Source of the DNA: Nocardioides eburneiflavus
GTDB lineage: Bacteria; Actinomycetota; Actinomycetes; Propionibacteriales; Nocardioidaceae
DNA length: 64,000 nucleotides
Assembly (NCBI RefSeq): GCF_004785795.1
Contig: NZ_SRRO01000001.1
Coordinates: forward strand, 2,604,001 to 2,668,000
Direction: 5' to 3'
Within the stretch, counting starts at the first letter, position 1. Each line of letters starts with the position of its first letter. Of this stretch, positions 1-64,000 are shown piece by piece. The position numbers were made by a program, and so were the translations under genes. The notes under the pieces are model-generated. The model searched no databases. It saw only the letters and a list, made by a program, of their open reading frames with translations, and was not told where the DNA came from.

Positions 1-316
1 CTGGCGGGCCGAGGCGGCCAGCCTCGAGGTCTCCTACCTGACCGAGCTGCACCAGTCGACCGGTCACCCGGTCATCGCCACCGGCGACTACAACGAGCGC
101 GAGGAGATCTTCTGCCGGTTCACCGCCGGCGGCGTGTTCACCGCCGCCGCGGGCGGCAGCTCGGCCGGCGGCTGCGCCCCGCCCCCGCGGATGGAGGTCG
201 ACTGGATCTTCGGCTCGACCGGGGTGGCCTTCGCCGACTACGCCGCCACCGACACCGGCTGGGCCTCCGACCACCGCCTGATCCACTCCACCGCCACGTT
301 GACGGGCGTCGAGTAG
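1..316 (+). CDS. Endonuclease/exonuclease/phosphatase family protein, C-terminal end (partial)
   Basis: Only the last 104 or so codons are present; the gene begins before the window and its reading frame starts at base 2. The tail carries the marks of the DNase I-like metal-dependent phosphoesterase fold: a GDYNE motif (Asp-Asn pair used in catalysis), a VDWIFG strand, and a terminal SDHRLI motif with the catalytic Asp-His. Members hydrolyse phosphodiester bonds in nucleic acids or phospholipids; the substrate cannot be told from this piece. Two Cys residues (FCRF and GGCAP) suggest an exported, disulfide-bonded protein, but the N-terminus is not visible. It is followed after 41 bases by another plus-strand gene. 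Family membership is secure; function is not. Confidence 0.8.
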   Translation, partial: WRAEAASLEVSYLTELHQSTGHPVIATGDYNEREEIFCRFTAGGVFTAAAGGSSAGGCAPPPRMEVDWIFGSTGVAFADYAATDTGWASDHRLIHSTATLTGVE

Positions 317-357
317 CCGCCGGGGCCGGACCCGAGGCGGTCGATATACTCCGCCGC

Positions 358-1923
358 GTGAGGTCCCTGAGCCAGTTGCGGCGTCCCGGCGCGCTGGACG
401 TCCTCCAGGTCGACGCCACCGGCCTCCTGGTCGGCGCCAGCCGCGAGCGTCTCGTCGACGTCGCCTTCGACGGCCGGCGCATCTGGTCGTTCTGGCTGCT
501 GCGCGACGGCGAGCAGGGCGAGGACGGCGTACGCCTGCGCTGGCCCAAGCCGTTGCGCCCCTTCCTCGACGGGGTCACCGAGGTGACCCTGACGGACCCG
601 GGCACCGACACCGTGCTGTTCTCGCGGACCGTCCGGTTCGGCGACCGGACCGACCGGATCCACGTCGTCAACGCCGCGGGCCGGCCCCTGGCCCTGGACA
701 AGTCGCTCAAGCTCGTCGAGACCTTCGACACCCGCGACGCCGCCCACGTCGAGCCCCTGCTCGACGCCATCGACGAGGTGCTGGGCGCGCTGCGCCAGGT
801 CGGCCTCGACGCCTTCCTCGCCTACGGCACCGCCCTGGGCGCGATCCGCGACGGCGGCCTGATCGGCCACGACAGCGACGCCGACCTCGGCTACGTCAGC
901 ACCTACGACCACCCCGTCGACGTCATCCGCGAGTCCTTCCGGATCCAGCGGGCGCTCACCGACATGGGCTACCGCGTCACCCGCTACTCCGCCATCGCGC
1001 TGAAGGTCCACGTCGAGGAGAGCGACGGCCTCGATCGCGGCCTCGACGTGTTCGGCGGCTTCATGCGCGAGGGCACCCTCTACCTCATGGGCGAGATCGC
1101 CGTCCCGTTCGAGCGCGACTGGATCTACCCGCTGGGCACGGCGTCGCTCGAGGGGCGCGAGTTCCCGGTCCCGGCCAACGCCGACAAGTTCCTCACCGCG
1201 ACCTACGGCCCCCGCTGGCGCGTGCCCGACCCGGCCTACAAGTTCACCACCCCCGCGAGCACCATCGAGCTGTTCAACGGCTGGTTCCGCGGGATGCGTA
1301 CGGGTCGCGCCGGCTGGCACGGCTACCACAAGCGCACCGCGCACCACGAGCCCACCGTGTCCGCCGTCGCCCGGCAGGTCGCCGAGCGCCACCCGGACCT
1401 CGCGACGTACGTCGACATCGGGTGCGGTCGCGGGGCCGACGTCGCCTGGTTCGCCGACCGCGGCGTCTCCGCGGTCGGGCTGGACTTCCAGCCGTACGCC
1501 TACGAGGCCGAGGCCCAGCGCCGGGCCGACGACCCGCGCGTGACCTTCCAGCTCTTCAACCTCCTCGAGCTGCGCCACGTCCTCGCCGTCCCGGCGTGGA
1601 TCGCCCGGATGCCCGGCCCGCGCGCCGTGGGCTGCGTCCACGTCGTCGAGCGGCTCGGCCACCGCGGCCGGATGAACCTGCTCCGCGCGTCGCGGATGGT
1701 GCTCGCCGGGACGACCGGCACCCTGCACCTGCAGTTCCTCAGCGAGAAGGGCCGCGACGGCTACGCTCGCCGCACGGGCGCCCGCAAGCCCCTCGACCCC
1801 GCGGTCGTCCTCGCCGAGGTGGCGGAGTCCGGCGGCCGGGTGCTCGAGGACGTCCGCACCCGGGTCTCATCCGATCCGGGGAGCTCGCAGGTGTGCCGCA
1901 TGATCATCGACTGGAACGCGTGA
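358..1923 (+). CDS. LicD-like domain fused to SAM-dependent methyltransferase
   Basis: This is a 521-residue two-domain protein. Residues roughly 125-270 look like a LicD/nucleotidyltransferase-fold region: YGTALGAIRDGG near residue 156 followed by HDSDADLGY, the Asp-rich metal site. Residues from about 340 onward hold a class I methyltransferase with the SAM-binding loop VDIGCGRGAD near 351-360 and an acidic VGLDF strand. LicD proteins transfer phosphocholine or similar groups to surface glycans, so a role in decorating a cell-wall or extracellular polymer is plausible but inferred. The GTG at 358 is the first start that includes the whole N-terminal region; no strong ribosome site is seen. 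The next two genes follow within 15 bases or overlap, suggesting one transcript with a coiled-coil protein and a sulfotransferase-like protein. Confidence 0.65.
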   Translation: MRSLSQLRRPGALDVLQVDATGLLVGASRERLVDVAFDGRRIWSFWLLRDGEQGEDGVRLRWPKPLRPFLDGVTEVTLTDPGTDTVLFSRTVRFGDRTDRIHVVNAAGRPLALDKSLKLVETFDTRDAAHVEPLLDAIDEVLGALRQVGLDAFLAYGTALGAIRDGGLIGHDSDADLGYVSTYDHPVDVIRESFRIQRALTDMGYRVTRYSAIALKVHVEESDGLDRGLDVFGGFMREGTLYLMGEIAVPFERDWIYPLGTASLEGREFPVPANADKFLTATYGPRWRVPDPAYKFTTPASTIELFNGWFRGMRTGRAGWHGYHKRTAHHEPTVSAVARQVAERHPDLATYVDIGCGRGADVAWFADRGVSAVGLDFQPYAYEAEAQRRADDPRVTFQLFNLLELRHVLAVPAWIARMPGPRAVGCVHVVERLGHRGRMNLLRASRMVLAGTTGTLHLQFLSEKGRDGYARRTGARKPLDPAVVLAEVAESGGRVLEDVRTRVSSDPGSSQVCRMIIDWNA

Positions 1924-1936
1924 GGTGGGAGCAGAC

Positions 1937-2161
1937 ATGTTCGGACTCGGCAACCGGTGGGCCGGCCGTCACGGAGCCGCCGGCGGCGACCTCGAGAAGC
2001 GGGTCGCCGCGCTCGAGGAGGCGGTCCAGGAGAACCGTGCCCTCAACGTCCGCCTCGCCGAGCTCACCGACGTGGTGACCGAGCTGTTGCTGCCGGTCGC
2101 TGCGCGCGACGAGGAGAGGCTGGAGGAGCTGCTCGGGAAGTACCGCGGGGACTTCTCTTGA
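1937..2161 (+). CDS. Small coiled-coil protein
   Basis: The product has 74 residues. After a short glycine-rich head it is almost entirely a predicted coiled coil with heptad-like spacing (for example LEKRVAALEEAVQE, then LNVRLAELTDVV and EERLEELLGKY). The ATG at 1937 was chosen because GGGAG lies five bases upstream; a GTG at 1925 is possible. Its stop codon overlaps the TTG start of the next gene, so it is probably translated together with the sulfotransferase-like protein and may be a partner or oligomerisation subunit for its neighbours. From memory it resembles a small actinobacterial domain of unknown function often found beside such genes (possibly DUF6752), but I cannot confirm this. 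No membrane segment or signal peptide is visible. Confidence 0.55.
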   Translation: MFGLGNRWAGRHGAAGGDLEKRVAALEEAVQENRALNVRLAELTDVVTELLLPVAARDEERLEELLGKYRGDFS

Positions 2162-3228
2162 GCCCAGGCTCGCGGCACACCGGCGGGCCCCGCCGCGTGT
2201 TCCTCCACATCGGTCTGCCCAAGACCGGGACGACCTACCTCCAGCAGGTGGTGTGGAGCAACCGCGACCGGCTGCGCAAGGCCGGCCTGTTCGTGCCCGG
2301 CTTCGGTCACCGCGAGCACCTCTGGGCGGCACTCGACCTCCAGGAGCGGCCCCGCCTCGCCAAGCGCCACGCGGACGCCCCGGGCGCCTGGCAGCGGCTT
2401 GTCGACGAGGCGTCGGCGCAGTCGGGGGACGTGCTGATCACCCACGAGTTCCTCTGCGGCGCGTCCGCGGCGCAGGCCTCGCGAGCGATCGCCAGCTTCC
2501 CCGATGCCGACGTGCACCTGGTCGTCACCGCCCGCGACGCCGCCAGCGTCGTGTCGGCGGGCTGGCAGGAGTCGGTCAAGAACGGCGGCACCGTGGACCT
2601 CGACGCCGTCATGGCGGGCCGGCCGGCCGGCGGCCCGGAGTTCAGCATGCGCACCTGGGACCTCGCCGGCGTCCTCGAGCGCTGGACCCACGACCTGCCC
2701 GGCGAGCGGGTGCACGTCCTCGTGATGCCGGGTGCCGGCCAGGCCCGGGACCTGCACTGGCGCCACTTCGCCGAGGTGCTCGGCCTCGACCCCGACGCGT
2801 ACGCCGCTCCCGAGGACGCGGTCAACCCGGCGCTCGGGATCGTCCAGATCGAGACCCTGCGGCTGGTCAACCAGCACCTGCCCCGCTACTCGGCGCAGGA
2901 GCGGGGCGTGTGGATCCGCGGCTACCTCGCCGAGGACCTGCTCGCACGGCAGCCGCGCGAGCGCGGCGGGATGCCCGAGCAGTACCTCGCCCGGTTCGCC
3001 GAGATGGACCGCGCGGCCGTCGCCCTGGTCGCCGAGCGCGGCTTCCACGTCCTCGGGGACCTGTCGGGCCTGACGGGGGAGGCGGCCGTACGGGGTGGCG
3101 GGCGCGAGCCCGACACGGTCACCCACGCCGAGCTTCTCGAATCGGCTGCCCGACTGGTCGCTGATATCGTGGCGGACGTCCGCGCGAGCACAGGTGATGT
3201 GCCGCCACGCCGTCGGGGGAATCTCTGA
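2158..3228 (+). CDS. Sulfotransferase-like protein
   Basis: The product has 356 residues. Near the N-terminus RVFLHIGLPKTGTTYL is the beta-strand plus phosphate-binding loop that in sulfotransferases holds the 5'-phosphosulfate of PAPS. A later segment with VVTARDAASVV resembles the 3'-phosphate-binding Arg/Ser region. The family transfers sulfate to hydroxyl or amino groups of carbohydrates or lipids; the acceptor here is unknown. The TTG at 2158 overlaps the stop of the coiled-coil gene (TTGA); GTG at 2197, directly before FLHIG, is an alternative start. A paralogue lies on the other strand at 17274-18341 with the same opening pattern. Context with the LicD/methyltransferase fusion suggests surface-glycan modification, which is inference. 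Confidence 0.7.
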   Translation: MSPGSRHTGGPRRVFLHIGLPKTGTTYLQQVVWSNRDRLRKAGLFVPGFGHREHLWAALDLQERPRLAKRHADAPGAWQRLVDEASAQSGDVLITHEFLCGASAAQASRAIASFPDADVHLVVTARDAASVVSAGWQESVKNGGTVDLDAVMAGRPAGGPEFSMRTWDLAGVLERWTHDLPGERVHVLVMPGAGQARDLHWRHFAEVLGLDPDAYAAPEDAVNPALGIVQIETLRLVNQHLPRYSAQERGVWIRGYLAEDLLARQPRERGGMPEQYLARFAEMDRAAVALVAERGFHVLGDLSGLTGEAAVRGGGREPDTVTHAELLESAARLVADIVADVRASTGDVPPRRRGNL

Positions 3229-3262
3229 TCCGGGCGCCGCCGGGTGCCACGTAGGAGTTGTT

Positions 3263-4708
3263 GTGCGTTCCAAGTCCATTGCCCTTCTCGCCGCCCTCGG
3301 GCTGGCCGCCTCGCTGGCTGCTCCGGCCGCGACCGCCTCCGTGTCGGGTGCCGCACCCGCCGCAGGCACGGCCACGACCACGTCGGCGGCTCCCGCGGTC
3401 GCGCTGTCCGCGCGCAAGCCCGGCAAGCCCAACAAGAAGTGGAAGGTCCCCGTCGGGCCGAAGTTCAACAACCCGATGGTCCCCAAGGACCGCTTCGTCA
3501 TCGAGCGCCACGTCCTCCGGGCGATCCGCAACACGCCCAAGGGCGAGAAGATCACCATCTCCGCCTACTCGCTCGACCGGCAGGTCTTCGCCGACGAGCT
3601 GATCCGCGCCAAGCGCCGGGGCGTCAAGGTGCAGGTCCTGCTCAACGACCACCTCGTGCCCAACGCCCAGGTGCGCATCCAGCGCGTGCTCGGCCGCAAG
3701 GTCACCAAGAAGAGCTTCCTGCGCCGCTGCGTGTCGGGCTGCCGTGCCGACAAGAACGAGTACAACAACTTGCACAGCAAGTTCTACCTGTTCAGCCGCA
3801 CCGGCCGGAACCGCAACGTCGTCATGCTGGGCTCCTACAACATGACCCTCAACGCTGTGCGCTGGCAGTGGAACGACCTGTGGACCACCGTGGGCAAGAA
3901 GACGCTCTACAACGAGTTCCAGACGCTCTTCCGGGACATGAAGCCCGACTGGGACAAGCGGCGCGCCACCTACAACTTCTGCGAGAACGGTCGCGACTGC
4001 CCCAACGGGGACATGCAGAAGTACCACACCATCGTCTTCCCCAAGTACACGACGCCCACCGACGACGCCGTCCTCGACATCCTCAACAACATCTCGTGCG
4101 TCTACACCGATGCGGCCGGGGTGACGCGGCGCACGCAGCTCGCCCTGTCGATGCACACCATGCGCGGCCGGCGCGGCGACTACATCTCCGACAAGCTGCG
4201 CGAGCTGTACGCCGCCGGCTGCAACCTGCGCGTCAACTACGGCCTGATGGGCTTCCACACCAAGCAGCGCATCGGCGCGCCCACGGCTCGCGGCCGCGTG
4301 CCGCTGCGCTCGACCGGGTTCAACCTCAAGGACGACGTCCCGACCGGCGACCCCGAGATCGACAACATGCCGGAGAACATCGAGCGCTACACCCACCACA
4401 AGTACTTCGTGCTGCGCGGCCTCTACAAGGGCGTCGACAGCCGCATGGTGTGGACCGGCTCGACCAACTGGTCCAGCCTCGGCACCCCGCAGGACGAGAT
4501 CCTGTTCGCCATGCACGGCCGGGGCGTGGTCCGCGACTACATGAAGAACTTCAACCTGATGTGGCGCAAGCCCTACAGCCGTGACGCCTACACCACGACG
4601 TACTCGGAGTGGAAGATGGTCAACGGCCGTCGCGTCGGCACGGACCCGGTCGTGACGATCGAGCCCGACGGGCTCCGCGGCGCCGGCCCCACCTGGGAGG
4701 ACGACTGA
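3263..4708 (+). CDS. Secreted phospholipase D-like protein
   Basis: The product has 481 residues with an N-terminal signal peptide (basic start, LLAALGLAASLAAPAATA core, Ala-rich cleavage region). It has two PLD half-sites: LHSKFYLFS followed by GSYN around residues 170-195, and THHKYFVLR followed by GSTN around residues 375-400. His and Lys of each HxK are kept, but the Asp that completes the classical HKD motif is Ser in the first and Arg in the second site. The enzyme may still use the His pair, or act on an unusual phosphodiester. The GTG at 3263 is supported by AGGAG at 3253-3257. The gene ends in a hairpin shared with the convergent lipoprotein gene. Export and PLD fold are well supported; substrate (phospholipid or nucleic acid) is unknown. 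Confidence 0.8.
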   Translation: MRSKSIALLAALGLAASLAAPAATASVSGAAPAAGTATTTSAAPAVALSARKPGKPNKKWKVPVGPKFNNPMVPKDRFVIERHVLRAIRNTPKGEKITISAYSLDRQVFADELIRAKRRGVKVQVLLNDHLVPNAQVRIQRVLGRKVTKKSFLRRCVSGCRADKNEYNNLHSKFYLFSRTGRNRNVVMLGSYNMTLNAVRWQWNDLWTTVGKKTLYNEFQTLFRDMKPDWDKRRATYNFCENGRDCPNGDMQKYHTIVFPKYTTPTDDAVLDILNNISCVYTDAAGVTRRTQLALSMHTMRGRRGDYISDKLRELYAAGCNLRVNYGLMGFHTKQRIGAPTARGRVPLRSTGFNLKDDVPTGDPEIDNMPENIERYTHHKYFVLRGLYKGVDSRMVWTGSTNWSSLGTPQDEILFAMHGRGVVRDYMKNFNLMWRKPYSRDAYTTTYSEWKMVNGRRVGTDPVVTIEPDGLRGAGPTWEDD

Positions 4709-4722
4709 GCGCTCGCGCTCAG
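4705..4722. terminator. Bidirectional hairpin between PLD and lipoprotein genes
   Basis: CTGAGCG at 4705-4711 and CGCTCAG at 4716-4722 form a perfect seven-base-pair stem with a CTCG loop. The TGA of the plus-strand PLD gene (4706-4708) lies in the left arm and the stop of the minus-strand lipoprotein gene (4719-4721) lies in the right arm. There is no T-run, as is common in high-GC genomes. Confidence 0.5.
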
Positions 4723-5321
4723 CCCTCCTGCTCGCCGGCGTCGTCAGCCGGCAGGAGGGACTCGGCGAGGCCGCGGACGGTCTCGAGGTCGGGACCCTGG
4801 AGCACGACGGTGCTCCCCTTGAGGTCGTAGGCCAGGACGGTCGCTCCCAGGTGGTCCCACGCTGACCACGCGCCGGTGCCCCAGTCGGAGAGGTCCACGT
4901 CGTCGACCGCGGTGAGGTCGGGCTGCTCCGCGAGGGCCTCGTCGGCGGTGCCCGGCAGCTGGTCGAGCACCACGTCGCCGCTCGGCGCGGTGAACTCCAT
5001 GCGCCACCACTGGGGGTCGGGCCGGTAGCCGCCGCCGATGGTCGTCCAGCCGTCGGGCAGGACGCTCGGCACCATCGTGATCAGGTGCTGGCTGGTGGCG
5101 CGCAGCGCCGAGCGCTCGTACGACTTCTTGACGGCAGGCTCGTCCCCGAAGTCGACCGGCGGCACCGGCGGCGCGTCCGGGGTCTCCGAGGGTGTCTCCG
5201 AGCTCGACTCCCCGGACGGGTCGACACCGGTGTCCGGCGTGTCGGCGTCGTCCCCGCAGGCCGCGGCGAGCAGGACGAGGGAGGCTCCGAGGGCTGGTCC
5301 GATCGCACGGGTGAGTCGCAT
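4719..5321 (-). CDS. Lipoprotein of unknown function
   Basis: The product has 200 residues starting with a lipoprotein signal (MRLTRAIGPALG, hydrophobic core, lipobox LAAAC, Cys near residue 22). A Thr/Ser/Pro/Asp-rich linker follows. The globular part runs from about residue 60, with the segment LPDGWTTIGGGYRP followed by WWRMEF and a C-terminal QGPDLETVRGLAESL. This layout resembles the actinobacterial DUF4245 type (a membrane-anchored extracytoplasmic domain), but I hold that only loosely. It is convergent with the PLD gene and shares its terminator hairpin. Anchoring to the outer face of the membrane is well supported; activity is unknown. Confidence 0.75.
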   Translation of the reverse strand: MRLTRAIGPALGASLVLLAAACGDDADTPDTGVDPSGESSSETPSETPDAPPVPPVDFGDEPAVKKSYERSALRATSQHLITMVPSVLPDGWTTIGGGYRPDPQWWRMEFTAPSGDVVLDQLPGTADEALAEQPDLTAVDDVDLSDWGTGAWSAWDHLGATVLAYDLKGSTVVLQGPDLETVRGLAESLLPADDAGEQEG

Positions 5322-5352
5322 GCACTCCAGTCTCTCACGCAGGCGGCGCCGA

Positions 5353-5379
5353 CCGGCGGTGCCGGCGGTGCCGGCGGTG
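5353..5379 (+). repeat. Short tandem repeat, 3 x 9 bp
   Basis: Three perfect copies of CCGGCGGTG lie in the 155-base gap between the lipoprotein and the acyl-CoA dehydrogenase genes. The rest of the gap holds no gene; AACTAGACT near 5431-5439 could be a weak -10 region for the dehydrogenase. Confidence 0.6.
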
Positions 5380-5476
5380 CGCGTGTGACATCAGTCTCGG
5401 ACGACGGCCCTGCCCAGGTGAACGTCCGATAACTAGACTCCGAGCGATCCAGCCGCGAGCGCCCAGGAGCCACCAC

Positions 5477-6673
5477 ATGCCCCGCCTCTGCCAGACCGAC
5501 GGCCTCTCCGAGGACCAGACCGAGATCCTCAAGGCCGTGCGCCAGTTCGTGGACGAGCAGATCATCCCGGTCGCGCAGGAGCTCGAGCACGCCGACGAGT
5601 ACCCGACCGAGATCATCGAGGGGCTCAAGGAGCTCGGCGTGTTCGGCCTGACGATCCCCGAGGAGTTCGGCGGGCTGGGGGAGTCGCTGCTGACGTACGC
5701 CCTGGTGGTCGAGGAGATCGCGCGGGGGTGGATGAGCGTCTCGGGCGTGATCAACACCCACTTCATCGTCGCCTACATGCTGGTCCAGCACGGCACGCAG
5801 GAGCAGAAGGAGAAGTACCTCCCGCGGATGGCGACCGGCGAGGTCCGCGGCGCGTTCTCGATGTCCGAGCCCGGCCTGGGCTCCGACGTGTCGGCGGTGT
5901 CGACCAAGGCCACGAAGGCCGACGACGGCAGCTACTCGATCACGGGTCAGAAGATGTGGCTGACCAACGGCGCCACCTCGACCCTCGTGGCGGTGCTGAC
6001 GAAGACCGACGAGGGCGCTGACTCGGTCTACAAGAACATGACGACCTTCCTGGTGGAGAAGAAGGCCGGGTTCGGTGAGACCGCGCAGGGCGTCACCGTC
6101 CCGGGCAAGATCGACAAGATGGGCTACAAGGGCGTCGAGACGACCGAGCTCGTCCTCGAGGGCCACCAGATCGCCGCCGACCAGGTGCTCGGCGGCGAGC
6201 CCGGCAAGGGCTTCTTCCAGATGATGGACGGCGTCGAGGTCGGCCGGGTCAACGTCGCCGCACGTGCGTGCGGCCTGGCGTGGCGCGGCTTCGAGCTCGG
6301 CATCGCCTACGCGCAGCAGCGCAAGACCTTCGGCAAGGCCATCGCGGAGCACCAGGCGGTGCTGTTCCGGCTCGCCGAGATGGCCACCAAGGTCGAGGTC
6401 GCGCACACGATGATGGTCAAGGCCGCGCGTCTCAAGGACACCGGCCAGCGCATGGACGTCGAGGCCGGCATGGCCAAGATGGTCGCGTCCGAGTACGCCA
6501 ACGAGGTCGTCGAGGACTCCTTCCGGATCCACGGTGGCTACGGCTACTCCAAGGAGTACGAGATCGAGCGCCTCATGCGCGAGGTGAAGTTCATGCTCAT
6601 CGGCGAGGGCACCTCCGACATCCAGAAGATGATCATCGGCCGCAGCCTGCTCAAGGACTACAAGCTGCGCTGA
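5477..6673 (+). CDS. Acyl-CoA dehydrogenase, possibly methylsuccinyl-CoA dehydrogenase type
   Basis: A full-length 398-residue flavin enzyme of the acyl-CoA dehydrogenase family, which forms an alpha-beta double bond in an acyl-CoA using FAD. Visible marks are the FAD/substrate region AFSMSEPGLGSD near residue 132, MWLTNG near 160, RKTFGK near 280, and the C-terminal HGGYGYSKEYEIERL with catalytic-loop Glu in IGEGTSDIQ. The ATG at 5477 has a GGAGC upstream. The sequence pattern matches, from memory, the actinobacterial dehydrogenases encoded beside ccr and mesaconyl-CoA hydratase genes, so a methylsuccinyl-CoA dehydrogenase role in the ethylmalonyl-CoA pathway is proposed; a MaoC hydratase fitting the next step lies at 16217. 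Its 3' end overlaps the convergent ROK gene by 16 bases. Family certain, substrate inferred. Confidence 0.85.
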   Translation: MPRLCQTDGLSEDQTEILKAVRQFVDEQIIPVAQELEHADEYPTEIIEGLKELGVFGLTIPEEFGGLGESLLTYALVVEEIARGWMSVSGVINTHFIVAYMLVQHGTQEQKEKYLPRMATGEVRGAFSMSEPGLGSDVSAVSTKATKADDGSYSITGQKMWLTNGATSTLVAVLTKTDEGADSVYKNMTTFLVEKKAGFGETAQGVTVPGKIDKMGYKGVETTELVLEGHQIAADQVLGGEPGKGFFQMMDGVEVGRVNVAARACGLAWRGFELGIAYAQQRKTFGKAIAEHQAVLFRLAEMATKVEVAHTMMVKAARLKDTGQRMDVEAGMAKMVASEYANEVVEDSFRIHGGYGYSKEYEIERLMREVKFMLIGEGTSDIQKMIIGRSLLKDYKLR

Positions 6674-7878
6674 GACGCCGCCGCCTCCGCGGCGGCATCG
6701 GCGGCGGCCAGCGCCTCGCTGGCGGCCTCCACGACCTCGGGGGACAGGACGTGCTCGATCGCGAGGGCGGAGGCGCCGAGCACCGCTGCCTCGCCGCCCG
6801 CACGTGAGGTGACGATGCGCAGGTGCTCGGTTGCCAGCGGCAGGGAGCGCTGGTAGACCGACTCGCGGATCCCGGCGAGCAGGTGCTCGCCCGCCCCGGC
6901 CACCTGCCCGCCGATCACCACGACCGACGGGTTGATCAGGTTGACCATCGTGGCGACGACCTCGCCGATGTCGCGTCCGGCCTGGCGCACGACCGCCATC
7001 GCCGGCTGGCTGCCCGCGCGCACGAGCTCGACCACGTCGCCGCCGGTCTCGGCGCTCTCGCCCTGGGCGCGCACCGCGGCCGCCAGCGCCGGTCCGGCGG
7101 CGACGGCCTCGAGGCAGCCGGTGTTGCCGCACCGGCACAGGATGTCGTCGGCCCCCGGCACCCGTACGTGCCCGAGGTCGCCCGCCGTGCCCTGGGCGCC
7201 GCGCTGGAGCACGCCCCCGGACACGATGCCCGCGCCGATGCCGGTGGCGACCTTGATCAGCACGAGGTCGTCGACGTCGCGCAGGTGCCCGCGCCGCTCG
7301 CCGAGGGCCATGATGTTGACGTCGTTGTCGACCAGCACCGGGACCGGGTACTGCTCCTGCAGGTAGGCCGGCACGTCGAAGCGGTCCCAGCCGGGCATGA
7401 TCGGCGGGTTGATGGGACGACCGGTGGAGTGCTCCACGGGACCGGGCAGGCCGATGCCGATCGCGGCGAGGTCCTCGATCGGCCGCTCGCTCGCGGCGAC
7501 GAGGTCGCGCACGGAGTCGACCACCCAGGACAGCACCGCCTCGGGGCCGTCGGCCACCGCGATGCGGGCGTCGGTCTCGCCGAGGATCGACCCGTTGAGG
7601 TCGGTCAGGGCGGCGGTCGCGTGGGTGGCGCCGATGTCGACGCCGACGACGAGCTTGGCGGTCGGGTTGAGGGCGAAGAGGGCGGGCGGACGACCGCCGG
7701 TCGAGCGGGCGCCGCCGAACGGCGCGACGAGCCCGAGCCGCATCAGGGTGTCGATCCGGGCCGTGATCGTGGAGCGGGCCAGGCCCGTCGCCTCGGCCAG
7801 CTGGGCACGGGTCCAGGGCCTTCCGTCACGGAGGAGATCGAAAAGCTCGCCGGTTCGCACGGGCGGAGTCAAGCACAT
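6658..7878 (-). CDS. ROK-family transcriptional regulator
   Basis: The product has 406 residues: an N-terminal winged helix-turn-helix (roughly residues 10-65, TRAQLAEATGLARSTIT) and a ROK sugar-kinase-like domain. The latter has the phosphate-binding DIGATHATA near residue 90, DNDVN near 185, and a zinc-binding CRCGNTGCLE motif near 245. NagC/XylR-type ROK proteins repress sugar genes and release DNA on binding a sugar or sugar phosphate. It is divergently transcribed from the ABC importer and sugar-enzyme operon, with a palindromic candidate operator between them, so local repression of that operon is the natural reading. The 3' end overlaps the convergent acyl-CoA dehydrogenase gene by 16 bases, suggesting the cassette was placed tightly against it. 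The ATG at 7878 was taken as start; a shorter start is possible. Confidence 0.88.
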   Translation of the reverse strand: MCLTPPVRTGELFDLLRDGRPWTRAQLAEATGLARSTITARIDTLMRLGLVAPFGGARSTGGRPPALFALNPTAKLVVGVDIGATHATAALTDLNGSILGETDARIAVADGPEAVLSWVVDSVRDLVAASERPIEDLAAIGIGLPGPVEHSTGRPINPPIMPGWDRFDVPAYLQEQYPVPVLVDNDVNIMALGERRGHLRDVDDLVLIKVATGIGAGIVSGGVLQRGAQGTAGDLGHVRVPGADDILCRCGNTGCLEAVAAGPALAAAVRAQGESAETGGDVVELVRAGSQPAMAVVRQAGRDIGEVVATMVNLINPSVVVIGGQVAGAGEHLLAGIRESVYQRSLPLATEHLRIVTSRAGGEAAVLGASALAIEHVLSPEVVEAASEALAAADAAAEAAASQRSL

Positions 7879-7904
7879 GCACGACTTTGCACGCTAGGCC
7901 TAAG

Positions 7905-7930
7905 ACTTTTGCGAGGTGCTCGACAAAAGC
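7905..7930. promoter_or_regulatory. Candidate ROK operator palindrome
   Basis: CTTTTGCGAG and CTCGACAAAAG form a near-perfect inverted repeat around a central GTG, with one extra base in the right arm. It lies in the divergent gap between the ROK regulator (starting at 7878) and the ABC ATPase gene (GTG at 7956), where an operator is expected. A partial direct copy, ACTTTGCACG, occurs about 20 bases to its left. ROK repressors bind A/T-flanked palindromes of this general form; binding is not shown. Confidence 0.45.
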
Positions 7931-7955
7931 CGGTGACGCATGCCACAGTGACGCC

Positions 7956-9472
<1,517 letters not shown>

Positions 9473-9476
<4 letters not shown>

Positions 9477-10606
9477 GCGCCACCACCGACCAGACCCCCG
9501 GGCCGCAGGAGTCCCCCCACGAGGTGGCCGAGCCCACGGAGGTCGTACGCCGCCGCCGCGCCGCGCGGGCCAAGGGTGCCAAGCGCCTCGACTCGACCGC
9601 GCTGATCTACCTCGTGCTGGTCGGCGTCATCGCGGCCTCCGTCGTGCTGACCGCCGTGGAGGGCCGCAACTTCTTCAGCCAGGGCAACGTCTGGGCGATC
9701 CTCACTGCGATGAGCGTGCTGGGCCTGATCGCCATCGGCCAGACGCTGGTGATCCTGGTCGGCAGCCTCGACCTGTCGGTGCCCTACGTCGTCAGCCTCG
9801 CCACGGTCATCGCTGCCGGCGGGATGAAAGGGCTCGACGGCAACATCGCGGCCGCGACCTTCAACACGCTGGCGCTGTGCGCCGCGATCGGCCTCGTGAT
9901 GGGGCTCCTGGTCAGCCTCCTGCACGTGCACGGCTTCATCGCCAGCCTCGGCATCGGCCTGGTCGTGAGCGGCTACCTCGGCACCAACTACCAGGGCAGC
10001 CACGGCGCCGCCGCCCCCGACCTGAGGCTGCTCGGTCGCAGCGGCATCGGGGGGTGGATCCCCACCGCGTTCGTCATCCTGCTCGTCTGTGCGGTCCTGG
10101 TGACGCTCCTGCTCCGCTACACCCGGCTGGGGCATCACGTCTACGCCATCGGCGGCAACCGAGACGTGGCCCGCATGTCCGGCGTGCGCACCGCCCTACC
10201 GGTGGTCTCCGCGCACGTCCTCTGCTCGGTGCTGGCCGGCCTCGCCGCGCTGCTGCTGCTCTCCCGCACCGGCGTCGGGTCGCCGACGATCGGGTCGCAG
10301 GGACGCTACGACCTGCTCTCCATCGCGGCAGTCGTCCTCGGCGGCACCCTGCTCGCCGGCGGCAAGGGCAGCGTCGTGGGCACCATCGGCGGCGTCGCGA
10401 TCTTCGCGGTCCTCGACAACGTCATGGGCGTGATGCAGGTCAACCCGTTCCTCAAGGACTTCGTCCGAGGCCTGGTGATCGTGCTCGCCGTCGCCGTCTA
10501 CGCGCGGCGCAGCGTCGTACGCCGCCCTCCGCGCTTCGGCGCCTCCAGACCGGTCCTCCACGTCCCGTCCCCGACGGGCCCGTCCACGAAGGGGGAGTCG
10601 GCATGA
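9473..10606 (+). CDS. Sugar ABC importer, permease 1 (ribose type)
   Basis: The product has 377 residues, a multi-spanning membrane protein of the BPD_transp_2 family, with a charged cytoplasmic N-terminus rich in Arg (RRRRAARAKG) before the first membrane helix near residue 43. The conserved GQTLVILVGSLDLSV segment near residue 85 and the LAALLLLSRTG / GSQGRYDLLSIAAVVLGGT region near 255-285 are typical of RbsC-like subunits. Starts and ends in four-base overlaps with the ATPase and permease 2 genes, indicating translational coupling. With permease 2 it would form a heterodimeric channel. Substrate not determinable from the permease alone. Confidence 0.9.
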
Positions 10607-11739
10607 GCGCCACCACCTCCGTCACCGGCTCCGGGGGCACGGCCGGCCGTACGCTCCCGCTCACCGAGGGCTCGGTGGTCCAGCGGCTGCTGCGCGGCGC
10701 CGTGACCCCGGGCGGCGCGGTGTTCATCCTCGCCGCGATCCTCTTCGTCGCCGTGGTCTCGGCGAACCCGTCCTTCGGCGAGCCGCCGCAGCTGATCCGA
10801 TTCATCGGTCGCACGGCCCCGATCGCGATCGCCGCGATGGGCCAGTACTACGTGATCGTCTCCGGCGAGTTCGACCTCTCCATGGGCGCGGTGATCGCGA
10901 CCCAGGTCGTCATCGCCGGCAACTACATCGGCGACGACGAGAGCCGGGTCCTCCCGGCACTCGCGCTGATGTTCGCGGTCGGCGCCGTGGTCGGCCTGGT
11001 CAACGGCCTCGGCACGACGCTGCTGCGGGTGCCGAGCTTCATCGTCACCCTGGGCACCATGCTGGCCCTGGGGGGTCTCGTCCGGTTCCTGACCGGCGGC
11101 GCCGCCACCGGCAACCCGGTCGACACCTTCCGCGAGATCGGTCGCGGCGGCATCCAGGACGTGCCCGTCCTCGAGGTGCTGCCCTACCCCGTGATCATCC
11201 TGGTGGTGATCATGGTCGGCGGCGTGTGGCTGATGCGCTCCCCGTTCGGCCGCACGATCATCGCCACCGGCGACAACCCGGACGCCGCCGGCCTGGCCGG
11301 GGCGCACGTGTGGTGGGTCAAGACCCGGGCCTTCATGCTCTCCTCGCTCTCGGCCACCGTCGCCGGCATCCTGCTGGTCGGCTACGCCGGCGTGCACCCC
11401 TCCGTGGGGGCCGGCTACGAGTTCCAGGCGATCACCGCCGTCGTGCTCGGCGGCGTGGTCCTCGGCGGCGGTCGGGGCTGGCTCCTGTCCGCCGCGGCGG
11501 GTGCCTTCGCGCTCGAGCTGCTCTTCTCGTTCCTCAACTTCCAGGAGATCGAGTCGACCTGGAGGCCGACGGTCCAGGGCGTGATCATCATCCTCGCCGT
11601 CGCCGCTGCCGGTCGCGCCTGGTCGCTGGGCCGGCGTCCCACGCGGACCTCACCACCCGCTCCACCTGCCGCACCACCTGCGTCACCCGCACCATCACCC
11701 ACCACTGCCCGCTCGGGCACTGAAACAGGAGAAATCTGA
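10603..11739 (+). CDS. Sugar ABC importer, permease 2 (ribose type)
   Basis: The product has 378 residues and is a second BPD_transp_2 permease. The ATG at 10603 overlaps the stop of permease 1 (ATGA), fixing the start. Conserved features include GQYYVIVSGEFDLSMGA near residue 85 and FQAITAVVLGGVVLGGG near 275. The C-terminal 35 residues are a Pro/Ala/Thr-rich tail (TSPPAPPAAPPASPAPS) outside the membrane core, unusual for the family and perhaps a disordered cytoplasmic extension. The stop codon shares one base with the ATG of the binding-protein gene (TGATG). Works with permease 1, the ATPase and the lipoprotein binding protein. Confidence 0.9.
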   Translation: MSATTSVTGSGGTAGRTLPLTEGSVVQRLLRGAVTPGGAVFILAAILFVAVVSANPSFGEPPQLIRFIGRTAPIAIAAMGQYYVIVSGEFDLSMGAVIATQVVIAGNYIGDDESRVLPALALMFAVGAVVGLVNGLGTTLLRVPSFIVTLGTMLALGGLVRFLTGGAATGNPVDTFREIGRGGIQDVPVLEVLPYPVIILVVIMVGGVWLMRSPFGRTIIATGDNPDAAGLAGAHVWWVKTRAFMLSSLSATVAGILLVGYAGVHPSVGAGYEFQAITAVVLGGVVLGGGRGWLLSAAAGAFALELLFSFLNFQEIESTWRPTVQGVIIILAVAAAGRAWSLGRRPTRTSPPAPPAAPPASPAPSPTTARSGTETGEI

Positions 11740-12992
11740 TGCGCCGAAAGATCCACCGCGCGCCGATGGCCGTGGCCTCGGCACTGCTGCTCGGGGTGTT
11801 CGCCACGTCCTGCAGCACCGAGGACCCGACGGACTCCGGTTCCGGGACCGACGACAGCTCGGAGACCTCGGAGTCGCCCGAGGCCTCGGAGAGCCCGGAT
11901 GAAGGCGGTGAGCAGGAGTGGTTCGACCAGGCCGTCTACGACGAGCAGTTCGAGCAGCGCTCGGCCACGTTCGAGGGGGACCCCGAGACCCCGTGGCTGC
12001 AGTACATCGACGGTGAGATGACCGACACCGCCGACTACAAGTCCAACAAGGCGGGCAAGGCGTGCTTCGCCAACGCCTCGATCTCCAACCCGTGGCGCCA
12101 GACCGGCTGGATCACCATGAACCAGCAGCTCGAGGCCCTGCAGGAGAAGGGCGTCATCTCCGAGATGGAGACCCGTGACGCCGGCGACGACGACAACACG
12201 CAGATCGCCGACATCGACTACTTCATCTCCGAGGGCAACTGCGACGCCTTCATCATCTCGCCCAACTCCACCGCCGCCATGACCGACGCGGTCGAGCGGG
12301 CGTGCGAGACCGGCAAGCCCGTCGTGGTCTTCGACCGCGGCGTGGAGACCGACTGCGCCACCACCTTCATCCACCCGATCGGTGGCTTCGCGTGGGGCAT
12401 CGACACCGCCGAGTTCCTCATCGACAACCTCGAGGAGGGCGACAAGGTCGTCGCGCTGCGCATCCTGCCCGGCGTCGACGTGCTCGAGCAGCGCTGGGCC
12501 GCGGCCCAGAAGCTCTTCGAGGAGAACGGCATCGAGGCGGTCGACTTCTTCACCGGCGCCGACCCGACCGAGATCAAGACCTTCATCACCGACGAGCTCA
12601 ACAAGGGCGAGGTCCAGGGCGTCTGGATGGACGCCGGTGACGGTGCCGTCGCCGCCATCGAGGCCTTCGAGGACTTCGGCGCCGACCTCCCGGTCATGAC
12701 CGGCGAGGACGAGATGAGCTTCCTGCGCAAGTGGGAGGAGACCGGCCTGAACGGCCTGGCGCCCGTCTACTCCAACTTCCAGTGGCGCACCCCGCTCCTC
12801 GCGCTCGAGAAGATCTGGGCCGGCGAGGAGGTCCCGAAGGAGTGGGTCCTGCCGCAGGTCCCGATCACCGAGGACGAGCGCGGCGACTACCTCGAGGCCA
12901 ACGAGGGCATGCCCGACGGCCACTACGCCAAGTTCGGCGGCGAGGACCTGCCGGGCTACCCCGAGGTGTGGCAGGAGCGCCAGATCCCCTGA
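11739..12992 (+). CDS. Sugar ABC importer, substrate-binding lipoprotein
   Basis: The product has 417 residues with a lipoprotein signal (RRKIHRAPMAVA, hydrophobic core, lipobox FATSC with Cys near residue 25). An acidic Ser/Glu/Asp linker follows, then a type I periplasmic-binding fold (Peripla_BP_4 class, as in ribose- and xylose-binding proteins). Recognisable pieces are IDYFISEGNCDAFIISPNS near 165 and KPVVVFDRGV near 192. It is tethered outside the membrane and delivers a sugar to the two permeases. The gene is directly followed by a perfect 14-bp hairpin before the enzyme genes, which may allow higher output of the binding protein. The ligand is unknown; the enzymes downstream suggest a sugar, anhydrosugar or glycoside. 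Confidence 0.9.
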   Translation: MRRKIHRAPMAVASALLLGVFATSCSTEDPTDSGSGTDDSSETSESPEASESPDEGGEQEWFDQAVYDEQFEQRSATFEGDPETPWLQYIDGEMTDTADYKSNKAGKACFANASISNPWRQTGWITMNQQLEALQEKGVISEMETRDAGDDDNTQIADIDYFISEGNCDAFIISPNSTAAMTDAVERACETGKPVVVFDRGVETDCATTFIHPIGGFAWGIDTAEFLIDNLEEGDKVVALRILPGVDVLEQRWAAAQKLFEENGIEAVDFFTGADPTEIKTFITDELNKGEVQGVWMDAGDGAVAAIEAFEDFGADLPVMTGEDEMSFLRKWEETGLNGLAPVYSNFQWRTPLLALEKIWAGEEVPKEWVLPQVPITEDERGDYLEANEGMPDGHYAKFGGEDLPGYPEVWQERQIP

Positions 12993-13012
12993 TCCGGCAC
13001 TGAACCACCGCT

Positions 13013-13045
13013 CGGTGGGCCGGGCTGCGCGAGCCCGGCCCACCG
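13013..13045 (+). terminator. Strong intra-operon stem-loop
   Basis: A perfect 14-base-pair inverted repeat (left arm 13013-13026, CGGTGGGCCGGGCT; right arm 13032-13045) with a GCGCG loop sits in the 92-base gap between the binding-protein gene and the first isomerase gene. There is no T-run. It may partly stop transcription or protect the upstream mRNA, as often seen after binding-protein genes. Confidence 0.6.
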
Positions 13046-13084
13046 ATCCCACCCCACCCTCCAGCGAGAAGGACACCGACAGCC

Positions 13085-13927
13085 ATGCGAGAGATCGGCG
13101 TGAACACGTGGGTCTGGACCTCCCCGCTCACCGACGCGGGCGTGGCCGACCTGCTGCACCGGATCGCGGACATGGGCTTCGACGCCGTCGAGCTCCCCCT
13201 CGAGAACGCGGGCGACCTCGATGCCGCGGTCGTGACCGACGTGCTCGCCGAGACAGGGCTGACCCCGTGCGTCGTCGGGGCGATGGCGCCGGGACGAGAC
13301 CTCGTGGACGCCGACTGCGTGGCCGCCACGCAGGACTACCTCCGTGCCTGCATCGACTTCGCCGCCGGCGTCGGGGCACGCTCGGTGTGCGGACCCTTCT
13401 ACGCCGCCACCGGTCGCGTGTGGCGGATGGACGCCGCGCAGCGGCAGGCGGCGTACGACGACCTCCGCACCCACCTCGCGCCGGTCGTCGACCACGCGGT
13501 CGCGCAGGGCGTACGCCTCGGTGTCGAGCCGCTGAACCGCTACGAGACCTCGCTGGTCAACACCGTCGACCAGGCCCTTACCGCGCTCGAGCCGCTGCTC
13601 GGCGAGGGACTCGGCCTGGCGCTCGACAGCTATCACCTCAACATCGAGGAGCGCTCCAGCGCCGACGCGATCCGCGCCGCGGGGGAGCACCTGGCACACG
13701 TCCAGGTCTGCGGCAGCGACCGCGGTGCTCCCGGCGGCGACCAGACCGACTGGCCCGCCTTCGTGGCCGCGCTCGACGAGGTCGGCTACGACGGCCCGCT
13801 GGTCATCGAGAGCTTCACCGCCGACAACGCCTCCATCGCCACGGCCGCCTCCATCTGGCGACCGCTGGCACCCACCCAGGACGAGCTCGCCCGAGACGGC
13901 TTGTCCTTCCTCCGGTCGCTCGCCTGA
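13085..13927 (+). CDS. TIM-barrel sugar isomerase/epimerase (AP-endonuclease-2 fold)
   Basis: The product has 280 residues of the xylose-isomerase-like TIM-barrel family. Probable metal ligands are seen in order: Glu in VEPLNRYET near residue 150, Asp in LDSYHLNIEE near 183, His in HVQVCGSDRG near 209, and Glu in VIESF near 241. The EPLNR...DSYH pattern is that of D-tagatose/D-psicose 3-epimerase relatives, but relatives of this fold also act as hydratases or lyases on 3-keto-glycosides. The ATG at 13085 follows GAGAAGGACACCGACAGCC. It begins the enzyme part of the ABC operon, followed by a dehydrogenase and a second isomerase-like gene. Fold and metal site are firm; the reaction is inferred. 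Confidence 0.85.
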   Translation: MREIGVNTWVWTSPLTDAGVADLLHRIADMGFDAVELPLENAGDLDAAVVTDVLAETGLTPCVVGAMAPGRDLVDADCVAATQDYLRACIDFAAGVGARSVCGPFYAATGRVWRMDAAQRQAAYDDLRTHLAPVVDHAVAQGVRLGVEPLNRYETSLVNTVDQALTALEPLLGEGLGLALDSYHLNIEERSSADAIRAAGEHLAHVQVCGSDRGAPGGDQTDWPAFVAALDEVGYDGPLVIESFTADNASIATAASIWRPLAPTQDELARDGLSFLRSLA

Positions 13928-13957
13928 GCCACCGCCACCGCACGTCAGGAGATCCAC

Positions 13958-15130
13958 GTGACCAGCACACCCAGCGCCTCGGGCGCCGCCGGGTCCCCGG
14001 GAGTCGCCGTCATCGGCTACGCCTTCATGGGCAAGGCGCACTCCCACGCATGGCGCAACGTCGCCGCGCTCCGACCCGGTGCACCCGGCGTACGCCAGCA
14101 GGTCCTGGTCGGCCGCGACGCGGCCGCCGTCGGTGCCGCGGCCGAGCAGTACGGCTGGGCCGAGACCGCGACCGACTGGCACGAGGTGCTCGAGCGCGAC
14201 GACATCGACATCGTCGACGTCTGCGTCCCCGGGCACCTGCACGCCGAGGTGGCGATCGCCGCCCTGGAGGCGGGCAAGCACGTGATCGCCGAGAAGCCGC
14301 TCGCCAACACCATGGCCGAGGCCGAGAAGATGGTCGCCACCGCCCGCGCCGCCCGCCAGCGCGGCGTCCACTCGATGGTCGGCTTCAACTACCGCCGCGT
14401 CCCCGCGCTGGCGCTCGCCCGCCGGCACCTGGCCGACGGTCGCATCGGCGAGGTGCGCCAGGTGCGCATCTCCTACCTGCAGGACTGGCTCGCCGACGAG
14501 GACGCGCCGATGACCTGGCGCCTGCGGCGCGAGCTCGCCGGGTCGGGCGCGCTGGGCGACCTCGCCTCGCACGCGGTCGACCAGGTCCGCTACCTGCTCG
14601 GCCAGGAGGTCACCGAGGTCAACGCCCTCACCCACACCTTCGTGCCACAGCGCACCGGCGACTCGGGCCTCGAGGACGTGACGGTCGACGACGCCGCCTG
14701 GAGCACCATGCGGACGAGTGGGGGCGCCGTGGTCAGCCTCGAGGTGACCCGCATGGCGACGGCCCGCAAGAACGCCCTCGGCATCGAGGTCTACGGCAGC
14801 GCCGGCGCCCTGCGCTTCGACCTCGAGTCGCTCAACCACCTCGACGAGTGCCTCGACGGGGGAGACAGCTTCGCCCGCCGGCTCGTGACCGAGCCGGGCG
14901 ACCCCTACCTCGACGGCTGGTGGCCGCCGGGACACGTGCTGGGCTGGGACGCTACGTTCACCAACCAGGCCGCCGACTTCCTCACCGCGCTGGCCGCGGG
15001 GGAGGAGCCGACGCCGTCCTTCGAGGACGGGCTCGCCGTGCAGAGGGTGCTGGCCGCGATCGAGGCCAGCTCCGCGCAGGGCGGCAGCTGCACGCGCGTC
15101 GACACCGGACTCGGAATGGAGCACAGCTGA
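13958..15130 (+). CDS. Gfo/Idh/MocA-family NAD(P)-dependent sugar dehydrogenase
   Basis: The product has 390 residues. The N-terminal Rossmann domain has VIGYAFMGKAHS near residue 18 (glycine-rich loop with one Gly replaced by Ala) and VDVCVPGHLHAEVAIAALE. The conserved AEKPLANT motif near residue 110 carries the family's catalytic Lys, and the C-terminal alpha/beta domain includes GDLASHAVDQVRYL. Members oxidise a sugar hydroxyl, often at C3, with NAD or NADP. It sits between two TIM-barrel enzymes with an ABC importer upstream. That set matches the known logic of levoglucosan- and glycoside-oxidising pathways (oxidation to a 3-keto sugar, then elimination or hydration). The GTG at 13958 follows AGGAG with seven bases between; the stop shares a base with the next ATG. 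Confidence 0.88.
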   Translation: MTSTPSASGAAGSPGVAVIGYAFMGKAHSHAWRNVAALRPGAPGVRQQVLVGRDAAAVGAAAEQYGWAETATDWHEVLERDDIDIVDVCVPGHLHAEVAIAALEAGKHVIAEKPLANTMAEAEKMVATARAARQRGVHSMVGFNYRRVPALALARRHLADGRIGEVRQVRISYLQDWLADEDAPMTWRLRRELAGSGALGDLASHAVDQVRYLLGQEVTEVNALTHTFVPQRTGDSGLEDVTVDDAAWSTMRTSGGAVVSLEVTRMATARKNALGIEVYGSAGALRFDLESLNHLDECLDGGDSFARRLVTEPGDPYLDGWWPPGHVLGWDATFTNQAADFLTALAAGEEPTPSFEDGLAVQRVLAAIEASSAQGGSCTRVDTGLGMEHS

Positions 15131-16140
15131 TGGGCCGTCCGTTCACCCTGTTCACCGGCCAGTGGGTCGACCTGCCGCTCGAGGAGGTGGCGCGCCTCGC
15201 CGCCGAGTGGGGGTACGACGGCCTTGAGGTCGCCGTCTCCGGCGAGCACCTCGACGCCTGGCGCTGGGACGACGACGACTACGTCGCCGAGCGCCTCGGC
15301 ATCCTCGACAAGCACGGCCTCCAGCTCCACGCCATCTCCAACCACCTCACCGGCCAGGCGATCTGCGACGACCCGATCGACTTCCGCCACCAGGCCATCG
15401 TGCGCGAGCGCGTGTGGGGCGACGGTGACGCCGAGGGCGTGCGCCAGCGCGCGGCCGAGGAGATGAAGCTGACCGCCAGGCTCGCGCAGAAGCTCGGCGT
15501 GAAGACGGTGGTCGGCTTCACCGGGTCCTCCATCTGGCAGTACGTCGCGATGTTCCCGCCGGTGCCCGCCGAGCGGATCGAGGCCGGCTACCAGGACTTC
15601 GCGGACCGCTGGAACCCGATCCTCGACGTCTTCGACGAGTGCGGCGTGCGCTTCGCCCACGAGGTCCACCCCTCCGAGATCGCCTACGACTACTGGACCA
15701 CCCGGCGCGCGCTCGACGCCGTCGGCAACCGGCCCGCCTTCGGCATCAACTGGGACCCCAGCCACATGCTCTGGCAGGGCATCGACCCGGTCGCCTTCAT
15801 CACCGACTTCGCCGACCGGATCTACCACGTCGACTGCAAGGACACCCGGATGAGGATGGGCGGCGGCCGCAACGGCATCCTCTCCTCGCACCTGCCCTGG
15901 GACGACCCCCGGCGCGGCTGGACCTTCGTGTCCACCGGGCACGGCGACATCCCCTGGGAGGACTGCTTCCGGACCCTCACCGCGATCGGCTACGACGGCC
16001 CGATCTCGGTCGAGTGGGAGGACGCCGGGATGGACCGGCTGCGCGGTGCCCCGGAGGCGCTGGCCCGGCTGCGGGCGCTGGACTTCGACCCGCCGGCCCA
16101 GTCGTTCGACGCGGCGTTCAGCAAGCAGTCCGAGGGCTGA
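15130..16140 (+). CDS. TIM-barrel sugar isomerase/lyase-like protein
   Basis: The product has 336 residues and is a second xylose-isomerase-like TIM-barrel protein, only distantly like the one at 13085. Putative metal-site segments are AHEVHPSEIAYD near residue 175, INWDPSHMLWQGID near 210 (Asp, His), YHVDCKDTRM near 235 and SVEWEDAGMDR near 295. The WDPSH...HVDCKD pattern is frequent in genes paired with Gfo/Idh/MocA dehydrogenases in glycoside and inositol-like pathways. The ATG at 15130 overlaps the dehydrogenase stop (TGATG), so the two are translationally coupled, and it ends the cassette. Its place suggests it acts on the keto-sugar made by the dehydrogenase. Confidence 0.85.
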   Translation: MGRPFTLFTGQWVDLPLEEVARLAAEWGYDGLEVAVSGEHLDAWRWDDDDYVAERLGILDKHGLQLHAISNHLTGQAICDDPIDFRHQAIVRERVWGDGDAEGVRQRAAEEMKLTARLAQKLGVKTVVGFTGSSIWQYVAMFPPVPAERIEAGYQDFADRWNPILDVFDECGVRFAHEVHPSEIAYDYWTTRRALDAVGNRPAFGINWDPSHMLWQGIDPVAFITDFADRIYHVDCKDTRMRMGGGRNGILSSHLPWDDPRRGWTFVSTGHGDIPWEDCFRTLTAIGYDGPISVEWEDAGMDRLRGAPEALARLRALDFDPPAQSFDAAFSKQSEG

Positions 16141-16216
16141 GCCGCGGCGCCGGGAGCCCGCCCTGTGACTGAGCCCACGTGACAGCGGGGGTCCGGGCGG
16201 GGGCGGCTGCGGCACG

Positions 16217-17257
16217 ATGTGCGGCATGAAGACGAACGCCGGCAACTTCTTCGAGGACTTCACGCTCGGGCAGGTCATCGAGCACGCCACCCCGCGCACG
16301 GTCACGGAGGGGGACCGGGCGCTCTACGGGGCGATCTACCCGACCCGCTTCGCGGTGCCGTCGTCGGCGGAGCTCGCCGCGTCCGTCGGCCTCGCGCCGC
16401 ACCCGGTCGAGGAGCTCATCGGCTTCCACATCGCCTTCGGCAAGACCGTCCCCGACGTCTCGCTCAACGCCGTGGCCAACCTCGGCTACGCCGAGTGCCG
16501 CTTCCACGTGCCGGTCGCCCCGGGCGACACCCTGCGCACCCGGTCGGAGGTGATCGGCCTCAAGGAGAACTCCAACGGCCGGACGGGTGTCGTCTGGGTG
16601 CGCTCCACCGCGACCAACCAGCGCGGCGAGACCGCGATCGACTGGGCGCGCTGGGTGATGGTGCACAAGCGATCGGCCGACTCGCCCGCGCCCGACACCG
16701 TGGTGCCCGACCTCGCGCCGGCCGTCGAGGCCTCCGACCTCGTCGTGCCCGCGGGCCTCGACTTCTCGTCGTACGACGTGGTGGCGGCCGGCTCGCCGCA
16801 CCTGCTCGGCGACTACGAGGTGGGGGAGCGGATCGACCATGTCGACGGCGTGACCCTCACCGACGCCGAGCACATGATGGCCACCCGGCTGTGGCAGAAC
16901 ACCGCCAAGGTGCACTTCAACACCGACGCCCGACCGGACGGCAGGCGGCTCGTCTACGGCGGGCACGTCATCTCGCTCGCCCGGGCGCTGTCGTTCAACG
17001 GCCTCGCGAACGCCCAGCTCGTCGCGGCGATCAACGCCGGGGCCCACGTCGCCCCGGCCTTCGCCGGCGACACCGTCCACGCGTGGTCCGAGGTGCTCGA
17101 CACCGCCGAGCTCGACGCCCCGGCTGTCGGCGCGCTCCGCCTCCGGCTGGTCGCGACGAAGGGTCGGGACGAGTCGATGACCCTGCGCGGAGCGGACGGG
17201 AAGTACGCCGACGGGGTGCTGCTCGACCTCGACTACTGGGCGCTCGTGCCGCGCTGA
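16217..17257 (+). CDS. MaoC-family dehydratase, mesaconyl-CoA hydratase type
   Basis: The product has 346 residues, long enough for two hot-dog domains in one chain. Features are GNFFEDFTLGQ near residue 9, HATPRTVTEGD near 23, FGKTVPDVSLNAVANLGY near 75, and EVIGLKENSNGRTG near 112; the second half has FNTDARPDGRRLVYGGH near 237. From memory this is the pattern of mesaconyl-CoA (beta-methylmalyl-CoA) hydratases of the ethylmalonyl-CoA pathway, which also fits the acyl-CoA dehydrogenase at 5477. ccr and the lyase gene are not in the window. The ATG at 16226 is an equally possible start. There is no clear ribosome site, and a separate transcript from the upstream sugar cassette is likely. Confidence 0.8.
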   Translation: MCGMKTNAGNFFEDFTLGQVIEHATPRTVTEGDRALYGAIYPTRFAVPSSAELAASVGLAPHPVEELIGFHIAFGKTVPDVSLNAVANLGYAECRFHVPVAPGDTLRTRSEVIGLKENSNGRTGVVWVRSTATNQRGETAIDWARWVMVHKRSADSPAPDTVVPDLAPAVEASDLVVPAGLDFSSYDVVAAGSPHLLGDYEVGERIDHVDGVTLTDAEHMMATRLWQNTAKVHFNTDARPDGRRLVYGGHVISLARALSFNGLANAQLVAAINAGAHVAPAFAGDTVHAWSEVLDTAELDAPAVGALRLRLVATKGRDESMTLRGADGKYADGVLLDLDYWALVPR

Positions 17258-17273
17258 TCCCCCTGGGGGCCGG

Positions 17274-18341
17274 TCAGCGGTGGGTCAGGAGCTCGTCCGC
17301 GATCGCGGCGACCGCCCCGTCGAGGGTGGGTGTGTCCGCGAGGTCCAGCCTCGACAGCACCACCCGCGCCGCCGCGAGCAGCTCGTCGTCGGTGGCGTCG
17401 TCGGGCGTACGCCCCGTGCGCGGGTCGGCCGGCAGCAGGTCGTGGAGGTCGCCCACCACGTCGTACGCGCTGGCGCGGAGGTCGGCGACCGTCGCCTCGG
17501 AGCGGTCGCGGACCCAGTCGTGGTGCCGCTCCGGGAGCACGAAGGACTCCCGCTCCGCGGAGCCGGCCAGCGCCTCGGGGACGAACCTGCCCTTCACGTG
17601 GCGGGTCAGGGCAGGCGTACGCCGTGGGCGCGGCACCCGCTCGTTGATCCGCCGCAGCAGCTCGGCCTCGACCAGTCCGAGGGAGTCGTTGGGTGTGCGC
17701 GCGTCGGTGTCGAGGCCGGTCACGTCCAGGCCGAGCACGGCAGCGGTCCGCAGCCAGAGCTCGTCTCGCGGCGCCCCGGCGGGTGGGACGACGACGAGGT
17801 GGGCGCGGCCGGCCGGGAGGCCGTCGGACCAGAGGGCCAGGATGGCGGGCACGTCCTGGTAGCGCCAGAACTTCTGGTCGTCCTCCCCGCGCCGGACCGT
17901 CGCGAGGAAGCGGCGGTAGGGCTGGCGCGCCCCCATCTTGACCCGCTGCTGCCACGCCGAGGGCAGCACGCGGCCGAGGTCGCGGGCGGTCAGCACGACG
18001 TGCACCTCGTCGGCCGCGCCGGCCAGGTCGGCCAGCGCGGCGGCCGCGGCGGCGGGCGGGGAGTCGGAGAAGTGCTCGTTGGTGACGAGCGCGTCGCCGG
18101 ACCACGCGCGGGTCTCCTCCACCAGTCGACCCCACGCGTCGCGCTCGCGGTTGCCGAGCGTCGCCACGACGTCGGTCATGCCCTTGACGACCGCCGCGGC
18201 CGCGAAGTGGTCACGCCGGCGGTCGCCGGGCAGCAGCAGGCCGCGCTCGCGCAGCTCGTCCCGCTGCTGCCACCACAGGTCCTGGAGGAAGGAGGTGCCG
18301 GACTTCGCCGTGCCGACGTGGAGGAACACCCGGCGAGCCAT
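17274..18341 (-). CDS. Sulfotransferase-like protein (second copy)
   Basis: The product has 355 residues. The N-terminus RRVFLHVGTAKSGTSFL gives the PAPS phosphate-binding loop (KSGTS), and VVLTARDLGRVLPSAW near residue 110 resembles the 3'-phosphate region. It parallels the protein at 2158-3228 in both motif spacing and length, so the two are paralogues with different acceptors or partners. It is divergent, by 36 bases, from the methyltransferase at 18378, and ends 16 bases from the convergent MaoC gene. A role in sulfation of a surface sugar or lipid is inferred from family only. Confidence 0.7.
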   Translation of the reverse strand: MARRVFLHVGTAKSGTSFLQDLWWQQRDELRERGLLLPGDRRRDHFAAAAVVKGMTDVVATLGNRERDAWGRLVEETRAWSGDALVTNEHFSDSPPAAAAAALADLAGAADEVHVVLTARDLGRVLPSAWQQRVKMGARQPYRRFLATVRRGEDDQKFWRYQDVPAILALWSDGLPAGRAHLVVVPPAGAPRDELWLRTAAVLGLDVTGLDTDARTPNDSLGLVEAELLRRINERVPRPRRTPALTRHVKGRFVPEALAGSAERESFVLPERHHDWVRDRSEATVADLRASAYDVVGDLHDLLPADPRTGRTPDDATDDELLAAARVVLSRLDLADTPTLDGAVAAIADELLTHR

Positions 18342-18377
18342 GGCGGTGACCCTACTGCGTGGCGGCAGACTCGTTCC

Positions 18378-19190
18378 GTGCCCTGGGACCCCGGCTTCTT
18401 CCACGACTCCTACCCGCGGCTCGAGGCCGCCTTCGGGGCGCGCCTCGACGAGAGCCTCGCCCCGCGCGACCCGTCCGTGCTGCTCCAGGTGGTGCGCGAG
18501 CTCGACCTGCGCCCCGACAGCCGGGCCGTCGACGTGGGGTGCGGGGAGGGGGCGTACGCCGTCCGGCTCGCGACGCACTTCGGGCTCCGCGTGCTCGGCA
18601 TCGACCCGGTGCAGCGCCACCTCGACCTGGCCCGTGCGGCGCGGCGCGACCTGGTCCCGGACATCGCGTCACGCCTCGCCTTCGAGCGCGGCACCGCCAC
18701 CCGGGTGCCGGTGGCCGACGCGTCGCTCGACCTGGTCTGGTGCCGGGACGTGATGCTGCACGTCGAGCACCCCCGCGAGGCGTACGCCGAGTTCGCCCGG
18801 GTGCTGCGTCGCGGCGGCCACGTCGTGGCCCACCAGGCGGTGACGACCGACCTGCTCGCCGAGGAGGAGGCGGACTGGCTCTTCGACGTGATGGGCGTGG
18901 TCCCCTCCTCGGCCGACCCTCGCGTGCTCGACGAGGGGATCGCCGGGTCCGGGCTCGAGGTGGTCGACACCCTCGACCTGGCCGGCGAGTGGGGCGAGTG
19001 GTCGCAGGAGCAGGAGGGCGCCGTCGGTCGCGCCCTGCTGCACCTCGCCCGTCTCCTGCGCGCGCCGGAGCGCTACCGCGCCGAGTTCGGCGACGCCGCG
19101 TACGACGTGATGCTGGGCGAGTGCCGGTGGCAGGTCTACGTGACGATGGGAAAGCTCGGCGGTCGCCTCGACGTGCTGCGCAGGCCCTGA
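18378..19190 (+). CDS. SAM-dependent methyltransferase
   Basis: The product has 270 residues of the class I (Methyltransf_11) type. The SAM loop is VDVGCGEGAYA near residue 53, the acidic strand follows as VLGIDPVQ near 74, and VPVADASLDLVWCRDVMLHV near 115 covers the adenine/post-II region. The GTG at 18378 gives VPWDPGFF as start and leaves only 36 bases to the divergent sulfotransferase gene. Substrate cannot be told. Pairing a methyltransferase with a sulfotransferase repeats the arrangement at 358-3228, which suggests both pairs serve small-molecule or glycan tailoring. Confidence 0.8.
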   Translation: MPWDPGFFHDSYPRLEAAFGARLDESLAPRDPSVLLQVVRELDLRPDSRAVDVGCGEGAYAVRLATHFGLRVLGIDPVQRHLDLARAARRDLVPDIASRLAFERGTATRVPVADASLDLVWCRDVMLHVEHPREAYAEFARVLRRGGHVVAHQAVTTDLLAEEEADWLFDVMGVVPSSADPRVLDEGIAGSGLEVVDTLDLAGEWGEWSQEQEGAVGRALLHLARLLRAPERYRAEFGDAAYDVMLGECRWQVYVTMGKLGGRLDVLRRP

Positions 19191-19260
19191 TATCCCCTCG
19201 ACCCGACCGGCCGCGTTTGGCAGGGTGGGCCTCCGACCGTCATCGATCCAGGAGGACCTC

Positions 19261-19446
19261 ATGGCTGATCAGGACCCCAACGCAGAGCTCAAGGCGAAGA
19301 TGCGGGAGGCCCTCGATCGCAAGAAGGGCCACGACCACCCCGACGACCGGGCCGGTGCGCGCGAGAAGGCCCACGGCTCGGAGGTCAACGACAAGAACGT
19401 CGCCAAGCCGATGCACCGCCGCAAGGCCGGCGGCGGCGGCGTCTGA
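19261..19446 (+). CDS. Small basic protein, DUF5302 family
   Basis: The product has 61 residues, highly charged, without membrane segments: an acidic start (MADQDPNAELKAKM), the conserved REALDRKKGHD core, and a basic glycine-rich end (HRRKAGGGGV). This matches the small actinobacterial DUF5302 family as I remember it. The start is well fixed by a strong AGGAGG eight bases upstream. Function is unknown; such proteins may be disordered binders. Convergent with the MFS gene, with only 19 bases between stops. Confidence 0.75.
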   Translation: MADQDPNAELKAKMREALDRKKGHDHPDDRAGAREKAHGSEVNDKNVAKPMHRRKAGGGGV

Positions 19447-19465
19447 GCCGTCCGGCCCGACCGCA

Positions 19466-20662
19466 CTACGCGTCGGCGGGCGCCCCCACGGCCGGGGCGT
19501 CGGCCGGCGCGAAGGCCCTCGCCAGCCAGAAGAGGGCCACCACCAGCACGAGCGGGACCGCGAAGCCGACCCGCAGCGAGCCCGACCCGACGGCACCCGT
19601 CATCACCGCGCCCAGCAGCGCGCCGACGTAGTTGAACTGGTTGAACCGGGCGACCACGGGATCGACCCGCGCCTGGCGGGTCGCCGGATCGGCGTCCCGC
19701 CCGGCGAGCGCGGCGGCCGCCGAGAAGCTCAGCGGCGCGACCACGGCCACGCCGCACCCGAGCAGGGTGAACCCGAGGACGGCGACGGGCCAGGTCGGCG
19801 CCGCGACGACGACCGTGAGGGCGACGAGCGCCACCGCCGCGCCCGCGCGCAGCAGGCGCACGGCTCCGACGTGCTCGGTGAGCCGGTCGCCGGCGAGGCG
19901 GACGACGCCGCTGGCGAGGAGGTAGGGGAGCGTGGCGAGCGCGACCAGCTCCTCCGGGGCGTCGAAGACGTCGTCGAGGTAGACCGGTCCCCACGTCGTC
20001 GCCGCCGTGTCGACGGTGTAGAAGACGACGAGCGCCAGGCCGACCACGACGATCGCCCGCCACGGGACGTCGGTCTCGGTCGAGGTCGCCGCCACGCCGT
20101 GGTCGCGGGGGAGGTACGGCGCGAGGGCCGCCGCCAGCGGGACCACCGCGACCAGCGCGATCGCCGACCAGGGCACGCCTCCGGTGGCCAGGGTGATGAC
20201 GGCGCCGGCCACGCCGCCGAGGGTCCAGGCCCCGTGGCACGACGGCAGCACGACGCGACCCATCCGGTGCTCGAGCGCGACCGCCTGCATGTTGCCGGTG
20301 GCGTCGACGAGGCCGAGACCGGTCCCGTACGCCGCCAGGGCGAGCACGAAGACGCCGGTTGTCGGCGCCAGGACCGCCAGCGCGACGGACCCGGCGACGA
20401 CGAGCAGGCCGGCGCGGAGGACGACCGCGCTGTCGAGGCGTGGGGCGAGCCGCTCGGCGACCAGCGAGCCGACACCGGCGAGCAGCACCATCATCAGCAG
20501 CAGGCCCGACAGCGCGAGCTCGCCGAGGTCCCAGCGGTCCTGGATCCGGGGCAGCCGGGTGGTCAGGCTGATGAAGACCAGCCCCTGGGTGAAGAAGGCA
20601 GCCGCGATGGCGAGCCGCGAGCTCCGCCACGCCCGCTCCCTGCCCGCACCCATGACGAGCAT
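19466..20662 (-). CDS. MFS transporter
   Basis: The product has 398 residues with about twelve predicted membrane helices and no large loops, typical of the major facilitator superfamily. The first helix contains LAIAAAFFTQGLVFISL and is followed by the loop TRLPRIQDRW, a pattern of the actinobacterial group related to fucose-permease-like and efflux MFS proteins. Starts at ATG 20662 or ATG 20653 are both possible; neither has a strong ribosome site. It is divergent from the histidine phosphatase gene with a 39-base gap. Substrate and direction of transport are unknown. Confidence 0.8.
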   Translation of the reverse strand: MLVMGAGRERAWRSSRLAIAAAFFTQGLVFISLTTRLPRIQDRWDLGELALSGLLLMMVLLAGVGSLVAERLAPRLDSAVVLRAGLLVVAGSVALAVLAPTTGVFVLALAAYGTGLGLVDATGNMQAVALEHRMGRVVLPSCHGAWTLGGVAGAVITLATGGVPWSAIALVAVVPLAAALAPYLPRDHGVAATSTETDVPWRAIVVVGLALVVFYTVDTAATTWGPVYLDDVFDAPEELVALATLPYLLASGVVRLAGDRLTEHVGAVRLLRAGAAVALVALTVVVAAPTWPVAVLGFTLLGCGVAVVAPLSFSAAAALAGRDADPATRQARVDPVVARFNQFNYVGALLGAVMTGAVGSGSLRVGFAVPLVLVVALFWLARAFAPADAPAVGAPADA

Positions 20663-20701
20663 GGTGGCAGGACGCCCGACCGCTCGTGGGAGACTCGCTG
20701 C

Positions 20702-21271
20702 ATGTCGTCGGTCCCGGGTCCCGAGCTGTGGGTCGTCCGTCACGGGGAGACCGAGTGGAGCCGCGACGGTCGGCACACCTCGATCACCGACCTCCCCCTC
20801 ACCGAGGTCGGCGAGGCTGCGGCGCTCGAGCTCGCGCCCCGGCTGGCCGAGGTGGAGTTCGACCTCGTCCTCACCAGCCCGCGCCGGCGTGCGCGACGTA
20901 CGGCCGAGCTGGCCGGCTTCGCCGACGCGGAGGTGGACGAGGACCTCGTCGAGTGGGCGTACGGGGACTACGAGGGCGTGACGACCGCCGAGATCCGCGA
21001 GAGCGTCCCGGGATGGACGGTCTGGACCCACCCGACCCCGGGTGGCGAGAGCGCCGACGAGGTCTCCACCCGGCTCGACCGCGTCGTCGCCCGCACCCGC
21101 GCGCACGGCCGCGCGCTGGTGTTCGCGCACGGGCACTCGCTGCGCGTCCTCACGGCGCGCTGGCTGGAGCAGACCGCCGCCGAGGGCCGCTTCTTCCGGC
21201 TCGACACCTCGACCGTCTCGGTGCTCGGCTTCGAGCGCGAGCACCCCGCGCTGCTCCGGTGGAACAGCTGA
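20702..21271 (+). CDS. Histidine phosphatase family protein
   Basis: The product has 189 residues. It carries the phosphoglycerate-mutase-like signature VVRHGETEWS near residue 10 (catalytic His), Arg pairs in TSPRRRARRTAEL, the Glu in EDLVEWAYGDYEG as acid/base, and the second His in FAHGHSLRVL near 141. Such enzymes remove phosphate from sugars, cofactors or small metabolites. First gene of a three-gene run with a PHP phosphoesterase (one-base gap) and a P-loop kinase-like protein (overlap), pointing to nucleotide or cofactor phosphate chemistry. Confidence 0.88.
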   Translation: MSSVPGPELWVVRHGETEWSRDGRHTSITDLPLTEVGEAAALELAPRLAEVEFDLVLTSPRRRARRTAELAGFADAEVDEDLVEWAYGDYEGVTTAEIRESVPGWTVWTHPTPGGESADEVSTRLDRVVARTRAHGRALVFAHGHSLRVLTARWLEQTAAEGRFFRLDTSTVSVLGFEREHPALLRWNS

Positions 21272-21272
21272 C

Positions 21273-22106
21273 GTGCGCATCGACCTCCACACCCACTCCT
21301 CGGCCAGTGACGGCACGGACACCCCCGGCGACCTCGTGCGGGAGGCGGCCGCGGCCGGGCTCGACGTCGTCGCGCTGACCGACCACGACGCGATGTCGGG
21401 CTGGGACGAGGCGCAGCAGGCGGCGGACGAGGCCGGGATCACGCTGGTCCCGGGCCTCGAGATCAGCACGCGGTTCCACCACCGCGGCGTGCACCTGCTC
21501 GGCTACCTGCCCGACCCGACGCACCCGCCGCTGGTGCGGGAGCTGGATCGCATCCTCGAGGGCCGCACCGCACGCACGCCGGCCATCGTGGCCGCCCTGC
21601 GCGGGCACGGCATCGACATCAGCGAGGACGACGTACGCCGCGAGTCCGGCGGGTCGGTCGCCGCCGGACGCCCGCACGTGGCGGACGCCCTCGTGCGCCG
21701 TGGTGTCGTCGCCGACCGGACCGAGGCCTTCGCGACGCTCCTCAGCCCGGGGCAGCCGGGCTACGTCAACCGCTACGCGTCCGCGCTCGAGGAGATGATC
21801 CCCCTCGTCGCGGCGGCCGGTGGCGTCACCGTCCTCGCCCACCCCTGGGGGCGCGGCAGCCGGTCGGTCCTCGACGCAGGGGCGCTCGCGGCGCTCAAGG
21901 ACCTCGGGCTCGCGGGCATCGAGGTGGACCACCAGGACCACTCACCGGTCGACCGCGCCGAGCTGCGCGCGCTCGCCCGCGACCTCGACCTCGTCGTCAC
22001 GGGCAGCAGCGACCACCACGGTCTCGGCAAGGTCGACCACGACCTCGGGGTCAACACGACCGACCCCGAGCAGTACGAGCGGCTGTTGTCGCTGGTTCGT
22101 CCGTGA
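21273..22106 (+). CDS. PHP-domain metal-dependent phosphoesterase
   Basis: The product has 277 residues. The PHP fold metal ligands are visible in order: DLHTHSSASDG at residue 4, LTDHDAMSGW near 33, the Glu of PGLEIST near 60, HPWGRGS near 190, and GSSDHHG near 247. Relatives hydrolyse 3',5'-nucleotide bisphosphates or short RNA 5' ends (YciV/RNase AM type). The GTG at 21273 lies one base after the stop of the phosphatase gene; its own stop overlaps the next GTG (GTGA). This operon arrangement supports a joint role in nucleotide turnover, though the specific substrate is inferred. Confidence 0.88.
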   Translation: MRIDLHTHSSASDGTDTPGDLVREAAAAGLDVVALTDHDAMSGWDEAQQAADEAGITLVPGLEISTRFHHRGVHLLGYLPDPTHPPLVRELDRILEGRTARTPAIVAALRGHGIDISEDDVRRESGGSVAAGRPHVADALVRRGVVADRTEAFATLLSPGQPGYVNRYASALEEMIPLVAAAGGVTVLAHPWGRGSRSVLDAGALAALKDLGLAGIEVDHQDHSPVDRAELRALARDLDLVVTGSSDHHGLGKVDHDLGVNTTDPEQYERLLSLVRP

Positions 22107-22630
22107 CCCTGCCGGACCGCGTCCTCGTCTACGGCGTCACGGGGAGCGGCAAGAGCACGGCGGCGCTCGCGATCGGCGAGCGCACCGGCCACCCGGTGAC
22201 CCTCGTCGACGAGCTGTCGTGGCTGCCGGGCTGGGTGCCGGTCGCGGAGGACCGCCAGCGCGAGCTGTTCGGCGAGATCGTCGCCGGGGAGCGGTGGCTG
22301 CTCGACTCCTCGTACGGCATCTGGCTCGACCTGGTGCTTCCGCGCACGCAGCTCGTCGTAGGGCTCGACTACCCGCGCTGGGTCTCCCTGGCCCGGCTGG
22401 TGCGACGGACCGTGTCCGGGGCGATCACCAAGGAACCGCGCTGCAACGGCAACGTCGAGACCTGGCGCAAGGTGTTCGACCGGTCGTCGATCATCCGCTG
22501 GCACTTCCAGTCCTTCTCCCGCAAGCGTGCCCGAATGCGCGCCTGGGCCGCCTCGCCCGACGGGCCGGAGGTGCTGCTGTTCCGGCGGCCGCGGGAGCTG
22601 GAGGCATGGATCGCGACGCTGGGGGAGTAG
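22103..22630 (+). CDS. P-loop NTPase, kinase-like
   Basis: The product has 175 residues. A Walker A motif GVTGSGKST lies near residue 11 and is followed by LVDELSWLPGW, which places an acidic and aromatic acceptor site like that of adenylate-kinase-fold topology-modulation (FlaR-like) proteins. LVVGLDYPRW near 83 resembles the Walker B/LID lead-in. The family phosphorylates small molecules or acts as an ATPase; the acceptor is unknown. It is translationally coupled to the PHP gene. Downstream comes REP-like sequence rather than another gene, so the operon ends here. Confidence 0.8.
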   Translation: MTLPDRVLVYGVTGSGKSTAALAIGERTGHPVTLVDELSWLPGWVPVAEDRQRELFGEIVAGERWLLDSSYGIWLDLVLPRTQLVVGLDYPRWVSLARLVRRTVSGAITKEPRCNGNVETWRKVFDRSSIIRWHFQSFSRKRARMRAWAASPDGPEVLLFRRPRELEAWIATLGE

Positions 22631-22640
22631 GTGACGCTGC

Positions 22641-22755
22641 CCTCCGGTGGTTGAGGTGCGAGCGCACCCTCATCGGTGGTCGAGGTGCGCCCTTCGATAC
22701 ATCCGCTCGTCCCTCGCGGCCACGCAGGAACCGCGGGGCGAGCCTCGAAACCGCG
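22641..22755. repeat. REP-like palindromic repeats
   Basis: Two partial copies of the unit GGTGGT(C/T)GAGGTGCG occur (near 22645 and 22674), and a matching end GAGCCTCGAAACC lies at 22740-22752, which is the reverse-complement-like partner of GGTGGTCGAGG. The same unit appears at 49110-49241 and inside hyuA at 59486-59527. It sits between the P-loop gene and the first HNH repeat. Confidence 0.65.
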
Positions 22756-22775
22756 GTGCTCACGCGTGCGTAGGT

Positions 22776-24472
22776 CTGTTCGGAAATACTTCTCCACAGC
22801 CCCGTTCTCGCAGGTCCGGGTGTCGGTGGGCTCTGGGAGACTGGACCCATGTCCACCACCGCTCCGGCCCCCGCCACCAGCCCCGTGCTGGATCGTGCGG
22901 TGCTGGATCGTGCGGTGGCGGATCGGGTGCTGGATCGGGCGGCGGCGGCGATGACGGCGAAGCGTCGTGTCGAGGTCGAGGTGCTGGAGTCCGCGCTGGC
23001 GTGGGCGCACGCGCACACCGTGTCCGACGAGGAGGTCGCGGCGGGGTGGCGTTCGGAGACGATCCACACGCCGGGGTCGGCGGCGGCGTTGTTCGGGGAG
23101 CGTCCCCTGCCGATCGCCGGGGAGGGTGCCCCGCTGGTCGCGGAGTTCGCGGTGGTCGAGCTGTCGGGGGTGCTGGAGCAGTCCCACGAGGCCACGCTGG
23201 CGCTGCTCGGTGACGTGCTCGACCTGGCCCACCGCCTGCCACGACTGTGGACGCTCGTGCAGGACCTCACCGTGCCGGTGCGGCTGGGTCGGGAGGCCGC
23301 CCGGGTCTCGCGCGACCTCGACCCGGCCGCGGCCGGCCACGCGGACCGGCTGCTGGCGTGGCAGCCGCGCCGGCTCAACCCGCACCGCATCGGGGTCCTG
23401 GTCCACGAGGCCCGCCTGTACGCCGACCCGGACCGGGCGATCGCCGACCACGACCACGCGCTGGAGTCCCGGCGCGTCGAGGTGCACCACGAGCAGGGCG
23501 CACCGGGGGTGAGCGAGGTCTTCATGAGCCTCGACGTGGCTGATGCGGTCGCGTTCGACCACACCGTGTCGACCATGGCCACCACCATGCGAGCCCTGGG
23601 TCACCCCGGCGACCTCGGCGTCCGCCGCGCCCACGCGGTCGGGCTCCTCGCCGACCCGCAGCAGGCCCTCGACATCCTCGCCGCCGCGGACGTCGCGGAC
23701 CCCGACCGTGACGTCGACCCCGACCGCGACGAGACCGTCTGCGTGGCCGAGGAAGCCGCCTACGCCACCCCGGACCCGTTCCGCCGACCCACCACCGACA
23801 CCCCCACGGACCGGTCAGGCCGGGCGGGTCGGTCGGGTGAGGTGCGGCTGGTGCTCCACGTCACCGACCGCGACCTCCTCGCCGACCCCCACACCGTTGA
23901 CCCGTACGGCGTCGACTCCCACACCGTCGACTCCCACACCGTCGACGCCCGTGGGGTGGCGCGCAGTGACGAGCTCGGGCCGATGCTGCTCGGCCGGCTC
24001 CAGACGTGGCTGCTCACCGCAGGCAAGGTCACCATCGCGCCGGTCCTCGATGTCGAGCACATGGCGCCTGTGGACGCGCACGACCCGCCCGCGCCGATGG
24101 CCGCCGCGGTCCGGCTCCGCGACGCCACCTGCGTGTTCCCCGGCTGCAGTCGTCCCTCCGGGCGGGCCGACCTCGACCACATCGTCGAGTACGTCCCCCT
24201 CGACGAGGGCGGACCACCCGGCCAGACCCACCCGGCCAACCTCGCGCCCCTGTGCCGCCGGCACCACCGCGCCAAGACCTTCGGCGCCTTCACCTACCAC
24301 CGCCGACCCGACGGCGCGTACGAGTGGACCCTGCCCACCCGCAGGCGCATCCTCACCGACCCACCCCGCCCACGACCGAGACCAGGCCCAGGACCAGGCC
24401 CAGGACCCGAGCCACGGTCCAGACCCTGACCGCCCCGCCAGCCCGACACCACCGGTGATCGGGCCAGCGGCA
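22776..24472 (+). repeat. Long repeat copy A (HNH gene unit)
   Basis: This 1.7-kb segment matches 47436-49096 in inverted orientation. Matching begins at CTGTTCGGAAATAC, 73 bases before the HNH start codon, runs through the gene, and ends at GATCGGGCCAGCGGCA, 43 bases after its stop. Outside these points the sequences differ. Copy A is 36 bases longer than copy B, the net result of different numbers of short internal repeats. Confidence 0.9.
22849..24429 (+). CDS. DUF222 / HNH endonuclease-like protein (13E12 type), copy A
   Basis: The product has 526 residues. A DUF222 region fills roughly residues 30-330, and a C-terminal HNH domain near 425-475 has CVFPGCSRPSG, DLDHIVEY, and NLAPLCRRHH (two Cys pairs as zinc ligands, catalytic His). 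This is the architecture of the REP13E12 proteins of mycobacteria and relatives, usually present in many copies per genome; their role is not established, with DNA cleavage presumed. An imperfect tandem repeat of the type TVDSH near residues 350-365 and a Pro/Arg/Gly tail after 500 vary between the two copies. The ATG at 22849 is followed by MSTTAPAPATSPV as in copy B. Confidence 0.88.
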   Translation: MSTTAPAPATSPVLDRAVLDRAVADRVLDRAAAAMTAKRRVEVEVLESALAWAHAHTVSDEEVAAGWRSETIHTPGSAAALFGERPLPIAGEGAPLVAEFAVVELSGVLEQSHEATLALLGDVLDLAHRLPRLWTLVQDLTVPVRLGREAARVSRDLDPAAAGHADRLLAWQPRRLNPHRIGVLVHEARLYADPDRAIADHDHALESRRVEVHHEQGAPGVSEVFMSLDVADAVAFDHTVSTMATTMRALGHPGDLGVRRAHAVGLLADPQQALDILAAADVADPDRDVDPDRDETVCVAEEAAYATPDPFRRPTTDTPTDRSGRAGRSGEVRLVLHVTDRDLLADPHTVDPYGVDSHTVDSHTVDARGVARSDELGPMLLGRLQTWLLTAGKVTIAPVLDVEHMAPVDAHDPPAPMAAAVRLRDATCVFPGCSRPSGRADLDHIVEYVPLDEGGPPGQTHPANLAPLCRRHHRAKTFGAFTYHRRPDGAYEWTLPTRRRILTDPPRPRPRPGPGPGPGPEPRSRP

Positions 24473-24578
24473 TGTCGTCCACCCGACCCGGTCGGCGTGT
24501 CGATGACCTGGTCGAGGAGGACGCGCACCCGCGGATCCTCGCAGGTGGTTGCGTCGCGGGCAGGTCATACTGGCGCGC

Positions 24579-25190
24579 GTGACGGACGAGCCCAGAGACC
24601 CTTGGACCTACGTGGTGACGGACGTCGAGCTGGACGGACCCTGGCCGGGCATCAACTCGATGCGGTCCTTCGCCTCGGTGGCGATCTCTGCCGACGGCAC
24701 CGAGCAGGGGCGGTTCGAGGCCGTGCTCGAGCCGCTGCCCGGCACGGCGCCGGACGCGAAGACACTGGCCTGGTTCGCCGACCACCCTCAGGCATGGCAC
24801 GCGGCCACCACGGACCCCGAGCCGGTGACGGCCGTGATGGAGCGGTACGTCGTCTGGCTGCGTGACCTGCCGTGGCCGCGGATGTTCGCGGCCTTCCCGC
24901 TCGCGCTGGACGGCATCTGGATCGACCACTACCTGCGTCGTTTCACCTCCTACGGCATCCGTCAGGGTCACCACGAGGAGGACCGGGTGTTCATCGGTCC
25001 CGGCTTGTGCATCCGCAGCTATGCAGCGGCGGTCACGGGCGAGTCGGCAGGAGTGGTCGACGTCGACACACTTCCCGCGGACTGGTTCGGCCACGTCGAG
25101 CACACCCACCGGGCCGTCGACGACACGGTGGGGTACGCGAACCTGCTCGTCGAGCTGTTCCGCAGGGCGAGGACGAGCCAGCCCGGCTAG
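24579..25190 (+). CDS. 3'-5' exonuclease-like protein (DEDDh)
   Basis: The product has 203 residues. The DEDDh nuclease residues are seen: Asp and Glu in VTDVELDG near residue 10, Asp in LALDGIWIDHYL near 107, and His with Asp in HTHRAVDDTVGYANLL near 180. This fold removes nucleotides from 3' ends of DNA or RNA using two metal ions. The GTG at 24579 gives VTDEPRDPWTY; a TTG at 24549 would extend it. It follows the HNH repeat and meets the acetyltransferase gene tail to tail with a four-base overlap. Substrate unknown. Confidence 0.8.
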   Translation: MTDEPRDPWTYVVTDVELDGPWPGINSMRSFASVAISADGTEQGRFEAVLEPLPGTAPDAKTLAWFADHPQAWHAATTDPEPVTAVMERYVVWLRDLPWPRMFAAFPLALDGIWIDHYLRRFTSYGIRQGHHEEDRVFIGPGLCIRSYAAAVTGESAGVVDVDTLPADWFGHVEHTHRAVDDTVGYANLLVELFRRARTSQPG

Positions 25191-25669
25191 CGCCGCACCA
25201 TCCGCCGCTCCAGGCCGACGTCCTCGTGCTTGGTGACCCCGTCGAAGCCGAAGCCCTGCCGCTCGTAGAAGCGGATCGCCCGCTCGTTGCCGTCGAGGAC
25301 CCAGACGTAGGCCGGCGCGGCGCCGAGGGCGGCCTCGCACAGGGCGTGCCCGACGCCGGTGCCATAGACGGACTCCCGGACGTAGAGCGCCATCAGCTCG
25401 AGCGGCGGCAGCCCCTCGGCGGGGTCGTCGCGACCGGGGCCGGTGCTCGAGAAGCCGAGCAGCCGCCCGTCGTCCGCCCACGCCAGGAGGTTGTCGCTCG
25501 GGCCCGCCGCGATGATGCCGTGCCAGCTCGCCACGCGCTCGGCGCGGCGCGCCCGGCGCTCGGCGAAGACCGACGCCGGCATGAGGCCGGCGTACGCCTC
25601 CTCCCACACGTCGAGGTGCAGGTCGGCGAGCGCCTCCGCATCGCCGACCCGGGCCGGTGCGATGCGCAC
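25187..25669 (-). CDS. GNAT family N-acetyltransferase
   Basis: The product has 160 residues. The acetyl-CoA-binding region is LELMALYVRESVYGTGVGHALCE near residues 90-112 (with the Q/R-x-x-G-x-G/A loop in changed form), followed by VWVLDGNERAIRFYERQGF near 125, a typical motif B. The GTG at 25669 overlaps the region of the upstream SDR stop codon, so the two are likely one transcript. GNAT enzymes transfer acetyl groups to amines of antibiotics, peptides or metabolites; the target is unknown. Confidence 0.85.
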   Translation of the reverse strand: MRIAPARVGDAEALADLHLDVWEEAYAGLMPASVFAERRARRAERVASWHGIIAAGPSDNLLAWADDGRLLGFSSTGPGRDDPAEGLPPLELMALYVRESVYGTGVGHALCEAALGAAPAYVWVLDGNERAIRFYERQGFGFDGVTKHEDVGLERRMVRR

Positions 25670-25671
25670 CG

Positions 25672-26436
25672 TCAGCGACGCCCCACCGACTGCGTGAGCC
25701 GCAGCACCCGGTTGGGGATGGCGCGGGTGAGCGCGATGATCGTCTTGTACTGCGCACCGGGGATCGAGAAGGCCCGGCCCTTCTCGAAGTCCTCCAAGGA
25801 CTTCCGCACGAGGAAGTCGACGTCGAGCCACATGAAGCCGTCTCCGCGCTTGACCTGCATCCGCTCGTGGAACTCGGTCTTGGTGAAGCCCGGGCAGAGC
25901 GCCATCACCGTCACGCCGCGAGACCTGTACTCCAGGTGGGCCCACTCGCTGAAGCTGTTGACCCACACCTTGGCGGCGGAGTAGGTGCCGCGGGGGAGGA
26001 AGGCGGCGACGCTGGAGACGTTGATGATGCCGCCGTGACCGCGCTCGGCCATCGGGCCGAGGGCGGCGTGGCTGAGCCGCAGCACCGCGGTCACCAGCAC
26101 CTCCAGCATCGCGGTCTCGTCGTCGGCGGAGTTGTCGAGGAAGCGCTGCTTGAGCCCGAAGCCGGCGTTGTTGACGAGCAGGTCGACCGGCCGCGCGCGG
26201 TCGGCGAGGCGAGCCTCGACGGTGGCGAGCTGCTCGCGGTCGGTCAGGTCGGCGACGAGCACCTCGACCTCGACCTGGTGGGCGCGCCGCAGCTCCTCGG
26301 CGACCTCCTCGAGTCGGGCGGCGTCGCGCGCGACGAGGACGAGGTCGTCGCCGCGGGCGGCGAGCTGGACGGCGTACTCGTGGCCGATGCCGGCGGTCGC
26401 GCCGGTGATGAGCGAGGTGGTCTTCGGGGTGGGCAT
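25672..26436 (-). CDS. Short-chain dehydrogenase/reductase
   Basis: The product has 254 residues. The classical SDR marks are TGATAGIGHEYA near residue 11 (NAD(P)-binding), VADLTDRE near 62, VNNAGFG near 88, the catalytic Ser in VSSVAAF near 141, and Tyr-Lys in TYSAAK near 153. The basic residues after the second strand (ARDAARL) suggest NADP(H). Part of a two-gene transcript with the acetyltransferase, divergent from the ParA gene. The substrate cannot be deduced. Confidence 0.9.
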   Translation of the reverse strand: MPTPKTTSLITGATAGIGHEYAVQLAARGDDLVLVARDAARLEEVAEELRRAHQVEVEVLVADLTDREQLATVEARLADRARPVDLLVNNAGFGLKQRFLDNSADDETAMLEVLVTAVLRLSHAALGPMAERGHGGIINVSSVAAFLPRGTYSAAKVWVNSFSEWAHLEYRSRGVTVMALCPGFTKTEFHERMQVKRGDGFMWLDVDFLVRKSLEDFEKGRAFSIPGAQYKTIIALTRAIPNRVLRLTQSVGRR

Positions 26437-26496
26437 GCGCCCAGCATTTCAGGACACCTGCGGCGGATGCGACCCGGTCCGGCACAATGGCGGGCA

Positions 26497-27360
26497 ATGA
26501 GCACCAAGAGCCGGGGAGCGGCCCCCGTCACGCTGGCCGTCGCCAACCAGAAGGGCGGGGTCGCCAAGACCACGTCCGTCGCCTCGATCGGTGCCGCGCT
26601 GGCCGAGCTCGGGCACCGGGTCCTGCTGGTCGACCTCGACCCGCAGGCCTGCCTGACCTTCTCGCTCGGGATCGACCCCGAGGACCTCGAGATCTCGGTG
26701 CACCACGTCCTCACCAAGGGCGTCGACGCCACCGAGGTCATCATCGAGACCGAGGACGGCGTCGACGTGCTGCCGGCCACGATCGAGCTGGCCCGGGCCG
26801 AGGCCGACCTGCTGACCCGCACCGGCCGCGAGCACGTCATCAAGGGCGCGCTCGAGCAGCTCGCCGAGGAGCTCGGCGACACCGAGGAGGGCCCGTACGA
26901 CTGGGTGCTGCTCGACTGCCCGCCCTCGCTGGGCGTGCTGACGGTCGCCGCGCTGACCGCCGCGGACGGCGTGCTGGTGCCGCTGCAGTGCGAGACGCTG
27001 TCGCACCGCGGCGTCGGGCAGCTCCTCGACACCGTCCACGACGTACGCCGCTTCACCAATCGCGGACTGGAGTTGTGGGGCGTCCTGCCGACCCTCTACG
27101 ACGGCCGCACCAACCACGCGCGCACGGTGCTGGAGACGATCAGCGAGACCTACGACCTCGAGGTCGTCGAGCCGCCGATCCCCAAGACCATCAAGTTCGC
27201 CGAGGCCCCGGCCGCCGGGCGGTCCATCCTCGCGACCAGCCGCAGCAGCAAGGGCGCGACGGCCTACCGAGAGGTCGCCGGCAACCTCGTCGAGCGCGCC
27301 TCCCGGCCGAAGGCGGCGAAGAAGAAGCCCGCGACCAGGAAGGCGTCGAAGAAGGGCTGA
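26497..27360 (+). CDS. ParA/MinD-family ATPase
   Basis: The product has 287 residues. The deviant Walker A motif KGGVAKTT near residue 19, Walker A' LLVDLDPQ near 45, and LLDCPPSLG near 133 define the ParA/Soj class. A Lys-rich C-terminal tail (KAAKKKPATRKASKKG) is a nonspecific DNA-binding-like extension. No ParB gene is adjacent; in mycobacteria a similar Soj-like protein lies by rhlE, as here, so this is probably an orphan ParA with a role in positioning or segregation rather than the main chromosome partition protein. Ends in a palindrome shared with the convergent rhlE gene. Confidence 0.88.
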   Translation: MSTKSRGAAPVTLAVANQKGGVAKTTSVASIGAALAELGHRVLLVDLDPQACLTFSLGIDPEDLEISVHHVLTKGVDATEVIIETEDGVDVLPATIELARAEADLLTRTGREHVIKGALEQLAEELGDTEEGPYDWVLLDCPPSLGVLTVAALTAADGVLVPLQCETLSHRGVGQLLDTVHDVRRFTNRGLELWGVLPTLYDGRTNHARTVLETISETYDLEVVEPPIPKTIKFAEAPAAGRSILATSRSSKGATAYREVAGNLVERASRPKAAKKKPATRKASKKG

Positions 27361-27370
27361 TCAGCCCTTC
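27351..27370. terminator. Bidirectional palindromic terminator, ParA / RhlE
   Basis: GAAGGGCTGATCAGCCCTTC is a perfect 20-base palindrome. The TGA of the ParA gene and the stop of the rhlE gene abut at its centre (27358-27363). It can form a stem on either transcript. Confidence 0.6.
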
Positions 27371-28758
27371 GGCGTCTCGACCGACGCACCACCGCGCGTA
27401 CGACGGCGGCTGCGGTTGCGGCGACGCGGGGCGTCACCGGACCTCTCCGACGAGCCCGACTCCGAGCGACCCGAGTCCGAGCGACCCGAGCCGGAGCGAC
27501 CGCCGGACCGCTCGCGCGGCGCGCGCTCCTTCTTCTCGACCGGGGCGGGGTCGACGATGCGGCCCTTGGTGCCGGCCGGGATGCCCTGGTCGTGGAAGAG
27601 GTGCTCGGAGGTCGAGTAGGTCTCCTGCGGATCCGGGAAGGGCAGGTCGAGGGCCTTGTTGATCATCTTCCAGCGGTGCAGGTCGGCCCAGTCGACGAAG
27701 GTGATCGCGATGCCCGAGGCGCCCGCGCGACCGGTGCGGCCGATGCGGTGGACGTAGGTCTTGTCGTCCTCGGGGCAGGTGTAGTTGATGACGTGGGAGA
27801 CGCCGCGCACGTCGATGCCGCGGGCGGCGACGTCGGTGGCGACGAGGACGCGGATCTTGTCCTCGCGGAACTTCGCCAGCGCCTTCTCGCGCGCGACCTG
27901 GGCCATGTCGCCGTGCAGCGGCGAGGCGCTGAACCCGCGCTCGGCGAGGTCGTCGGCCACCCGCTGCGCCTGGCGCTTGGTGCGGGTGAAGACGATGATC
28001 TTCTCGGCGTCCTCGGCCTGGAGGATCCGGCCGATGATCTCCGGCTTGTCGAGGTCGTGGGCCTGGTAGATGAACTGCGCGGTGGCCGGCACCATCGTGG
28101 TGTCGTAGGACGACTCGGCGCGGATGTTCATCGGGTGGCGCATGTGCGTGCGGGCCAGCGCGACGATCGCCGACGGCATGGTCGCCGAGAACAGCATCGT
28201 CTGGCGGGTCTCGGGCGTCTTCGACAGCAGCGTGATGACGTCGGGCAGGAAGCCGAGGTCGAGCATCTCGTCGGCCTCGTCGAGCACGAGCGCGTGGACG
28301 TGCGACAGGTCGAGGGCGCGACGGTTGGCCAGGTCGATGAGACGGCCGGGGGTGCCGACCACGATGTCGACACCCGACTCGAGGGCCTCGAGCTGGGCGT
28401 CGTAGCCGACGCCGCCGTAGACGGTGAGGACCCGCAGGCCCATGTCCTTGCTGGCGAGGTGCAGGTCGCTGGAGACCTGGAGCGCGAGCTCGCGGGTCGG
28501 GGCGACGATGAGCGCCTGCGGCTTGCCTTGCGGGAGGTCGGCGTACGCCGGGTTGCTCGGCGCGATCGAGCGCTGGATCACGGGGATGCCGAAAGCCAGC
28601 GTCTTGCCGGTGCCCGTGCGGGCCTGGCCGATGAGGTCGGTGCCGAGCAGGGCGACCGAGAGGGTCATCTCCTGGATGGCGAAGGGGGTGGTGATGCCGG
28701 CGCGGTCGAGCGCGTCGCAGATCTCGGGCAGCACGCCCAGTTCACGGAAGGTGGTCAC
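27361..28758 (-). CDS. rhlE: DEAD-box ATP-dependent RNA helicase
   Basis: The product has 465 residues. All helicase motifs are visible: Q motif FAIQEMTL near residue 26, motif I ARTGTGKT near 45, DEAD in LDEADEMLD near 163, SAT in FSATMPS near 195, and HRIGRTGRAG near 340. A C-terminal tail after about residue 415 is Arg/Ser/Gly/Glu-rich (RSGGRSGSGRSDSGRS) and ends in RRRNRSRRRTRGG, an RNA-binding extension common in actinobacterial RhlE. It unwinds structured RNA during ribosome assembly or decay, especially in the cold. The gene order with ParA and the ferritin-like gene matches that near Rv3211 in M. tuberculosis, supporting the name. Confidence 0.88.
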   Translation of the reverse strand: MTTFRELGVLPEICDALDRAGITTPFAIQEMTLSVALLGTDLIGQARTGTGKTLAFGIPVIQRSIAPSNPAYADLPQGKPQALIVAPTRELALQVSSDLHLASKDMGLRVLTVYGGVGYDAQLEALESGVDIVVGTPGRLIDLANRRALDLSHVHALVLDEADEMLDLGFLPDVITLLSKTPETRQTMLFSATMPSAIVALARTHMRHPMNIRAESSYDTTMVPATAQFIYQAHDLDKPEIIGRILQAEDAEKIIVFTRTKRQAQRVADDLAERGFSASPLHGDMAQVAREKALAKFREDKIRVLVATDVAARGIDVRGVSHVINYTCPEDDKTYVHRIGRTGRAGASGIAITFVDWADLHRWKMINKALDLPFPDPQETYSTSEHLFHDQGIPAGTKGRIVDPAPVEKKERAPRERSGGRSGSGRSDSGRSESGSSERSGDAPRRRNRSRRRTRGGASVETPKG

Positions 28759-28916
28759 GAATGGTGTCGCTCTCTGATGAGTCGGGTTGTCCCACGCGTA
28801 TGCGGTCAGCCCACTCGCACGCCCTCAGAGGGGACAAGTGCCGACCGCGCACATACAGGCGGCCGCCGGTTGAGTCGGCGGCTCGGTCACCATCATGGTA
28901 TCGCTACGCTGCGACC

Positions 28917-29591
28917 ATGACGGAATCGCCCGATGAGGACTACCGCCGCGCCGCAGTCGACCTCCTCGGGGCCATCGCGTACGGGGAGCTGTCGGCCTTC
29001 GAGCGGCTCGTCGAGGACGCCAAGATGGCGCCCGGCATCGACGACAAGATCGCCATCGGCGCGATGGCCACGGCGGAGTTCGGCCACCTCCGCAAGCTCG
29101 TGGAGAGGCTCGAGCAGCTCGGCGCCGACCCCGCCGAGGCGATGCAGGCCTTCCGGCAGAGCTTCGACAGCTTCCACGCGCACACGGCGCCGTCGGACTA
29201 CTACGAAGGACTGATCAAGGCCTACGTCGGCGACGGCCTCGCCGCGGACTTCTACCGCGAGATCGCGGCCTACCTCGACCCCGAGACCCGCGAGGTCATC
29301 ATCAGCTCGCTGGAGGACACCGGACAGACGGCGTTCATCGTCGAGCGGGTCCGCGCCGGGATCGCCGAGGACCACCGGCTGGGCGGGCGCCTCGCCCTCT
29401 GGGGGCGCCGGCTGATGGGGGAGGCCCTGACCCAGGCGCAGCGCGTCGCGGGGGACCGTGACTCGCTCACGGCGCTGCTGGCCGGAGGTGTCGACCGGCC
29501 GGGGCTGGACCTCGCCGCGCTCGGGCGGATGTTCGCCCGGCTCACCGAGCTGCACGCCGCCAGGATGGCCGAGCTCGGCCTCGAGGCCTGA
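28917..29591 (+). CDS. Ferritin-like fold protein (tRNA hydroxylase-like)
   Basis: The product has 224 residues, largely helical. The two carboxylate-containing helices are recognisable in GELSAFERLVEDA near residue 25 and AEFGHLRKLVERLEQLG near 55, with a later DFYREIAAYLDPETREV near 110. This fits the ferritin-like diiron family that includes MiaE-type tRNA hydroxylases; a homologue (Rv3210c type) sits by rhlE in mycobacteria. The ATG at 28917 is divergent from rhlE with a 158-base gap containing likely promoters. Whether iron is bound and what is oxidised is not known. Confidence 0.75.
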   Translation: MTESPDEDYRRAAVDLLGAIAYGELSAFERLVEDAKMAPGIDDKIAIGAMATAEFGHLRKLVERLEQLGADPAEAMQAFRQSFDSFHAHTAPSDYYEGLIKAYVGDGLAADFYREIAAYLDPETREVIISSLEDTGQTAFIVERVRAGIAEDHRLGGRLALWGRRLMGEALTQAQRVAGDRDSLTALLAGGVDRPGLDLAALGRMFARLTELHAARMAELGLEA

Positions 29592-29608
29592 CGCCCCGGG
29601 TCAGGCCT
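29584..29608. terminator. Bidirectional hairpin, ferritin-like / membrane protein
   Basis: AGGCCTGAC (29584-29592) and GTCAGGCCT (29600-29608) form a perfect nine-base-pair stem around GCCCCGG. The stop codons of the convergent genes (29589-29591 and 29601-29603) lie within the two arms. Confidence 0.6.
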
Positions 29609-29915
29609 TGGGGGTGTGGCGACCCGTGAAGGTCGCGGCCACCACGACCAGCACCGCCGCGGCGCCGACCTGCCAGACGTGGCGCCAGATGTCGAGGCCG
29701 CGGCTCGTGTCGTACATGTCGCCGTTGGGGTAGTTGTCGGCGACGCCGAACAACCCGTAGTAGACGTAGCTGCCGACGAACGCGCCGACGATGCCGCACA
29801 CGACGGTCAGCCACAGCGGGATGTTGTCGCGGTCCCCTGGGGCGATCGCCTTGCCGAGGAATCCGATGACCAGCCCGACCGCGATGGTGACGAGGATCGT
29901 CCAGAGCAGCCCCAT
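29601..29915 (-). CDS. Small membrane protein, GlsB/YeaQ/YmgE-like
   Basis: The product has 104 residues with three hydrophobic segments (about residues 4-22, 33-53 and 83-98). The pattern GFLGKAIAPGDRDNIPLW followed by GIVGAFVGSYVYY is typical of the GlsB/YeaQ/YmgE (transglycosylase-associated) stress-related membrane family, here with an extra loop NYPNGDMYDTSRG before the last helix. Start at ATG 29915 gives MGLLWTILV. Function of the family is not established. It lies 19 bases downstream of the DUF3107 gene on the same strand. Confidence 0.75.
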   Translation of the reverse strand: MGLLWTILVTIAVGLVIGFLGKAIAPGDRDNIPLWLTVVCGIVGAFVGSYVYYGLFGVADNYPNGDMYDTSRGLDIWRHVWQVGAAAVLVVVAATFTGRHTPKA

Positions 29916-29934
29916 GGCTGTCGTCCCGCGCGGG

Positions 29935-30153
29935 TCAGCGGAAGCCGACGGTGCTGGCGCTCGGGGAGCCGAGCTCGACGTACGCGATCTTGGACGCCGG
30001 CACGACGACCGCACGACCCTTGGTGTCCTTGAGGTGCAGCACGCCGTCGGCGGCGAGGGCCTCGCCGAGCAGCTTCTCGACGTCCTCGGGCGTGCTGTCG
30101 GTGTCGAGCACGAGCTCGCGCTGGGCGTGCTGCACGCCGATCTTGACCTCCAC
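29935..30153 (-). CDS. DUF3107 family protein
   Basis: The product has 72 residues, MEVKIGVQHAQREL at the start, a central LKDTKGRAVVVPASKIAYVELG, ending in VGFR. This length and the closing KIAYVELG pattern match the conserved actinobacterial DUF3107 family (TB9.4/Rv3208A type), which always sits next to a TetR gene and near moeZ, as here. A ribosome site (GAGGAGCAAC type) precedes the ATG at 30153. Small soluble alpha/beta protein of unknown function. Confidence 0.85.
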   Translation of the reverse strand: MEVKIGVQHAQRELVLDTDSTPEDVEKLLGEALAADGVLHLKDTKGRAVVVPASKIAYVELGSPSASTVGFR

Positions 30154-30205
30154 GGTGTTGCTCCTCAGCTCAGGGGTGTCGTACGTCGTGATGAATGATG
30201 CCGGG

Positions 30206-30856
30206 TCAGTGGTCGTCGGTCATCGGGTAGCCCCGGATGCCGCGCCAGGCCAGGCCCGCGATCAGGGCCGCGGCGTCGTCCTGCTTGATCTCGCCGCCGC
30301 CCGCCAGCCAGAACCTCGCGGACACCTGGGCCATTCCCACCAGCGACACCGCGAGGAGCTCCGAGGCCTCGTCGGGCAGGCCGGTGTCGGTGCGGATCAC
30401 GTCGGCGATCATGGAGGCGCACTCGGTCGTCACCCGGTCCACCCGCTCGCGCACGTCGGGCTCGCTGGTGAGGTCGGACTCGAAGACCAGCCGGAACGCG
30501 CCCTCCTCGGACGCGACGTAGCTGTAGAAGACCTTCATCGTCGCCTCGACGCGGTCCTTGTTGTCCGTGGTGGAGGCGAGCGCCCCGCGGCAGTTGTCGA
30601 TGATCAGGTCGCAGGAGGTGTCGAGCAGCGCGAGGTAGAGGTCGAGCTTGCCGGGGAAGTGCTGGTAGAGCACCGGCTTCGAGACGCCGGCGCGGTCGGC
30701 GATGTCGTCCATCGCGGCAGCGTGGTAGCCCTGGGCGACGAAGACCTCGAGGGCCGACTCGAGCAGCTGCGCGCGACGCTCGCGGCGCGGCATCCGGCCG
30801 CCGCGCGGTCGCGGCTGGGCGCCATCGAACGAGGTGTCGGTGCTGCCTGCGGTCAC
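30206..30856 (-). CDS. TetR-family transcriptional regulator
   Basis: The product has 216 residues. The N-terminal helix-turn-helix is seen in MDDIADRAGVSKPVLYQHF near residues 48-66, preceded by an Arg-rich stretch (RMPRRERRAQLLESAL). The rest is a helical ligand and dimer domain. Placed beside DUF3107 and divergent from moeZ in the conserved Rv3208-like order, it may regulate itself and neighbours; the 156-base gap to moeZ at 31013 would hold the operator, but I see no convincing palindrome. GTG at 30856 chosen because it gives VTAGSTDT before the Arg-rich region. Confidence 0.88.
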   Translation of the reverse strand: MTAGSTDTSFDGAQPRPRGGRMPRRERRAQLLESALEVFVAQGYHAAAMDDIADRAGVSKPVLYQHFPGKLDLYLALLDTSCDLIIDNCRGALASTTDNKDRVEATMKVFYSYVASEEGAFRLVFESDLTSEPDVRERVDRVTTECASMIADVIRTDTGLPDEASELLAVSLVGMAQVSARFWLAGGGEIKQDDAAALIAGLAWRGIRGYPMTDDH

Positions 30857-31012
30857 GTCGTACTCCTGAGTAGTGGGTCTGGCCGAGCCTAGCCGCCCGT
30901 GGGCCGCGAGCCTGCGTCCGTATCGCGGGACGCGGCACCGCGTGTTGGAAGTGCGCGGGGAACATGGAGGACGCCGGTGCTGTTGCACCGACACCCGAGT
31001 CAAGGAGAAGAC

Positions 31013-32212
31013 GTGTCGTTCGAAGCACTGGTCGAGCCCGCCGCGGAGCTCACCGTCGACGAGGTGCGCCGCTACAGCCGCCACCTGATCATCCCCGACG
31101 TGGGCATGAGCGGGCAGAAGCGGCTGAAGAACGCCAAGGTGCTGGTCATCGGTGCCGGCGGCCTGGGCTCGCCCGCCCTGCTCTACCTCGCCGCGGCCGG
31201 TGTCGGCACGCTGGGCATCGCGGAGTTCGACGAGGTCGACGAGTCCAACCTGCAGCGCCAGATCATCCACGGCATGTCCGACATCGGCCGTCCGAAGGCG
31301 CTGTCGGCCAAGGAGTCGATCGCCGAGGTCAACCCGTACGTCGAGGTCGTCGTGCACGGCGAACGCCTCGACAACGACAACGTGCTGCAGGTCTTCGAGG
31401 GCTACGACCTCATCGTCGACGGCACCGACAACTTCGCCACCCGCTACATGGTCAACGACGCGGCCTACTTCCTCGGCATCCCCTACGTGTGGGGCTCGAT
31501 CTACCGCTTCGACGGCCAGGCCTCGGTCTTCGCGCCGACGATGGCCGACGACGCCCCGTGCTACCGCTGCCTCTACCCCGAACCTCCGCCGCCGGGCATG
31601 GTCCCGAGCTGCGCCGAGGGCGGCGTGCTCGGCGTCCTCTGCGCGAGCATCGGCTCCATCCAGGTCAACGAGGCGATCAAGCTGCTGACCGGCATCGGCG
31701 ACCCCGCGATCGGCAAGCTCGTCATCTACGACGCGCTCGAGCTCGAGTGGCGCAAGCTCAAGGTCCGCAAGGACCCCAACTGCGCGCTGTGCGGCGAGAA
31801 CGCCACCGTCACCGGCCTCATCGACTACGACGCGTTCTGCGGCGCCGTGTCCGACGAGGCCGCCGAGGCGGCCGCCGGCTCGACCATCTCGGTCACCCAG
31901 CTCGAGGCGATGCTCAAGGAGCGCGAGGAGGGGACCCGCGACTTCGAGCTCATCGACGTGCGCGAGCCCAACGAGTTCGAGATCAACCAGATCCCGGGCG
32001 CCAGGCTGATCCCCAAGGGCGAGTTCCTCAACGGCAATGCCCTCGGCGACCTGCCGAGCGACAAGCCGATCGTGCTGCACTGCAAGTCGGGCGTCCGCTC
32101 GGCCGAGGTGCTCGCGATCGTCAAGGGCGCCGGCTACTCCGACGCCGTCCACGTCGGTGGCGGCGTGGTCGCCTGGGTCAGCCAGATCGATCCCAGCCAG
32201 CCGGCGTACTGA
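31013..32212 (+). CDS. moeZ: MoeZ/MoeB: adenylyltransferase-sulfurtransferase
   Basis: The product has 399 residues. The E1-like ThiF/MoeB domain (1 to about 285) has VLVIGAGGLGSP near 45, DEVDESNLQRQ near 72, a zinc site made by CYRCLYP and CALCG, and the conserved Cys in SCAEGGVLG. The C-terminal rhodanese domain has the active Cys in LHCKSGVRS near 365. MoeZ adenylates the C-terminal Gly of small ubiquitin-like carriers such as MoaD or CysO and passes sulfur to them, serving molybdopterin and cysteine synthesis. The link with the molybdenum hydroxylase at 51317-55109 is indirect. GTG at 31013 has AAGGAG five bases upstream. Confidence 0.92.
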   Translation: MSFEALVEPAAELTVDEVRRYSRHLIIPDVGMSGQKRLKNAKVLVIGAGGLGSPALLYLAAAGVGTLGIAEFDEVDESNLQRQIIHGMSDIGRPKALSAKESIAEVNPYVEVVVHGERLDNDNVLQVFEGYDLIVDGTDNFATRYMVNDAAYFLGIPYVWGSIYRFDGQASVFAPTMADDAPCYRCLYPEPPPPGMVPSCAEGGVLGVLCASIGSIQVNEAIKLLTGIGDPAIGKLVIYDALELEWRKLKVRKDPNCALCGENATVTGLIDYDAFCGAVSDEAAEAAAGSTISVTQLEAMLKEREEGTRDFELIDVREPNEFEINQIPGARLIPKGEFLNGNALGDLPSDKPIVLHCKSGVRSAEVLAIVKGAGYSDAVHVGGGVVAWVSQIDPSQPAY

Positions 32213-32247
32213 CTCCGGCACGGGACGCGAAGACGCGAACGCGCGGG

Positions 32248-32279
32248 CGCGCGGGTGGTCAGGAATGACTACCCGCGCG
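32248..32279 (+). terminator. Terminator hairpin after moeZ
   Basis: CGCGCGGGTGGTCA (32248-32261) pairs with TGACTACCCGCGCG (32266-32279) over 14 positions with a single G-T pair and a GGAA tetraloop. It lies 36 bases after the moeZ stop and 33 bases before the protease start, without a T-run. Confidence 0.65.
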
Positions 32280-32312
32280 TAACCCGTGTGAGCCATGCCT
32301 CGTTGAGGGGGC

Positions 32313-33182
32313 ATGCGTACTCCCACGAAGCTCCTGACCCTCGCCGCTGCGGGCCTCGTCGCCGCAGCCGCGACCAGCGCCCCCGCGACCGCCGCGCCGA
32401 AGAAGCAAGTGCGGACCGCCTGGGCCCCCGCCGACACCGCCACCATCCACCCCGGCGTGCAGATGTACACCGAGGGTGCCCAGTGCACCGCCAACTTCGT
32501 CTACACCGACACCGCCGGCACGACGTACGTCGGCTACGCCGCGCACTGCGCCGGCACGGGTGAGGCCACCGACACCAACGGCTGCGATGCCGGCTCGCTG
32601 CCGCTCGGCACCCGGGTCGACTTCGTCGAGGGCGGCTCGCTCCTCGCCGAGGGCACCCGCGTGGGCGGCGGCACGCTCGTCTACTCCTCGTGGCTGGCGA
32701 TGCAGCAGCGCGGCGAGACCGACGAGAACGCCTGCGCCTACAACGACCTCGCGCTGGTGAAGGTCGACGCCGCCGACGTCGCCGAGGTCAACCCGTCGGT
32801 CCCCTTCTGGGGCGGCCCGGTCGCCCTCAACACGACCGGCACCGCGCCCGGCGACACCGTGTACTCCTACGGCAACTCCAGCCTCCGCGCCGGCATCGAG
32901 GAGCTGTCGCCCAAGCAGGGCACCAGCGTCGGCACCGAGGGCGAGGGCTGGTCGCACCCCGTCTACACCGTGACGCCCGGCGTCCCGGGTGACTCCGGCT
33001 CGGCCTTCCTCGACGCCGAGGGCAACGCGCTCGGGACGCTGTCCACGCTCGCCATCGCCCCGCTCGCCGGGTCCAACGGCGTCGGCGACCTGGCCCACGA
33101 GCTCTCCTACGCGCAGGCCACCAGCGGCATCGCCGGCCTGCGACTGGTGCCCGGCACGGAGCCGTTCAGCCCGATCCTCTGA
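32313..33182 (+). CDS. Secreted trypsin-like serine protease
   Basis: The product has 289 residues with a signal peptide (MRTPTKLLTLAAAGLVAAA, cleavage near ATAAP-KK). The catalytic triad of the chymotrypsin fold is visible: His in VGYAAHC near residue 76, Asp in YNDLALVKVD near 148, and Ser in PGVPGDSGSAF near 228. Three or four Cys residues near the His suggest a disulfide. Exported and probably degrades extracellular protein. Transcribed alone between two hairpins. The IS110 element begins shortly after its stop, so the insertion has not damaged it. Confidence 0.88.
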   Translation: MRTPTKLLTLAAAGLVAAAATSAPATAAPKKQVRTAWAPADTATIHPGVQMYTEGAQCTANFVYTDTAGTTYVGYAAHCAGTGEATDTNGCDAGSLPLGTRVDFVEGGSLLAEGTRVGGGTLVYSSWLAMQQRGETDENACAYNDLALVKVDAADVAEVNPSVPFWGGPVALNTTGTAPGDTVYSYGNSSLRAGIEELSPKQGTSVGTEGEGWSHPVYTVTPGVPGDSGSAFLDAEGNALGTLSTLAIAPLAGSNGVGDLAHELSYAQATSGIAGLRLVPGTEPFSPIL

Positions 33183-33196
33183 CCCGACCCCCACAA

Positions 33197-33217
33197 GCGC
33201 CTGCCCCCACCAGGCGC
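33197..33217 (+). terminator. Hairpin after protease gene
   Basis: GCGCCTG (33197-33203) and CAGGCGC (33211-33217) form a perfect seven-base-pair stem with a CCCCCAC loop, 14 bases after the protease stop. No T-run. Confidence 0.45.
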
Positions 33218-33542
33218 GCCCCCCTCGCATGGCGCGACCCGTTCACCTGATATGTAGGTGCCTTCTGTCAAGGGGCATGGCGAGGCGCCCGTCCCCGTTG
33301 GTTGCGGGGCGGGCGCCTCTTGCTTCGTCGTCGTCCTCGCCTTGGCGAGCGTGTCTTCGCGACGCGCGGGTCAGACTGATATTCGCGGGTTGGGTACCGC
33401 AAGACGGGGTTTCGGCTGGAGCGTTTTCGCGTGTCTAGGGGCGAGCGTCGCCCGGCGTGCGCCGGACTGCTCATAGGTGAATCGCGGGTCGCTCCACGCG
33501 CTGCCACCAGGTGTGGTTGGCGACGAAGCAGATCGTGGGGTG
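33218..33542. other. Gene-free, hairpin-rich stretch 3' of the IS110 transposase
   Basis: No convincing gene is seen in these 325 bases. They hold several stem-loops: GAGGCGCCCG...CGGGCGCCTC (33282-33319, longest, with one bulged base), CTCGCC-TT-GGCGAG (near 33337-33350), GGGCGA-GCG-TCGCCC (33439-33453) and GGCG-TG-CGCC (33454-33463). The stretch is probably the noncoding end of the insertion sequence. In the IS1111 subgroup the guide (bridge) RNA is made from such a region; whether that applies here is not settled. Confidence 0.4.
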
Positions 33543-34631
33543 TTAGTCCATGACGGCCAGGGACCAGCACCAGCCGGCCAGCTCGCGAGCGATGGCCACG
33601 TTGGCGACGTTGTGGGTCTTACGGCGGTCGATGAACTTCACCCACCGCTGGTGCAGACGACGGTTGCCCTCATCGCCGCGGACCCGTGCCTGGGCTGGGG
33701 CCAGGTCCCAGCGGTCGCGCAGAGCTTTCCCGACCAGGTAGCGGGCGCGGTGGTGCCAGGCGGCCTCGACCAGGAGCCGGCGCGCGTGGCCGTTGCCGGT
33801 CTTGGTGATCGACCCGCGGTTCTTCGACTCCCCCGAGGAGTGCTCGGTGGGGGTGAGACCGACGAAGGTGCCGATGGAGTTGCCGGTGAACCGGTGCCAG
33901 TCACCAATCTCGACCGCGAGCCCGAACCCGGTCAGGGTGCTGACCCCACGCAGACAGCCGAGCCGGCGCACGACGGGGGTGAACTCCGAGTCGGCGGCCA
34001 TCTCCTCGATCGCGGCGTCGAGCCGGTTCCGTCGGGCCTTCACTGCGAGCACGGCCTCGTAGTCGTTGTCGAAGGTCAGCCGGGTCGCGGGCGCGGTCAG
34101 CTGGGGAAGCGCCTCGTGGCGCAGCCAGATGTCGTGCTTGCCGGTCCACGCCTGGCCGCCGTAGTAGACGATGCCGTGGCGCAGCAGCAGTTTCGAGAGC
34201 CGGTGCCGGGCCCGCATCAGATCGGCGCGGCAGTCCTCCCGGGCCCGGACCAGGTTGCGAGCGGCTTCCTGGTCCGGGGTCGGGATCGACACCGTCGTGA
34301 TCTCGTCGAGGCGCAGGAGCTTGGCGAGATGGATGGCGTCCTTGGCGTCGGTCTTGACCCGATCACCCGCCGGTTTCTGCAGCTTCGACGGCGCGAGGAC
34401 CTCGCACCGGATACCGGCAGCGGTCAGGTGCCGGTACAGCCCGAAACCGGTCGGCCCGGCCTCGTAGGCCACCGCCACCGATCCCGGCAAGCCGACCAGC
34501 CACGACTCGACATGCTCATAGGACGGGGTCAGCTTCGTCTGGAACAGCTCGCCCGTGACGCCATCGATCGCCGCTGCTGCGACAGATCGGGCGTGCACGT
34601 CGAGCCCAACACTCGTACGCTCGGTAAACAC
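33543..34631 (-). CDS. IS110-family transposase
   Basis: The product has 362 residues and is apparently intact. The N-terminal RuvC-like DEDD domain shows Asp in VGLDVHARS near residue 8, Glu in AYEAGPTGFGLYR near 55, and the Asp pair in VKTDAKDAIHLA near 97. The C-terminal Transposase_20 part has the catalytic-Ser region GTFVGLTPTEHSSGESKNRG near 265-285. IS110 enzymes recombine DNA using a bridge RNA rather than end repeats. GTG 34631 was chosen over TTG 34646 because GGGAGG lies five bases upstream and relatives begin with FTE.TSVGLD. Likely active, since no frameshift or stop is present. Confidence 0.9.
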   Translation of the reverse strand: MFTERTSVGLDVHARSVAAAAIDGVTGELFQTKLTPSYEHVESWLVGLPGSVAVAYEAGPTGFGLYRHLTAAGIRCEVLAPSKLQKPAGDRVKTDAKDAIHLAKLLRLDEITTVSIPTPDQEAARNLVRAREDCRADLMRARHRLSKLLLRHGIVYYGGQAWTGKHDIWLRHEALPQLTAPATRLTFDNDYEAVLAVKARRNRLDAAIEEMAADSEFTPVVRRLGCLRGVSTLTGFGLAVEIGDWHRFTGNSIGTFVGLTPTEHSSGESKNRGSITKTGNGHARRLLVEAAWHHRARYLVGKALRDRWDLAPAQARVRGDEGNRRLHQRWVKFIDRRKTHNVANVAIARELAGWCWSLAVMD

Positions 34632-34658
34632 CGGGGCCTCCCACAATTGTCGGATAGG

Positions 34659-34681
34659 CCGAGCAGGCAGCCCCTGCTCGG
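34659..34681. other. Perfect hairpin upstream of the IS110 transposase
   Basis: CCGAGCAGG (34659-34667) and CCTGCTCGG (34673-34681) make a perfect nine-base-pair stem with a CAGCC loop, 28 bases from the transposase start. It may be part of the element's end, a structured guide-RNA part, or a block against read-through transcription. Confidence 0.45.
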
Positions 34682-34765
34682 TAACCCACGAATCTTGTGA
34701 GTGAGGCCCCGGCCCGCAACCCCATCACGCCGAAGGGGTCACGTCATACCGTCTAGGGTCGCGCC

Positions 34766-35569
34766 ATGCGTGCTCTGGGGGACTGGCCGCCGGCTGTGCG
34801 TGCCGTCACCGCCGTCGCCGCCACCTGCCTGTTCGTGGTGCTCGTGGCGTGGGCGACGCTCCTCGGGCCCGACCAGGTGTTCACCGGGCCCGGGCCGCGG
34901 CCGGCCACGATCAGCGCGACCGAGTCGTGCACCCCCTTGCCCGTGCGGACCAACGCCGACGGCACCGTCGAGGTCGTCTACCCCGACGACTACGCGCTGG
35001 GCAGCGGCTACTGCGACCCGCCCTCGGTGGGTGACCGCGAGGAGGCCGAGGACCTCGTCGTGCAGAACCCGCCACCGTTCTGGCTCAAGGTACTCGTGTG
35101 GCTCGCCCTGGGGGCGCTCCTCGTCGGCGGTGCGGCGCTCGTGCTGTGGCTGCTGGTCGCGGTGGTGCGCCAGCTCAGGGCAGGCCGGGGCCGGCGCGAG
35201 CACCGTCCGGAGGTGGAGTTCTCGATCCTCGACGAGCCGGACCGCGTCGCCGAGCAGGTCGTCCGCGACGCCGACGAGCAGGACGCGCTGCTCCGTGGGG
35301 GCGACGCCCGCAACGCGATCGTCGAGACCTGGCACCGGTTCGAGGTGCAAGGCGAGCGGGCGGGCGTGCCGCGGCGGGGGTCGGAGACGTCGTCGGAGTA
35401 CGCCCTGCGCATCCTCGACCTCGCCGACGCCGACAGCGGCCCCGTGAGCCGGCTCGCCGAGCTCTACCGCGAGGCCCGCTTCTCCGACCACGAGATCACC
35501 GAGCACCACCGCACGGAGGCGCTGGCTGCCCTGGCCGCCATCCGGCGCAGCCTGGGGGTGCGGTCGTGA
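34766..35569 (+). CDS. DUF4129 domain membrane protein
   Basis: The product has 267 residues with two membrane segments (about 13-32 and 107-133) and a cytoplasmic C-terminal DUF4129 domain from about 170 (AIVETWHRFEVQGERAGVPRRGSETSSEYALRI shortened: WHRF..QGERAGVPR, SEYALRIL, LYREARFS). The family is regularly encoded with MoxR ATPases and DUF58 proteins, as here, and is thought to take part in a membrane-linked chaperone or peptidase-like assembly. First gene of a five-gene overlapping operon. ATG 34766 follows the TCGCGCC leader without a clear ribosome site. Confidence 0.8.
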   Translation: MRALGDWPPAVRAVTAVAATCLFVVLVAWATLLGPDQVFTGPGPRPATISATESCTPLPVRTNADGTVEVVYPDDYALGSGYCDPPSVGDREEAEDLVVQNPPPFWLKVLVWLALGALLVGGAALVLWLLVAVVRQLRAGRGRREHRPEVEFSILDEPDRVAEQVVRDADEQDALLRGGDARNAIVETWHRFEVQGERAGVPRRGSETSSEYALRILDLADADSGPVSRLAELYREARFSDHEITEHHRTEALAALAAIRRSLGVRS

Positions 35570-35989
35570 GGAAGCAGCTGGCGCGCTGGCGCGGCCGCGT
35601 CGGGGGAGGGGGCGTCCTGGCCGGCATCGGCTACGCGATGGCCGTCTGGCTCGACTTCGAGCCCCGGCCGCTCCCGTACGCCGTCTGGGCGGTCGTCGTG
35701 CTCGCCATGACCTACCTCGTGGTCGACACCGTCGACGTCCCGGTGGCGCACTGGCGGCAGAGCCTGCCGACTCGGTCCGACCGGGTCGACGAGGCCACCT
35801 CCGACCTCCGGGTGCTGTCCAGCCACCAGCAGGCCGACCACCCCTCGGACGCGCTGGGGGTGCGCCTGGTGGAGCTCGCGCGGGGTCGCGACCCGGACCT
35901 CGCCGCGCAGGTCCAGCACGAGATCTCCGGCGTGCGCCGCATCGCACCTGCCGACATCGACCGCATCCTGACCCGAATAGAGGACACCC

Positions 35990-36003
<14 letters not shown>
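35566..36003 (+). CDS. Small membrane protein in MoxR operon
   Basis: The product has 145 residues with two hydrophobic segments (about 16-31 and 40-60) and a soluble helical C-terminus (LGVRLVELARGRDPDLAAQV, then PADIDRILTRIEDTRDRR). I do not recognise a named domain, but proteins of this size and form are common between DUF4129 and MoxR genes in actinobacteria. The GTG at 35566 overlaps the preceding stop (GTGA), and its last 14 bases overlap the MoxR gene in another frame, so tight coupling is clear. Likely a subunit of the same membrane complex. Confidence 0.65.
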
Positions 36004-36996
<993 letters not shown>

Positions 36997-37000
<4 letters not shown>

Positions 37001-38271
37001 CCTCCTGGCGGCCGACACCCGCGCTGGTGCGGGCGTGCCTGCTCGCGCTCGGCGGTGTCAGCGGCGGGGTCGTGCTCGGCCAGGAGGCGCTGGTGGTCCT
37101 CGCCGCCCCGTTCGTGCTCGTGGCGGCGATGGGCCTGGCCGCCCGGCCGCGGACCACGCCCCGGGTGTCGGCCCGCCTCGACCACCACCGCCTGCACGAG
37201 GGCCAGGGGTCGACCTCACGGCTCGACGTCGACGACCTCACCGGGGTCGAGCACGTCACTCGCGTGGCCGGGATCGCGCCGCACGTCGCCACCGTGCCGG
37301 TGCAGGGCGCTGTCGGCGGGCTGGTCGACGCGGGACTGCCGACGCTCGGCTTCAGTCCGCGACGCTGGGGACGCCGCGCGCTCGGGTCCGAGCGTGTGGC
37401 GCTGACGAGCGCCTGGGCGGGGTGGCGCTGGGGGCCGCTCGACCTGCCCGAGAACGGCCTGAGCGTGCTGCCGCAGACCGCGCCCTATGACAGTCGCGCG
37501 GAAGTGCCGCAACCAGACGGGCTGGTCGGCCGGCACCGCTCGCGACGGCTGGGCGGCGGCACCGAGTTCGAGGGCATCCGCGCCTTCGCCACCGGCGACC
37601 GGCTGAAGCGGATCACCTGGCCGGTGTCGCTGCGCACCGGTGAGCTGCACGTCATCACCACCCGCGCCGAGCAGGACGCCGGGGTGTGGCTGGTGGTCGA
37701 CGGGTTGCGCGACATCGGGGTCTCCGGCGGGGTCGACGGCGCGGCGAGCACCCTCGACCTCACGGTGCGGGCGGCCGCCGCGCTGGCCGAGCACCACGTC
37801 CGCACGGGCGACCGGGTGGGCCTGCTGGTGGTGGCCGCCGACGGCACCCGCGTCCCCCTGGGCGCGGGGCCGCGCCACCTGAACCGGCTGCACGGCACGC
37901 TCGCGCGCGTACGGACCGAGGCTCGCAGCGTGCCGCCCGAGCGGCTCGACCTCGGCGCCGGCGCCGGCAGCGTCGTCTACGTGCTGTCGCCGATGCTCTT
38001 CACCCCGCTCGTCACGGCGACCGCGAGCCTCCAGCGCCGCGGCGGCTCGGCGATCGTGGTCGACACCCTCGGCGAAGCCCTGTCCGGCGGTGCCGACCGC
38101 CTCGCGCTCCCGTCCCTGGCCGCCCGGATGCAGCGCATCGAGCGCGACGACCGCCTCCAGCGCCTGGCCGGTCTCGGCACCCCCGTCGTGCCGTGGCGCG
38201 GGCCCGGCACGCTCGACACGGTCCTTCACCAGCTCGCGCGTCGCGCGCAGGTGCCGAAGGTGCGTGCCTGA
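36997..38271 (+). CDS. DUF58 domain protein
   Basis: The product has 424 residues, with a short hydrophobic N-terminal pair (about 8-46). The DUF58 core near 190-225 (GGGTEFEGIRAFATGDRLKR, then ITWPVSLRTGELHV) precedes a VWA-like region with WLVVDGLRDIG. DUF58 proteins partner MoxR ATPases. The start overlaps the MoxR stop (GTGA) and the stop shares one base with the next ATG (TGATG), so the order MoxR-DUF58 is translationally coupled. Role in cell-envelope maintenance is suspected for the family but not proven. Confidence 0.85.
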
Positions 38272-38777
38272 TGCGCCTCCTCCCCACCGGTGTCGCGCCC
38301 TCCGCCGTCCTGCTGCGGGCGCTGGTCCTCGCGCTGCCGTGCGTCGCCCTCGCGCTCGCGCTTCCGCAGGTGCCGCACTGGGCGGTGCTCTTCGGGGTGC
38401 CGGTGAGCGCCCTCGCGTGGGCGCGCTCGCCCGACCACGCCGTCGGAGTGGTGCCTCTCGTGCTCGCGGGCGGGTGGTGGGCGACCCACGGCGTGCTCGA
38501 CTGGCGGGTGCTCCTCGTGGCGGTGCTGCTGGTCGGCGCCCACCTGGCGGCGACGCTCGCGGCCTACGGGCCCACGACGCTCGCCCTCGACCCGCGCCTG
38601 GCGCGCCTGTGGCTCGTGCGGGGGCTGCTCGCGCTCGTGCCCGTGCCCGTCGCGTGGCTCGCGGTGCGCGGCCTCGACCCGGCCTGGGCGCCACCCGGGA
38701 CCTGGCTCGCCACCGGCGCCGCGGTCGTGGCGCTGCTGCTGGTGACCGCGCACCTGACCCGGTCGGAGGCACGGTGA
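38271..38777 (+). CDS. Integral membrane protein, unknown function
   Basis: The product has 168 residues with five hydrophobic segments (for example LLRALVLALPCVALALAL, ALAWARSPDHAVGVVPLVLA, LLVAVLLVGAHLAATLAAY) and little soluble sequence. No named family is recognised. The ATG overlaps the DUF58 stop and the stop overlaps the following GTG, so it ends the MoxR/DUF58 operon or bridges it to the alkyltransferase-like gene. A membrane part of the MoxR assembly is the most natural guess. Confidence 0.6.
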   Translation: MRLLPTGVAPSAVLLRALVLALPCVALALALPQVPHWAVLFGVPVSALAWARSPDHAVGVVPLVLAGGWWATHGVLDWRVLLVAVLLVGAHLAATLAAYGPTTLALDPRLARLWLVRGLLALVPVPVAWLAVRGLDPAWAPPGTWLATGAAVVALLLVTAHLTRSEAR

Positions 38778-39106
38778 CCACGGAGGACGAGCGGGAGCTG
38801 TACGCCGAGCTGGTGCTGCGGTGTGCCGAGTCGGTCCCGCGCGGCCGGGTGACGACGTACGGCGCCATCGCCGACGTGGTCGGGGAGCGGCTCGGTCGTG
38901 GCGGGCCGCGCCTGGTGGGCAACGTGATGGCCACCCACGGTGGCGCGGTCCCGTGGTGGCGCGTCGTCCGCGCGGACGGGTCGCTACCGCCGTCGCACGA
39001 CGAGGAGGCGAGGCAGGCCTACCTCGAGGAGGGCACGCCGCTGCGCCCGAGCGGGTCCGTGGATCTGACACGCGCCTTCGTCGCGCCGCGCCTCGGGGCA
39101 GAATGA
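38774..39106 (+). CDS. Alkyltransferase-like protein (MGMT family, no catalytic Cys)
   Basis: The product has 110 residues with the MGMT DNA-binding domain: IPxGRVTTYG-like PRGRVTTYGAIAD near residue 22, the Arg finger region RLVGNVMA near 46, and then VPWWRVVRADG near 58, where the alkyl-accepting Cys-His of PCHRV is Trp-Trp. This is the pattern of ATL proteins, which bind O6-alkylguanine and hand it to nucleotide excision repair rather than repairing it directly. The GTG at 38774 overlaps the upstream stop (GTGA); the stop overlaps the next ATG. Confidence 0.85.
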   Translation: MTTEDERELYAELVLRCAESVPRGRVTTYGAIADVVGERLGRGGPRLVGNVMATHGGAVPWWRVVRADGSLPPSHDEEARQAYLEEGTPLRPSGSVDLTRAFVAPRLGAE

Positions 39107-39792
39107 CGCCCATGCTCTACACGGTCGCGCACGGCGTCATCCCTCCGCTCGTCCGTGCCGTGTGGCGTCCGACGGTCGAGGGCCTGCACCACGTGCCCGC
39201 GACGGGACCCGTCATCGTGGCGAGCAACCACCTGTCATTCTTCGACAGCGTGGTCATCCCGGTGGTCGTGCCGCGCAAGGTCGTCTTCCTCGCCAAGTCC
39301 GACTACTTCACCGGGTCGGGGGTGAGGGGCGCGGCGCAGCGGGCCTGGTTCGAGGGGCTCGGCATGCTCCCCGTCGACCGCGACGACACGAAGGCCGCGA
39401 TCGCGAGCCTCGACACCGCGCTCGAGGTGCTGCGGCGTGGGGAGGCGTTCGGCATCTACCCCGAGGGCACCCGCTCACGCGACGGCCGGCTCTACCGGGG
39501 CCGCACCGGCGTGGCCCACCTCGCGCTGACCGCGGGCTGCCCGGTCGTCCCGGTGGGGCTGCAGGGCACCGAGGACATCCAGCCCGTCGGCTCCAACCGC
39601 CCTCGGCTGCGCGGCGTCGACGTGACGGTGCGCGTCGGTGAGCCGATCACCGTCGCGGGCGAGTACGACGGCGTCGCCACCGGCCGCGCCCGCCGCGACC
39701 TCACCGACCGGATCATGACCGCGATCGCGGGACTGACCGGCCAGGAGCTGGCCGGCGCCTACAACGAGCGGCCGGCCTCCACCTCGGCCTGA
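39103..39792 (+). CDS. 1-acyl-sn-glycerol-3-phosphate acyltransferase (PlsC family)
   Basis: The product has 229 residues. The acyltransferase motifs are clear: NHLSFFD near residue 40 (HxxxxD catalytic pair), GMLPVDRDD near 86, and YPEGTRSRDGRL near 118 for the phosphate-binding EGTRS. Such enzymes add the second fatty acid in phospholipid synthesis. ATG 39103 overlaps the ATL stop; a shorter start at 39112 is possible. Its last 34 bases overlap the convergent DUF1116 gene. Confidence 0.9.
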   Translation: MTPMLYTVAHGVIPPLVRAVWRPTVEGLHHVPATGPVIVASNHLSFFDSVVIPVVVPRKVVFLAKSDYFTGSGVRGAAQRAWFEGLGMLPVDRDDTKAAIASLDTALEVLRRGEAFGIYPEGTRSRDGRLYRGRTGVAHLALTAGCPVVPVGLQGTEDIQPVGSNRPRLRGVDVTVRVGEPITVAGEYDGVATGRARRDLTDRIMTAIAGLTGQELAGAYNERPASTSA

Positions 39793-41183
39793 GCCGACCG
39801 GGCCGCGAGCGCGGCGAGCGCCTTCGGGAAGATCTCCGCGGGCGGGGTGACGAGCCCGGCGCCGACCTGGCCGACGCCGGCGACCGCGCCGGCCATGCCG
39901 GTGTTGATCTGCGGCAGGATCCCCGTACGGCACACCTTGGTCACGTCGATGCCGGTGGGCGTGCCCTGGAACTCCAGCACGGGCACCGTCCAGCGCGGGT
40001 TCTCCGCGAGGGTGATCTCGTGCATCCGGCGCGTGGTGGCCAGCGCGTCGGGCACCGAGCCGCCGACGAGGCGGACGATCGCCGGCGCGGTCGCCATCGC
40101 GAAGCCGCCGATGCCAGCCGTCTCGGTGATCGCGGAGTCGCCGATGTCGGGGTTGGCGTCGTCGGGACCGAAGTCGCCGAGGAAGAGGCCCTCGGCGACC
40201 TGCGCCGGGCCGGTGAACCACTCGTCGCCCGTGCCGGAGACCTGGATGCCGAAGTCGGTGCCGTTGCGCGCCATCGCCACGACCATCGTCGACCCCGGCA
40301 CGTCGCGACCTGCGTCGAGGGCGAGCTTGCACGCGGGCATGGCGAGGTTGAGGAAGAAGTGGTCGTTGCCGCCGACGAAGCGCAGCACGTCGGCGACGTC
40401 CGAGCTGTGGAAGCCGCCCTCCTCCGCACTGGTCACCATCGCGGGGGACAGGTCGCGCAACAGCATCAGCGTGCCGGCGCGGTTGCGGTTGTGGGCCTCG
40501 TCTCCCATCTGGAGCATCTGCGTGAGGATGCCGGTGACGTCGGTGGCCTCCGGGGTGCCGCGCACTGCCGCCTGGAGCAGGGGGCCGAGCACGTCGCCCA
40601 TCCAGCGCAGGCGGGTCAGCACCTCGTCGTTGTAGGCGCCGTAGCGCAGCACCTTGCCGAGGCCCTCGTTGAGGGAGCAGTACGTCCGGCGGCCGGTCGC
40701 GCGGTCCTCGAGGACCCACATCCACATCGACGGCGTGACTACGCCCGCCATCGGGCCGACGGCGCTGCGGTGGTGGCACGGCTCGAGGCTGACGCTGCTG
40801 CCGGACTCGAAGAGCGCGACCGCGTCCTCGGGGTCGTCGACGAGGCCCTCGAGGGCGGCCCCGCCCATCAGGGCGCCGCGTAGGGGGCCGGAGGCACGCT
40901 CCCACTCGATCGGCGGGCCGGCGTGGAGGAACTGCCCCTGCTCGAGCCCGAGGACCTCGCTCGCCGGGGCGACGTCGACGAGGTGGGCGGTGACGCCGAG
41001 CATCGCCTCGACGGCCGTGCGGTTGGCCTCGACGCGGCGCGGGTCGGTGGCGACCGTCGCGAGGTCTGCCTCGGTGCCCGGCATCGGGGGACGCCAGTCG
41101 ACGCGCTGGACGTCGACGGCCTGGCCGGCCACGGCGTCGGCGAACATGTCGGCGCCGCAGGTGACGACCGTGGGGGTGCTCAT
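39759..41183 (-). CDS. DUF1116 protein (YlbE/AllG-like, oxamate carbamoyltransferase component)
   Basis: The product has 474 residues of the DUF1116 family. Recognisable parts are VDWRPP near residue 29, RVEANRTAVEAM near 50, GPMAGVVTPSMWMWV near 150, and GGNDHFFLNLAMPA near 273. The E. coli relative YlbE (AllG) is one of the proteins that, with FdrA and YlbF, accounts for oxamate carbamoyltransferase, the last nitrogen-salvaging step of anaerobic allantoin breakdown. Here it is the last of a three-gene minus-strand operon DUF2877-fdrA-DUF1116; its ATG shares a base with the fdrA stop (TGATG). Family assignment is firm; the exact substrate in this organism is inferred. Confidence 0.85.
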   Translation of the reverse strand: MSTPTVVTCGADMFADAVAGQAVDVQRVDWRPPMPGTEADLATVATDPRRVEANRTAVEAMLGVTAHLVDVAPASEVLGLEQGQFLHAGPPIEWERASGPLRGALMGGAALEGLVDDPEDAVALFESGSSVSLEPCHHRSAVGPMAGVVTPSMWMWVLEDRATGRRTYCSLNEGLGKVLRYGAYNDEVLTRLRWMGDVLGPLLQAAVRGTPEATDVTGILTQMLQMGDEAHNRNRAGTLMLLRDLSPAMVTSAEEGGFHSSDVADVLRFVGGNDHFFLNLAMPACKLALDAGRDVPGSTMVVAMARNGTDFGIQVSGTGDEWFTGPAQVAEGLFLGDFGPDDANPDIGDSAITETAGIGGFAMATAPAIVRLVGGSVPDALATTRRMHEITLAENPRWTVPVLEFQGTPTGIDVTKVCRTGILPQINTGMAGAVAGVGQVGAGLVTPPAEIFPKALAALAARSAQAEVEAGRSL

Positions 41184-42730
41184 CAGGAGGCCTTCCCTTC
41201 GAAGTTGCTCAGCAGGTCGAGGGCGCGGCGGGTGGCGCTCGCGTTGGACAGGTGGACCTCGGCGCCGGCGGCGACGAGCGCGTCGCGCTGCGCGGAGAGG
41301 CCCTGGGGGTCGAGGTCGGTGCCGACGAGGCTGACGACGACCGGGATCGGCCGCTCCGCGCGAGCTGCCTCGATGGCGGGGGCGAGGAGGGAGGCCGGGT
41401 CGGGCTCGGCGCCGTGGCCGAGCACGAGGTCGAGGAGGATCACGCCGGTCGAGGGGTCGGCGGCGGCGCGGGAGATCTGCTCGTTGCGCAGGGTCGGGTC
41501 GATCATCGGGTGCGCGCGGCCCTGGGTCAGGGCGTCGTCGCCGAAGTCGACGAACGTGTGGGTGTCCGCGATCAGCTCGCCCGGGTCGAGGGCGAGGTCG
41601 TCGGAGAGCGGGATGTTGCTGCGCACGGGGCCGAGCGCCTCGGTCGCGAGCAGCATCGACTCGTCGCACAGGGTCCCGCCGACGAAGAGGCCGCGCAGGA
41701 GCGGTCCGGTCGCGGCGGCCGACTCGTCGGCGCCCTGCACGGGCCAGTCGGGGGCGTCGTGGCCGAGGCGCGCGAGCACGGCCTCGGCGACGGCGGTGAG
41801 GTCGCGCTGGCCGCGACCGAGCAGGCCGAGCTCGACCGGGGTCGCCAGCGCGTCGGTGTCACGGGCGAGGGCCTCGGCGACCTCGGGGGCGGGGGGCTTG
41901 GAGACCACGACGACCAGGTCGACGTCCGGGTCGGCGTCGAGGCGGCGCAGCGCCTCGCGCGTGGCGAGCCCGCCGACCGCGGCCGACAGGTCACGGCCAC
42001 CCACGCCGAGCGCGTGGCGTACGCCGACCCCGTCGGTGCCCTGCGCGGCGAGGTGCTCGCCCGCGTGGTGCAGCAGCGCGAGCAGCTGCTGGCAGCCGGT
42101 GCCGGAGGCGGCGACGAGCCCGATCCGGCCGGGGCGCACCGTGTTGGCGAAGCCCAGTCCGACGCCGTCGATGACCGCGGTACCGCAGTCGGGGCCCATC
42201 ACGAGGGCGCCGCGGGAGGAGGCGTACGTCTTGAGCGCGACCTCCTCGGCGAGCGGCACGTTGTCGCTGAAGACCATCACGTCGTGGCCGGACTCGAGCG
42301 CGTCCATCGCCTCGACGGTGGCGCTGGCGCCCGGCACCGAGACCAGGGCGACGGCGCCGCCGGGACCCGTACGCCGCAGTGCGCTGCCGGTGGTGCGGGG
42401 CGGGGCCTCGGTGGTGTCGCCGGTGGTGGGGCGGGTCGGGGTGAGGGCGGTGTCGACGGCCTGCAGTGCCTGCGCGACGTCGGCGTCGGCGTCGAGGCGC
42501 AGCGCCACGACCATGTCGTTGCCGGAGGCGGGTGGAACGGCAAAGCCCATCGCCTCGAGCACCTCGAGGTTGAGCCCGGTGGCCATCGCGACCTGCGCGG
42601 CGACGACGCCGGGCGTGGCCTGGACGGCACGGCTGACCTGGAGGAGGGTCACCGAGTCGGCGTACGCGCCGCTGCGGAGCTCGACGTGGTCCACGTGGTC
42701 CACGTGGTCCTTGGTGGTGGTGGTGCTCAT
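41183..42730 (-). CDS. fdrA: FdrA-like protein (acyl-CoA synthetase fold)
   Basis: The product has 515 residues with the fold of succinyl-CoA synthetase alpha chains. SVPGASATVEAMDAL near residue 110, YASSRGALVMGPDCGTAV near 165, and VAASGTGCQQLL near 204 are the FdrA landmarks. It contains a short His/Asp/Val repeat near the N-terminus (DHVDHVDHVE) encoded by a nine-base tandem repeat GTGGTCCAC, which looks recently grown. FdrA (AllF) works with AllG and AllH in oxamate carbamoyltransferase of E. coli. Overlaps on both sides with its operon partners. No carbamate kinase gene, which completes the E. coli set, is in the window. Confidence 0.88.
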   Translation of the reverse strand: MSTTTTKDHVDHVDHVELRSGAYADSVTLLQVSRAVQATPGVVAAQVAMATGLNLEVLEAMGFAVPPASGNDMVVALRLDADADVAQALQAVDTALTPTRPTTGDTTEAPPRTTGSALRRTGPGGAVALVSVPGASATVEAMDALESGHDVMVFSDNVPLAEEVALKTYASSRGALVMGPDCGTAVIDGVGLGFANTVRPGRIGLVAASGTGCQQLLALLHHAGEHLAAQGTDGVGVRHALGVGGRDLSAAVGGLATREALRRLDADPDVDLVVVVSKPPAPEVAEALARDTDALATPVELGLLGRGQRDLTAVAEAVLARLGHDAPDWPVQGADESAAATGPLLRGLFVGGTLCDESMLLATEALGPVRSNIPLSDDLALDPGELIADTHTFVDFGDDALTQGRAHPMIDPTLRNEQISRAAADPSTGVILLDLVLGHGAEPDPASLLAPAIEAARAERPIPVVVSLVGTDLDPQGLSAQRDALVAAGAEVHLSNASATRRALDLLSNFEGKAS

Positions 42731-43500
42731 GCTGCCCTCCCGGGGCGGTCGGCGGGGTGGTCGTGGGGGCTGTCCTGATCGGGCATCGAGGCCAGCGCGA
42801 GGCGCGCGCCGGTGAGGAGGCCGGCTCCCGAGGTGGCGCCGACGGCGAGGAGCGCGTCGGTCGCCCCGTTCGAGGGGGAGGTGAGCCAGTCCGCGAGCTG
42901 GGGCAGCACCTCGCCGCGCAGGGCGCAGTCGAGCAGGGTCGCGGACAGCAGCGTCGTGACGCCCAGCCGGCGGCGTACGGCCGAGGCCAGCACGGGGTCC
43001 GGCCGGCCCGCGGCGGCGCGGGTGGCCAGCCAGCCGGCCAGCACGTCGTCGCCGAGCGGGGTCAGGCCCGGCCCGCGGCCGAGCAGGGCGTCGAGGTGCG
43101 CGGGGACCAGTCGGCCGTCGGCGGGCAGGGCGAGCCCGGAGGTCGCCGGGTGCGGCGCGAGGGTCTGGCCGGCGCGTCGCGGAGCGGGCGCAGTGACGTC
43201 GACGACGCGTCCGATGCGGGTCTGGCGTCCGCCGAGGACGAGCGTGCCGCCCCGTACCTCGACGTGGGGGGCGCCGCGGTGCTGCCCGAGGCCGATGACC
43301 TCGGTGAGGTCCGGCAGCGCCGACCAGAGGGCGCACGGCACCCGGGTCGCCGTCGCGGAGACGAGGCCGAGGCACCAGCCGTCGAGGTCGACGTAGATCG
43401 CCGAGCTGCTGGCGTGGAGGACCTGCCGGGGACCGTCAGCGGCGGTGAGGAGCCGCCGGCGCGCCCGCTGTGGTGCCGCAACGGGAAGTGGTCCGGACAT
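42727..43500 (-). CDS. DUF2877 protein (YlbF/AllH-like)
   Basis: The product has 257 residues. The DUF2877 landmark GLTPLGDDVLAG lies near residue 147; before it come an Ala/Arg-rich start and IYVDLDGWCLGLV near 37. In E. coli the YlbF (AllH) protein of this family is the third part of the oxamate carbamoyltransferase set. First gene of the minus-strand operon; its ATG at 43500 is 69 bases from the divergent PucR-type gene, so both use one short control region containing the GAGAACTTGTC motif. Its stop overlaps the fdrA start. Confidence 0.8.
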   Translation of the reverse strand: MSGPLPVAAPQRARRRLLTAADGPRQVLHASSSAIYVDLDGWCLGLVSATATRVPCALWSALPDLTEVIGLGQHRGAPHVEVRGGTLVLGGRQTRIGRVVDVTAPAPRRAGQTLAPHPATSGLALPADGRLVPAHLDALLGRGPGLTPLGDDVLAGWLATRAAAGRPDPVLASAVRRRLGVTTLLSATLLDCALRGEVLPQLADWLTSPSNGATDALLAVGATSGAGLLTGARLALASMPDQDSPHDHPADRPGRAA

Positions 43501-43542
43501 CACTCCCCAGACGCTAGCGGGCCGTGGGAGACTCGCGAATGT

Positions 43543-43553
43543 GAGAACTTGTC
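43543..43553 (+). promoter_or_regulatory. GAGAACTTGTC motif in the fdrA/pucR control region
   Basis: The 11-mer GAGAACTTGTC occurs here, 16 bases before the GTG of the PucR-type regulator and in the 69-base divergent gap. An identical copy occurs at 49774-49784 upstream of the permease operon. A shared regulator site is suggested; the PucR-type protein is the obvious candidate. Confidence 0.45.
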
Positions 43554-43569
43554 GGAGCAAGGGGCTGAT

Positions 43570-44841
43570 GTGCGCCAAGACTTGATAAGCGACCCCGAGG
43601 CGGTTGCTGCGCTGGAGCGGGCGGACGCCCTGCACACCGCGCTGACGCACATCGTCCTCGAGGGCGGGGACCTGGCTGCGATCGCGGAGGCGGTGGGTGC
43701 GGCGATGGGCTGCGGCGTCGTCTTCACCTCGACCGACGGCCGTGAGCGCGCGGCCCACCTCGACGAGAACCAGCGCGAGTCGCTGGCCGCCGCCGACCTG
43801 CTCGACCCGAGTGGCCGGGTGCGTGTCGAGCGGATCGACGCCGACGGCACCGCCGTGGGTGAGGGCGAGGCGCTCGTACGCCGTGTGGTGGCTGCGGGCG
43901 TCGACCTCGCGCGGCTCGTGGCTCTGCGCCCGGACGGGAAGATCCACTCCTCCGACGTGCACGCGCTGGAGCGCGCCGCCATCGTCGCGGCTTTGCTCGT
44001 CACGCGCGTCGAGGCGATCACCGCCGTGGAGAACAAGTACCGCGGCGACTTCCTCCGCGACGTCTTCCTCGGCCGCGCCGGGGAGGAGGAGTACGTCGCC
44101 GAGCACGCGCAGGCCTTCGGCTGGCACCTCGACCGGCCGGTGATGGTGGTGGTCGCGGTGCTCGACCCGGACGCGATGGCAGCGCTGGGCCCCGACCCCG
44201 AGGACCGGCGTGCGTGGCAGGACCGCTTCGCCCACGCGTGGCGGCAGGTCTCGGCGACGGTCGACCCGAGCATCGCCTCGGTCGCCTTCAGCCGCGAGGT
44301 CGTCACGCTCGTGCCCGTCGACCTCGAGGCCGGCGCCGCCGACGCGCACGTCGCCGTCGACCGGATCATCGCGGCGGTTCGGGGTGACCGCGGTGGCGGC
44401 CGGATCGCGTTCTCCGCCGGCGTGAGCCGCGTGTCCCACGGCCTCGGTGACCTGCCGGAGGCGTTCCGCCAGGCCCAGCGGGCCGTCGAGATCGGCCGCC
44501 GGGTGCACGGCGGCGGCTCGGTCACCCGCTTCGACCAGCTCGGCCTGCACCGGCTGCTCGCCCTCGTGCCCGACGGGTCCGAGCTGACGGCGTTCGCGGC
44601 CGACGTCCTCGGCCCGCTCGCCGAGCGCACCCCCGAGGCCGCCGACCTGCGCGAGACGCTCCAGGTGCTGCTCGACACCAACTTCAACGTGGCCGAGGCG
44701 GCGCGCGCCCAGTTCTTCCACTACAACACGATGCGCTACCGCGTCGGCAAGCTGCAGCGGATCCTCGGGCCCGTCGCCACCGACCCGCACCTGCGGCTCG
44801 ACGTGGCGGTCGCGCTGCGGGCGCTGGAGATCGTCGGCTGA
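43570..44841 (+). CDS. PucR-family transcriptional regulator
   Basis: The product has 423 residues: an N-terminal sensory part (about 20-150), a central GGDEF-like/CdaR segment near 165-310, and a C-terminal PucR helix-turn-helix (LLDTNFNVAEAARAQFFHYN followed by TMRYRVGKLQRILG, residues about 365-400). PucR regulators control purine and ureide catabolism, and sometimes other amine or sugar diacid routes. It is divergent from the DUF2877-fdrA-DUF1116 operon and very probably controls it. GTG at 43570 was chosen because upstream in-frame codons lack a good start; TTG near 43549 would add seven residues. Confidence 0.88.
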   Translation: MRQDLISDPEAVAALERADALHTALTHIVLEGGDLAAIAEAVGAAMGCGVVFTSTDGRERAAHLDENQRESLAAADLLDPSGRVRVERIDADGTAVGEGEALVRRVVAAGVDLARLVALRPDGKIHSSDVHALERAAIVAALLVTRVEAITAVENKYRGDFLRDVFLGRAGEEEYVAEHAQAFGWHLDRPVMVVVAVLDPDAMAALGPDPEDRRAWQDRFAHAWRQVSATVDPSIASVAFSREVVTLVPVDLEAGAADAHVAVDRIIAAVRGDRGGGRIAFSAGVSRVSHGLGDLPEAFRQAQRAVEIGRRVHGGGSVTRFDQLGLHRLLALVPDGSELTAFAADVLGPLAERTPEAADLRETLQVLLDTNFNVAEAARAQFFHYNTMRYRVGKLQRILGPVATDPHLRLDVAVALRALEIVG

Positions 44842-44845
44842 TCCG

Positions 44846-44880
44846 CTTGACCTTGTCCCCGCGGGAGGGCCCACGGTCGT
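44846..44880 (+). promoter_or_regulatory. MerR-type promoter for the MerR-PP2C gene
   Basis: TTGACC at 44847-44852 begins a dyad with arms around CCCCGCGGG (CCTTGTCCCC and GGGAGGGCCC), then CACGGTCGTCGG. This is the layout of actinobacterial MerR-controlled promoters: a -35 TTGACC, a dyad filling a long spacer, and CACGGT at the -10 side. It sits 36-70 bases upstream of the MerR-PP2C start, so self-regulation is likely. Confidence 0.55.
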
Positions 44881-44915
44881 CGGACCGGTGACAGCCACCG
44901 GAGAGGATGGCGACG

Positions 44916-45932
44916 ATGACCAGCACCCGTGACCTGATGACCATCGGCGACTTCGCCCGCGCGGCGGGCCTGACGCCGAAGGCGTTGCGGCTCTACGACG
45001 AGCTCGGGCTGCTGCGTCCGGTCGAGGTCGACGAGCACTCGGGCTACCGCCGGTACGCCCCCGCCCAGCTCGAGCGTGCCCGCCTGGTGGCGACGCTCCG
45101 GCTGGTGGGCATGCCGCTGGCCCGGATCGAGCAGGTGCTGGACGGCTCCCGCGCCGACATGGCGCAGGCCGTCTCGGCGTACTGGGTCCAGGTCGAGGCA
45201 GACACCGCGACCCGCCGCGACATCGTCGCCACCCTCGTCCACCACCTGAGGAACGAGGAACCCGACATGACCCTCTCCACCCACACCCTGCACGCGACGT
45301 TCGGCACCAGCCACCTCCGGGGCGGCCGCGACCGCCAGCAGGACGCGTACGTCGCGACGCCCGAGCTGGTGGCGGTCGCCGACGGCTTCGGTGACCGCGA
45401 CGACCTCGCCGCCATGGCGCTGGCGGCGTTCGGGACCGGCGGCCTCGACGGCGCCGTGGCCGAGGTCGCGGCCGACATCACGGCGGGCCTGCCCGATGCG
45501 CCGACCTCGGGCACCACCCTCACCGCGGTCGTCCTCGAAGGAGGAACCGCGCGCATCACGCACGTCGGCGACGCGCGGGTGTGGCTGGTGCGCGACGGTG
45601 CGCTGCGGCAGCTCACCCACGACCACACGGTCGTCGCCGCGCTGATCGACGCTGGTCAGCTCACCGTCGACGAGGCGCGCTCGCACGAGCACCGCAACCT
45701 GCTCAACCGCGCCCTGGCCCCGGGCGTCGTGGCCGACGAGGCCGCGGTCGACCTCCGGCCGGGCGACCGGCTGGCGCTCACGACCGACGGCGTCCACTCG
45801 TACGTCGACGACCTCGCCCCGCTGCTCCTCGCCGACGGCGAGCCGCAGGACGTCGCGGACTCCGTGGCGGCGGCCGTCGTCGCCGCCGGCGAGCCGGACA
45901 ACCACACCGTCGTGGTGGTCGACCTGTCCTGA
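44916..45932 (+). CDS. MerR-type regulator fused to a PP2C-like phosphatase domain
   Basis: The product has 338 residues. Residues 1 to about 110 form a MerR regulator: MTIGDFARAAGLTPKALRLYDELGLL with wing residues SGYRRYAPAQL, followed by a dimer helix. From about 125 a PP2C (PPM) Ser/Thr phosphatase domain has its landmarks: GRDRQQDAYVA near 134, HVGDARVWLVRDG near 212, LTTDGVHSYVDDL near 285, and DNHTVVVVDLS at the end. Asp residues for the two metals are present. ATG 44916 lies nine bases after GGAGAGG; ATG 44907 is also possible. The phosphatase domain may sense or set phosphorylation of an anti-sigma or kinase system, with the MerR part turning it into transcription. This is rare wiring and unassigned. 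Confidence 0.85.
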   Translation: MTSTRDLMTIGDFARAAGLTPKALRLYDELGLLRPVEVDEHSGYRRYAPAQLERARLVATLRLVGMPLARIEQVLDGSRADMAQAVSAYWVQVEADTATRRDIVATLVHHLRNEEPDMTLSTHTLHATFGTSHLRGGRDRQQDAYVATPELVAVADGFGDRDDLAAMALAAFGTGGLDGAVAEVAADITAGLPDAPTSGTTLTAVVLEGGTARITHVGDARVWLVRDGALRQLTHDHTVVAALIDAGQLTVDEARSHEHRNLLNRALAPGVVADEAAVDLRPGDRLALTTDGVHSYVDDLAPLLLADGEPQDVADSVAAAVVAAGEPDNHTVVVVDLS

Positions 45933-45964
45933 GGCCGGCACGCAGCCGACACGGTCGGTTGCGC

Positions 45965-46010
45965 CTCCCGTCACCGTGCGTTGGCCTCGGGCGCGCACGG
46001 TGGGCGGGAG
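45965..46010. terminator. Large hairpin after MerR-PP2C gene
   Basis: A stem with CTCCCG (45965-45970) plus CACCGTGCG (45972-45980) pairs with CGCACGGTG (45994-46002) plus CGGGAG (46005-46010), with a small internal bulge. It lies 33 bases after the MerR-PP2C stop and 47 bases before the phosphodiesterase start, so it likely ends the first transcript. Confidence 0.55.
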
Positions 46011-46056
46011 CGCCCGGCCGACCGGCTGGGCCCGACACTCCTCGGGAGAACACCAG

Positions 46057-46923
46057 ATGCGCCGTACGACGCGACTCCTCGCAGCACCCGTCCTCGCCCT
46101 CGCCCTGCTGGGCTCGGTGGGCACCCTCTCCGCACCGGGCGCCTCGGCAGCCCCGGCGCCCGCGATCAAGGTGACCGCTCACCGCGGCTCGTCCGGAGCG
46201 GCTCCGGAGAACACGCTCGCCGCGGTCCGGCTCGCCCTCGCGCAGAAGTCCGACGTGGTCGAGAACGACATCCAGCGCACCCTCGACGGCGAGCTGGTGA
46301 TCATGCACGACGTCACCCTCGCGCGGACGACCGACGTCGAGCAGGTCTTCCCGGACCGCGCCCCCTGGAACGTCCGCGACTTCACGCTCGCCGAGATCAA
46401 GCAGCTCGACGCCGGCTCGTGGTTCGCCCCGGAGTTCGCGGGGGAGCGGGTGCCGACCTTGGCCGAGTGGGTCGGCGCGGTCGGCGATCGGGCCGGCATG
46501 CTGCTCGAGCCCAAGGCGCCCGAGCTCTACCCCGGCATCGAGGTCGACCTCGACAAGGAGCTGCGTTCGCTCCCTGCGTTCACCCGGGCGCTCCAGCGCG
46601 ACCGGGTCGTCGTGCAGTCCTTCAACCACCCCTGGCTGCGCGCGTACAAGGACCTGGCTCCCGACGTCACCGTCGGGCTGCTCTACGGGAGCAGGCCGAC
46701 CCCGGCGGACATCGCCGCCGCCGCGACCTGGGCGCAGCAGGTGAACCCCGCGCTCGGCGCGATCGACGAGGCCACCGTCGACCAGATCCACGCCCAGGGC
46801 ATGGAGGCGCACGTGTGGACCGTGAACGCCGGCCAGGACATGCGCCGGGCGATCAGGTGGGACGTCGACGGCATCATCACCAACTACCCGCAGGTGCTGC
46901 GCGACATCCTGCGCCGGGGCTGA
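46057..46923 (+). CDS. Secreted glycerophosphodiester phosphodiesterase
   Basis: The product has 288 residues with a signal peptide (MRRTTRLLAAPVLALALLGS, cleavage near ASAAP). The GDPD family marks are VTAHRGSSGAAPENT near residue 38 (catalytic His), a metal-binding DVVENDIQRTLDGELV near 60, HDVTLARTT near 77, and the C-terminal VWTVNAGQDMRRAI near 257 with DGIITNYP. It cleaves deacylated phospholipid headgroups into glycerol 3-phosphate. ATG 46057 follows GGGAGAACACCAG. It ends directly before a remnant of another gene in the same frame. Confidence 0.92.
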   Translation: MRRTTRLLAAPVLALALLGSVGTLSAPGASAAPAPAIKVTAHRGSSGAAPENTLAAVRLALAQKSDVVENDIQRTLDGELVIMHDVTLARTTDVEQVFPDRAPWNVRDFTLAEIKQLDAGSWFAPEFAGERVPTLAEWVGAVGDRAGMLLEPKAPELYPGIEVDLDKELRSLPAFTRALQRDRVVVQSFNHPWLRAYKDLAPDVTVGLLYGSRPTPADIAAAATWAQQVNPALGAIDEATVDQIHAQGMEAHVWTVNAGQDMRRAIRWDVDGIITNYPQVLRDILRRG

Positions 46924-47406
46924 CAGCCGGCTCGGGTCCTGGTCACGGTCGCCCTTGCCAGTGAGATCGGGGCGCGCCTGGTCGAAGGTGTCTACGCGGT
47001 CCGCGCGGATGCCGGCCACCAGACGCCTGCTGACATCAACCAGCCCGGCGTGCGGATCGGGGTCAAGCGCGGCTCCGCGTACGACCTCCACCTCACCCGG
47101 ACCCTCCAGCACGCGACCGTGGTGCGAGGCGAGGAGGGCGTCGACGTCTTCCTCGACGACGGGCTGGACGCCGCGGCGGGAATCCGCCAACCGATGACCG
47201 CCTTCGTCCAGGGGCGAGCGGACATGCGCCTGATCGACCAGCGATTCATGCAGATCCAGCAGGCAGTGGGCACCGCGAAGGGGCGGCACCCGGACACCGT
47301 GGCGTTCCTGCGCGCAGCAGTCGAGGACCTCAAAGCCAGCGGATTCGTGTCCGAGGCACTCCGGATGTCGGGGCAGGCTGACGCGGTGGTCGCACCTCCC
47401 GGGTGA
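46924..47406 (+). pseudogene. Remnant of a substrate-binding protein gene (5'-truncated)
   Basis: The frame after the GDPD stop reads, without a start codon near its beginning, VYAVRADAGHQTPADINQPG, then GVKRGSAYDLHLTR, TLQHATVV, DVFLDDGLDAAAGIR and DQRFMQIQQAVGTAKGR. This is the C-terminal half of a type II (amino-acid-type) periplasmic substrate-binding protein. The N-terminal lobe and signal peptide are missing, and the in-frame GDPD stop sits right before it. A 118-residue product from the GTG at 47050 could be made but would be a partial fold. The gap from 47407 to 47435 separates it from HNH copy B. Confidence 0.65.
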
Positions 47407-47435
47407 CTCCCGCAGCCGCGCCGCGGACCTGGGCG

Positions 47436-49096
47436 TGCCGCTGGCCCGATCACCGGTGGTGTCGGGCTGGCGGGGCGGTCAGGGTCTGGAGCGTGGCTGT
47501 GGTCCTGGGCCTGGTCTCGGTCGTGGGCGGGGTGGGTCGGTGACGATGCGCCTGCCGGAGGGCAGGGTCCACTCGTACGCGCCGTCGGGTCGGCGGTGGT
47601 AGGTGAAGGCGCCGAACGTCTTGGCCCGGTGGTGTCGCCGGCACAGGGGCGCGAGGTTGGCCGGGTGGGTCTGGCCGGGTGGCCCGCCCTCGTCGAGGGG
47701 GACGTACTCGACGATGTGGTCGAGGTCGGCCCGCCCGGAGGGACGGCTGCAGCCGGGGAACACGCAGGTGGCGTCCCGGAGCCGGACTGCGGCGGCCATC
47801 GGCGCGGGCGGGTCGTGCTGGTCGACCGCGGGCATCGGGCTCGTTGCCGGGTCGAGGTCGAGGACGGGCTGGATGGTCACTGTGCCGGCGGTGAGCAGCC
47901 ACGTCTGGAGCCGGCCCAGCAGCATCGGGCCGAGCTCGTCACTGCGCGCCACCCCACAGGCATCAACGGTCTGGGAGTCAATGCCGTGGGCGAGGAGGTC
48001 GCGGTCGGTGAGGTGCAGCACCAGCCGCACCTCACCCGCCCGACCCGCCCGGCCTGACATCTTCGAGGGGGTGTCGGTGGTGGGTCGGCGGAACGGGTCC
48101 GGGGTCGCGTAGGCGGCTTCCTCGGCCACGCACACCGACTCGTCGACGGCGGGGTCGACCGGCCGGTCGGGGTCCGCGACATCCGCGACAGCCAGGATGT
48201 CGAGCGCCCGCTGCGGGTCCGCGAGCAGCCCCACCGCGTGGGCGCGGCGGACGCCGAGGTCGCCGGGGTGACCCAGGGCTCGCATGGTGGTGGCCATCGT
48301 CGACACGGTGTGGTCGAACGCGACCGCATCAGCCACGTCGAGGCTCATGAACACCTCGCTCACCCCCGGTGCGCCCTGCTCGTGGCGCACCTCCACCCGC
48401 CGGGACTCCAGCGCGTGGTCGTGGTCGGCGATCGCCCGGTCCGGGTCCGCGTACAGGCGGGCCTCGTGGACCAGGACCCCGATGCGGTGCGGGTTCAACC
48501 GGCGCGGCTGCCACACCAGCAGCCGGTCCGCGTGGCCGGCCGCGACCGGGTCGAGGTCGCGCGAGACCCGCGCCGCCTCCCGCGCCAGCCGCACCGGCAC
48601 GCCCAGCGACCGCACCAGCGTCCACAGCCGTGGCAGGCGGTGGGCCAGGTCGAGCACGTCACCCAGCAGCGCCAGCGTGGCCTCGTGGGACTGCTCCAAC
48701 ACCCCCGACAGCTCGACCACCGCGAACTCCGCGACCAGCGGGGCACCCTCCCCGGCGATCGGCAGGGGACGCTCCCCGAACAACGCCGCCGCCGACCCCG
48801 GCGCGTGGATCGTCTCCGAACGCCACCCCGCCGCCACCTCCTCGTCGGACACGACGTGCGCCTGCGCCCACGCCAGCGCGGACTCCAGCACCTCGACCTC
48901 CACGCGACGCTTCGCCGTCATCGCCGCCACCGCCCGATCCAGCACCCGATCCGACACCGCACGATCCAGCACCGCACGATCCAGCACGGGGCTGGTGGCG
49001 GGGGCCGGAGCAGTGGTGGACATGGGTCCAGTCTCCCAGAGCCCACCGACACTGCGACCTGTGAGAACGCGACTGTGGAGAAGTATTTCCGAACAG
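47436..49096 (-). repeat. Long repeat copy B (HNH gene unit), inverted
   Basis: This is the inverted partner of 22776-24472, sharing the same end points (GATCGGGCCAGCGGCA at one side and CTGTTCGGAAATAC at the other). It is 36 bases shorter than copy A and differs by scattered substitutions, so the duplication is not brand new. Confidence 0.9.
47479..49023 (-). CDS. DUF222 / HNH endonuclease-like protein (13E12 type), copy B
   Basis: The product has 514 residues, collinear with copy A and about 93% identical by eye over the aligned parts. The HNH region is unchanged (CVFPGCSRPSG, DLDHIVEY, NLAPLCRRHH near residues 430-470). Differences cluster in the repeat region, where TVDSH-type repeats of copy A are replaced by GIDSQTVDACG, near VLDLDPATSPMPAVDQ, and in the shorter Pro/Arg tail. 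Both copies look intact and could be translated. The role is as uncertain as for copy A. Confidence 0.88.
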   Translation of the reverse strand: MSTTAPAPATSPVLDRAVLDRAVSDRVLDRAVAAMTAKRRVEVEVLESALAWAQAHVVSDEEVAAGWRSETIHAPGSAAALFGERPLPIAGEGAPLVAEFAVVELSGVLEQSHEATLALLGDVLDLAHRLPRLWTLVRSLGVPVRLAREAARVSRDLDPVAAGHADRLLVWQPRRLNPHRIGVLVHEARLYADPDRAIADHDHALESRRVEVRHEQGAPGVSEVFMSLDVADAVAFDHTVSTMATTMRALGHPGDLGVRRAHAVGLLADPQRALDILAVADVADPDRPVDPAVDESVCVAEEAAYATPDPFRRPTTDTPSKMSGRAGRAGEVRLVLHLTDRDLLAHGIDSQTVDACGVARSDELGPMLLGRLQTWLLTAGTVTIQPVLDLDPATSPMPAVDQHDPPAPMAAAVRLRDATCVFPGCSRPSGRADLDHIVEYVPLDEGGPPGQTHPANLAPLCRRHHRAKTFGAFTYHRRPDGAYEWTLPSGRRIVTDPPRPRPRPGPGPQPRSRP

Positions 49097-49109
49097 GTCT
49101 GCGCACCGG

Positions 49110-49245
49110 GTCAGGGGTCTCGTGACGGTCGCTGCGCGACCTCCTCGACCAGCGAACGGTCGCCCGGGTCTCGATACACCGGGGCTCGTTCCTCGCCGGC
49201 TACTCGACCAGCGATGGCTGACAGGCTGGTCGACCACCGATGGGG
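49110..49245. repeat. REP-like palindromic repeats
   Basis: Several repeats of the same unit seen at 22641-22755 and 59486-59527 lie here, next to the 5' end of HNH copy B: GGTCTCGTGACGG...CTCGACCAGCGA, GGTCTCGATACACC...CTCGACCAGCGATGG, and GTCGACCACCGATGG (the last being the complement of CCATCGGTGGTCGAC). They are imperfect and overlap each other. Confidence 0.6.
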
Positions 49246-49252
49246 AGATCGG

Positions 49253-49699
49253 TCAGAGCCGCTTCTCGTAGAACACCCGCGTGAACCCGTGCTCGGTGGT
49301 GCGGGCGGTCTCGACGTAGCCTGTCCGCTCGTACAGCGCCTGGTTCTCGATCATCGTCACGTGGGTGTAGAGCCGGAGGCGGTCGTGCCCCAGCTCGGCA
49401 GTCCGGTGCTCGGCCAGCTCCAGGAGCCGGCGCCCGATGCCGCGGCCGTGGTGCTCCGGCAGGACCGCGACGTTCTCGAGGAGCAGGCACCCGTCCTCCT
49501 CGACGAGGAGCACGAAGCCGACGACGGCGCCACCGGACACGGCGACCCAGGCCTCGGTGTCCGCGACCGCAGCGGCGTAGTCGGTGTCCATCGGGCCGGG
49601 CCGCAGGCCGTCCAAGCGCTCGAGGTAGGGGGAGTACGCCGCTGCGGCGATGGCGGCCATGGGTCGTGCGTCGGCCTCGGTCGCGCGGCGCAGCTCCAT
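49253..49699 (-). CDS. GNAT family N-acetyltransferase
   Basis: The product has 148 residues. Motif A is VAVLPEHHGRGIGRRLLELAE near residues 77-97 with the H/R-G-x-G-x-R/L acetyl-CoA loop, and NQALYERTGY near 120 is motif B. ATG 49699 gives MELRRATEADARPM, the typical family start. Acceptor unknown. It points toward the HNH copy and away from the permease operon, leaving a 193-base gap that contains the inverted repeat and the GAGAACTTGTC motif. Confidence 0.88.
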   Translation of the reverse strand: MELRRATEADARPMAAIAAAAYSPYLERLDGLRPGPMDTDYAAAVADTEAWVAVSGGAVVGFVLLVEEDGCLLLENVAVLPEHHGRGIGRRLLELAEHRTAELGHDRLRLYTHVTMIENQALYERTGYVETARTTEHGFTRVFYEKRL

Positions 49700-49752
49700 C
49701 CCCGAAGCGTACGAGTGCGCGAGGTGACAGGCGGGAACGTGCACGTCATGGT

Positions 49753-49815
49753 CGACATCTGCCCGACCCACCCGAGAACTTGTCAGCGACTGCGGCGTTC
49801 CTTCGGCAGATGTCG
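49753..49815. promoter_or_regulatory. Inverted repeat flanking a GAGAACTTGTC motif upstream of the permease operon
   Basis: CGACATCTGCC (49753-49763) and GGCAGATGTCG (49805-49815) are perfect complements 41 bases apart, with GAGAACTTGTC at 49774-49784 between them. A TAGTTT at 49843-49848 could serve as -10 element before the permease ATG at 49893. The arrangement resembles an activator or repressor site array over an upstream control region. Confidence 0.45.
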
Positions 49816-49892
49816 CCAGTGAGGGTGTGAGATGGGCCGCACTAGTTTGTGGCTTCTCGGGTACACACCCCTGCGAATCTGGAGGCCTGCAC

Positions 49893-51320
49893 ATGTCGAT
49901 GTTCAAGTGGGACGTGGTCGATCCCGCACCCGGTCAGGCGGTGCTGCCGATGCAGCGGCTGCCGTGGGGCAAGACGATCGGGCTCGGCGCCCAGCACGTG
50001 GTCGCCATGTTCGGCGCCACCTTCGTGTTCCCCCTGGTGATGGGGCTCGACGCCAACCTCGCCATCATGTTCTCGGGCTTCTGCACGATCCTGTTCCTGC
50101 TGATCGTCCAGAACCGCGTGCCGAGCTACCTCGGCACCAGCGCCTCGTTCGTGGCGTCGGTCGCGGCGATCCGCGCTCTCGACGAGGGCAACGACTCGTC
50201 GTACGTCACCGGCGCGATCCTCGTCGGCGGCCTCGTGCTCGCGGCCGTGGGTGTGCTCATCCACTTCGCCGGCGCCGAGCTCATCCACCGGATCCTGCCG
50301 CCCGCAGTCACCGGCGCCGTCGTCATGCTCATCGGCTTCAACCTCGCACCCGTCGTGGCCGGCATCTACTGGCCACAGGACCAGTGGATCGCCCTGCTGA
50401 CGGCGGCGTTCATGGTGTTCGCCGCCGTGGCCCTGCCCGGCTTCTGGTCGCGCATCGCGGTCTTCCTGGCACTGATCTTCGGCTACCTGCTGTCGTGGCT
50501 CGCCGACGTCGTCATCGGCCCGATCACCTCCGTGACACCGGTGAGCAACGGTGAGGCGGTCGAGCACGACCGCGTCTCCTGGGCTGCCGTCCAGGCCGCC
50601 GACTGGATCGGACTGCCCAGCGGCACCCTGGCTGACGGCGTCTCCGTCGTCCACGGCCCGTCGTTCTCGCTGACCGCGATCCTGCTCGTCCTGCCCGGCG
50701 TCATCGCGCTCGTCGCGGAGAACACCGGCCACGTCAAGGCCGTCGCCGAGATGACCGGCGAGGACCTCGACCCCTACATGGGCCGCGCCATCGGCGCCGA
50801 CGGCATCGCGACCGCCTTCGCCAGCGCGTTCGGCGGCTCGCCGACCACGACGTACGCCGAGAACATCGGCGTCATGGGCGCCACGCGGGTCTACTCCTCG
50901 GCCGCCTACTACGTCGCCGCGCTCGTGGCGATCCTGCTCGGCCTCTGCCCGAAGTTCGGTGCGGTCGTCAACGCCACCCCGGGCGGAGTCCTGGGCGGCA
51001 TCACGGTCGTGCTCTACGGAATGATCGGACTGGTGGGCGCGAAGATCTGGGTCGAGAACAACATCGACTTCGGCAACCCCGTCAACATGGTCGGCCTGGC
51101 CGCTGGCATCATCGCCGGCATTGGCGGCGTGACCCTCACCTTCGGCGACGACTTCGAGCTCGGCGGCATCGCCCTCGGCACGATCCTGGTCATCGTCTTC
51201 TTCCACATGGTCAAGGGCCGTGGCGGGGACGGCGCCGGCACCGTCACCCGCAACCTCAGCCACCCCGGCTACGACGGCGGCGTCGACGACGCAGCCTCCG
51301 GAGGCGCGCACAACCGATGA
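49893..51320 (+). CDS. NCS2 (UraA-type) nucleobase permease
   Basis: The product has 475 residues with about twelve to fourteen membrane spans. The key motif near residue 325 reads TTTYAENIGVMGATRVYS, the uracil-transporter (UraA/PyrP/RutG) form, rather than the QNNG / ENNG-type motif of xanthine and urate carriers. LGAQHVVAMFGATFVFPL near 32 is the family's first-helix mark. It moves a nucleobase with protons. ATG 49893 has GGAGG eight bases upstream (49881-49885). First gene of a tightly coupled operon; its stop overlaps the FAD-subunit ATG (ATGA). Confidence 0.88.
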   Translation: MSMFKWDVVDPAPGQAVLPMQRLPWGKTIGLGAQHVVAMFGATFVFPLVMGLDANLAIMFSGFCTILFLLIVQNRVPSYLGTSASFVASVAAIRALDEGNDSSYVTGAILVGGLVLAAVGVLIHFAGAELIHRILPPAVTGAVVMLIGFNLAPVVAGIYWPQDQWIALLTAAFMVFAAVALPGFWSRIAVFLALIFGYLLSWLADVVIGPITSVTPVSNGEAVEHDRVSWAAVQAADWIGLPSGTLADGVSVVHGPSFSLTAILLVLPGVIALVAENTGHVKAVAEMTGEDLDPYMGRAIGADGIATAFASAFGGSPTTTYAENIGVMGATRVYSSAAYYVAALVAILLGLCPKFGAVVNATPGGVLGGITVVLYGMIGLVGAKIWVENNIDFGNPVNMVGLAAGIIAGIGGVTLTFGDDFELGGIALGTILVIVFFHMVKGRGGDGAGTVTRNLSHPGYDGGVDDAASGGAHNR

Positions 51321-52195
51321 AGCCCGCACCCTTCGCCTACCTGCGCCCGGCCACCCTCGAGGAAGCCCTCGCGGCGCTCGCGGGGCAGCAGGGGGCGAAG
51401 GTGCTGGCCGGCGGCCAGTCGCTCGTCCCGCTCCTCTCGATGCGTCTGGCCGCACCCTCGATGCTCGTCGACATCAACGCCCTGCCCGACCTCGGCCACG
51501 TCACCGTCTCTCCGGGCGGGGCCGGGGACGGGGCCGGGGAGGGCGTACGGATCGGCGCCCTCGCCCGCCACGCCGACGTGCTCGCCTCGGCCGAGGCGAC
51601 CGCGAGCCAGCCGCTCCTCGCGATGGCGCTCAGCCACGTCGCGCACCCCACGATCCGCAACCGCGGCACGACGGTGGGCTCACTGGTCCACGCCGACGCC
51701 GCGGCCGAGATGCCGATGGTCCTGCGGCTGCTGGACGGATCGGTCGACGTCGCGTCGGTGCGCGGGCGCCGTACGATCCCCGCCGCCGAGCTCTTCGCGG
51801 GGCCGCTGGAGTCGACGCTGGCCCACGACGAGATCGCCGTCGAGGCGTTCTTCCCGGCCCTCGGGCCGGGGGCGGGCGTCGCGTTCCAGGAGATCGCCCG
51901 TCGCCACGGCGACTACGCGCTGGTCGGGGTCGCCGCGCACGTCGAGACCGCCGGGGGAGAGGTCACCCGCGCGCGGGTCGGCTTCGTGTCGGTGAGCGAC
52001 GTGCCCGTCGTTGTAGACGTCACCGATGCCCTCGACGACCCCGCCGGTGCGGCGCTGGCCGAGCTCGAGCCGGCCGACGACATCCACGCCACCGCCGCCT
52101 ACCGCGCCCACCTGGTCAAGGTGCTGACGCCGCGGGTCCTGGCGGACGCCATCCACCACGCCCGCCAGACGACGACACAGGGGAGGAGCGCATGA
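51317..52195 (+). CDS. Molybdenum hydroxylase, FAD-binding subunit
   Basis: The product has 292 residues of the CO-dehydrogenase-medium/xanthine-dehydrogenase FAD type. KVLAGGQSLVPLLSMRL near residue 33 and HPTIRNRGTTVGSLVHADAA near 112 bind the flavin. It carries electrons from the iron-sulfur subunit to an acceptor. ATG 51317 overlaps the permease stop and its own stop overlaps the next ATG. Together the three subunits form an L-M-S enzyme that hydroxylates a ring carbon, most likely of the imported base. Confidence 0.9.
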   Translation: MKPAPFAYLRPATLEEALAALAGQQGAKVLAGGQSLVPLLSMRLAAPSMLVDINALPDLGHVTVSPGGAGDGAGEGVRIGALARHADVLASAEATASQPLLAMALSHVAHPTIRNRGTTVGSLVHADAAAEMPMVLRLLDGSVDVASVRGRRTIPAAELFAGPLESTLAHDEIAVEAFFPALGPGAGVAFQEIARRHGDYALVGVAAHVETAGGEVTRARVGFVSVSDVPVVVDVTDALDDPAGAALAELEPADDIHATAAYRAHLVKVLTPRVLADAIHHARQTTTQGRSA

Positions 52196-52692
52196 GCATC
52201 CCGGGCGCCGAGCAGCTCCACGACGTACGACTGCACGTCAACGGATCCGTCCACGAGGTGCAGGTCCCGGCCCGTCGGCTGCTGTCCGACGCGCTGCGCC
52301 ACGACTGCGGCCTCACCGGCACCCACGTCGGCTGCGAGCACGGCGTCTGCGGCGCCTGCACGATCCTCGTCGACGGCAGGCCGGTGCGCTCGTGCCTGAT
52401 GCTCGCCGTGTCGGCCGTCGACGCCGAGATCACCACCGTCGAGGGACTGACCGAGGACGACGGGTCGCTCAGCCCGGTGCAGCAGGCATTCTCCGACTGC
52501 CACGGCCTCCAGTGCGGCTTCTGCACGCCCGGCTTCCTCACCACGATCACCGCCGGCCTCGCCGACAACCCCGACCCGAGCGAGGAGGAGGCCCGCGAGA
52601 TGATCGCCGGCAACCTCTGCCGCTGCACCGGCTACCAGAACATCGTGAAGTCGGTGCTGCGCGCGGCCGAGCTGGGCAAGGGGGACGAGTGA
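52192..52692 (+). CDS. Molybdenum hydroxylase, [2Fe-2S] subunit
   Basis: The product has 166 residues with two iron-sulfur clusters: the plant-ferredoxin-like set in CEHGVCGACTILVDG with a further Cys in VRSC (about residues 45-68), and the four-helix set in CGFCTPGF near 107 and CRCTGYQNI near 143. All eight Cys are present. It links the molybdenum site to the flavin. Start and stop overlap the neighbours by four bases. Confidence 0.93.
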   Translation: MSIPGAEQLHDVRLHVNGSVHEVQVPARRLLSDALRHDCGLTGTHVGCEHGVCGACTILVDGRPVRSCLMLAVSAVDAEITTVEGLTEDDGSLSPVQQAFSDCHGLQCGFCTPGFLTTITAGLADNPDPSEEEAREMIAGNLCRCTGYQNIVKSVLRAAELGKGDE

Positions 52693-55109
52693 CCACCAAG
52701 CTCTTCGGCGCCAAGGTGCCGCGCGTGGAGGACCAGCGCTTCCTGCGCGGACAGGGCCGCTACGTCGACGACCTCCTCACCGACGACCCGCGGCTGCTGC
52801 ACGCGGCCGTCCTCCGCTCGCCCCACGCCCACGCCCGCATCGTCGACATCGACGTCTCCGACGTGCTCGATCTCGACGGCGTGGTCGCGGTGTGGACCTG
52901 GGAGGACCTCACCGGCCCGATGGCCGAGCCGCTGCCGCTGCTCATCCCGCACCCGACGCTCACCCACGGCCGCACCCAGTACGCGCTGGCGCGCGAGGAG
53001 GTCAACTACGTCGGCGAGGCGATCGCCTTCGTGGTCGCCGTCGACCGCTACGTCGCCGAGGACGCCGTCGCCCGCATCCGCGTCGACTACGAGCACCTCC
53101 AGCCGGTGGTCGGCATCGCCGCCGCCCGCGCGGCGGAGCGTACGGTCCACGACGACGTGCCCGACAACGTCGGCGCCCGGATGGAGCAGGAGAACGGCGA
53201 CGCCCGCGCCGCGATCGCCGCTGCTCCGCACACGCTCACCCTCGACCTCGACATCGAGCGCTCGGCCTGTACGCCCATGGAGGGCCGCGGCACCGTCGCC
53301 CGGTGGGACCCCGACACCTCGCGGCTGACCGTGTGGTCGTCCACCCAGACGTCGACCGGCGTGCGTGGCTGCGTGGCCGCCAAGCTCGGCCTCGACCTCG
53401 CCAAGGTCGACGTGATCACCCCCGACGTCGGCGGCGGGTTCGGCGTCAAGGTGGTGCACCCGTGGCCCGAGGAGCTGCTGGTCCCGCTGGCGGCGAAGAC
53501 GCTCGGCCGGCCGGTCAAGTACACCGAGGACCGGCGTGAGCACTTCATCTCGTCCGCGCACGAGCGCGCCCAGGAGCACCACGTCGAGGTCGGCTTCGAC
53601 GACGAGGGCCGGGTGCTCGGGCTCGACGTCGAGTTCTGGCACGACCACGGCGCCTACACGCCCTACGGGCTCATCGTCCCGATCATCACGTCCACGCAGC
53701 TGCTCGGGCCCTACAAGCCGCAGAACTACCGCGTCGTGTTCGAGTCGCTCTACACCAACACCGTCATCGTCACGCCCTACCGCGGTGCCGGCCGGCCGCA
53801 GGGCTGCTTCGTGATGGAGCGGACGATGGACGCGATCGCGGCCTACCTCGGCAAGGACCGCACCGAGGTGCGCTCCGCCAACTTCATCCAGCCCGACGAG
53901 TTCCCCTACGAGCACGGGCTGATCTTCCAGGACGGTCGCGAGCTGACCTACGACTCGGGCGACTACCCGGCGTCGCTGGCCAAGCTCAAGGAGCTCGTCG
54001 GCTGGGACGAGTTCGAGGACTTCCGAGCCGAGATGGCCGCCCAGGGCCGCCGGGTCGGCATCGGGCTGGCCTGCTACGTCGAGGGCACCGGCGTCGGTCC
54101 CTACGAGGGGGCCCACGTCCACATCGAGACCTCCGGCAAGGTCAAGGTCGCCACCGGCCTCACCACCCAGGGCCAGGGCCACCAGACCGCGTTCGCGCAG
54201 ATCGTCGCCGACACCCTCGGCGTCCGGTTCGAGGACGTCGAGGTCACCACCGGCGACACCCGCAAGATGCCGTACGCCGTCGGCACCTTCGCCTCCCGTG
54301 CCGCGGTGATGAGCGGCTCGGCGATCCACCTCGCGGCGCTGCGTGCCAAGGAGAAGGCGCTGCGCATCGCCGCGGAGGCGCTCGAGGCGTCCGAGGAGGA
54401 CCTCGAGATCGCCGACGGCGTGGTGAGCGTCAAGGGCACCGACGCGAGCATCGACCTCGGCACCGTCGCCGTGCTGTCCAACCCGCTGCGCTACGCCTTC
54501 GACGAGGCGTCCAAGGCCGCCACCCAGTTCTCCGTCGGCGACCCCGGCAAGCCGCCGGTCGCCGAGGGCGACGAGCCGGGGCTCGAGGGCAAGGACTTCT
54601 ACTCCCCGCCGCGCTCGACCTTCGCCAACGGCATGCACGCCGTGATCGTCGAGACCGACCCAGACACCGCCGAGATCACGATCCTCAAGTACGCCGTGGT
54701 GCACGACTGCGGCCACCTGATCAACCCGATGATCGTCGAGGGCCAGATCCACGGCGGCGTCGCGCAGGGCGTGGGCGGCGCGCTCTACGAGCGGATGGCC
54801 TACGACGAGTCCGGGCAGCTGCTCAACGCCTCGTTCATGGACTTCCTCATGCCCTACGTCACCGAGGTCCCGACGTCGATCGACATCGACCACCTCGAGA
54901 CGCCGTCCCCGCTCAACCCGCTCGGCATCAAGGGCGCGGGCGAGGCCGGCGTCATCCCGTCGGCCGCGGTCTTCGCCGCCGCCATCGAGGATGCGGAGGG
55001 CTTCCCCATCACGGCGATGCCCATCTCGCCGTCCGAGCTCTTCGAGCTGCGCCTCGCGCACGCCGACGAACCCGACCCCACCGAAGCCCCCACCAGGAGC
55101 ACCCCATGA
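52689..55109 (+). CDS. Molybdenum hydroxylase, molybdopterin-binding subunit
   Basis: The product has 806 residues, the usual length for the large subunit. VGGGFGVKV near residue 250 and TPYRGAGRPQG near 362 bind the cofactor and substrate, GQGHQTAFAQ near 493 binds molybdopterin, and KGAGEAGVIPSA near 745 carries the catalytic Glu. The active-site loop is not the AYRCSFR of true (form I) CO dehydrogenase, so CO oxidation is unlikely and an N-heterocycle or related carbon is the likelier substrate. GTG 52689 overlaps the small-subunit stop; the stop overlaps the CoxG ATG. The Mo-specific insertion factors (XdhC-like) are not in the window. Confidence 0.92.
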   Translation: MTTKLFGAKVPRVEDQRFLRGQGRYVDDLLTDDPRLLHAAVLRSPHAHARIVDIDVSDVLDLDGVVAVWTWEDLTGPMAEPLPLLIPHPTLTHGRTQYALAREEVNYVGEAIAFVVAVDRYVAEDAVARIRVDYEHLQPVVGIAAARAAERTVHDDVPDNVGARMEQENGDARAAIAAAPHTLTLDLDIERSACTPMEGRGTVARWDPDTSRLTVWSSTQTSTGVRGCVAAKLGLDLAKVDVITPDVGGGFGVKVVHPWPEELLVPLAAKTLGRPVKYTEDRREHFISSAHERAQEHHVEVGFDDEGRVLGLDVEFWHDHGAYTPYGLIVPIITSTQLLGPYKPQNYRVVFESLYTNTVIVTPYRGAGRPQGCFVMERTMDAIAAYLGKDRTEVRSANFIQPDEFPYEHGLIFQDGRELTYDSGDYPASLAKLKELVGWDEFEDFRAEMAAQGRRVGIGLACYVEGTGVGPYEGAHVHIETSGKVKVATGLTTQGQGHQTAFAQIVADTLGVRFEDVEVTTGDTRKMPYAVGTFASRAAVMSGSAIHLAALRAKEKALRIAAEALEASEEDLEIADGVVSVKGTDASIDLGTVAVLSNPLRYAFDEASKAATQFSVGDPGKPPVAEGDEPGLEGKDFYSPPRSTFANGMHAVIVETDPDTAEITILKYAVVHDCGHLINPMIVEGQIHGGVAQGVGGALYERMAYDESGQLLNASFMDFLMPYVTEVPTSIDIDHLETPSPLNPLGIKGAGEAGVIPSAAVFAAAIEDAEGFPITAMPISPSELFELRLAHADEPDPTEAPTRSTP

Positions 55110-55750
55110 AGTTCACCGGAGAGAACACGCTCGCCGCGCCCGTCGCGCAGGCGTGGGACGCGCTGCTCGACCCGGCCGTCCTCGTCCGCACGATCCCCGG
55201 CTGCGAGCGCCTCGAGGCGACCGGCGAGAACGCGTACGCCATGACGGTCACCGCGGGCGTCGCGTCGATCAAGGGGACGTACGCCGGCTCCTGCGTGCTC
55301 ACCGACCTCGTCGAGCACGAGTCGCTCGTGATGAAGCTCGACGGCGCGGGCGCGCCGGGCACCATCGGGGCCACGGTCAACGTGCGGTTCGCTCCCGAGG
55401 GCTCCTCGACACGCATCTCCTACGACGCCGACGCCGTCGTCGGCGGGATGATCGGCGGGGTCGGCCAGCGCATGCTGACGAGCGTGTCGCGGCGGATGGC
55501 CGGGGAGTTCTTCGGCAACGTCGACGGCGTGCTGGCCGGCGGGGGAGCGGCTCCCGTCGAGGCAGCCGCCGCTGCAGGTGCGCCGGCTGCGGCGCCCGGA
55601 GGCGCGGTCAGCGCCGGCCAGGTCTTCACGGCGCCGGCTCCGGCGCCGGCGGCCGCCTCGCGGCAGGACTTCCTCACCGGCGTCGCCGTCGGCGCCGGCC
55701 TCGTGGTGCTCGGCGTGGTCGTCGGCGGGATCTTCGGTCGGCGGCGCTGA
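55106..55750 (+). CDS. CoxG-like membrane-anchor protein (SRPBCC fold)
   Basis: The product has 214 residues. The SRPBCC/CoxG fold fills about 1-145 (KFTGENTLAAPVAQAW at the start, LLDPAVLVRTIPGCERLE, EGSSTRISYDADAVVGG). An Ala/Pro-rich linker follows, and a C-terminal membrane helix near 190-210 (AVGAGLVVLGVVVGGIFG) ends in RRR. CoxG proteins recruit molybdenum hydroxylases to the membrane, which suits the gene order. Overlap with the large subunit (ATGA) and a four-base gap to the amidase support one transcript. Confidence 0.85.
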   Translation: MKFTGENTLAAPVAQAWDALLDPAVLVRTIPGCERLEATGENAYAMTVTAGVASIKGTYAGSCVLTDLVEHESLVMKLDGAGAPGTIGATVNVRFAPEGSSTRISYDADAVVGGMIGGVGQRMLTSVSRRMAGEFFGNVDGVLAGGGAAPVEAAAAAGAPAAAPGGAVSAGQVFTAPAPAPAAASRQDFLTGVAVGAGLVVLGVVVGGIFGRRR

Positions 55751-55754
55751 CGCG

Positions 55755-57149
55755 ATGACCGACGTCACCGTCGACTCCACCGCCCGGGACCAGGCCGCCG
55801 CCGTACGTGCCGGCGAGATCTCGGCGACCGAGCTCCTCGAGCTGCACCTCGACCGGATCGAGGAGCGCAACCCCGAGCTCAACGCGATCGTCTCCCTCGA
55901 CGCCGAGCGCGCGCGGGCGTGGGCGGCCGTCGCCGACCAGGCGTACGCCTCCGGCGAGGAGGTCGGCCCGCTGCACGGCCTGCCGTTCGCGGTCAAGGAC
56001 ACCCACGCGCTCAAGGGGTGGCGCACGACGTACGGCTCGCCGATCTTCGCCGACGCGGTAGCCGACCACGACGACCTCCTCGTCGAGCGGGTCCGCGCGG
56101 CCGGCGCCGTGTTCGTCGGCAAGACCAACGTGCCGGAGTTCGCAGCCGGCTCGCACACCTTCAACACCGTCTTCGGCGTCACCCGCAACCCGGTCGATCC
56201 CTCGCGCTCGGCGGGCGGGTCCAGCGGGGGAGCGGCGTGCGCGCTGGCCTCCGGGATGGTGCCGCTGGCCGACGGCTCCGACATGGGCGGCTCGCTGCGC
56301 AACCCCGCGTCCTTCTGCGGGGTCGTCGGGATGCGACCGTCGCTGGGGCGGGTGCCGGAGTGGCCGCTCTACAACCAGTGGGAGTCCACCTCGGTCGGCG
56401 GCCCGATGGCGCGCAACGTCGGCGACCTCGCGCTCCTGCTGTCCGTGATCGCCGGGCCCGACCCGCGCGCCCCCCAGGCGCTGGGCGACCCGGGCACCTC
56501 GTTCGCACCTCCGCTGGTGCCGGCCCCACTCACCGGACTGCGGGTGGCGACGACGGTGGACCTCGGCGGCGCGCTCGTCGTCGACCACGAGGTCGCGAGC
56601 GTCGTGCGCGCCACCGCGACCCGCCTGTCCGACGCCGGTGCCGCCGTGACCGACGCCCACCCCGACCTCACGCTGGCCGACGACACCTTCCGCACGCTCC
56701 GGGCGTGGCACTTCCAGGCCAAGCTCGGCCGCCTCCTCGCCAAGCACCCGACGTCGTTCAAGCCCTCCCTCGAGGCCAACATCCGTGCCGGCGAGCCGCT
56801 GACGGGCGCCGACGTCGCGCGGGCGTACACGCAGCGCACCTCGCTGTCGGAGACGATGCGGCTGTTCTTCGGCGACCACGACGTCCTGCTGCTGCCGACC
56901 TCGCAGGTGCCGCCGTTCCCGGTGGAGCAGGAGTTCCCCGAGGCGATCAACGGCCAGGAGATGCCCGACTACCTCGCCTGGATGCGCTCGGCCTACTTCA
57001 TCACCGTGACCGGCTGTCCCGCGATCTCGGTCCCGGCCGGACGTACGCGGGACGGGCTGCCGGTCGGCGTCCAGCTCGTCGCCCGACACGGCGCCGACCG
57101 TCAGCTTCTCGAGGTCGCCACCGCGGTGGAGGAGCTGCTCGCCGCCTGA
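55755..57149 (+). CDS. Amidase signature family enzyme
   Basis: The product has 464 residues. The Ser-cisSer-Lys triad is visible: Lys in PFAVKDTHA near residue 79, cis-Ser in SAGGSSGGAACALASG near 155, and nucleophile Ser in DMGGSLRNPASF near 180. The family opens amides of many kinds, including ureidomalonate and hydantoin-like ring products. Last gene of the coupled operon from the permease; the place suggests it hydrolyses an acyclic amide made from the hydroxylated ring. The stop is followed by a 490-base gap. No frameshift is seen. Confidence 0.88.
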   Translation: MTDVTVDSTARDQAAAVRAGEISATELLELHLDRIEERNPELNAIVSLDAERARAWAAVADQAYASGEEVGPLHGLPFAVKDTHALKGWRTTYGSPIFADAVADHDDLLVERVRAAGAVFVGKTNVPEFAAGSHTFNTVFGVTRNPVDPSRSAGGSSGGAACALASGMVPLADGSDMGGSLRNPASFCGVVGMRPSLGRVPEWPLYNQWESTSVGGPMARNVGDLALLLSVIAGPDPRAPQALGDPGTSFAPPLVPAPLTGLRVATTVDLGGALVVDHEVASVVRATATRLSDAGAAVTDAHPDLTLADDTFRTLRAWHFQAKLGRLLAKHPTSFKPSLEANIRAGEPLTGADVARAYTQRTSLSETMRLFFGDHDVLLLPTSQVPPFPVEQEFPEAINGQEMPDYLAWMRSAYFITVTGCPAISVPAGRTRDGLPVGVQLVARHGADRQLLEVATAVEELLAA

Positions 57150-57640
57150 CACCTGTGCACACAGCTGTGGACAGACCTGTGCAGGAACCCGCCAGGCTGG
57201 GGATGGAAGGCGCTCCCCTGTGCACGACACGCCGACGGCGCCACACCCGGGCAAACCAGTGCCGAAGGTCCCTTGCGGACGGAGTGGCGCAGGGCGTAGA
57301 ACTGGTCTCACGCAGCCCCGCAAGGGGAGGCGGGATGGCTCCGACAATGGAGGGTCCGCACGACGCGAACCGGTACGCCGGGGGTCGTCGCAGGCACCGG
57401 GTGATGAGGTGGCTGGGGCTCCGAAGGACGGAGCGATCGACCGGGAGCATCACCGCGAACGGTCACCCCGAGGATCCGGACGCCACGGCGACCGACCTCA
57501 ACCAGAAGGGCCCTTGGCGCTCATACCGCCGAGGGCCCTTCGCTCGTTCCAGGGCCAGGCAGATCTTGCCGAGGGATCGCCGATTCGTCGGCAAGCCCTG
57601 CCGTGGCCGCCGCGGTGGCCTCCTCGGTTGAATCCTCCCC
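57150..57640 (+). other. Gene-poor gap with stem-loops and a possible 98-residue ORF
   Basis: No recognisable gene lies in this 491-base gap. A series of stem-loops is present: CCCC-GCAA-GGGG (57316-57327), CTCC...GGAG (57339-57352), GCTCCG...CGGAGC (57418-57434) and the large hairpin at 57506-57540. A basic 98-residue ORF starts at ATG 57335 with GGGGAGG four bases upstream and runs to 57631, but it crosses the last hairpin and looks like no family I know. Either a structured leader for hyuA or a small gene is possible. Confidence 0.4.
57506..57540 (+). terminator. Strong hairpin between amidase and hyuA
   Basis: AAGGGCCCTTGGCG (57506-57519) pairs with CGCCGAGGGCCCTT (57527-57540), 14 base pairs with one G-T pair, loop CTCATAC. 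It separates the amidase operon from hyuA, which starts at 57641. Confidence 0.55.
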
Positions 57641-59731
57641 ATGAGCAATCGGCGGATCAGGATCGGGATCGACACCGGCGGCACGTTCACCGACGTCGTG
57701 GCCTTCGACGAGGACTCGGGCGAGCTGGTCACCACCAAGACCCCCAGCACGCCGGGCAACCCCGCCGACGGCTTCATCGCCGGCATCGAGAAGATCCTCG
57801 GCGTCGTCGGCGCCGAGGGCAGTGACATCACCGCCGTCTCGCACGGCACGACGGTGGCGACCAACAAGCTCCTCGAGGGCAAGGTCGAGGCACTCGGCTT
57901 CATCACGACCGAGGGCTACGAGTTCATGCTCGAGATCGCCCGCCAGTCCGTTCCCGACGGCTACGGCAACTCCTACTTCTGGGTGAAGCCCGACCGCATC
58001 GTCCCGGCCGACCGCGTCCGTACGGTCGGGGGCCGCCTCGACTTCACCGGCGCCGAGATCCGGCCCTTCGACGAGGAGCAGGCCGTCGCGGCGGCCCGCT
58101 GGTTCCGCGACCAGGGCATCTCCACCATCGGTGTCTGCCTGCTGCACGCCTACGCCAACGACGAGCACGAGCTCCGCCTGCGCGAGGTCCTGCGCCGCGA
58201 GCACCCCGACGCCGTCGTCTCGATCTCCAGCGAGGTGCTGCGCGAGTACCGCGAGTACGAGCGCTCGATGACCACGCTGGTCGACGCGGCGGTCAAGCCC
58301 AACGTCAGCCGCTACGTCACCAACATCTCCGAGCGGCTGCTGAACTTCACCGGCAGCGCCATCCCGTTCTACGTGATGAAGTCCAACGGTGGCGTGCTGT
58401 CGGCCGACGAGGTCGTCCACCAGCCGATCACGACCGTGCTGTCCGGCCCGGCCGCGGGCGCCCTCGGGGCCGCCCTGATCGCGAAGGTCGCCGGCTTCCC
58501 GAAGATCCTCACCTGCGACGGCGGCGGCACCTCCACCGACGTCTCGGTGGTCCTCGACGGCGAGCCCACTCTCACCACCGAGGGCACTGTCGGGGCCTAC
58601 CCCAGCAAGATCCCCATGATCGACGTCGTCACCGTCGGCGCGGGTGGCGGCTCGATCGCCTGGCTCTCGCCCGAGGGCACCCTCAAGGTCGGCCCCCACT
58701 CGGCCGGCGCCGACCCGGGCCCGCTCTGCTACGGCAAGGGCGGCACCGCCCCGACGATCACCGACGCCCACGTCACCCTCGGCCGGATCCCTCCCCACCT
58801 GCTCGGCGGGGAGATCCCGCTCGACGTCGAGGCGGCCCGCGCCGGCATCACCGAGCTCGCCGGCCAGCTCGGTGTCGACTTCGAGCGCTGCGCCACCGGG
58901 ATCCTCGAGATCTCCGCGTGGAACCAGGCCAACGCCCTGCGCCAGGTCAGCGTCAAGCGCGGCCTCGACGTGCGCGACTTCATGCTCACCACCTTCGGCG
59001 GCTCCGGCTCGCTGCTGGCCTGCCGGCTCGTCGACATCCTCGACCTCGCGGGCGTCGTCGTGCCCCCCAACCCGGGCAACGTGAGCGCCTTCGGCCTGCT
59101 GACCGTCGACGTGAAGAACGACTACGTCCAGACCCACGTGGCCAAGGAGTCCGCGCTCGACCACGCGGCCGTCCAGGCCGTCCTCGACACCCTCACCGAC
59201 CGGGCCCGCGAGGCGCTCGACAAGGAGGGCTTCACCGAGGACCAGCACCAGTTCCACCGCACCATCGACGTGCGCTACGTCGGCCAGGCCTACGAGGTGC
59301 GCGTCGCCGCACCCGAGGGCGAGGTGGACCAGGCGTACGTCGCCGAGGTCGCCGACACCTTCCACGCCGAGCACCGCCAGCTCTACGGCTACGACTTCCG
59401 TGGGGACCCGACCCAGCAGGTCGAGTGGGTCAACCTGCGCGTCACCGGCATCGGGCCCATCACGCGCCCGGAGATCCCCAAGCTCCCATCGGTGGTCGAG
59501 GTGCGAGCGTCAGCGAGCCTCGAGACCACGACCCGGCCCGTGTGCTTCGACCCGGAGGTCGGCTACGTCGACACCCCGATCATCTGGCGCGGCGACCTCG
59601 GCGCGGGCGACACCTTCAGCGGCCCGGCCATCGTGGAGGAGTTCGGGTCCACCATCCCCGTCCACCCCGGCTTCGAGGTCGTGGTCGACGACTGGGCCAA
59701 CCTCGTGATCCGGAAGGAGTCGGGCCGATGA
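57641..59731 (+). CDS. hyuA: Hydantoinase/oxoprolinase subunit A
   Basis: The product has 696 residues. The sugar-kinase-like ATP site is marked by GIDTGGTFTDVV near residue 8 and LTCDGGGTSTDVSVV near 288; SHGTTVATNKLLEGK near 67 is also conserved. Such enzymes open a cyclic amide (hydantoin, 5-oxoproline, caprolactam-like rings) using ATP with HyuB. A REP-like unit is inserted in frame near residue 617 and adds SVVEVRASASLETT, just before the conserved RPVCFD segment, so the frame is kept. Start ATG 57641 lies 100 bases beyond a terminator hairpin, so it may have its own promoter. The stop overlaps hyuB (ATG 59728). Confidence 0.9.
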   Translation: MSNRRIRIGIDTGGTFTDVVAFDEDSGELVTTKTPSTPGNPADGFIAGIEKILGVVGAEGSDITAVSHGTTVATNKLLEGKVEALGFITTEGYEFMLEIARQSVPDGYGNSYFWVKPDRIVPADRVRTVGGRLDFTGAEIRPFDEEQAVAAARWFRDQGISTIGVCLLHAYANDEHELRLREVLRREHPDAVVSISSEVLREYREYERSMTTLVDAAVKPNVSRYVTNISERLLNFTGSAIPFYVMKSNGGVLSADEVVHQPITTVLSGPAAGALGAALIAKVAGFPKILTCDGGGTSTDVSVVLDGEPTLTTEGTVGAYPSKIPMIDVVTVGAGGGSIAWLSPEGTLKVGPHSAGADPGPLCYGKGGTAPTITDAHVTLGRIPPHLLGGEIPLDVEAARAGITELAGQLGVDFERCATGILEISAWNQANALRQVSVKRGLDVRDFMLTTFGGSGSLLACRLVDILDLAGVVVPPNPGNVSAFGLLTVDVKNDYVQTHVAKESALDHAAVQAVLDTLTDRAREALDKEGFTEDQHQFHRTIDVRYVGQAYEVRVAAPEGEVDQAYVAEVADTFHAEHRQLYGYDFRGDPTQQVEWVNLRVTGIGPITRPEIPKLPSVVEVRASASLETTTRPVCFDPEVGYVDTPIIWRGDLGAGDTFSGPAIVEEFGSTIPVHPGFEVVVDDWANLVIRKESGR
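59486..59527 (+). repeat. REP-like element inside hyuA
   Basis: CCATCGGTGGTCGAGG at 59487-59502, then TGCGAGCGTCAGCGAGCC and CTCGAGACC, is the same unit as the intergenic REP-like repeats at 22641 and 49110 but lies within the hyuA coding sequence. Its length keeps the reading frame, adding about 14 residues with no stop. The local reading SVVEVRASASLE is unlike the conserved HyuA chain around it. Confidence 0.7.
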
Positions 59732-61734
59732 GCACGAGCACCGACGTCAGCACCCGCCCCGTGGACCCGGCCTACGTCACGGCGAAGCCGGTCAACCCCG
59801 CCGGCCTGCCCACGGCGTACGAGCACGGCGGGCGCCTCACGCCCGAGGGCTCGAGCGTCGACCCGATCCTCGTCGAGATCGTCCAGGGCACCCTCGCCAG
59901 CGTCGAGATGGAGGTCGAGACCGCCATCGGGCGTACGAGCCGATCGCCGATGATCCGCGACGCGCACGACTTCCGCGCCGGCATCCACGACCGCCAGCTG
60001 CGCAAGCTCACCGGCCGCTCCTACAGCGCGCTGGTGCACCCGATCGTGCGCGACTTCCCGCTGGAGGAGATGCGCGAGGGCGACGTGTTCTTCCACAACG
60101 ACGTCTACGAGTCCGAGGGCGGCATCGGCCATCTCCCGGACCTCTGCGTCACCGTGCCGGTCTTCCACGAGGGCGAGGTCGTCGCGTTCGTGCAGGCCTT
60201 CGGCCACCACGACGACATCGGCGGCGCCTGCCCCGGGTCGATGCCGAGCGGCGCGACCAGCGTCTACGAGGAGGGCCTCGCCGTCCCGCCGATCAAGCTG
60301 TGGGACGCGGGCGTGCCCAACAAGGCCGCGCTGCGGATCATGACCCGCAACTCGCGGATGCCCGACAGCCTCGCCGCCGACCTCGACGCCGAGTGCTCGG
60401 CGTGCCTGATGGGCGCACGCCGGCTCAGTGAGCTGTTCGAGCGCTACGGCCGCGAGGCGATCGAGACGTCGTTCGACGCGATCCTCGACGCGACCACCGA
60501 GACCTACCGTCGCGAGATCCTCTCCAAGATCCCCGACGGCACCTACGTCTGGGAGGACTACGCCGAGCACGACGGCGTCGACGAGCCGCAGCTGCACACC
60601 CAGCGGATCACCCTGACCAAGGTCAGCGACGCCCCGGCCGACCCCGAGAACGGTCGTCCCGCCGGACCGCGGCTGATCATCGACTTCACCGGCACCAGCG
60701 CCCAGGCCAAGGGGCCGATCAACCACTGCGGCGACTACGTCGGCGGCAACTTCCTCAAGAAGTGGCTCGCGCCGATCCTGCGCAACCTCGCCGACACCCC
60801 CGAGCGGATGGCCGAGCTCGACGTCAACGAGGGCATCGTGCCGCTGATCGAGATGCGCTTCCCCGAGAAGGGCACGCTGCTCACCCCGATCCACCCGGGC
60901 CCGACCAACGCCCGCACCTTCGTGATCCTGCGGCTGCTCGGTGTGCTCGCGGGGGTCGTGGCCAAGGCGGTCGACGGCAAGATGCCGGCCGACCAGGAGA
61001 CGATCCGCTACACCGGCGTCTACGGCAAGGACCTCGAGGGCAACGACTACCTCATGCGCGAGGTGCTCGGCGGCGGCTCCGGCGGCCGCTACTACGCCGA
61101 CGGCGAGGACACCATCCACGTGGTGCCCGACTCCCGCAACCTGCCGACCGAGTTCACCGAGTCGCGCTTCCCGTTCATCGTCGAGCGCCTCGGCCTGGCC
61201 GTCGACTCCGGCGGCGCGGGCCAGTTCCGCGGCGGGCTGGGCTACGAGAAGCAGATCCGGATGCTCAAGGACGCCCACTTCATGTCCATCGCCGACCGCT
61301 CGATCCTGGCCTGCTGGGGCGTGCGCGGCGGCAAGGCGGGTGCCCCCTTCCAGGTCGTCATCGACCCGGGTGGCCCCGAGGAGCGCGAGGTCGACGCCCT
61401 CGCCGACGCCGAGGTGGTCCGGGCCGGCCAGGTCGTGCGGATCCGTACGACCGGTGGGGGCGGCTGGGGCGACCCGCTGGCCCGCGACCCGGAGCTCGTC
61501 GTCCGTGACGTGGTCTGGGGCAAGGTGTCGGCCGAGGGCGCGCTGCGCGACTACGGCGTCGTGCTGACCGGTTCACGTGACGGCGGTGACCTCGGCTTCG
61601 ACGCTGCAGCCACCGACGCCGAGCGCGCGGGGCGGGCTGCGTGGAGCCGGGAGGACGACGCGTTCTTCGACCGCGGTCCGGGATACGCCGAGCTGGCGGA
61701 GGGCGCTGCCTTCGCCGAGGTCGACCGGATCTGA
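59728..61734 (+). CDS. hyuB: Hydantoinase/oxoprolinase subunit B
   Basis: The product has 668 residues. Typical HyuB features are DPILVEIVQGTLASVEMEVE near residue 45, TSRSPMIRDAHDF near 70, FHNDVYESEGGIGHLPDL near 122, and a Gly-rich TTGGGGWGDPLARDP near 570 that is the C-terminal mark. Together with HyuA it hydrolyses a cyclic imide or lactam in the cytoplasm. The ATG overlaps the hyuA stop. It ends the catabolic block; no further pathway gene follows on this strand. Confidence 0.9.
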   Translation: MSTSTDVSTRPVDPAYVTAKPVNPAGLPTAYEHGGRLTPEGSSVDPILVEIVQGTLASVEMEVETAIGRTSRSPMIRDAHDFRAGIHDRQLRKLTGRSYSALVHPIVRDFPLEEMREGDVFFHNDVYESEGGIGHLPDLCVTVPVFHEGEVVAFVQAFGHHDDIGGACPGSMPSGATSVYEEGLAVPPIKLWDAGVPNKAALRIMTRNSRMPDSLAADLDAECSACLMGARRLSELFERYGREAIETSFDAILDATTETYRREILSKIPDGTYVWEDYAEHDGVDEPQLHTQRITLTKVSDAPADPENGRPAGPRLIIDFTGTSAQAKGPINHCGDYVGGNFLKKWLAPILRNLADTPERMAELDVNEGIVPLIEMRFPEKGTLLTPIHPGPTNARTFVILRLLGVLAGVVAKAVDGKMPADQETIRYTGVYGKDLEGNDYLMREVLGGGSGGRYYADGEDTIHVVPDSRNLPTEFTESRFPFIVERLGLAVDSGGAGQFRGGLGYEKQIRMLKDAHFMSIADRSILACWGVRGGKAGAPFQVVIDPGGPEEREVDALADAEVVRAGQVVRIRTTGGGGWGDPLARDPELVVRDVVWGKVSAEGALRDYGVVLTGSRDGGDLGFDAAATDAERAGRAAWSREDDAFFDRGPGYAELAEGAAFAEVDRI

Positions 61735-61739
61735 TCGCG

Positions 61740-62420
61740 GTGTCGGTGCGGCGCGTCGCGGTGCTCGGAGGCCACGGCAAGACGGGCCGGGCCGTCTGCG
61801 CCGCGCTCGCCGACCGGAGCCTCGACGCCGTCCCGCTGGGGCGGTCGGACTGGCCGGACCTCGCCGGGGCCGTGGCGGAGTGCGACGCGGCGTACGTCAT
61901 CGCGCCCAACCTGCACCCCGACGAGCCCGCGTACGTCGGCTCCGCGCTGACCGCGCTCGCCGCGGCCGGCGTCGGTCGGGTGGTCCACCACTCCGTCGCC
62001 TCGCCCTACGCGCCGGCGATGCCGCACCACGTCGGCAAGGCGATCAGCGAGGACCTCGTCCGTCGCAGCGGGCTGTCGTGGACGATCCTCCAGCCCGGCG
62101 CCTACCTCCAGAACCTCGACCTCAGCGGTCCGCTCGACCTGCCGTACTCGGCCGACGTGCGCTTCGGCTTCCTCGACCTCGCCGACCTCGGCCGCGCCGC
62201 CGCGGTCGTGCTCACCGAGGACGGTCACGAGGGGGCGACGTACGAGCTCGCGACCCGCGTCGCGACGGTGCGCGAGCTGGCCGCCGAGGCGGGCGTGCCG
62301 GTGCGGAGGGTGGCCGACCCGGGCACCCACCCGTGGCTGTCGGCGATGTTCGCCTACTACGACGACCACGGCCTGCCGGTCGGCACCCGGGTCCTCGAAG
62401 CGCTGCTCGGCCGGCCCTGA
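61740..62420 (+). CDS. NAD(P)-binding NmrA-like protein
   Basis: The product has 226 residues. The glycine-rich nucleotide loop is VLGGHGKTGRAV near residue 6 and the atypical SDR sequence continues with AYVIAPNLHPDE and VVHHSVASPYA near 75-85. WTILQPGAYLQNL near 115 is the NmrA/TMR landmark. The protein binds NAD(P) but typically lacks the Tyr-Lys catalytic pair and may sense redox or reduce a quinone. GTG 61740 lies five bases after the hyuB stop, so it may be cotranscribed; GTG 61746 is an alternative. Confidence 0.75.
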   Translation: MSVRRVAVLGGHGKTGRAVCAALADRSLDAVPLGRSDWPDLAGAVAECDAAYVIAPNLHPDEPAYVGSALTALAAAGVGRVVHHSVASPYAPAMPHHVGKAISEDLVRRSGLSWTILQPGAYLQNLDLSGPLDLPYSADVRFGFLDLADLGRAAAVVLTEDGHEGATYELATRVATVRELAAEAGVPVRRVADPGTHPWLSAMFAYYDDHGLPVGTRVLEALLGRP

Positions 62421-62482
62421 CGCCGCGTCACGATCCGGCAACATCCGTTGCACCTCCTCGCAGCGGGCCGGATGCTGCGGGG

Positions 62483-63400
62483 ATGGGACGGGGGATCGTG
62501 CTGGTGGTGGCGCTGGCTGCCGCACTGACGGGCTGCGGCGAGGCGACCAGCGAGCCGGCGGCGGACGAGGCCACACCGGGCCTCCCGGCCGCGTCGCCCA
62601 CCGCGATGCTCCCGGCGGACGCTCCGGTCCGTGCCAGGGCGACGGTGCTCGACGAGGGCGGTGGGCCGATGCTGTGCCTCGGCTCGGTGGCGTCCTCCTA
62701 CCCACCCCAGTGCAGCGGGCCCGACGTCGGAGGGTGGATCTGGGACGAGCACCCCCACGAGTCGTCGGGCGGGGTCCGGTGGGGTGCCTACACGATGGAC
62801 GGCTCGTGGGACGGCACGACCTTCACCCCGACCGAGGTGCGGGAGAGCACGCCCGAGGACTGGCCGAAGGAGGACCTGGCTGCCCTGTTCGCCAGCCGCT
62901 GCCCGGCACCCGACGGCGGCTGGGTCCCGGTCGACCCGGCCACCACGACCGGCACGGCGCTGTCCGCCGCGCACCGCGTCGCGGAGGGGCTGCCCGACTA
63001 CGCGATCTCGTGGGGCGACCAGACGATCAACCCGGTGTGGCCGCAGACGGTGCAGGACGACCCACCGTCCCTGGAGGTCCAGCAGGCGATGAACGACCCG
63101 CGCTGGACCGTCCTGAACGTCGGCGTGACCGACGACGTCGCCCGCGCCGAGGCCGCCGTGCGAGAGGTGTGGGGCGGCGCCCTGTGCGTGTCGGAGTTCG
63201 CGAACACGCACGCCCGGCTCCGCGAGGTCGCGGAGGACCTGGAAGACCTGCCGGGTGGCCTCGACAGTGGCTACGGCAGCATCGGCAACACCGTCGAGAT
63301 CGGGGTGGTCTTCGACGACGGCTCGATCCAGGCATGGGTCGACGAGGAGTACGGCCCGGGCGTGGTCGAGGTGACCTCCGCCCTCACCCCGGCCGGCTGA
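62483..63400 (+). CDS. Lipoprotein of unknown function
   Basis: The product has 305 residues. A lipoprotein signal (MGRGIVLVVALAAALTGC, Cys near residue 18) is followed by an Ala/Glu/Pro linker and a globular domain with GGWIWDEHPHESSGGVRWG near 75 and a C-terminal VFDDGSIQAWVDEEYGPGVVEV. No named family is recognised. It appears to be an outer-face membrane protein. The ATG at 62483 leaves a 62-base gap to the NmrA gene with no obvious hairpin. Confidence 0.7.
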   Translation: MGRGIVLVVALAAALTGCGEATSEPAADEATPGLPAASPTAMLPADAPVRARATVLDEGGGPMLCLGSVASSYPPQCSGPDVGGWIWDEHPHESSGGVRWGAYTMDGSWDGTTFTPTEVRESTPEDWPKEDLAALFASRCPAPDGGWVPVDPATTTGTALSAAHRVAEGLPDYAISWGDQTINPVWPQTVQDDPPSLEVQQAMNDPRWTVLNVGVTDDVARAEAAVREVWGGALCVSEFANTHARLREVAEDLEDLPGGLDSGYGSIGNTVEIGVVFDDGSIQAWVDEEYGPGVVEVTSALTPAG

Positions 63401-63530
63401 CGGCTCGCTTTCTCCTCCTGTTCGGCACGCCGCCGCGCGTCGTCCGCGCGTCGTGCGCCCCGTGGACAGGTGGCGGCAGTAGGAAGTGCGCAGACGCAGG
63501 CATCGGGCCTGCCTCCCGCAGGAGATCACC

Positions 63531-64000
63531 ATGTCTCGTTCTCGGAAGCTGCACCACCGTCCCACGGCCGCACGGCGGTGGTCCTCGGCGCTGCTCGTGC
63601 CGATCATCGGCGCGCTGCTCCTCCTCGCGCCCGCCCCCGCGCAGGCGGCGACCTTCAGCGGCACGCTCGCCCAGGCGGTCGCGGCCGTCCCGACCGCCGC
63701 GGAGGCCAACACCGGCTACGACCGCACCCTCTTCAAGCACTGGGTCGACGCCAACGGCGACTGCCAGAACGCTCGCGCCGAGGTCCTGATCAGCGAGGCG
63801 GAGCCCGACACCCCGCTCACCTACACCACGTCGGGCAAGTGCACGGTGTCGACCGGTCGGTGGTTCTCCTACTACGACCGCGTCTCGTGGACCCTGGCGT
63901 CCGACGTCGACATCGACCACATGGTCCCGCTCGCCGAGGCCTGGGGCTCCGGTGCCAGCGGCTGGACGGCCGCCCGGCGCGAGGCGTACGCCAACGACCT
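63531..64000 (+). CDS. Secreted HNH-type nuclease (DUF1524-like), partial
   Basis: The first 156 residues are present and the gene runs off the window. A signal peptide is clear (basic start RKLHHRPTAARRW, hydrophobic core LLVPIIGALLLLAPAP, cleavage near AQAA). The mature part has DRTLFKHWVDANGDCQN, TGKC-like Cys, and DVDIDHMVPLAEAWGSG, the His-containing HNH motif of the DUF1524/GmrSD C-terminal type. It is an exported nuclease with disulfide-forming Cys. ATG 63531 follows AGGAGATCACC. Confidence 0.85.
   Translation, partial: MSRSRKLHHRPTAARRWSSALLVPIIGALLLLAPAPAQAATFSGTLAQAVAAVPTAAEANTGYDRTLFKHWVDANGDCQNARAEVLISEAEPDTPLTYTTSGKCTVSTGRWFSYYDRVSWTLASDVDIDHMVPLAEAWGSGASGWTAARREAYAND

Follow-up and report, generated by a model that had tools for sequence, protein, structure and literature searches.

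A candidate oxidative pyrimidine degradation locus joining an AllFGH-type transcarbamylase, a molybdenum hydroxylase and barbiturase in Nocardioides eburneiflavus

In a 64,000-nucleotide stretch of the genome of the soil bacterium Nocardioides eburneiflavus (the window), two gene clusters separated by about 5 kb raise the question of whether they serve a single catabolic pathway, and which one. The initial annotation had proposed an N-heterocycle (purine, pyrimidine or ureide) catabolic regulon in two pieces, matching no pathway that could be named. To our knowledge, the genes for the dehydrogenase and the ureidomalonase of the oxidative pyrimidine pathway have not been assigned. Oxidative degradation of pyrimidines was already recognised in the 1950s (PMC3758960, portion consulted). 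In Rhodococcus erythropolis the pathway proceeds from uracil through barbiturate and ureidomalonate to malonate and urea.

Pfam and NCBIfam profile matches recovered all the genes named by the annotation in both halves, at or near the coordinates it had assigned. The first half contains the three subunit genes of an AllFGH-type transcarbamylase, together on the minus strand (39759-43500). AllG (DUF1116, 39759..41183) matched PF06545 with 311.7 bits and is 46 % identical to E. coli AllG and 44 % to YahG, with 91 AllG columns common to both E. coli paralogues. The FdrA-like AllF (41183..42730) matched PF00549, PRK06091 (about 358-360 bits, under the 433-bit cut-off) and PDB entry 3dmy (protein fdrA, 208 bits), and AllH (DUF2877, 42727..43500) was read as a frame matching PF11392 with 64.7 bits, its start placed by eye at the ATG bordering the intergenic region. 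A PucR-family regulator (43570..44841, plus strand, gene-caller start; PF13556, PF17853) is divergent from allHFG. The following block (44907..49906), described at the outset as unrelated or repeat sequence, encodes a MerR-PP2C protein, a GDPD, a Pfam-less frame of 514 codons and a GNAT protein, all outside the pathway.

The second half lies on the plus strand and begins with an NCS2 nucleobase permease of the RutG/UraA-like type (49893..51320; PF00860, 226.6 bits), for which the best named model was RutG at 343.9 bits, under the 759-bit cut-off. The FAD subunit (51317..52195; PF00941, PF03450), the 2Fe-2S subunit (52192..52692; NF041020, 207 bits, under cut-off, by NCBIfam scoring only) and the MoCo subunit (52689..55109; NF040766, 1526 bits, cut-off 950) of a molybdenum hydroxylase come next, followed by a CoxG-like protein (55106..55750; PF06240, 75.4 bits) and an amidase-signature amidase, a proposed malonamate (or ureidomalonate) hydrolase (55755..57149; PF01425; PRK07486, 470 bits, cut-off 465). 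Further on are HyuA of the ATP-dependent hydantoinase/oxoprolinase type (57641..59731; PF01968, PF05378), HyuB (59728..61734; PF02538, 443.9 bits) and an NAD(P)-binding protein (61746..62420; PF13460), which is frequent in such loci (42 of 80 named barbiturase loci). Between the permease and the amidase, neighbouring genes overlap or lie almost end to end, but the operon is not fully coupled as had been thought, because 491 bp (57149 to 57641) separate the amidase from HyuA.

Two plus-strand genes were overlooked at first because the window stops at 64000. Carbamate kinase (64498-65433 in window coordinates, G000:C1:2668498-2669433) starts 498 bp and barbiturase (65456-66562, G000:C1:2669456-2670562) 1456 bp past the window end. 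Barbiturase, which had been listed as not seen, is a marker of oxidative pyrimidine degradation, and therefore the pathway can be named after all; the proposed catabolic regulon stands, and its purine/ureide part gives way to pyrimidines. The predicted carbamoyl-salvage arm likewise fits AllFGH together with the carbamate kinase, which lies with barbiturase 0.5 to 2.6 kb beyond the window and ∼21 kb from the AllFGH genes. The barbiturase matched PF09663 with 472 bits and TIGR02714 with 587 bits (cut-off 153), is 86 % identical to its counterpart in R. erythropolis NBRC 15567, and scored 677 bits against the barbiturase structure 5hwe versus 309 bits against cyanuric acid hydrolases; on this similarity a cyanuric acid pathway was rejected. 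A conserved Ser-Lys dyad is reported for this hydrolase family in the accessible part of PMC4051656; we assign its putative holders to the motifs VQTKTP and SSVASCS found in the protein.

In relatives, the two clusters belong together as a single conserved locus. Across 149 family genomes, with the MoCo subunit counted as present above 950 bits, AllG and MoCo occurred together in 64, AllG alone in 6, MoCo alone in none and neither in 79, a co-occurrence above chance, although these and all other association counts given here are inflated and confounded by common descent. AllG and the hydroxylase shared a contig in 57 of the 64 genomes, and in all 57 they were no more than 16.7 kb apart, in line with the initial suggestion of a single locus that was later interrupted. 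AllG and barbiturase shared a contig in 54 of the 64; 53 of these pairs lay within 45 kb, and the 54th occupied opposite ends of a 4.1-Mb contig. Among 36 genomes sampled from the genus of the window, AllG, MoCo and barbiturase were all present in 23 and all absent from 13. A phylum sample (n = 396) yielded 21 genomes with all three genes, and AllG was found in 22 of 27 PF09663 genomes compared with 49 of 396 overall. Outside the window's class, the gene set of the loci is kept while the gene order differs. According to gene calls, 8 of 17 relatives have PucR immediately upstream of the permease, whereas one relative (G082) shares the intervening block. A class III CoA-transferase and a carboxyltransferase occur in 43 and 18 of the 80 named barbiturase loci, respectively; neither was seen adjoining the window's own locus.

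The promoters of the two halves offer a weak candidate for a shared operator. The sequence GAGAACTTGTC occurs on the plus strand in the AllH/PucR intergenic region (43543..43553) and, in a sequence scan, again 119 bp upstream of the permease start (49774..49784); these were the only two sites in 81 kb when up to one mismatch was allowed. In G082 it is present at both promoters, with one mismatch at one site, but it was absent from the PucR and permease promoters of 20 other loci scanned. For a palindrome upstream of the permease, the remainder of the 81 kb held no further exact pair.

We consider it probable that the locus is one oxidative pyrimidine degradation regulon with an energy-conserving end through AllFGH and carbamate kinase. 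Judging by its family, the NCS2 permease would import uracil or thymine. Linkage to barbiturase suggests that the FAD/2Fe-2S/MoCo hydroxylase would be the uracil/thymine dehydrogenase converting uracil to barbiturate, CoxG being its accessory protein. By close homology, barbiturase is predicted to hydrolyse barbiturate to ureidomalonate. AllFGH may then convert ureidomalonate and phosphate to malonamate and carbamoyl phosphate, a proposed new step with the chemistry of the E. coli relative, whose substrate oxalurate is one CH2 shorter. Carbamate kinase would use carbamoyl phosphate and ADP to give ATP, NH3 and CO2, as its homology indicates, and the amidase would cleave malonamate to malonate and NH3. 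Malonate could then feed into central metabolism, a step for which many relatives may use the linked class III CoA-transferase and carboxyltransferase; the latter was rejected as a malonate decarboxylase, as models of that enzyme matched far under cut-off. We tentatively suggest that HyuAB is an additional, ATP-dependent enzyme of ring opening, acting for instance on thymine-derived 5-methylbarbiturate, and regard PucR as the putative regulator of the locus.

The active-site motif of form I aerobic CO dehydrogenase is AYxCSFR. The window hydroxylase carries PYRGAGR instead, and this motif was present in 44 of 44 MoCo sequences (≥50 % identity over >600 residues, some near-copies included), with the YRCSFR pattern in 0 of 44; the CO dehydrogenase label was thus discarded.

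The main competitor is the classical oxidative pathway already described in the part of PMC3758960 consulted, in which the amidase would act as ureidomalonase, releasing urea and malonate, and AllFGH and carbamate kinase would work elsewhere. R. erythropolis (L143), whose barbiturase differs from 5hwe at 1 of 369 residues, resembles the locus described here in clustering barbiturase, permease, Mo-hydroxylase, CoxG, HyuA and PucR, and its cluster also holds the CoA-transferase and carboxyltransferase. It differs in that the amidase follows barbiturase and no AllG or carbamate kinase match was found in the genome. Three phylum genomes likewise combine PF09663 with the hydroxylase but lack AllG, and in L082, the one of the three that was read, an amidase adjoins the barbiturase-like gene. 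The window locus, too, has an amidase. However, when 14 of the 80 barbiturase loci were examined, all four Rhodococcus/Rhodococcoides genomes had the amidase beside barbiturase and lacked both AllG and any carbamate kinase of more than 42 % identity, whereas the ten other barbiturase genomes all had AllG and a carbamate kinase of ≥54 % identity. In one of the ten (G553), the sole carbamate kinase (54 %) lies ∼4 kb from the genome's other AllG copy, which is of the YahG type, and away from barbiturase.

The amidases and urease bear on the same choice. The amidase of the window shares only ∼41 % identity with its Rhodococcus counterpart. Malonamidase E2, an enzyme of the same amidase-signature family that hydrolyses malonamate (PMC8393822, portion consulted), was the best PDB match of the amidase in each of the three barbiturase loci of the AllFGH type that were examined beyond the window's class (L051, L053 and L060; 239-270 bits, next best 143-148). 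The window amidase is a distant relative of it (∼87 bits, with many other amidases scoring higher), and we rejected it as an orthologue; it could be a ureidomalonase, perhaps with both routes side by side. A strong urease match was missing from 54 of 66 barbiturase-bearing family genomes, which speaks against a urea-releasing route. Urease was found in 4 of 4 Rhodococcus-type genomes versus 4 of 16 AllG-type genomes, a suggestive contrast, but barbiturase and urease were unassociated in the family (149 genomes, p = 0.36), a point against the reading that we favour. The window genome itself has two urease-alpha matches and, 304 kb from the locus, an allantoinase over the model cut-off, so that urea release or oxalurate use might still take place there. 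Overall, we judge the classical pathway unlikely for this locus.

It is more doubtful still that AllFGH has the usual oxamic transcarbamylase role in allantoin degradation and lies in the locus by chance. Such an activity is reported for E. coli AllFGH in the consulted part of PMC11326118, and that allantoinase would fit it, but the distance of 304 kb argues against the link, and AllG and allantoinase were not associated in the 149 genomes (31 of 70 AllG genomes versus 26 of 79 others, p = 0.18). Lacking an allantoinase link, purine/ureide catabolism was also dropped as the main reading. For the AllG tree, 69 matches (aligned over >330 residues, proteins of >380 residues, shorter ones excluded) minus four duplicates plus two E. 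coli rows gave 67 rows, with six second AllG copies of barbiturase genomes, away from the locus (L044, L045, L180-L183), labelled 'other'. The 43 rows that represent barbiturase genomes by the AllG copy at the locus, or by the best copy, fell on one side of a branch with an SH-aLRT of 97.7 by a quick method, and both E. coli AllG and YahG lay outside this group. A cyanuric acid (s-triazine) pathway with an AtzD-type hydrolase and an AtzE-like amidase is highly improbable, since its supporting matches (NCBIfam CyanAcHdlAtzD, 467 bits on the hydrolase with a cut-off of 360; AtzE models, 267 bits on the amidase, under cut-off) stand against a hydrolase much closer to barbiturase and a locus with a nucleobase permease and a Mo-hydroxylase.

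Compared with known systems, the regulon that we favour shares three homologous subunits and carbamate kinase with E. coli allFGHK, but its AllG belongs to a separate group and is linked to barbiturase and Mo-hydroxylase rather than to allantoinase. The orphan E. coli locus yahEFG/yahI/yahJ similarly has DUF2877, FdrA-like, DUF1116, carbamate kinase-like and amidohydrolase genes; unlike the window locus, its stretch that was read carries neither a barbiturase nor a Mo-hydroxylase annotation, and YahG falls in another AllG group. In Rubrobacter xylanophilus, a ureidoglycine carbamoyltransferase has been proposed (PMC4016543, portion consulted), again with phosphate-dependent carbamoyl transfer and carbamate kinase in place of a hydrolytic step, but on a purine route and with the classical carbamoyltransferase superfamily instead of AllFGH. 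We found no description of an AllFGH branch of pyrimidine degradation in the accessible parts of the open-access literature.

A broader joint reading, which we give an even chance, is that the AllFGH enzymes would form a general family of acylurea phosphorylases that act on two or more classes of substrate, including oxalurate in the breakdown of allantoin and ureidomalonate in this locus. Pyrimidine catabolism would then be urea-free and ATP-yielding, the locus would hold the missing genes for uracil/thymine dehydrogenase, ureidomalonate transcarbamylase and malonamidase, and HyuAB would replace barbiturase where hydroxylase and AllFG stand alone. The AllFG substrate need not come from barbiturase, because 5 of 396 phylum genomes have AllFG and the Mo-hydroxylase without a PF09663 match; AllFGH genes adjoining biuret/triuret genes are also reported in nitrifiers (PMC12625717, portion consulted). 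The locus gives candidates for every step of oxidative pyrimidine degradation and predicts a new reaction, the phosphorolysis of ureidomalonate, by which ATP would be recovered and urea avoided. If true, the recently discovered AllFGH transcarbamylase would gain a second substrate, and two automatic annotations would be corrected, that of the hydroxylase as CO dehydrogenase and that of barbiturase as cyanuric acid amidohydrolase.

Family scans recovered every member of the gene set named in the initial annotation (AllG, AllF, AllH, PucR, permease, hydroxylase, CoxG, amidase, HyuA and HyuB) in this window, which has a GC content of 72% and belongs to a genome of 5.0 Mb. AllG, AllF and AllH occupy 39759-43500 on the minus strand with PucR divergent from them at 43570-44841, and after about 5 kb the plus strand carries, from 49893 to 62420, the permease, the FAD, 2Fe-2S and molybdenum-cofactor (MoCo) subunits of a Mo-hydroxylase, CoxG, an amidase, HyuA, HyuB and an NAD(P)-binding protein. 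No barbiturase had been seen, but a carbamate kinase (64498-65433, plus strand) and a barbiturase (65456-66562, plus strand) sit just past the window end, beyond the view of that annotation, with two further genes separating the kinase from the NAD(P)-binding gene. Between PucR and the permease lie a MerR DNA-binding domain fused to a PP2C phosphatase domain (44907-45932) and, on the minus strand (47479-49023), a gene-sized frame of 514 codons without any Pfam match.

The identity of the barbiturase can be read from its sequence, which scored 677 bits against PDB 5hwe (Barbiturase) and 309 bits against the best cyanuric acid hydrolase; the barbiturases of Nocardioides ganghwensis and N. flavus are 98% identical to it. 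Since the barbiturase of locus L047 (4457-5563) also passed the NCBIfam model CyanAcHdlAtzD (467, cut-off 360), automatic naming could label it cyanuric acid amidohydrolase. In the route we propose, uracil would be converted via barbiturate to ureidomalonate, AllFGH (the three-subunit relative of E. coli oxamic transcarbamylase) would release malonamate and carbamoyl phosphate, and carbamate kinase and the amidase would yield ATP and malonate, respectively. Barbiturate is the only substrate in this pathway to which the sequences point directly; the phosphorolytic step of AllFGH, the role of HyuAB and all other substrates we infer.

Within the family, gene content and linkage indicate a single locus. 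Among 149 genomes of the window's own family, AllG was present in 70, MoCo above a 950-bit cut-off in 64 and a match to the barbiturase family PF09663 in 66. All 64 MoCo genomes had AllG; AllG and PF09663 occurred together in 64, AllG without PF09663 in 6, and PF09663 without AllG in 2, which are 81 and 85% complete. AllG and MoCo shared a contig in 57 of 64, always at a distance between 6.3 and 16.7 kb, so that the two halves, whose adjacency in related genomes the initial annotation proposed to check, lie close together in every same-contig case. AllG and barbiturase were on one contig in 54 of 64 genomes, at most 45 kb apart in 53 of them; in the 54th (G013) they are at opposite ends of a single 4.1-Mb contig, and the locus probably spans the origin. 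Within the genus, 23 of the 36 sampled genomes had all three genes and 13 had none. An originally single, interrupted locus had also been suggested, and because PucR was called immediately before the permease in 8 of 17 longer neighbourhoods, the block of about 5 kb in the window does look like an insertion; it is also present in G082, a near relative. The 11-mer GAGAACTTGTC had just two sites at no more than one mismatch in 81 kb, one in the AllH-PucR intergenic region and one 119 bp upstream of the permease, and its presence at both promoters is a weak sign that the halves may still be co-regulated in the window. Both sites are present in G082, one with a mismatch, and the 11-mer was absent from the PucR and permease promoters of the other 20 loci scanned. 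A palindrome upstream of the permease (49753-49815), its arms CGACATCTGCC and GGCAGATGTCG separated by 41 bp, is a possible operator.

In the phylum sample of 396 genomes, PF09663 was found in 27, AllG in 49, MoCo above the cut-off in 30, and all three in 21. Partial sets were MoCo with PF09663 (3), MoCo with AllG (5), PF09663 with AllG (1), MoCo alone (1), PF09663 alone (2) and AllG alone (22). In families outside the window's class, the loci contain barbiturase, AllF and AllG, most of those read also PucR, permease, carbamate kinase, AllH and hydroxylase, and some CoxG, amidase and HyuA. Their gene order differs from that of the window, with permeases 28-33% and MoCo subunits 67-70% identical to the window's; the MoCo of L059 reaches just 30%, so the gene set varies. 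An amidohydrolase adjoins the barbiturase in three f39 loci (L060, L061 and L064), and in L061, the one scanned, it is cytosine deaminase-like below the models' cut-offs; E. coli yahJ, next to yahEFG/yahI, is likewise annotated as an amidohydrolase. Three loci of family f9 (L078, L079 and L080) carry Mo-hydroxylase, HyuA, HyuB, AllF and AllG in one run in genomes with no PF09663 match, an arrangement suggesting that HyuAB can act as a ring opener for AllFG. In a third arrangement (L082), a Mo-hydroxylase has as neighbours an amidase and a protein distantly related to barbiturase (40%), and AllG was not found in that genome.

The MoCo subunit (52689-55109) carries the NCBIfam NF040766 label aerobic CO dehydrogenase. 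We rejected this label, as all 44 MoCo sequences of at least 50% identity have PYRGAGR and none the form I CO dehydrogenase pattern at what we take to be the active-site motif. Of the genomes with PF09663, 63 of 66 in the family and 24 of 27 in the phylum sample also have MoCo above the cut-off, so that the hydroxylase would most naturally be a uracil/thymine dehydrogenase.

The AllG of these loci also stands apart in its sequence. In a tree of 67 rows (SH-aLRT, quick method, without bootstrap), 43 rows from barbiturase genomes formed one side of a branch with a support of 97.7; these rows are the copies at the locus, except that nine named genomes are represented by their best copy. Six further copies from barbiturase genomes, distant from the locus and labelled 'other', fell outside this group. 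Its neighbours were four rows of families f9 and f20, from genomes with MoCo above the cut-off and no PF09663 match, and E. coli AllG and YahG were placed elsewhere; very long branches on some outside rows make the deep order unsure. Across 33 barbiturase-linked rows, 91 columns had the same residue in 95% or more of the rows and also in E. coli AllG and YahG, and 16 were specific to the barbiturase-linked rows, a pattern consistent with a common core and a different substrate.

The oxidative pathway is reported in PMC3758960 to finish in malonic acid and urea via ureidomalonase. The Rhodococcus erythropolis locus is this classical one, its barbiturase having one difference from 5hwe in 369 residues. 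Among the best 80 named barbiturase loci of a longer list, carbamate kinase was present in 75, and four of the five loci lacking it came from the genera Rhodococcus and Rhodococcoides. In these four, the gene after barbiturase encodes an amidase that shares about 41% identity with the window amidase. A search of 14 of these 80 genomes points to replacement: AllG was absent from all four Rhodococcus-type genomes, with no carbamate kinase match in three and a 42% relative in one, and the remaining ten had AllG plus a carbamate kinase at least 54% identical. The weak case among the ten is G553 (L149, the fifth locus lacking the kinase): the one carbamate kinase of this genome is some 4 kb away from a second AllG copy, which is of YahG type. 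Urease alpha was found in 4/4 Rhodococcus-type and 4/16 AllG-type genomes, the window genome among the latter; within the family, strong urease matches showed no association with barbiturase (12/66 vs 10/83, p = 0.36).

E. coli AllFGH cuts oxalurate (HOOC-CO-NH-CO-NH2), as described in PMC11326118. If the AllFGH of these loci cut ureidomalonate (HOOC-CH2-CO-NH-CO-NH2) in the same way, malonamate would be formed and an amidase would be needed. The three amidases tested, from L051, L053 and L060, which are AllFGH-type loci beyond the window's class, all had malonamidase E2 as their clear best PDB match, at 239 to 270 bits with the next molecule at 143 to 148. This enzyme converts malonamate to malonate and ammonia, according to PMC8393822. 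It is distant from the R. erythropolis amidase (70 bits) and the window amidase (about 87 bits), and the L079 amidase falls in between (153 bits, with its best match at 190). The malonamate step is thus supported by similarity in the L051, L053 and L060 lineages and would extend to the window by analogy. A class III CoA-transferase (43/80) and a carboxyltransferase (18/80) in the best 80 named loci are as expected if malonate, their putative substrate, is activated and decarboxylated; neither was matched within 17 kb past the window end. In the open-access literature searched, we found no description of this branch. PMC12625717 places AllFGH and carbamate kinase next to biuret and triuret genes in nitrifiers, a context that suggests wider acylurea substrates for AllFGH.

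What the first reader, a model, noticed from the sequence alone, without database searches (positions are those of the whole stretch)
39759..61734. Candidate undescribed N-heterocycle (purine/pyrimidine/ureide) catabolic regulon in two pieces
One locus has DUF1116, FdrA and DUF2877 (counterparts of E. coli AllG, AllF and AllH, the oxamate carbamoyltransferase set) with a divergent PucR regulator. Five kilobases on is a fully coupled operon of a UraA-type permease, molybdenum hydroxylase, CoxG and amidase, then hydantoinase A and B. Together they encode import of a base, ring hydroxylation, ring opening, amide hydrolysis and carbamoyl salvage. No uricase, allantoinase, dihydropyrimidinase or barbiturase was seen, so it matches no pathway I can name as a whole. 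The intervening 5 kb holds unrelated or repeat sequence, which suggests an originally single locus that was interrupted.
Basis: partly seen in the sequence, partly recalled or inferred. Interest (0 to 1): 0.8.

Follow-up and report, generated by a model that had tools for sequence, protein, structure and literature searches.

The report
Oxidative uracil-degradation gene cluster
The two gene groups are one conserved cluster that probably breaks down the RNA base uracil by oxidation, through a version of a pathway first described in the 1950s that appears to recover energy instead of releasing urea; two of its most telling genes lie just past the edge of the sequence window.

Summary
In 196 genomes of the genus (very probably Nocardioides), AllG, Mo-hydroxylase and HyuA orthologues occur almost perfectly together, within about 25 kb where they share a contig. 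In a far relative (G503) sixteen genes run on one strand. The 5 kb between the halves is a derived spacer, long mainly in the window's close relatives. 'Matches no pathway' is a window-edge artefact: a carbamate kinase and a barbiturase lie 0.5 and 1.5 kb past the right edge, and barbiturase tracks the other genes across the genus. Some far relatives add cytosine deaminase, cytosine permease, or a CoA-transferase with a carboxyltransferase-type protein that fits malonate use. Best reading: oxidative pyrimidine catabolism (uracil, barbiturate, ureidomalonate, malonate), with the described urea-forming step replaced by an AllFGH-type transcarbamoylase plus carbamate kinase (malonamate and carbamoyl phosphate, then ATP). 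The Mo hydroxylase, mostly named 'CO dehydrogenase' in public records, is a candidate uracil dehydrogenase. HyuAB is conserved but without an assigned step. No activity is shown. The pathway is known; this gene set and energy-conserving variant were not found in the papers searched.

The parts
39759..41183 (-). allG-like (DUF1116), proposed transcarbamoylase subunit
   Evidence: Pfam PF06545 311.7 bits; PDB 3clq 382 bits
41183..42730 (-). allF/fdrA-like, proposed transcarbamoylase subunit
   Evidence: Ligase_CoA; PRK06091 FdrA 359.9 bits, below its cut-off of 433; PDB 3dmy 'Protein fdrA'
42727..43500 (-). allH-like (DUF2877), proposed transcarbamoylase subunit
   Evidence: Pfam PF11392 64.7 bits
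43570..44841 (+). PucR-type regulator, divergent from allHFG
   Evidence: HTH_30 and GGDEF_2; start read from the sequence
44842..49892 (.). spacer separating pucR from the permease: MerR-PP2C, GDPD, small ORF, repeat protein gene, small acetyltransferase-like ORF (last label not tested)
   Evidence: median 185 bp in 56 other loci, 3 of them over 600 bp; repeat copy about 90% identical at 22766-24472
49893..51320 (+). NCS2 nucleobase permease with uracil-type TTYAENIG motif
   Evidence: Xan_ur_permease 226.6 bits; best PDB match uracil permease; motif; start read
51317..52195 (+). Mo-hydroxylase FAD subunit
   Evidence: FAD_binding_5 and CO_deh_flav_C
52192..52692 (+). Mo-hydroxylase 2Fe-2S subunit
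   Evidence: NCBIfam NF041020 206.9 bits, below its cut-off of 290
52689..55109 (+). Mo-hydroxylase large subunit, proposed uracil dehydrogenase
   Evidence: MoCoBD_1/2; NF040766 1527 bits; motif PYRGAGR
55106..55750 (+). CoxG-like protein
   Evidence: COXG 75.4 bits
55755..57149 (+). amidase-signature hydrolase, proposed malonamate amidohydrolase
   Evidence: PRK07486 470.4 bits over cut-off 465; malonamidase E2 among the weaker PDB matches
57272..57545 (+). structured RNA-like element with terminator hairpin between amidase and hyuA; link to the pathway unknown
57641..59731 (+). hyuA, hydantoinase/oxoprolinase A
   Evidence: Hydantoinase_A 297.1 bits
59728..61734 (+). hyuB, hydantoinase/oxoprolinase B
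   Evidence: Hydantoinase_B 443.9 bits
61740..62420 (+). NAD(P)H-binding (NmrA-like) protein, often linked. The next two members lie past the window's right edge: carbamate kinase (extrapolated 64498-65430 +, L192:4499-5431) and barbiturase (65456-66559 +, L192:5457-6560)
   Evidence: NAD_binding_10 36.6 bits; called after hyuB in many of the genus regions; carbamate kinase PRK12352 304.6 bits over cut-off 266; barbiturase PF09663 472.6 bits, PDB 5hwe 676.8 bits

Best explanation
The cluster is an oxidative pyrimidine catabolic system. The permease imports uracil (cytosine can feed in through a deaminase in some relatives). The three-subunit Mo hydroxylase, helped by CoxG, hydroxylates uracil to barbiturate. 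Barbiturase, just past the window edge, opens the ring to ureidomalonate. AllFGH then does not use oxalurate as in E. coli but phosphorolyses ureidomalonate to malonamate plus carbamoyl phosphate; carbamate kinase turns the latter into ATP, CO2 and ammonia. The amidase (replaced by a nitrilase-type or asparaginase-type hydrolase in some lineages) turns malonamate into malonate, which where linked is activated by a CoA-transferase and decarboxylated by a carboxyltransferase-type protein. PucR regulates. HyuAB is a conserved member whose step is open; my guess is ATP-dependent opening of a second ring such as 5-methylbarbiturate from thymine. Shown here: gene identities, linkage, co-occurrence, a single-strand 16-gene version. 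Inferred: every substrate and reaction.
For: Co-occurrence in 196 genus genomes: allG 117, moL 115, hyuA 116, barbiturase 115, union 118, all four in 110; each of the 8 discordant genomes is an assembly of 170 or more contigs. Barbiturase scores 676.8 bits to PDB 5hwe 'Barbiturase' against at most 309.4 to cyanuric acid hydrolases. Carbamate kinase lies directly 5' of barbiturase in 15 of 15 genus cluster regions read. Of 21 phylum genomes with barbiturase of 66% identity or more besides the window's own, allG is in 21, moL (67% or more) in 20, hyuA (60% or more) in 20, the last within 15 kb of moL in 14. G503 carries 16 genes on one strand over 21.6 kb with gaps of at most 40 bp: barbiturase, amidohydrolase related to cytosine deaminase, permease, carbamate kinase, an ORF in the allH place, allF, allG, Mo-hydroxylase (3), coxG, amidase, hyuA, hyuB, CoA-transferase III, carboxyltransferase. 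Embleya has cytosine deaminase (580 bits, cut-off 483) between hyuB and carbamate kinase; G421 a cytosine permease (387 bits, cut-off 326); G313 dihydropyrimidinase-like ORFs (315 bits, below the cut-off of 393). The 30 cluster AllGs in a 46-row tree lie on one side of a branch with support 99/96, apart from E. coli AllG. In E. coli AllFGH with carbamate kinase is shown to handle oxalurate, a close analogue of ureidomalonate (PMC11326118, abstract and Discussion read).
Against: No activity is demonstrated. The AllFGH substrate is inferred by analogy. HyuAB has no step in this scheme although it is as conserved as the rest. The amidase could be the urea-forming ureidomalonase. NCBIfam puts the barbiturase over the cut-off of its cyanuric-acid-hydrolase model (467 bits against 360). 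The permease is below the RutG and UraA model cut-offs. A 31-kb stretch of Nonomuraea around a 73% barbiturase has no carbamate kinase, AllG or Mo hydroxylase called in it (the rest of that genome was not searched), and G499 has AllG but neither this moL nor this hyuA. The linked CoA-transferase is not near the cluster in the window's own genome (best copy at C1:2058783, 68%), and 16 of its 60 best rows in the genus are not within 10 kb of barbiturase. The window's genome has urease, so it could use urea. E. coli AllG is a long, oddly composed row in the tree, and the root is arbitrary.
Confidence: 0.72

Rival explanations
1. Described oxidative pyrimidine pathway: the amidase is ureidomalonase and gives malonate plus urea, while AllFGH and carbamate kinase serve another substrate made by HyuAB.
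For: The amidase is of the amidase-signature family; PMC3758960 (passages read) gives barbiturase and ureidomalonase as the described route; the window's genome has urease. In G376 (81% complete) a 44% barbiturase relative sits beside a Mo hydroxylase and an amidase, and no AllG was found in the genome.
Against: AllFGH stays with barbiturase in lineages whose linked amide hydrolase is of another family: nitrilase type in G095, G163 and G280, asparaginase type in G474. Urease (E below 1e-20) is in 32 of 118 cluster genomes against 37 of 78 others (not corrected for kinship).
Confidence: 0.14
2. Oxalurate pathway as in E. coli: an imidazole-dione such as hydantoin is oxidised to parabanate, opened by HyuAB to oxalurate, and AllFGH makes oxamate, with oxalate as end product.
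For: AllFGH has this activity in E. coli (PMC11326118); HyuAB is of the hydantoinase family; the linked CoA-transferase also matches CoA:oxalate CoA-transferase at 249 bits, cut-off 522.
Against: Near-constant linkage to barbiturase in the genus and, in some relatives, to cytosine deaminase, cytosine permease or dihydropyrimidinase-like genes; uracil-type permease motif.
Confidence: 0.06
3. Cyanuric acid catabolism, as the NCBIfam name of the ring-opening enzyme suggests.
For: NF052395 cyanuric acid amidohydrolase 467 bits over cut-off 360.
Against: Much closer to barbiturase; cyanuric acid needs no ring hydroxylation (general knowledge); the AtzE and allophanate hydrolase models listed for the amidase are below their cut-offs.
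Confidence: 0.03
4. A true aerobic CO dehydrogenase locus lying beside unrelated amide catabolism.
For: NF040766 'aerobic carbon-monoxide dehydrogenase large subunit' 1527 bits, public names, CoxG partner.
Against: The active-site loop reads PYRGAGR and the form I motif AYXCSFR (recalled) is absent; the best PDB match is quinoline 2-oxidoreductase, ahead of CO dehydrogenases; linkage to barbiturase.
Confidence: 0.03

Closest known systems
Oxidative pyrimidine pathway with barbiturase and ureidomalonase (described from the 1950s; Soong and co-workers 2001-2002, papers not seen, cited from PMC3758960 passages)
   Same: Barbiturase orthologue, ring oxidation before ring opening, malonate as likely end product
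   Different: AllFGH and carbamate kinase instead of, or besides, a urea-releasing ureidomalonase; HyuAB added; candidate genes for the whole route in one cluster
E. coli allFGH-allK oxamic transcarbamylase and carbamate kinase (PMC11326118, abstract and Discussion read)
   Same: Three-subunit transcarbamoylase of DUF1116, FdrA and DUF2877 plus carbamate kinase at the end of an N-heterocycle pathway
   Different: No allantoin gene was noticed in the regions read (not searched for by family); barbiturase in the same locus; AllG apart from E. coli AllG in the tree; substrate proposed as ureidomalonate
Aerobic CO dehydrogenase (CoxMSL) and the CODH_aero_grp5 model
   Same: Three-subunit Mo hydroxylase with CoxG; scores over the NF040766 cut-off
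   Different: PYRGAGR loop rather than form I AYXCSFR; sits with barbiturase
HyuAB family (5-oxoprolinase, N-methylhydantoinase, caprolactamase)
   Same: HyuA and HyuB domain architecture
   Different: Below the caprolactamase equivalog cut-offs; substrate unknown

Membership tests
Oxidative pyrimidine pathway | Barbiturase present and linked | tested here: met
   115 of 196 genomes, nearly the same set as the other genes; on hyuA's contig and within 24 kb in 106 of 113 genomes with both; best match PDB Barbiturase
Oxidative pyrimidine pathway | Uracil to barbiturate hydroxylation | not testable with these tools
   A linked Mo hydroxylase is the candidate; no assay
Oxidative pyrimidine pathway | Ureidomalonase giving malonate and urea | tested here: inconclusive
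   An amidase-signature gene is linked in Nocardioides and many far lineages but is replaced by other hydrolase families in some
Barbiturase (AtzD/TrzD family) | Family membership and closer to barbiturase than to cyanuric acid hydrolase | tested here: met
   PF09663 472.6 bits; 676.8 against 309.4 bits; metal loop reads SAAHQGPEGGG as in 5hwe, not the GGxEHQGPxGG that PMC5366886 gives for the family
AllFGH oxamic transcarbamylase | Adjacent allF, allG, allH homologues | tested here: met
AllFGH oxamic transcarbamylase | Carbamate kinase partner in the same locus | tested here: met
   15 of 15 genus cluster regions read, next to barbiturase
AllFGH oxamic transcarbamylase | Passes the curated FdrA model cut-off | tested here: not met
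   PRK06091 359.9 bits against 433
AllFGH oxamic transcarbamylase | Acts on oxalurate | not testable with these tools
   No assay; context argues for ureidomalonate
Form I aerobic CO dehydrogenase | Active-site motif AYXCSFR (recalled) | tested here: not met
   Motif absent; PYRGAGR at residue 363
RutG uracil permease | Equivalog cut-off | tested here: not met
   343.9 bits against 758.65
NCS2 permeases with uracil-type TM10 motif (residue role recalled) | Glu in TTYxENIG at the UraA position | tested here: met
   TTYAENIG aligned to UraA TTYGENIG
Caprolactamase CapAB | Equivalog cut-offs | tested here: not met
   510.6 and 199.7 bits against 1000

The most novel reading that the evidence does not exclude
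A widespread, energy-conserving oxidative pyrimidine pathway in Actinomycetota that uses a transcarbamoylase activity not yet described (ureidomalonate plus phosphate to malonamate plus carbamoyl phosphate), with its Mo-dependent uracil dehydrogenase hidden under the name 'aerobic CO dehydrogenase' and a HyuAB enzyme that extends it to thymine through ATP-dependent opening of 5-methylbarbiturate.
Probability: 0.5. Interest if true: 0.85.

Novelty: new variant of a known kind. Interest (0 to 1): 0.72.

Why it matters
It offers a full candidate gene set for a pathway described from the 1950s, including a gene for the uracil-oxidising step and an ATP-yielding replacement for the urea-releasing step. 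It predicts a new substrate for the AllFGH enzyme family. It suggests that proteins called 'aerobic CO dehydrogenase large subunit' in many actinomycetes are uracil hydroxylases, which would inflate surveys of CO oxidation. Each claim can be tested with a few purified enzymes or deletions.

Tried and rejected
Rejected: the first idea that HyuAB replaces barbiturase, because barbiturase turned out to be linked in the same genomes. Rejected: that HyuAB is missing in far lineages, which was a fetch-edge effect; two searches found it, in 14 of 20 genomes within 15 kb of moL (in G246 and G292 about 28-32 kb away, in four on another contig). Rejected: cyanuric acid and CO-oxidation readings (see rivals). 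Led nowhere: Rfam on the region (nothing near a gathering score); plasmid records of Nonomuraea and Embleya carry no gene annotation there; literature searches for the genes of uracil oxidation or for barbiturate with carbamate kinase or carbamoyl phosphate listed no paper that describes this set. Statements of absence rest in an open-access library only, mostly on listings; Soong 2001/2002 and Seffernick 2012 were not read (the latter not held). Papers seen: PMC11326118 abstract and Discussion; passages of PMC3758960, PMC3961730, PMC11898903, PMC12625717 and PMC5366886; the rest as listings. Limits: genes in relatives were called with my own GC-frame script, not a trained gene finder; co-occurrence tests ignore kinship; the tree rows were my selection of 46. 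Rows dropped before counts: AllG rows at 48% identity or less and one short fragment, MoL rows at 54% or less, three HyuA rows at 47%, four short PF09663 fragments. No structure prediction was run.
Full report
What is in the window. The minus-strand operon allH-allF-allG (42727-43500, 41183-42730, 39759-41183) and the divergent PucR-type regulator (43570-44841) are real by Pfam, and so is the plus-strand run of NCS2 permease (49893-51320), Mo-hydroxylase FAD, 2Fe-2S and large subunits (51317-55109), CoxG, amidase, hyuA and hyuB to 61734. Inside each half the genes overlap by 1-4 bases, except coxG-amidase (4 bp apart) and a 491-bp gap between amidase and hyuA. Between the halves lie a MerR-PP2C fusion, a GDPD, a small ORF, a repeat protein gene whose second copy (about 90% identical DNA) is at 22766-24472, and a small acetyltransferase-like ORF (the last label is not tested).

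One locus, since interrupted. I searched 196 genomes of the same genus. Of the 80 named loci kept for the AllG protein most are Nocardioides and several of their contig lengths equal those of G genomes, so the window is very probably from that genus. Orthologues: AllG in 117 (65% identity or more), MoL in 115, HyuA in 116, PF09663 ring-opening amidohydrolase in 115. The union is 118 genomes and 110 have all four; each of the 8 discordant genomes is an assembly of 170 or more contigs (contig counts). Where allG and moL share a contig (101 of 115 genomes) they are always divergent and within 16 kb; hyuA and the PF09663 gene share a contig in 106 of 113 genomes, always within 24 kb; allG and PF09663 share one in 91 of 114, in 89 within 35 kb. 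The spacer is derived: the pucR and permease matches are 634-6276 bp apart (median 1502) in 20 loci of the window's close clade and a median of 185 bp (130-2955, three over 600) in 56 others (some genomes occur twice by two fetch routes; loci without both matches are not counted, and a few loci have no pucR between allH and permease). In the window it is 5051 bp.

What the window's edge hid. In the same genome a carbamate kinase lies at window-frame 64498-65430 and a PF09663 protein at 65456-66559. The latter scores 676.8 bits against the PDB chain named Barbiturase (5hwe) and at most 309.4 bits against cyanuric acid hydrolases, and its metal loop reads SAAHQGPEGGG as in 5hwe rather than the GGxEHQGPxGG given for the family in PMC5366886. 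NCBIfam's cyanuric-acid-hydrolase model is nevertheless passed (467 against 360 bits), so an automatic name may mislead. Carbamate kinase stands directly before barbiturase in 15 of 15 genus cluster regions read.

The same module far away. Among 396 genomes of the phylum, 24 including the window's own have a barbiturase relative. Of the 21 others at 66% identity or more, AllG is present in 21, MoL (67% or more) in 20 and HyuA (60% or more) in 20; HyuA lies within 15 kb of MoL in 14, about 28-32 kb away in 2 and on another contig in 4. G499 has AllG but neither this MoL nor this HyuA. Two further genomes with only a 44% relative lack AllG. In G503 sixteen genes on one strand span 21.6 kb with gaps of at most 40 bp: barbiturase, an amidohydrolase related to cytosine deaminase, permease, carbamate kinase, an ORF in the allH place, allF, allG, the three Mo-hydroxylase genes, coxG, amidase, hyuA, hyuB, a family III CoA-transferase and a carboxyltransferase-type protein. 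G512 and G581 show the same order from the Mo-hydroxylase genes to the carboxyltransferase. Carbamate kinase was called in 14 of 19 barbiturase regions and in G270. Embleya carries a cytosine deaminase (580 bits, cut-off 483) between hyuB and carbamate kinase (its stretch ends at PucR, so AllFGH was not seen), G421 a cytosine permease (387 bits, cut-off 326), and G313 dihydropyrimidinase-like and carbamoyl-amidase-like ORFs below their cut-offs. Against this, a 31-kb Nonomuraea stretch around a 73% barbiturase has no carbamate kinase, AllG or Mo hydroxylase called in it. Some lineages have an NMT1/THI5-type binding protein with ABC-transporter-like neighbours (the latter not tested) where others have the permease. 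In the genus, 44 of the 60 best CoA-transferase rows lie within 10 kb of barbiturase; the window's genome is not among them.

Mechanism. These contexts agree with uracil to barbiturate to ureidomalonate to malonate. Two steps need comment. First, AllFGH: in E. coli these three genes encode oxamic transcarbamylase, which makes carbamoyl phosphate and oxamate from oxalurate, with carbamate kinase beside it (PMC11326118, abstract and Discussion; E. coli locus). Ureidomalonate is the one-carbon-longer analogue of oxalurate, so the parallel product would be malonamate. An amide hydrolase is then needed, and one is linked in most regions read but from different families: amidase-signature in Nocardioides and many far genomes, nitrilase-type in G095, G163, G280 and Embleya, asparaginase-type in G474. 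That non-homologous replacement beside a steady AllFGH core favours malonamate as the intermediate. In a tree of 46 chosen AllGs the 30 from these clusters lie on one side of a branch with support 99/96, apart from E. coli AllG and other AllG paralogues; the root is arbitrary and the E. coli row is long. Second, the Mo hydroxylase: it has the three-subunit form, is closest in PDB to quinoline 2-oxidoreductase, lacks the form I CO dehydrogenase loop (motif recalled), yet most of the named rows among the 120 listed of 7908 public relatives call it carbon-monoxide dehydrogenase, in line with model NF040766.

Results against the reading. HyuAB is as conserved as the rest but has no step in the scheme; the thymine/5-methylbarbiturate idea is a guess. 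The amidase could be a ureidomalonase. The window's genome has urease, though urease (E below 1e-20) is in only 32 of 118 cluster genomes against 37 of 78 others (Fisher p 0.006, kinship not corrected). Several curated cut-offs are missed (RutG, UraA, FdrA, arcC, caprolactamase). A second module in three genomes (L207-L209) pairs HyuAB, Mo-hydroxylase, amidase and permease with no AllG, kinase or barbiturase gene called in it, so HyuAB has at least one related role elsewhere.

Literature. The oxidative route by barbiturase and ureidomalonase to malonate and urea is described in PMC3758960 (passages read). PMC12625717 (passages read) reports allFGH with carbamate kinase in nitrifiers and reads it as oxalurate degradation. 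No paper listed showed barbiturase joined with AllFGH or carbamate kinase; the library is open-access only and most of these papers were seen as listings.

Verdict. I call it a new variant of a known pathway.

Noticed in passing
window 57272-57545 (+), second copy G000:C1:258880-259032: Conserved structured RNA-like element ending in a terminator hairpin, about 95 bp before hyuA. Fold z-score -3.26; 26 of 59 predicted pairs show a two-sided change that keeps the pair in 11 sequences; no Rfam match near gathering score. A model of its 156-position core, built from those sequences, matches 117 of 196 genus genomes, up to 4 copies each; at least 76 of 150 listed copies lie within 10 kb of hyuA, 74 of them on its strand. 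Of 20 copies read elsewhere, some lie before PlsC-type, LacI-type and 5-oxoprolinase-like genes (the last two labels recalled). Candidate unreported RNA family; possibly regulatory.
   Followed up: partly
window 47479-49023 (-) and 22849-24429 (+): Two copies of a repeat protein gene, about 90% identical DNA, the first without Pfam or NCBIfam match; resembles actinomycete HNH/13E12-type repeats (recalled).
   Followed up: partly
window 44907-45932 (+): One ORF joins a MerR DNA-binding domain to a PP2C phosphatase domain, a pairing that looks unusual to me.
   Followed up: no
L062-L078: AllG paralogues at 33-48% identity in other gene neighbourhoods of the same genus, some beside Mo-hydroxylase genes (L076-L078); probably other carbamoyl-transfer pathways.
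   Followed up: partly
L207, L208, L209: A second module: NCS2 permease, CoxG-like, hyuA, hyuB, IclR-type regulator, Mo-hydroxylase, amidase, with no barbiturase, AllG or carbamate kinase called in it.
   Followed up: partly
L205, L206, L255: AtzD-family enzymes next to another Mo hydroxylase, in L255 also beside an amidase, without AllG called nearby: perhaps a urea-forming version.
   Followed up: no
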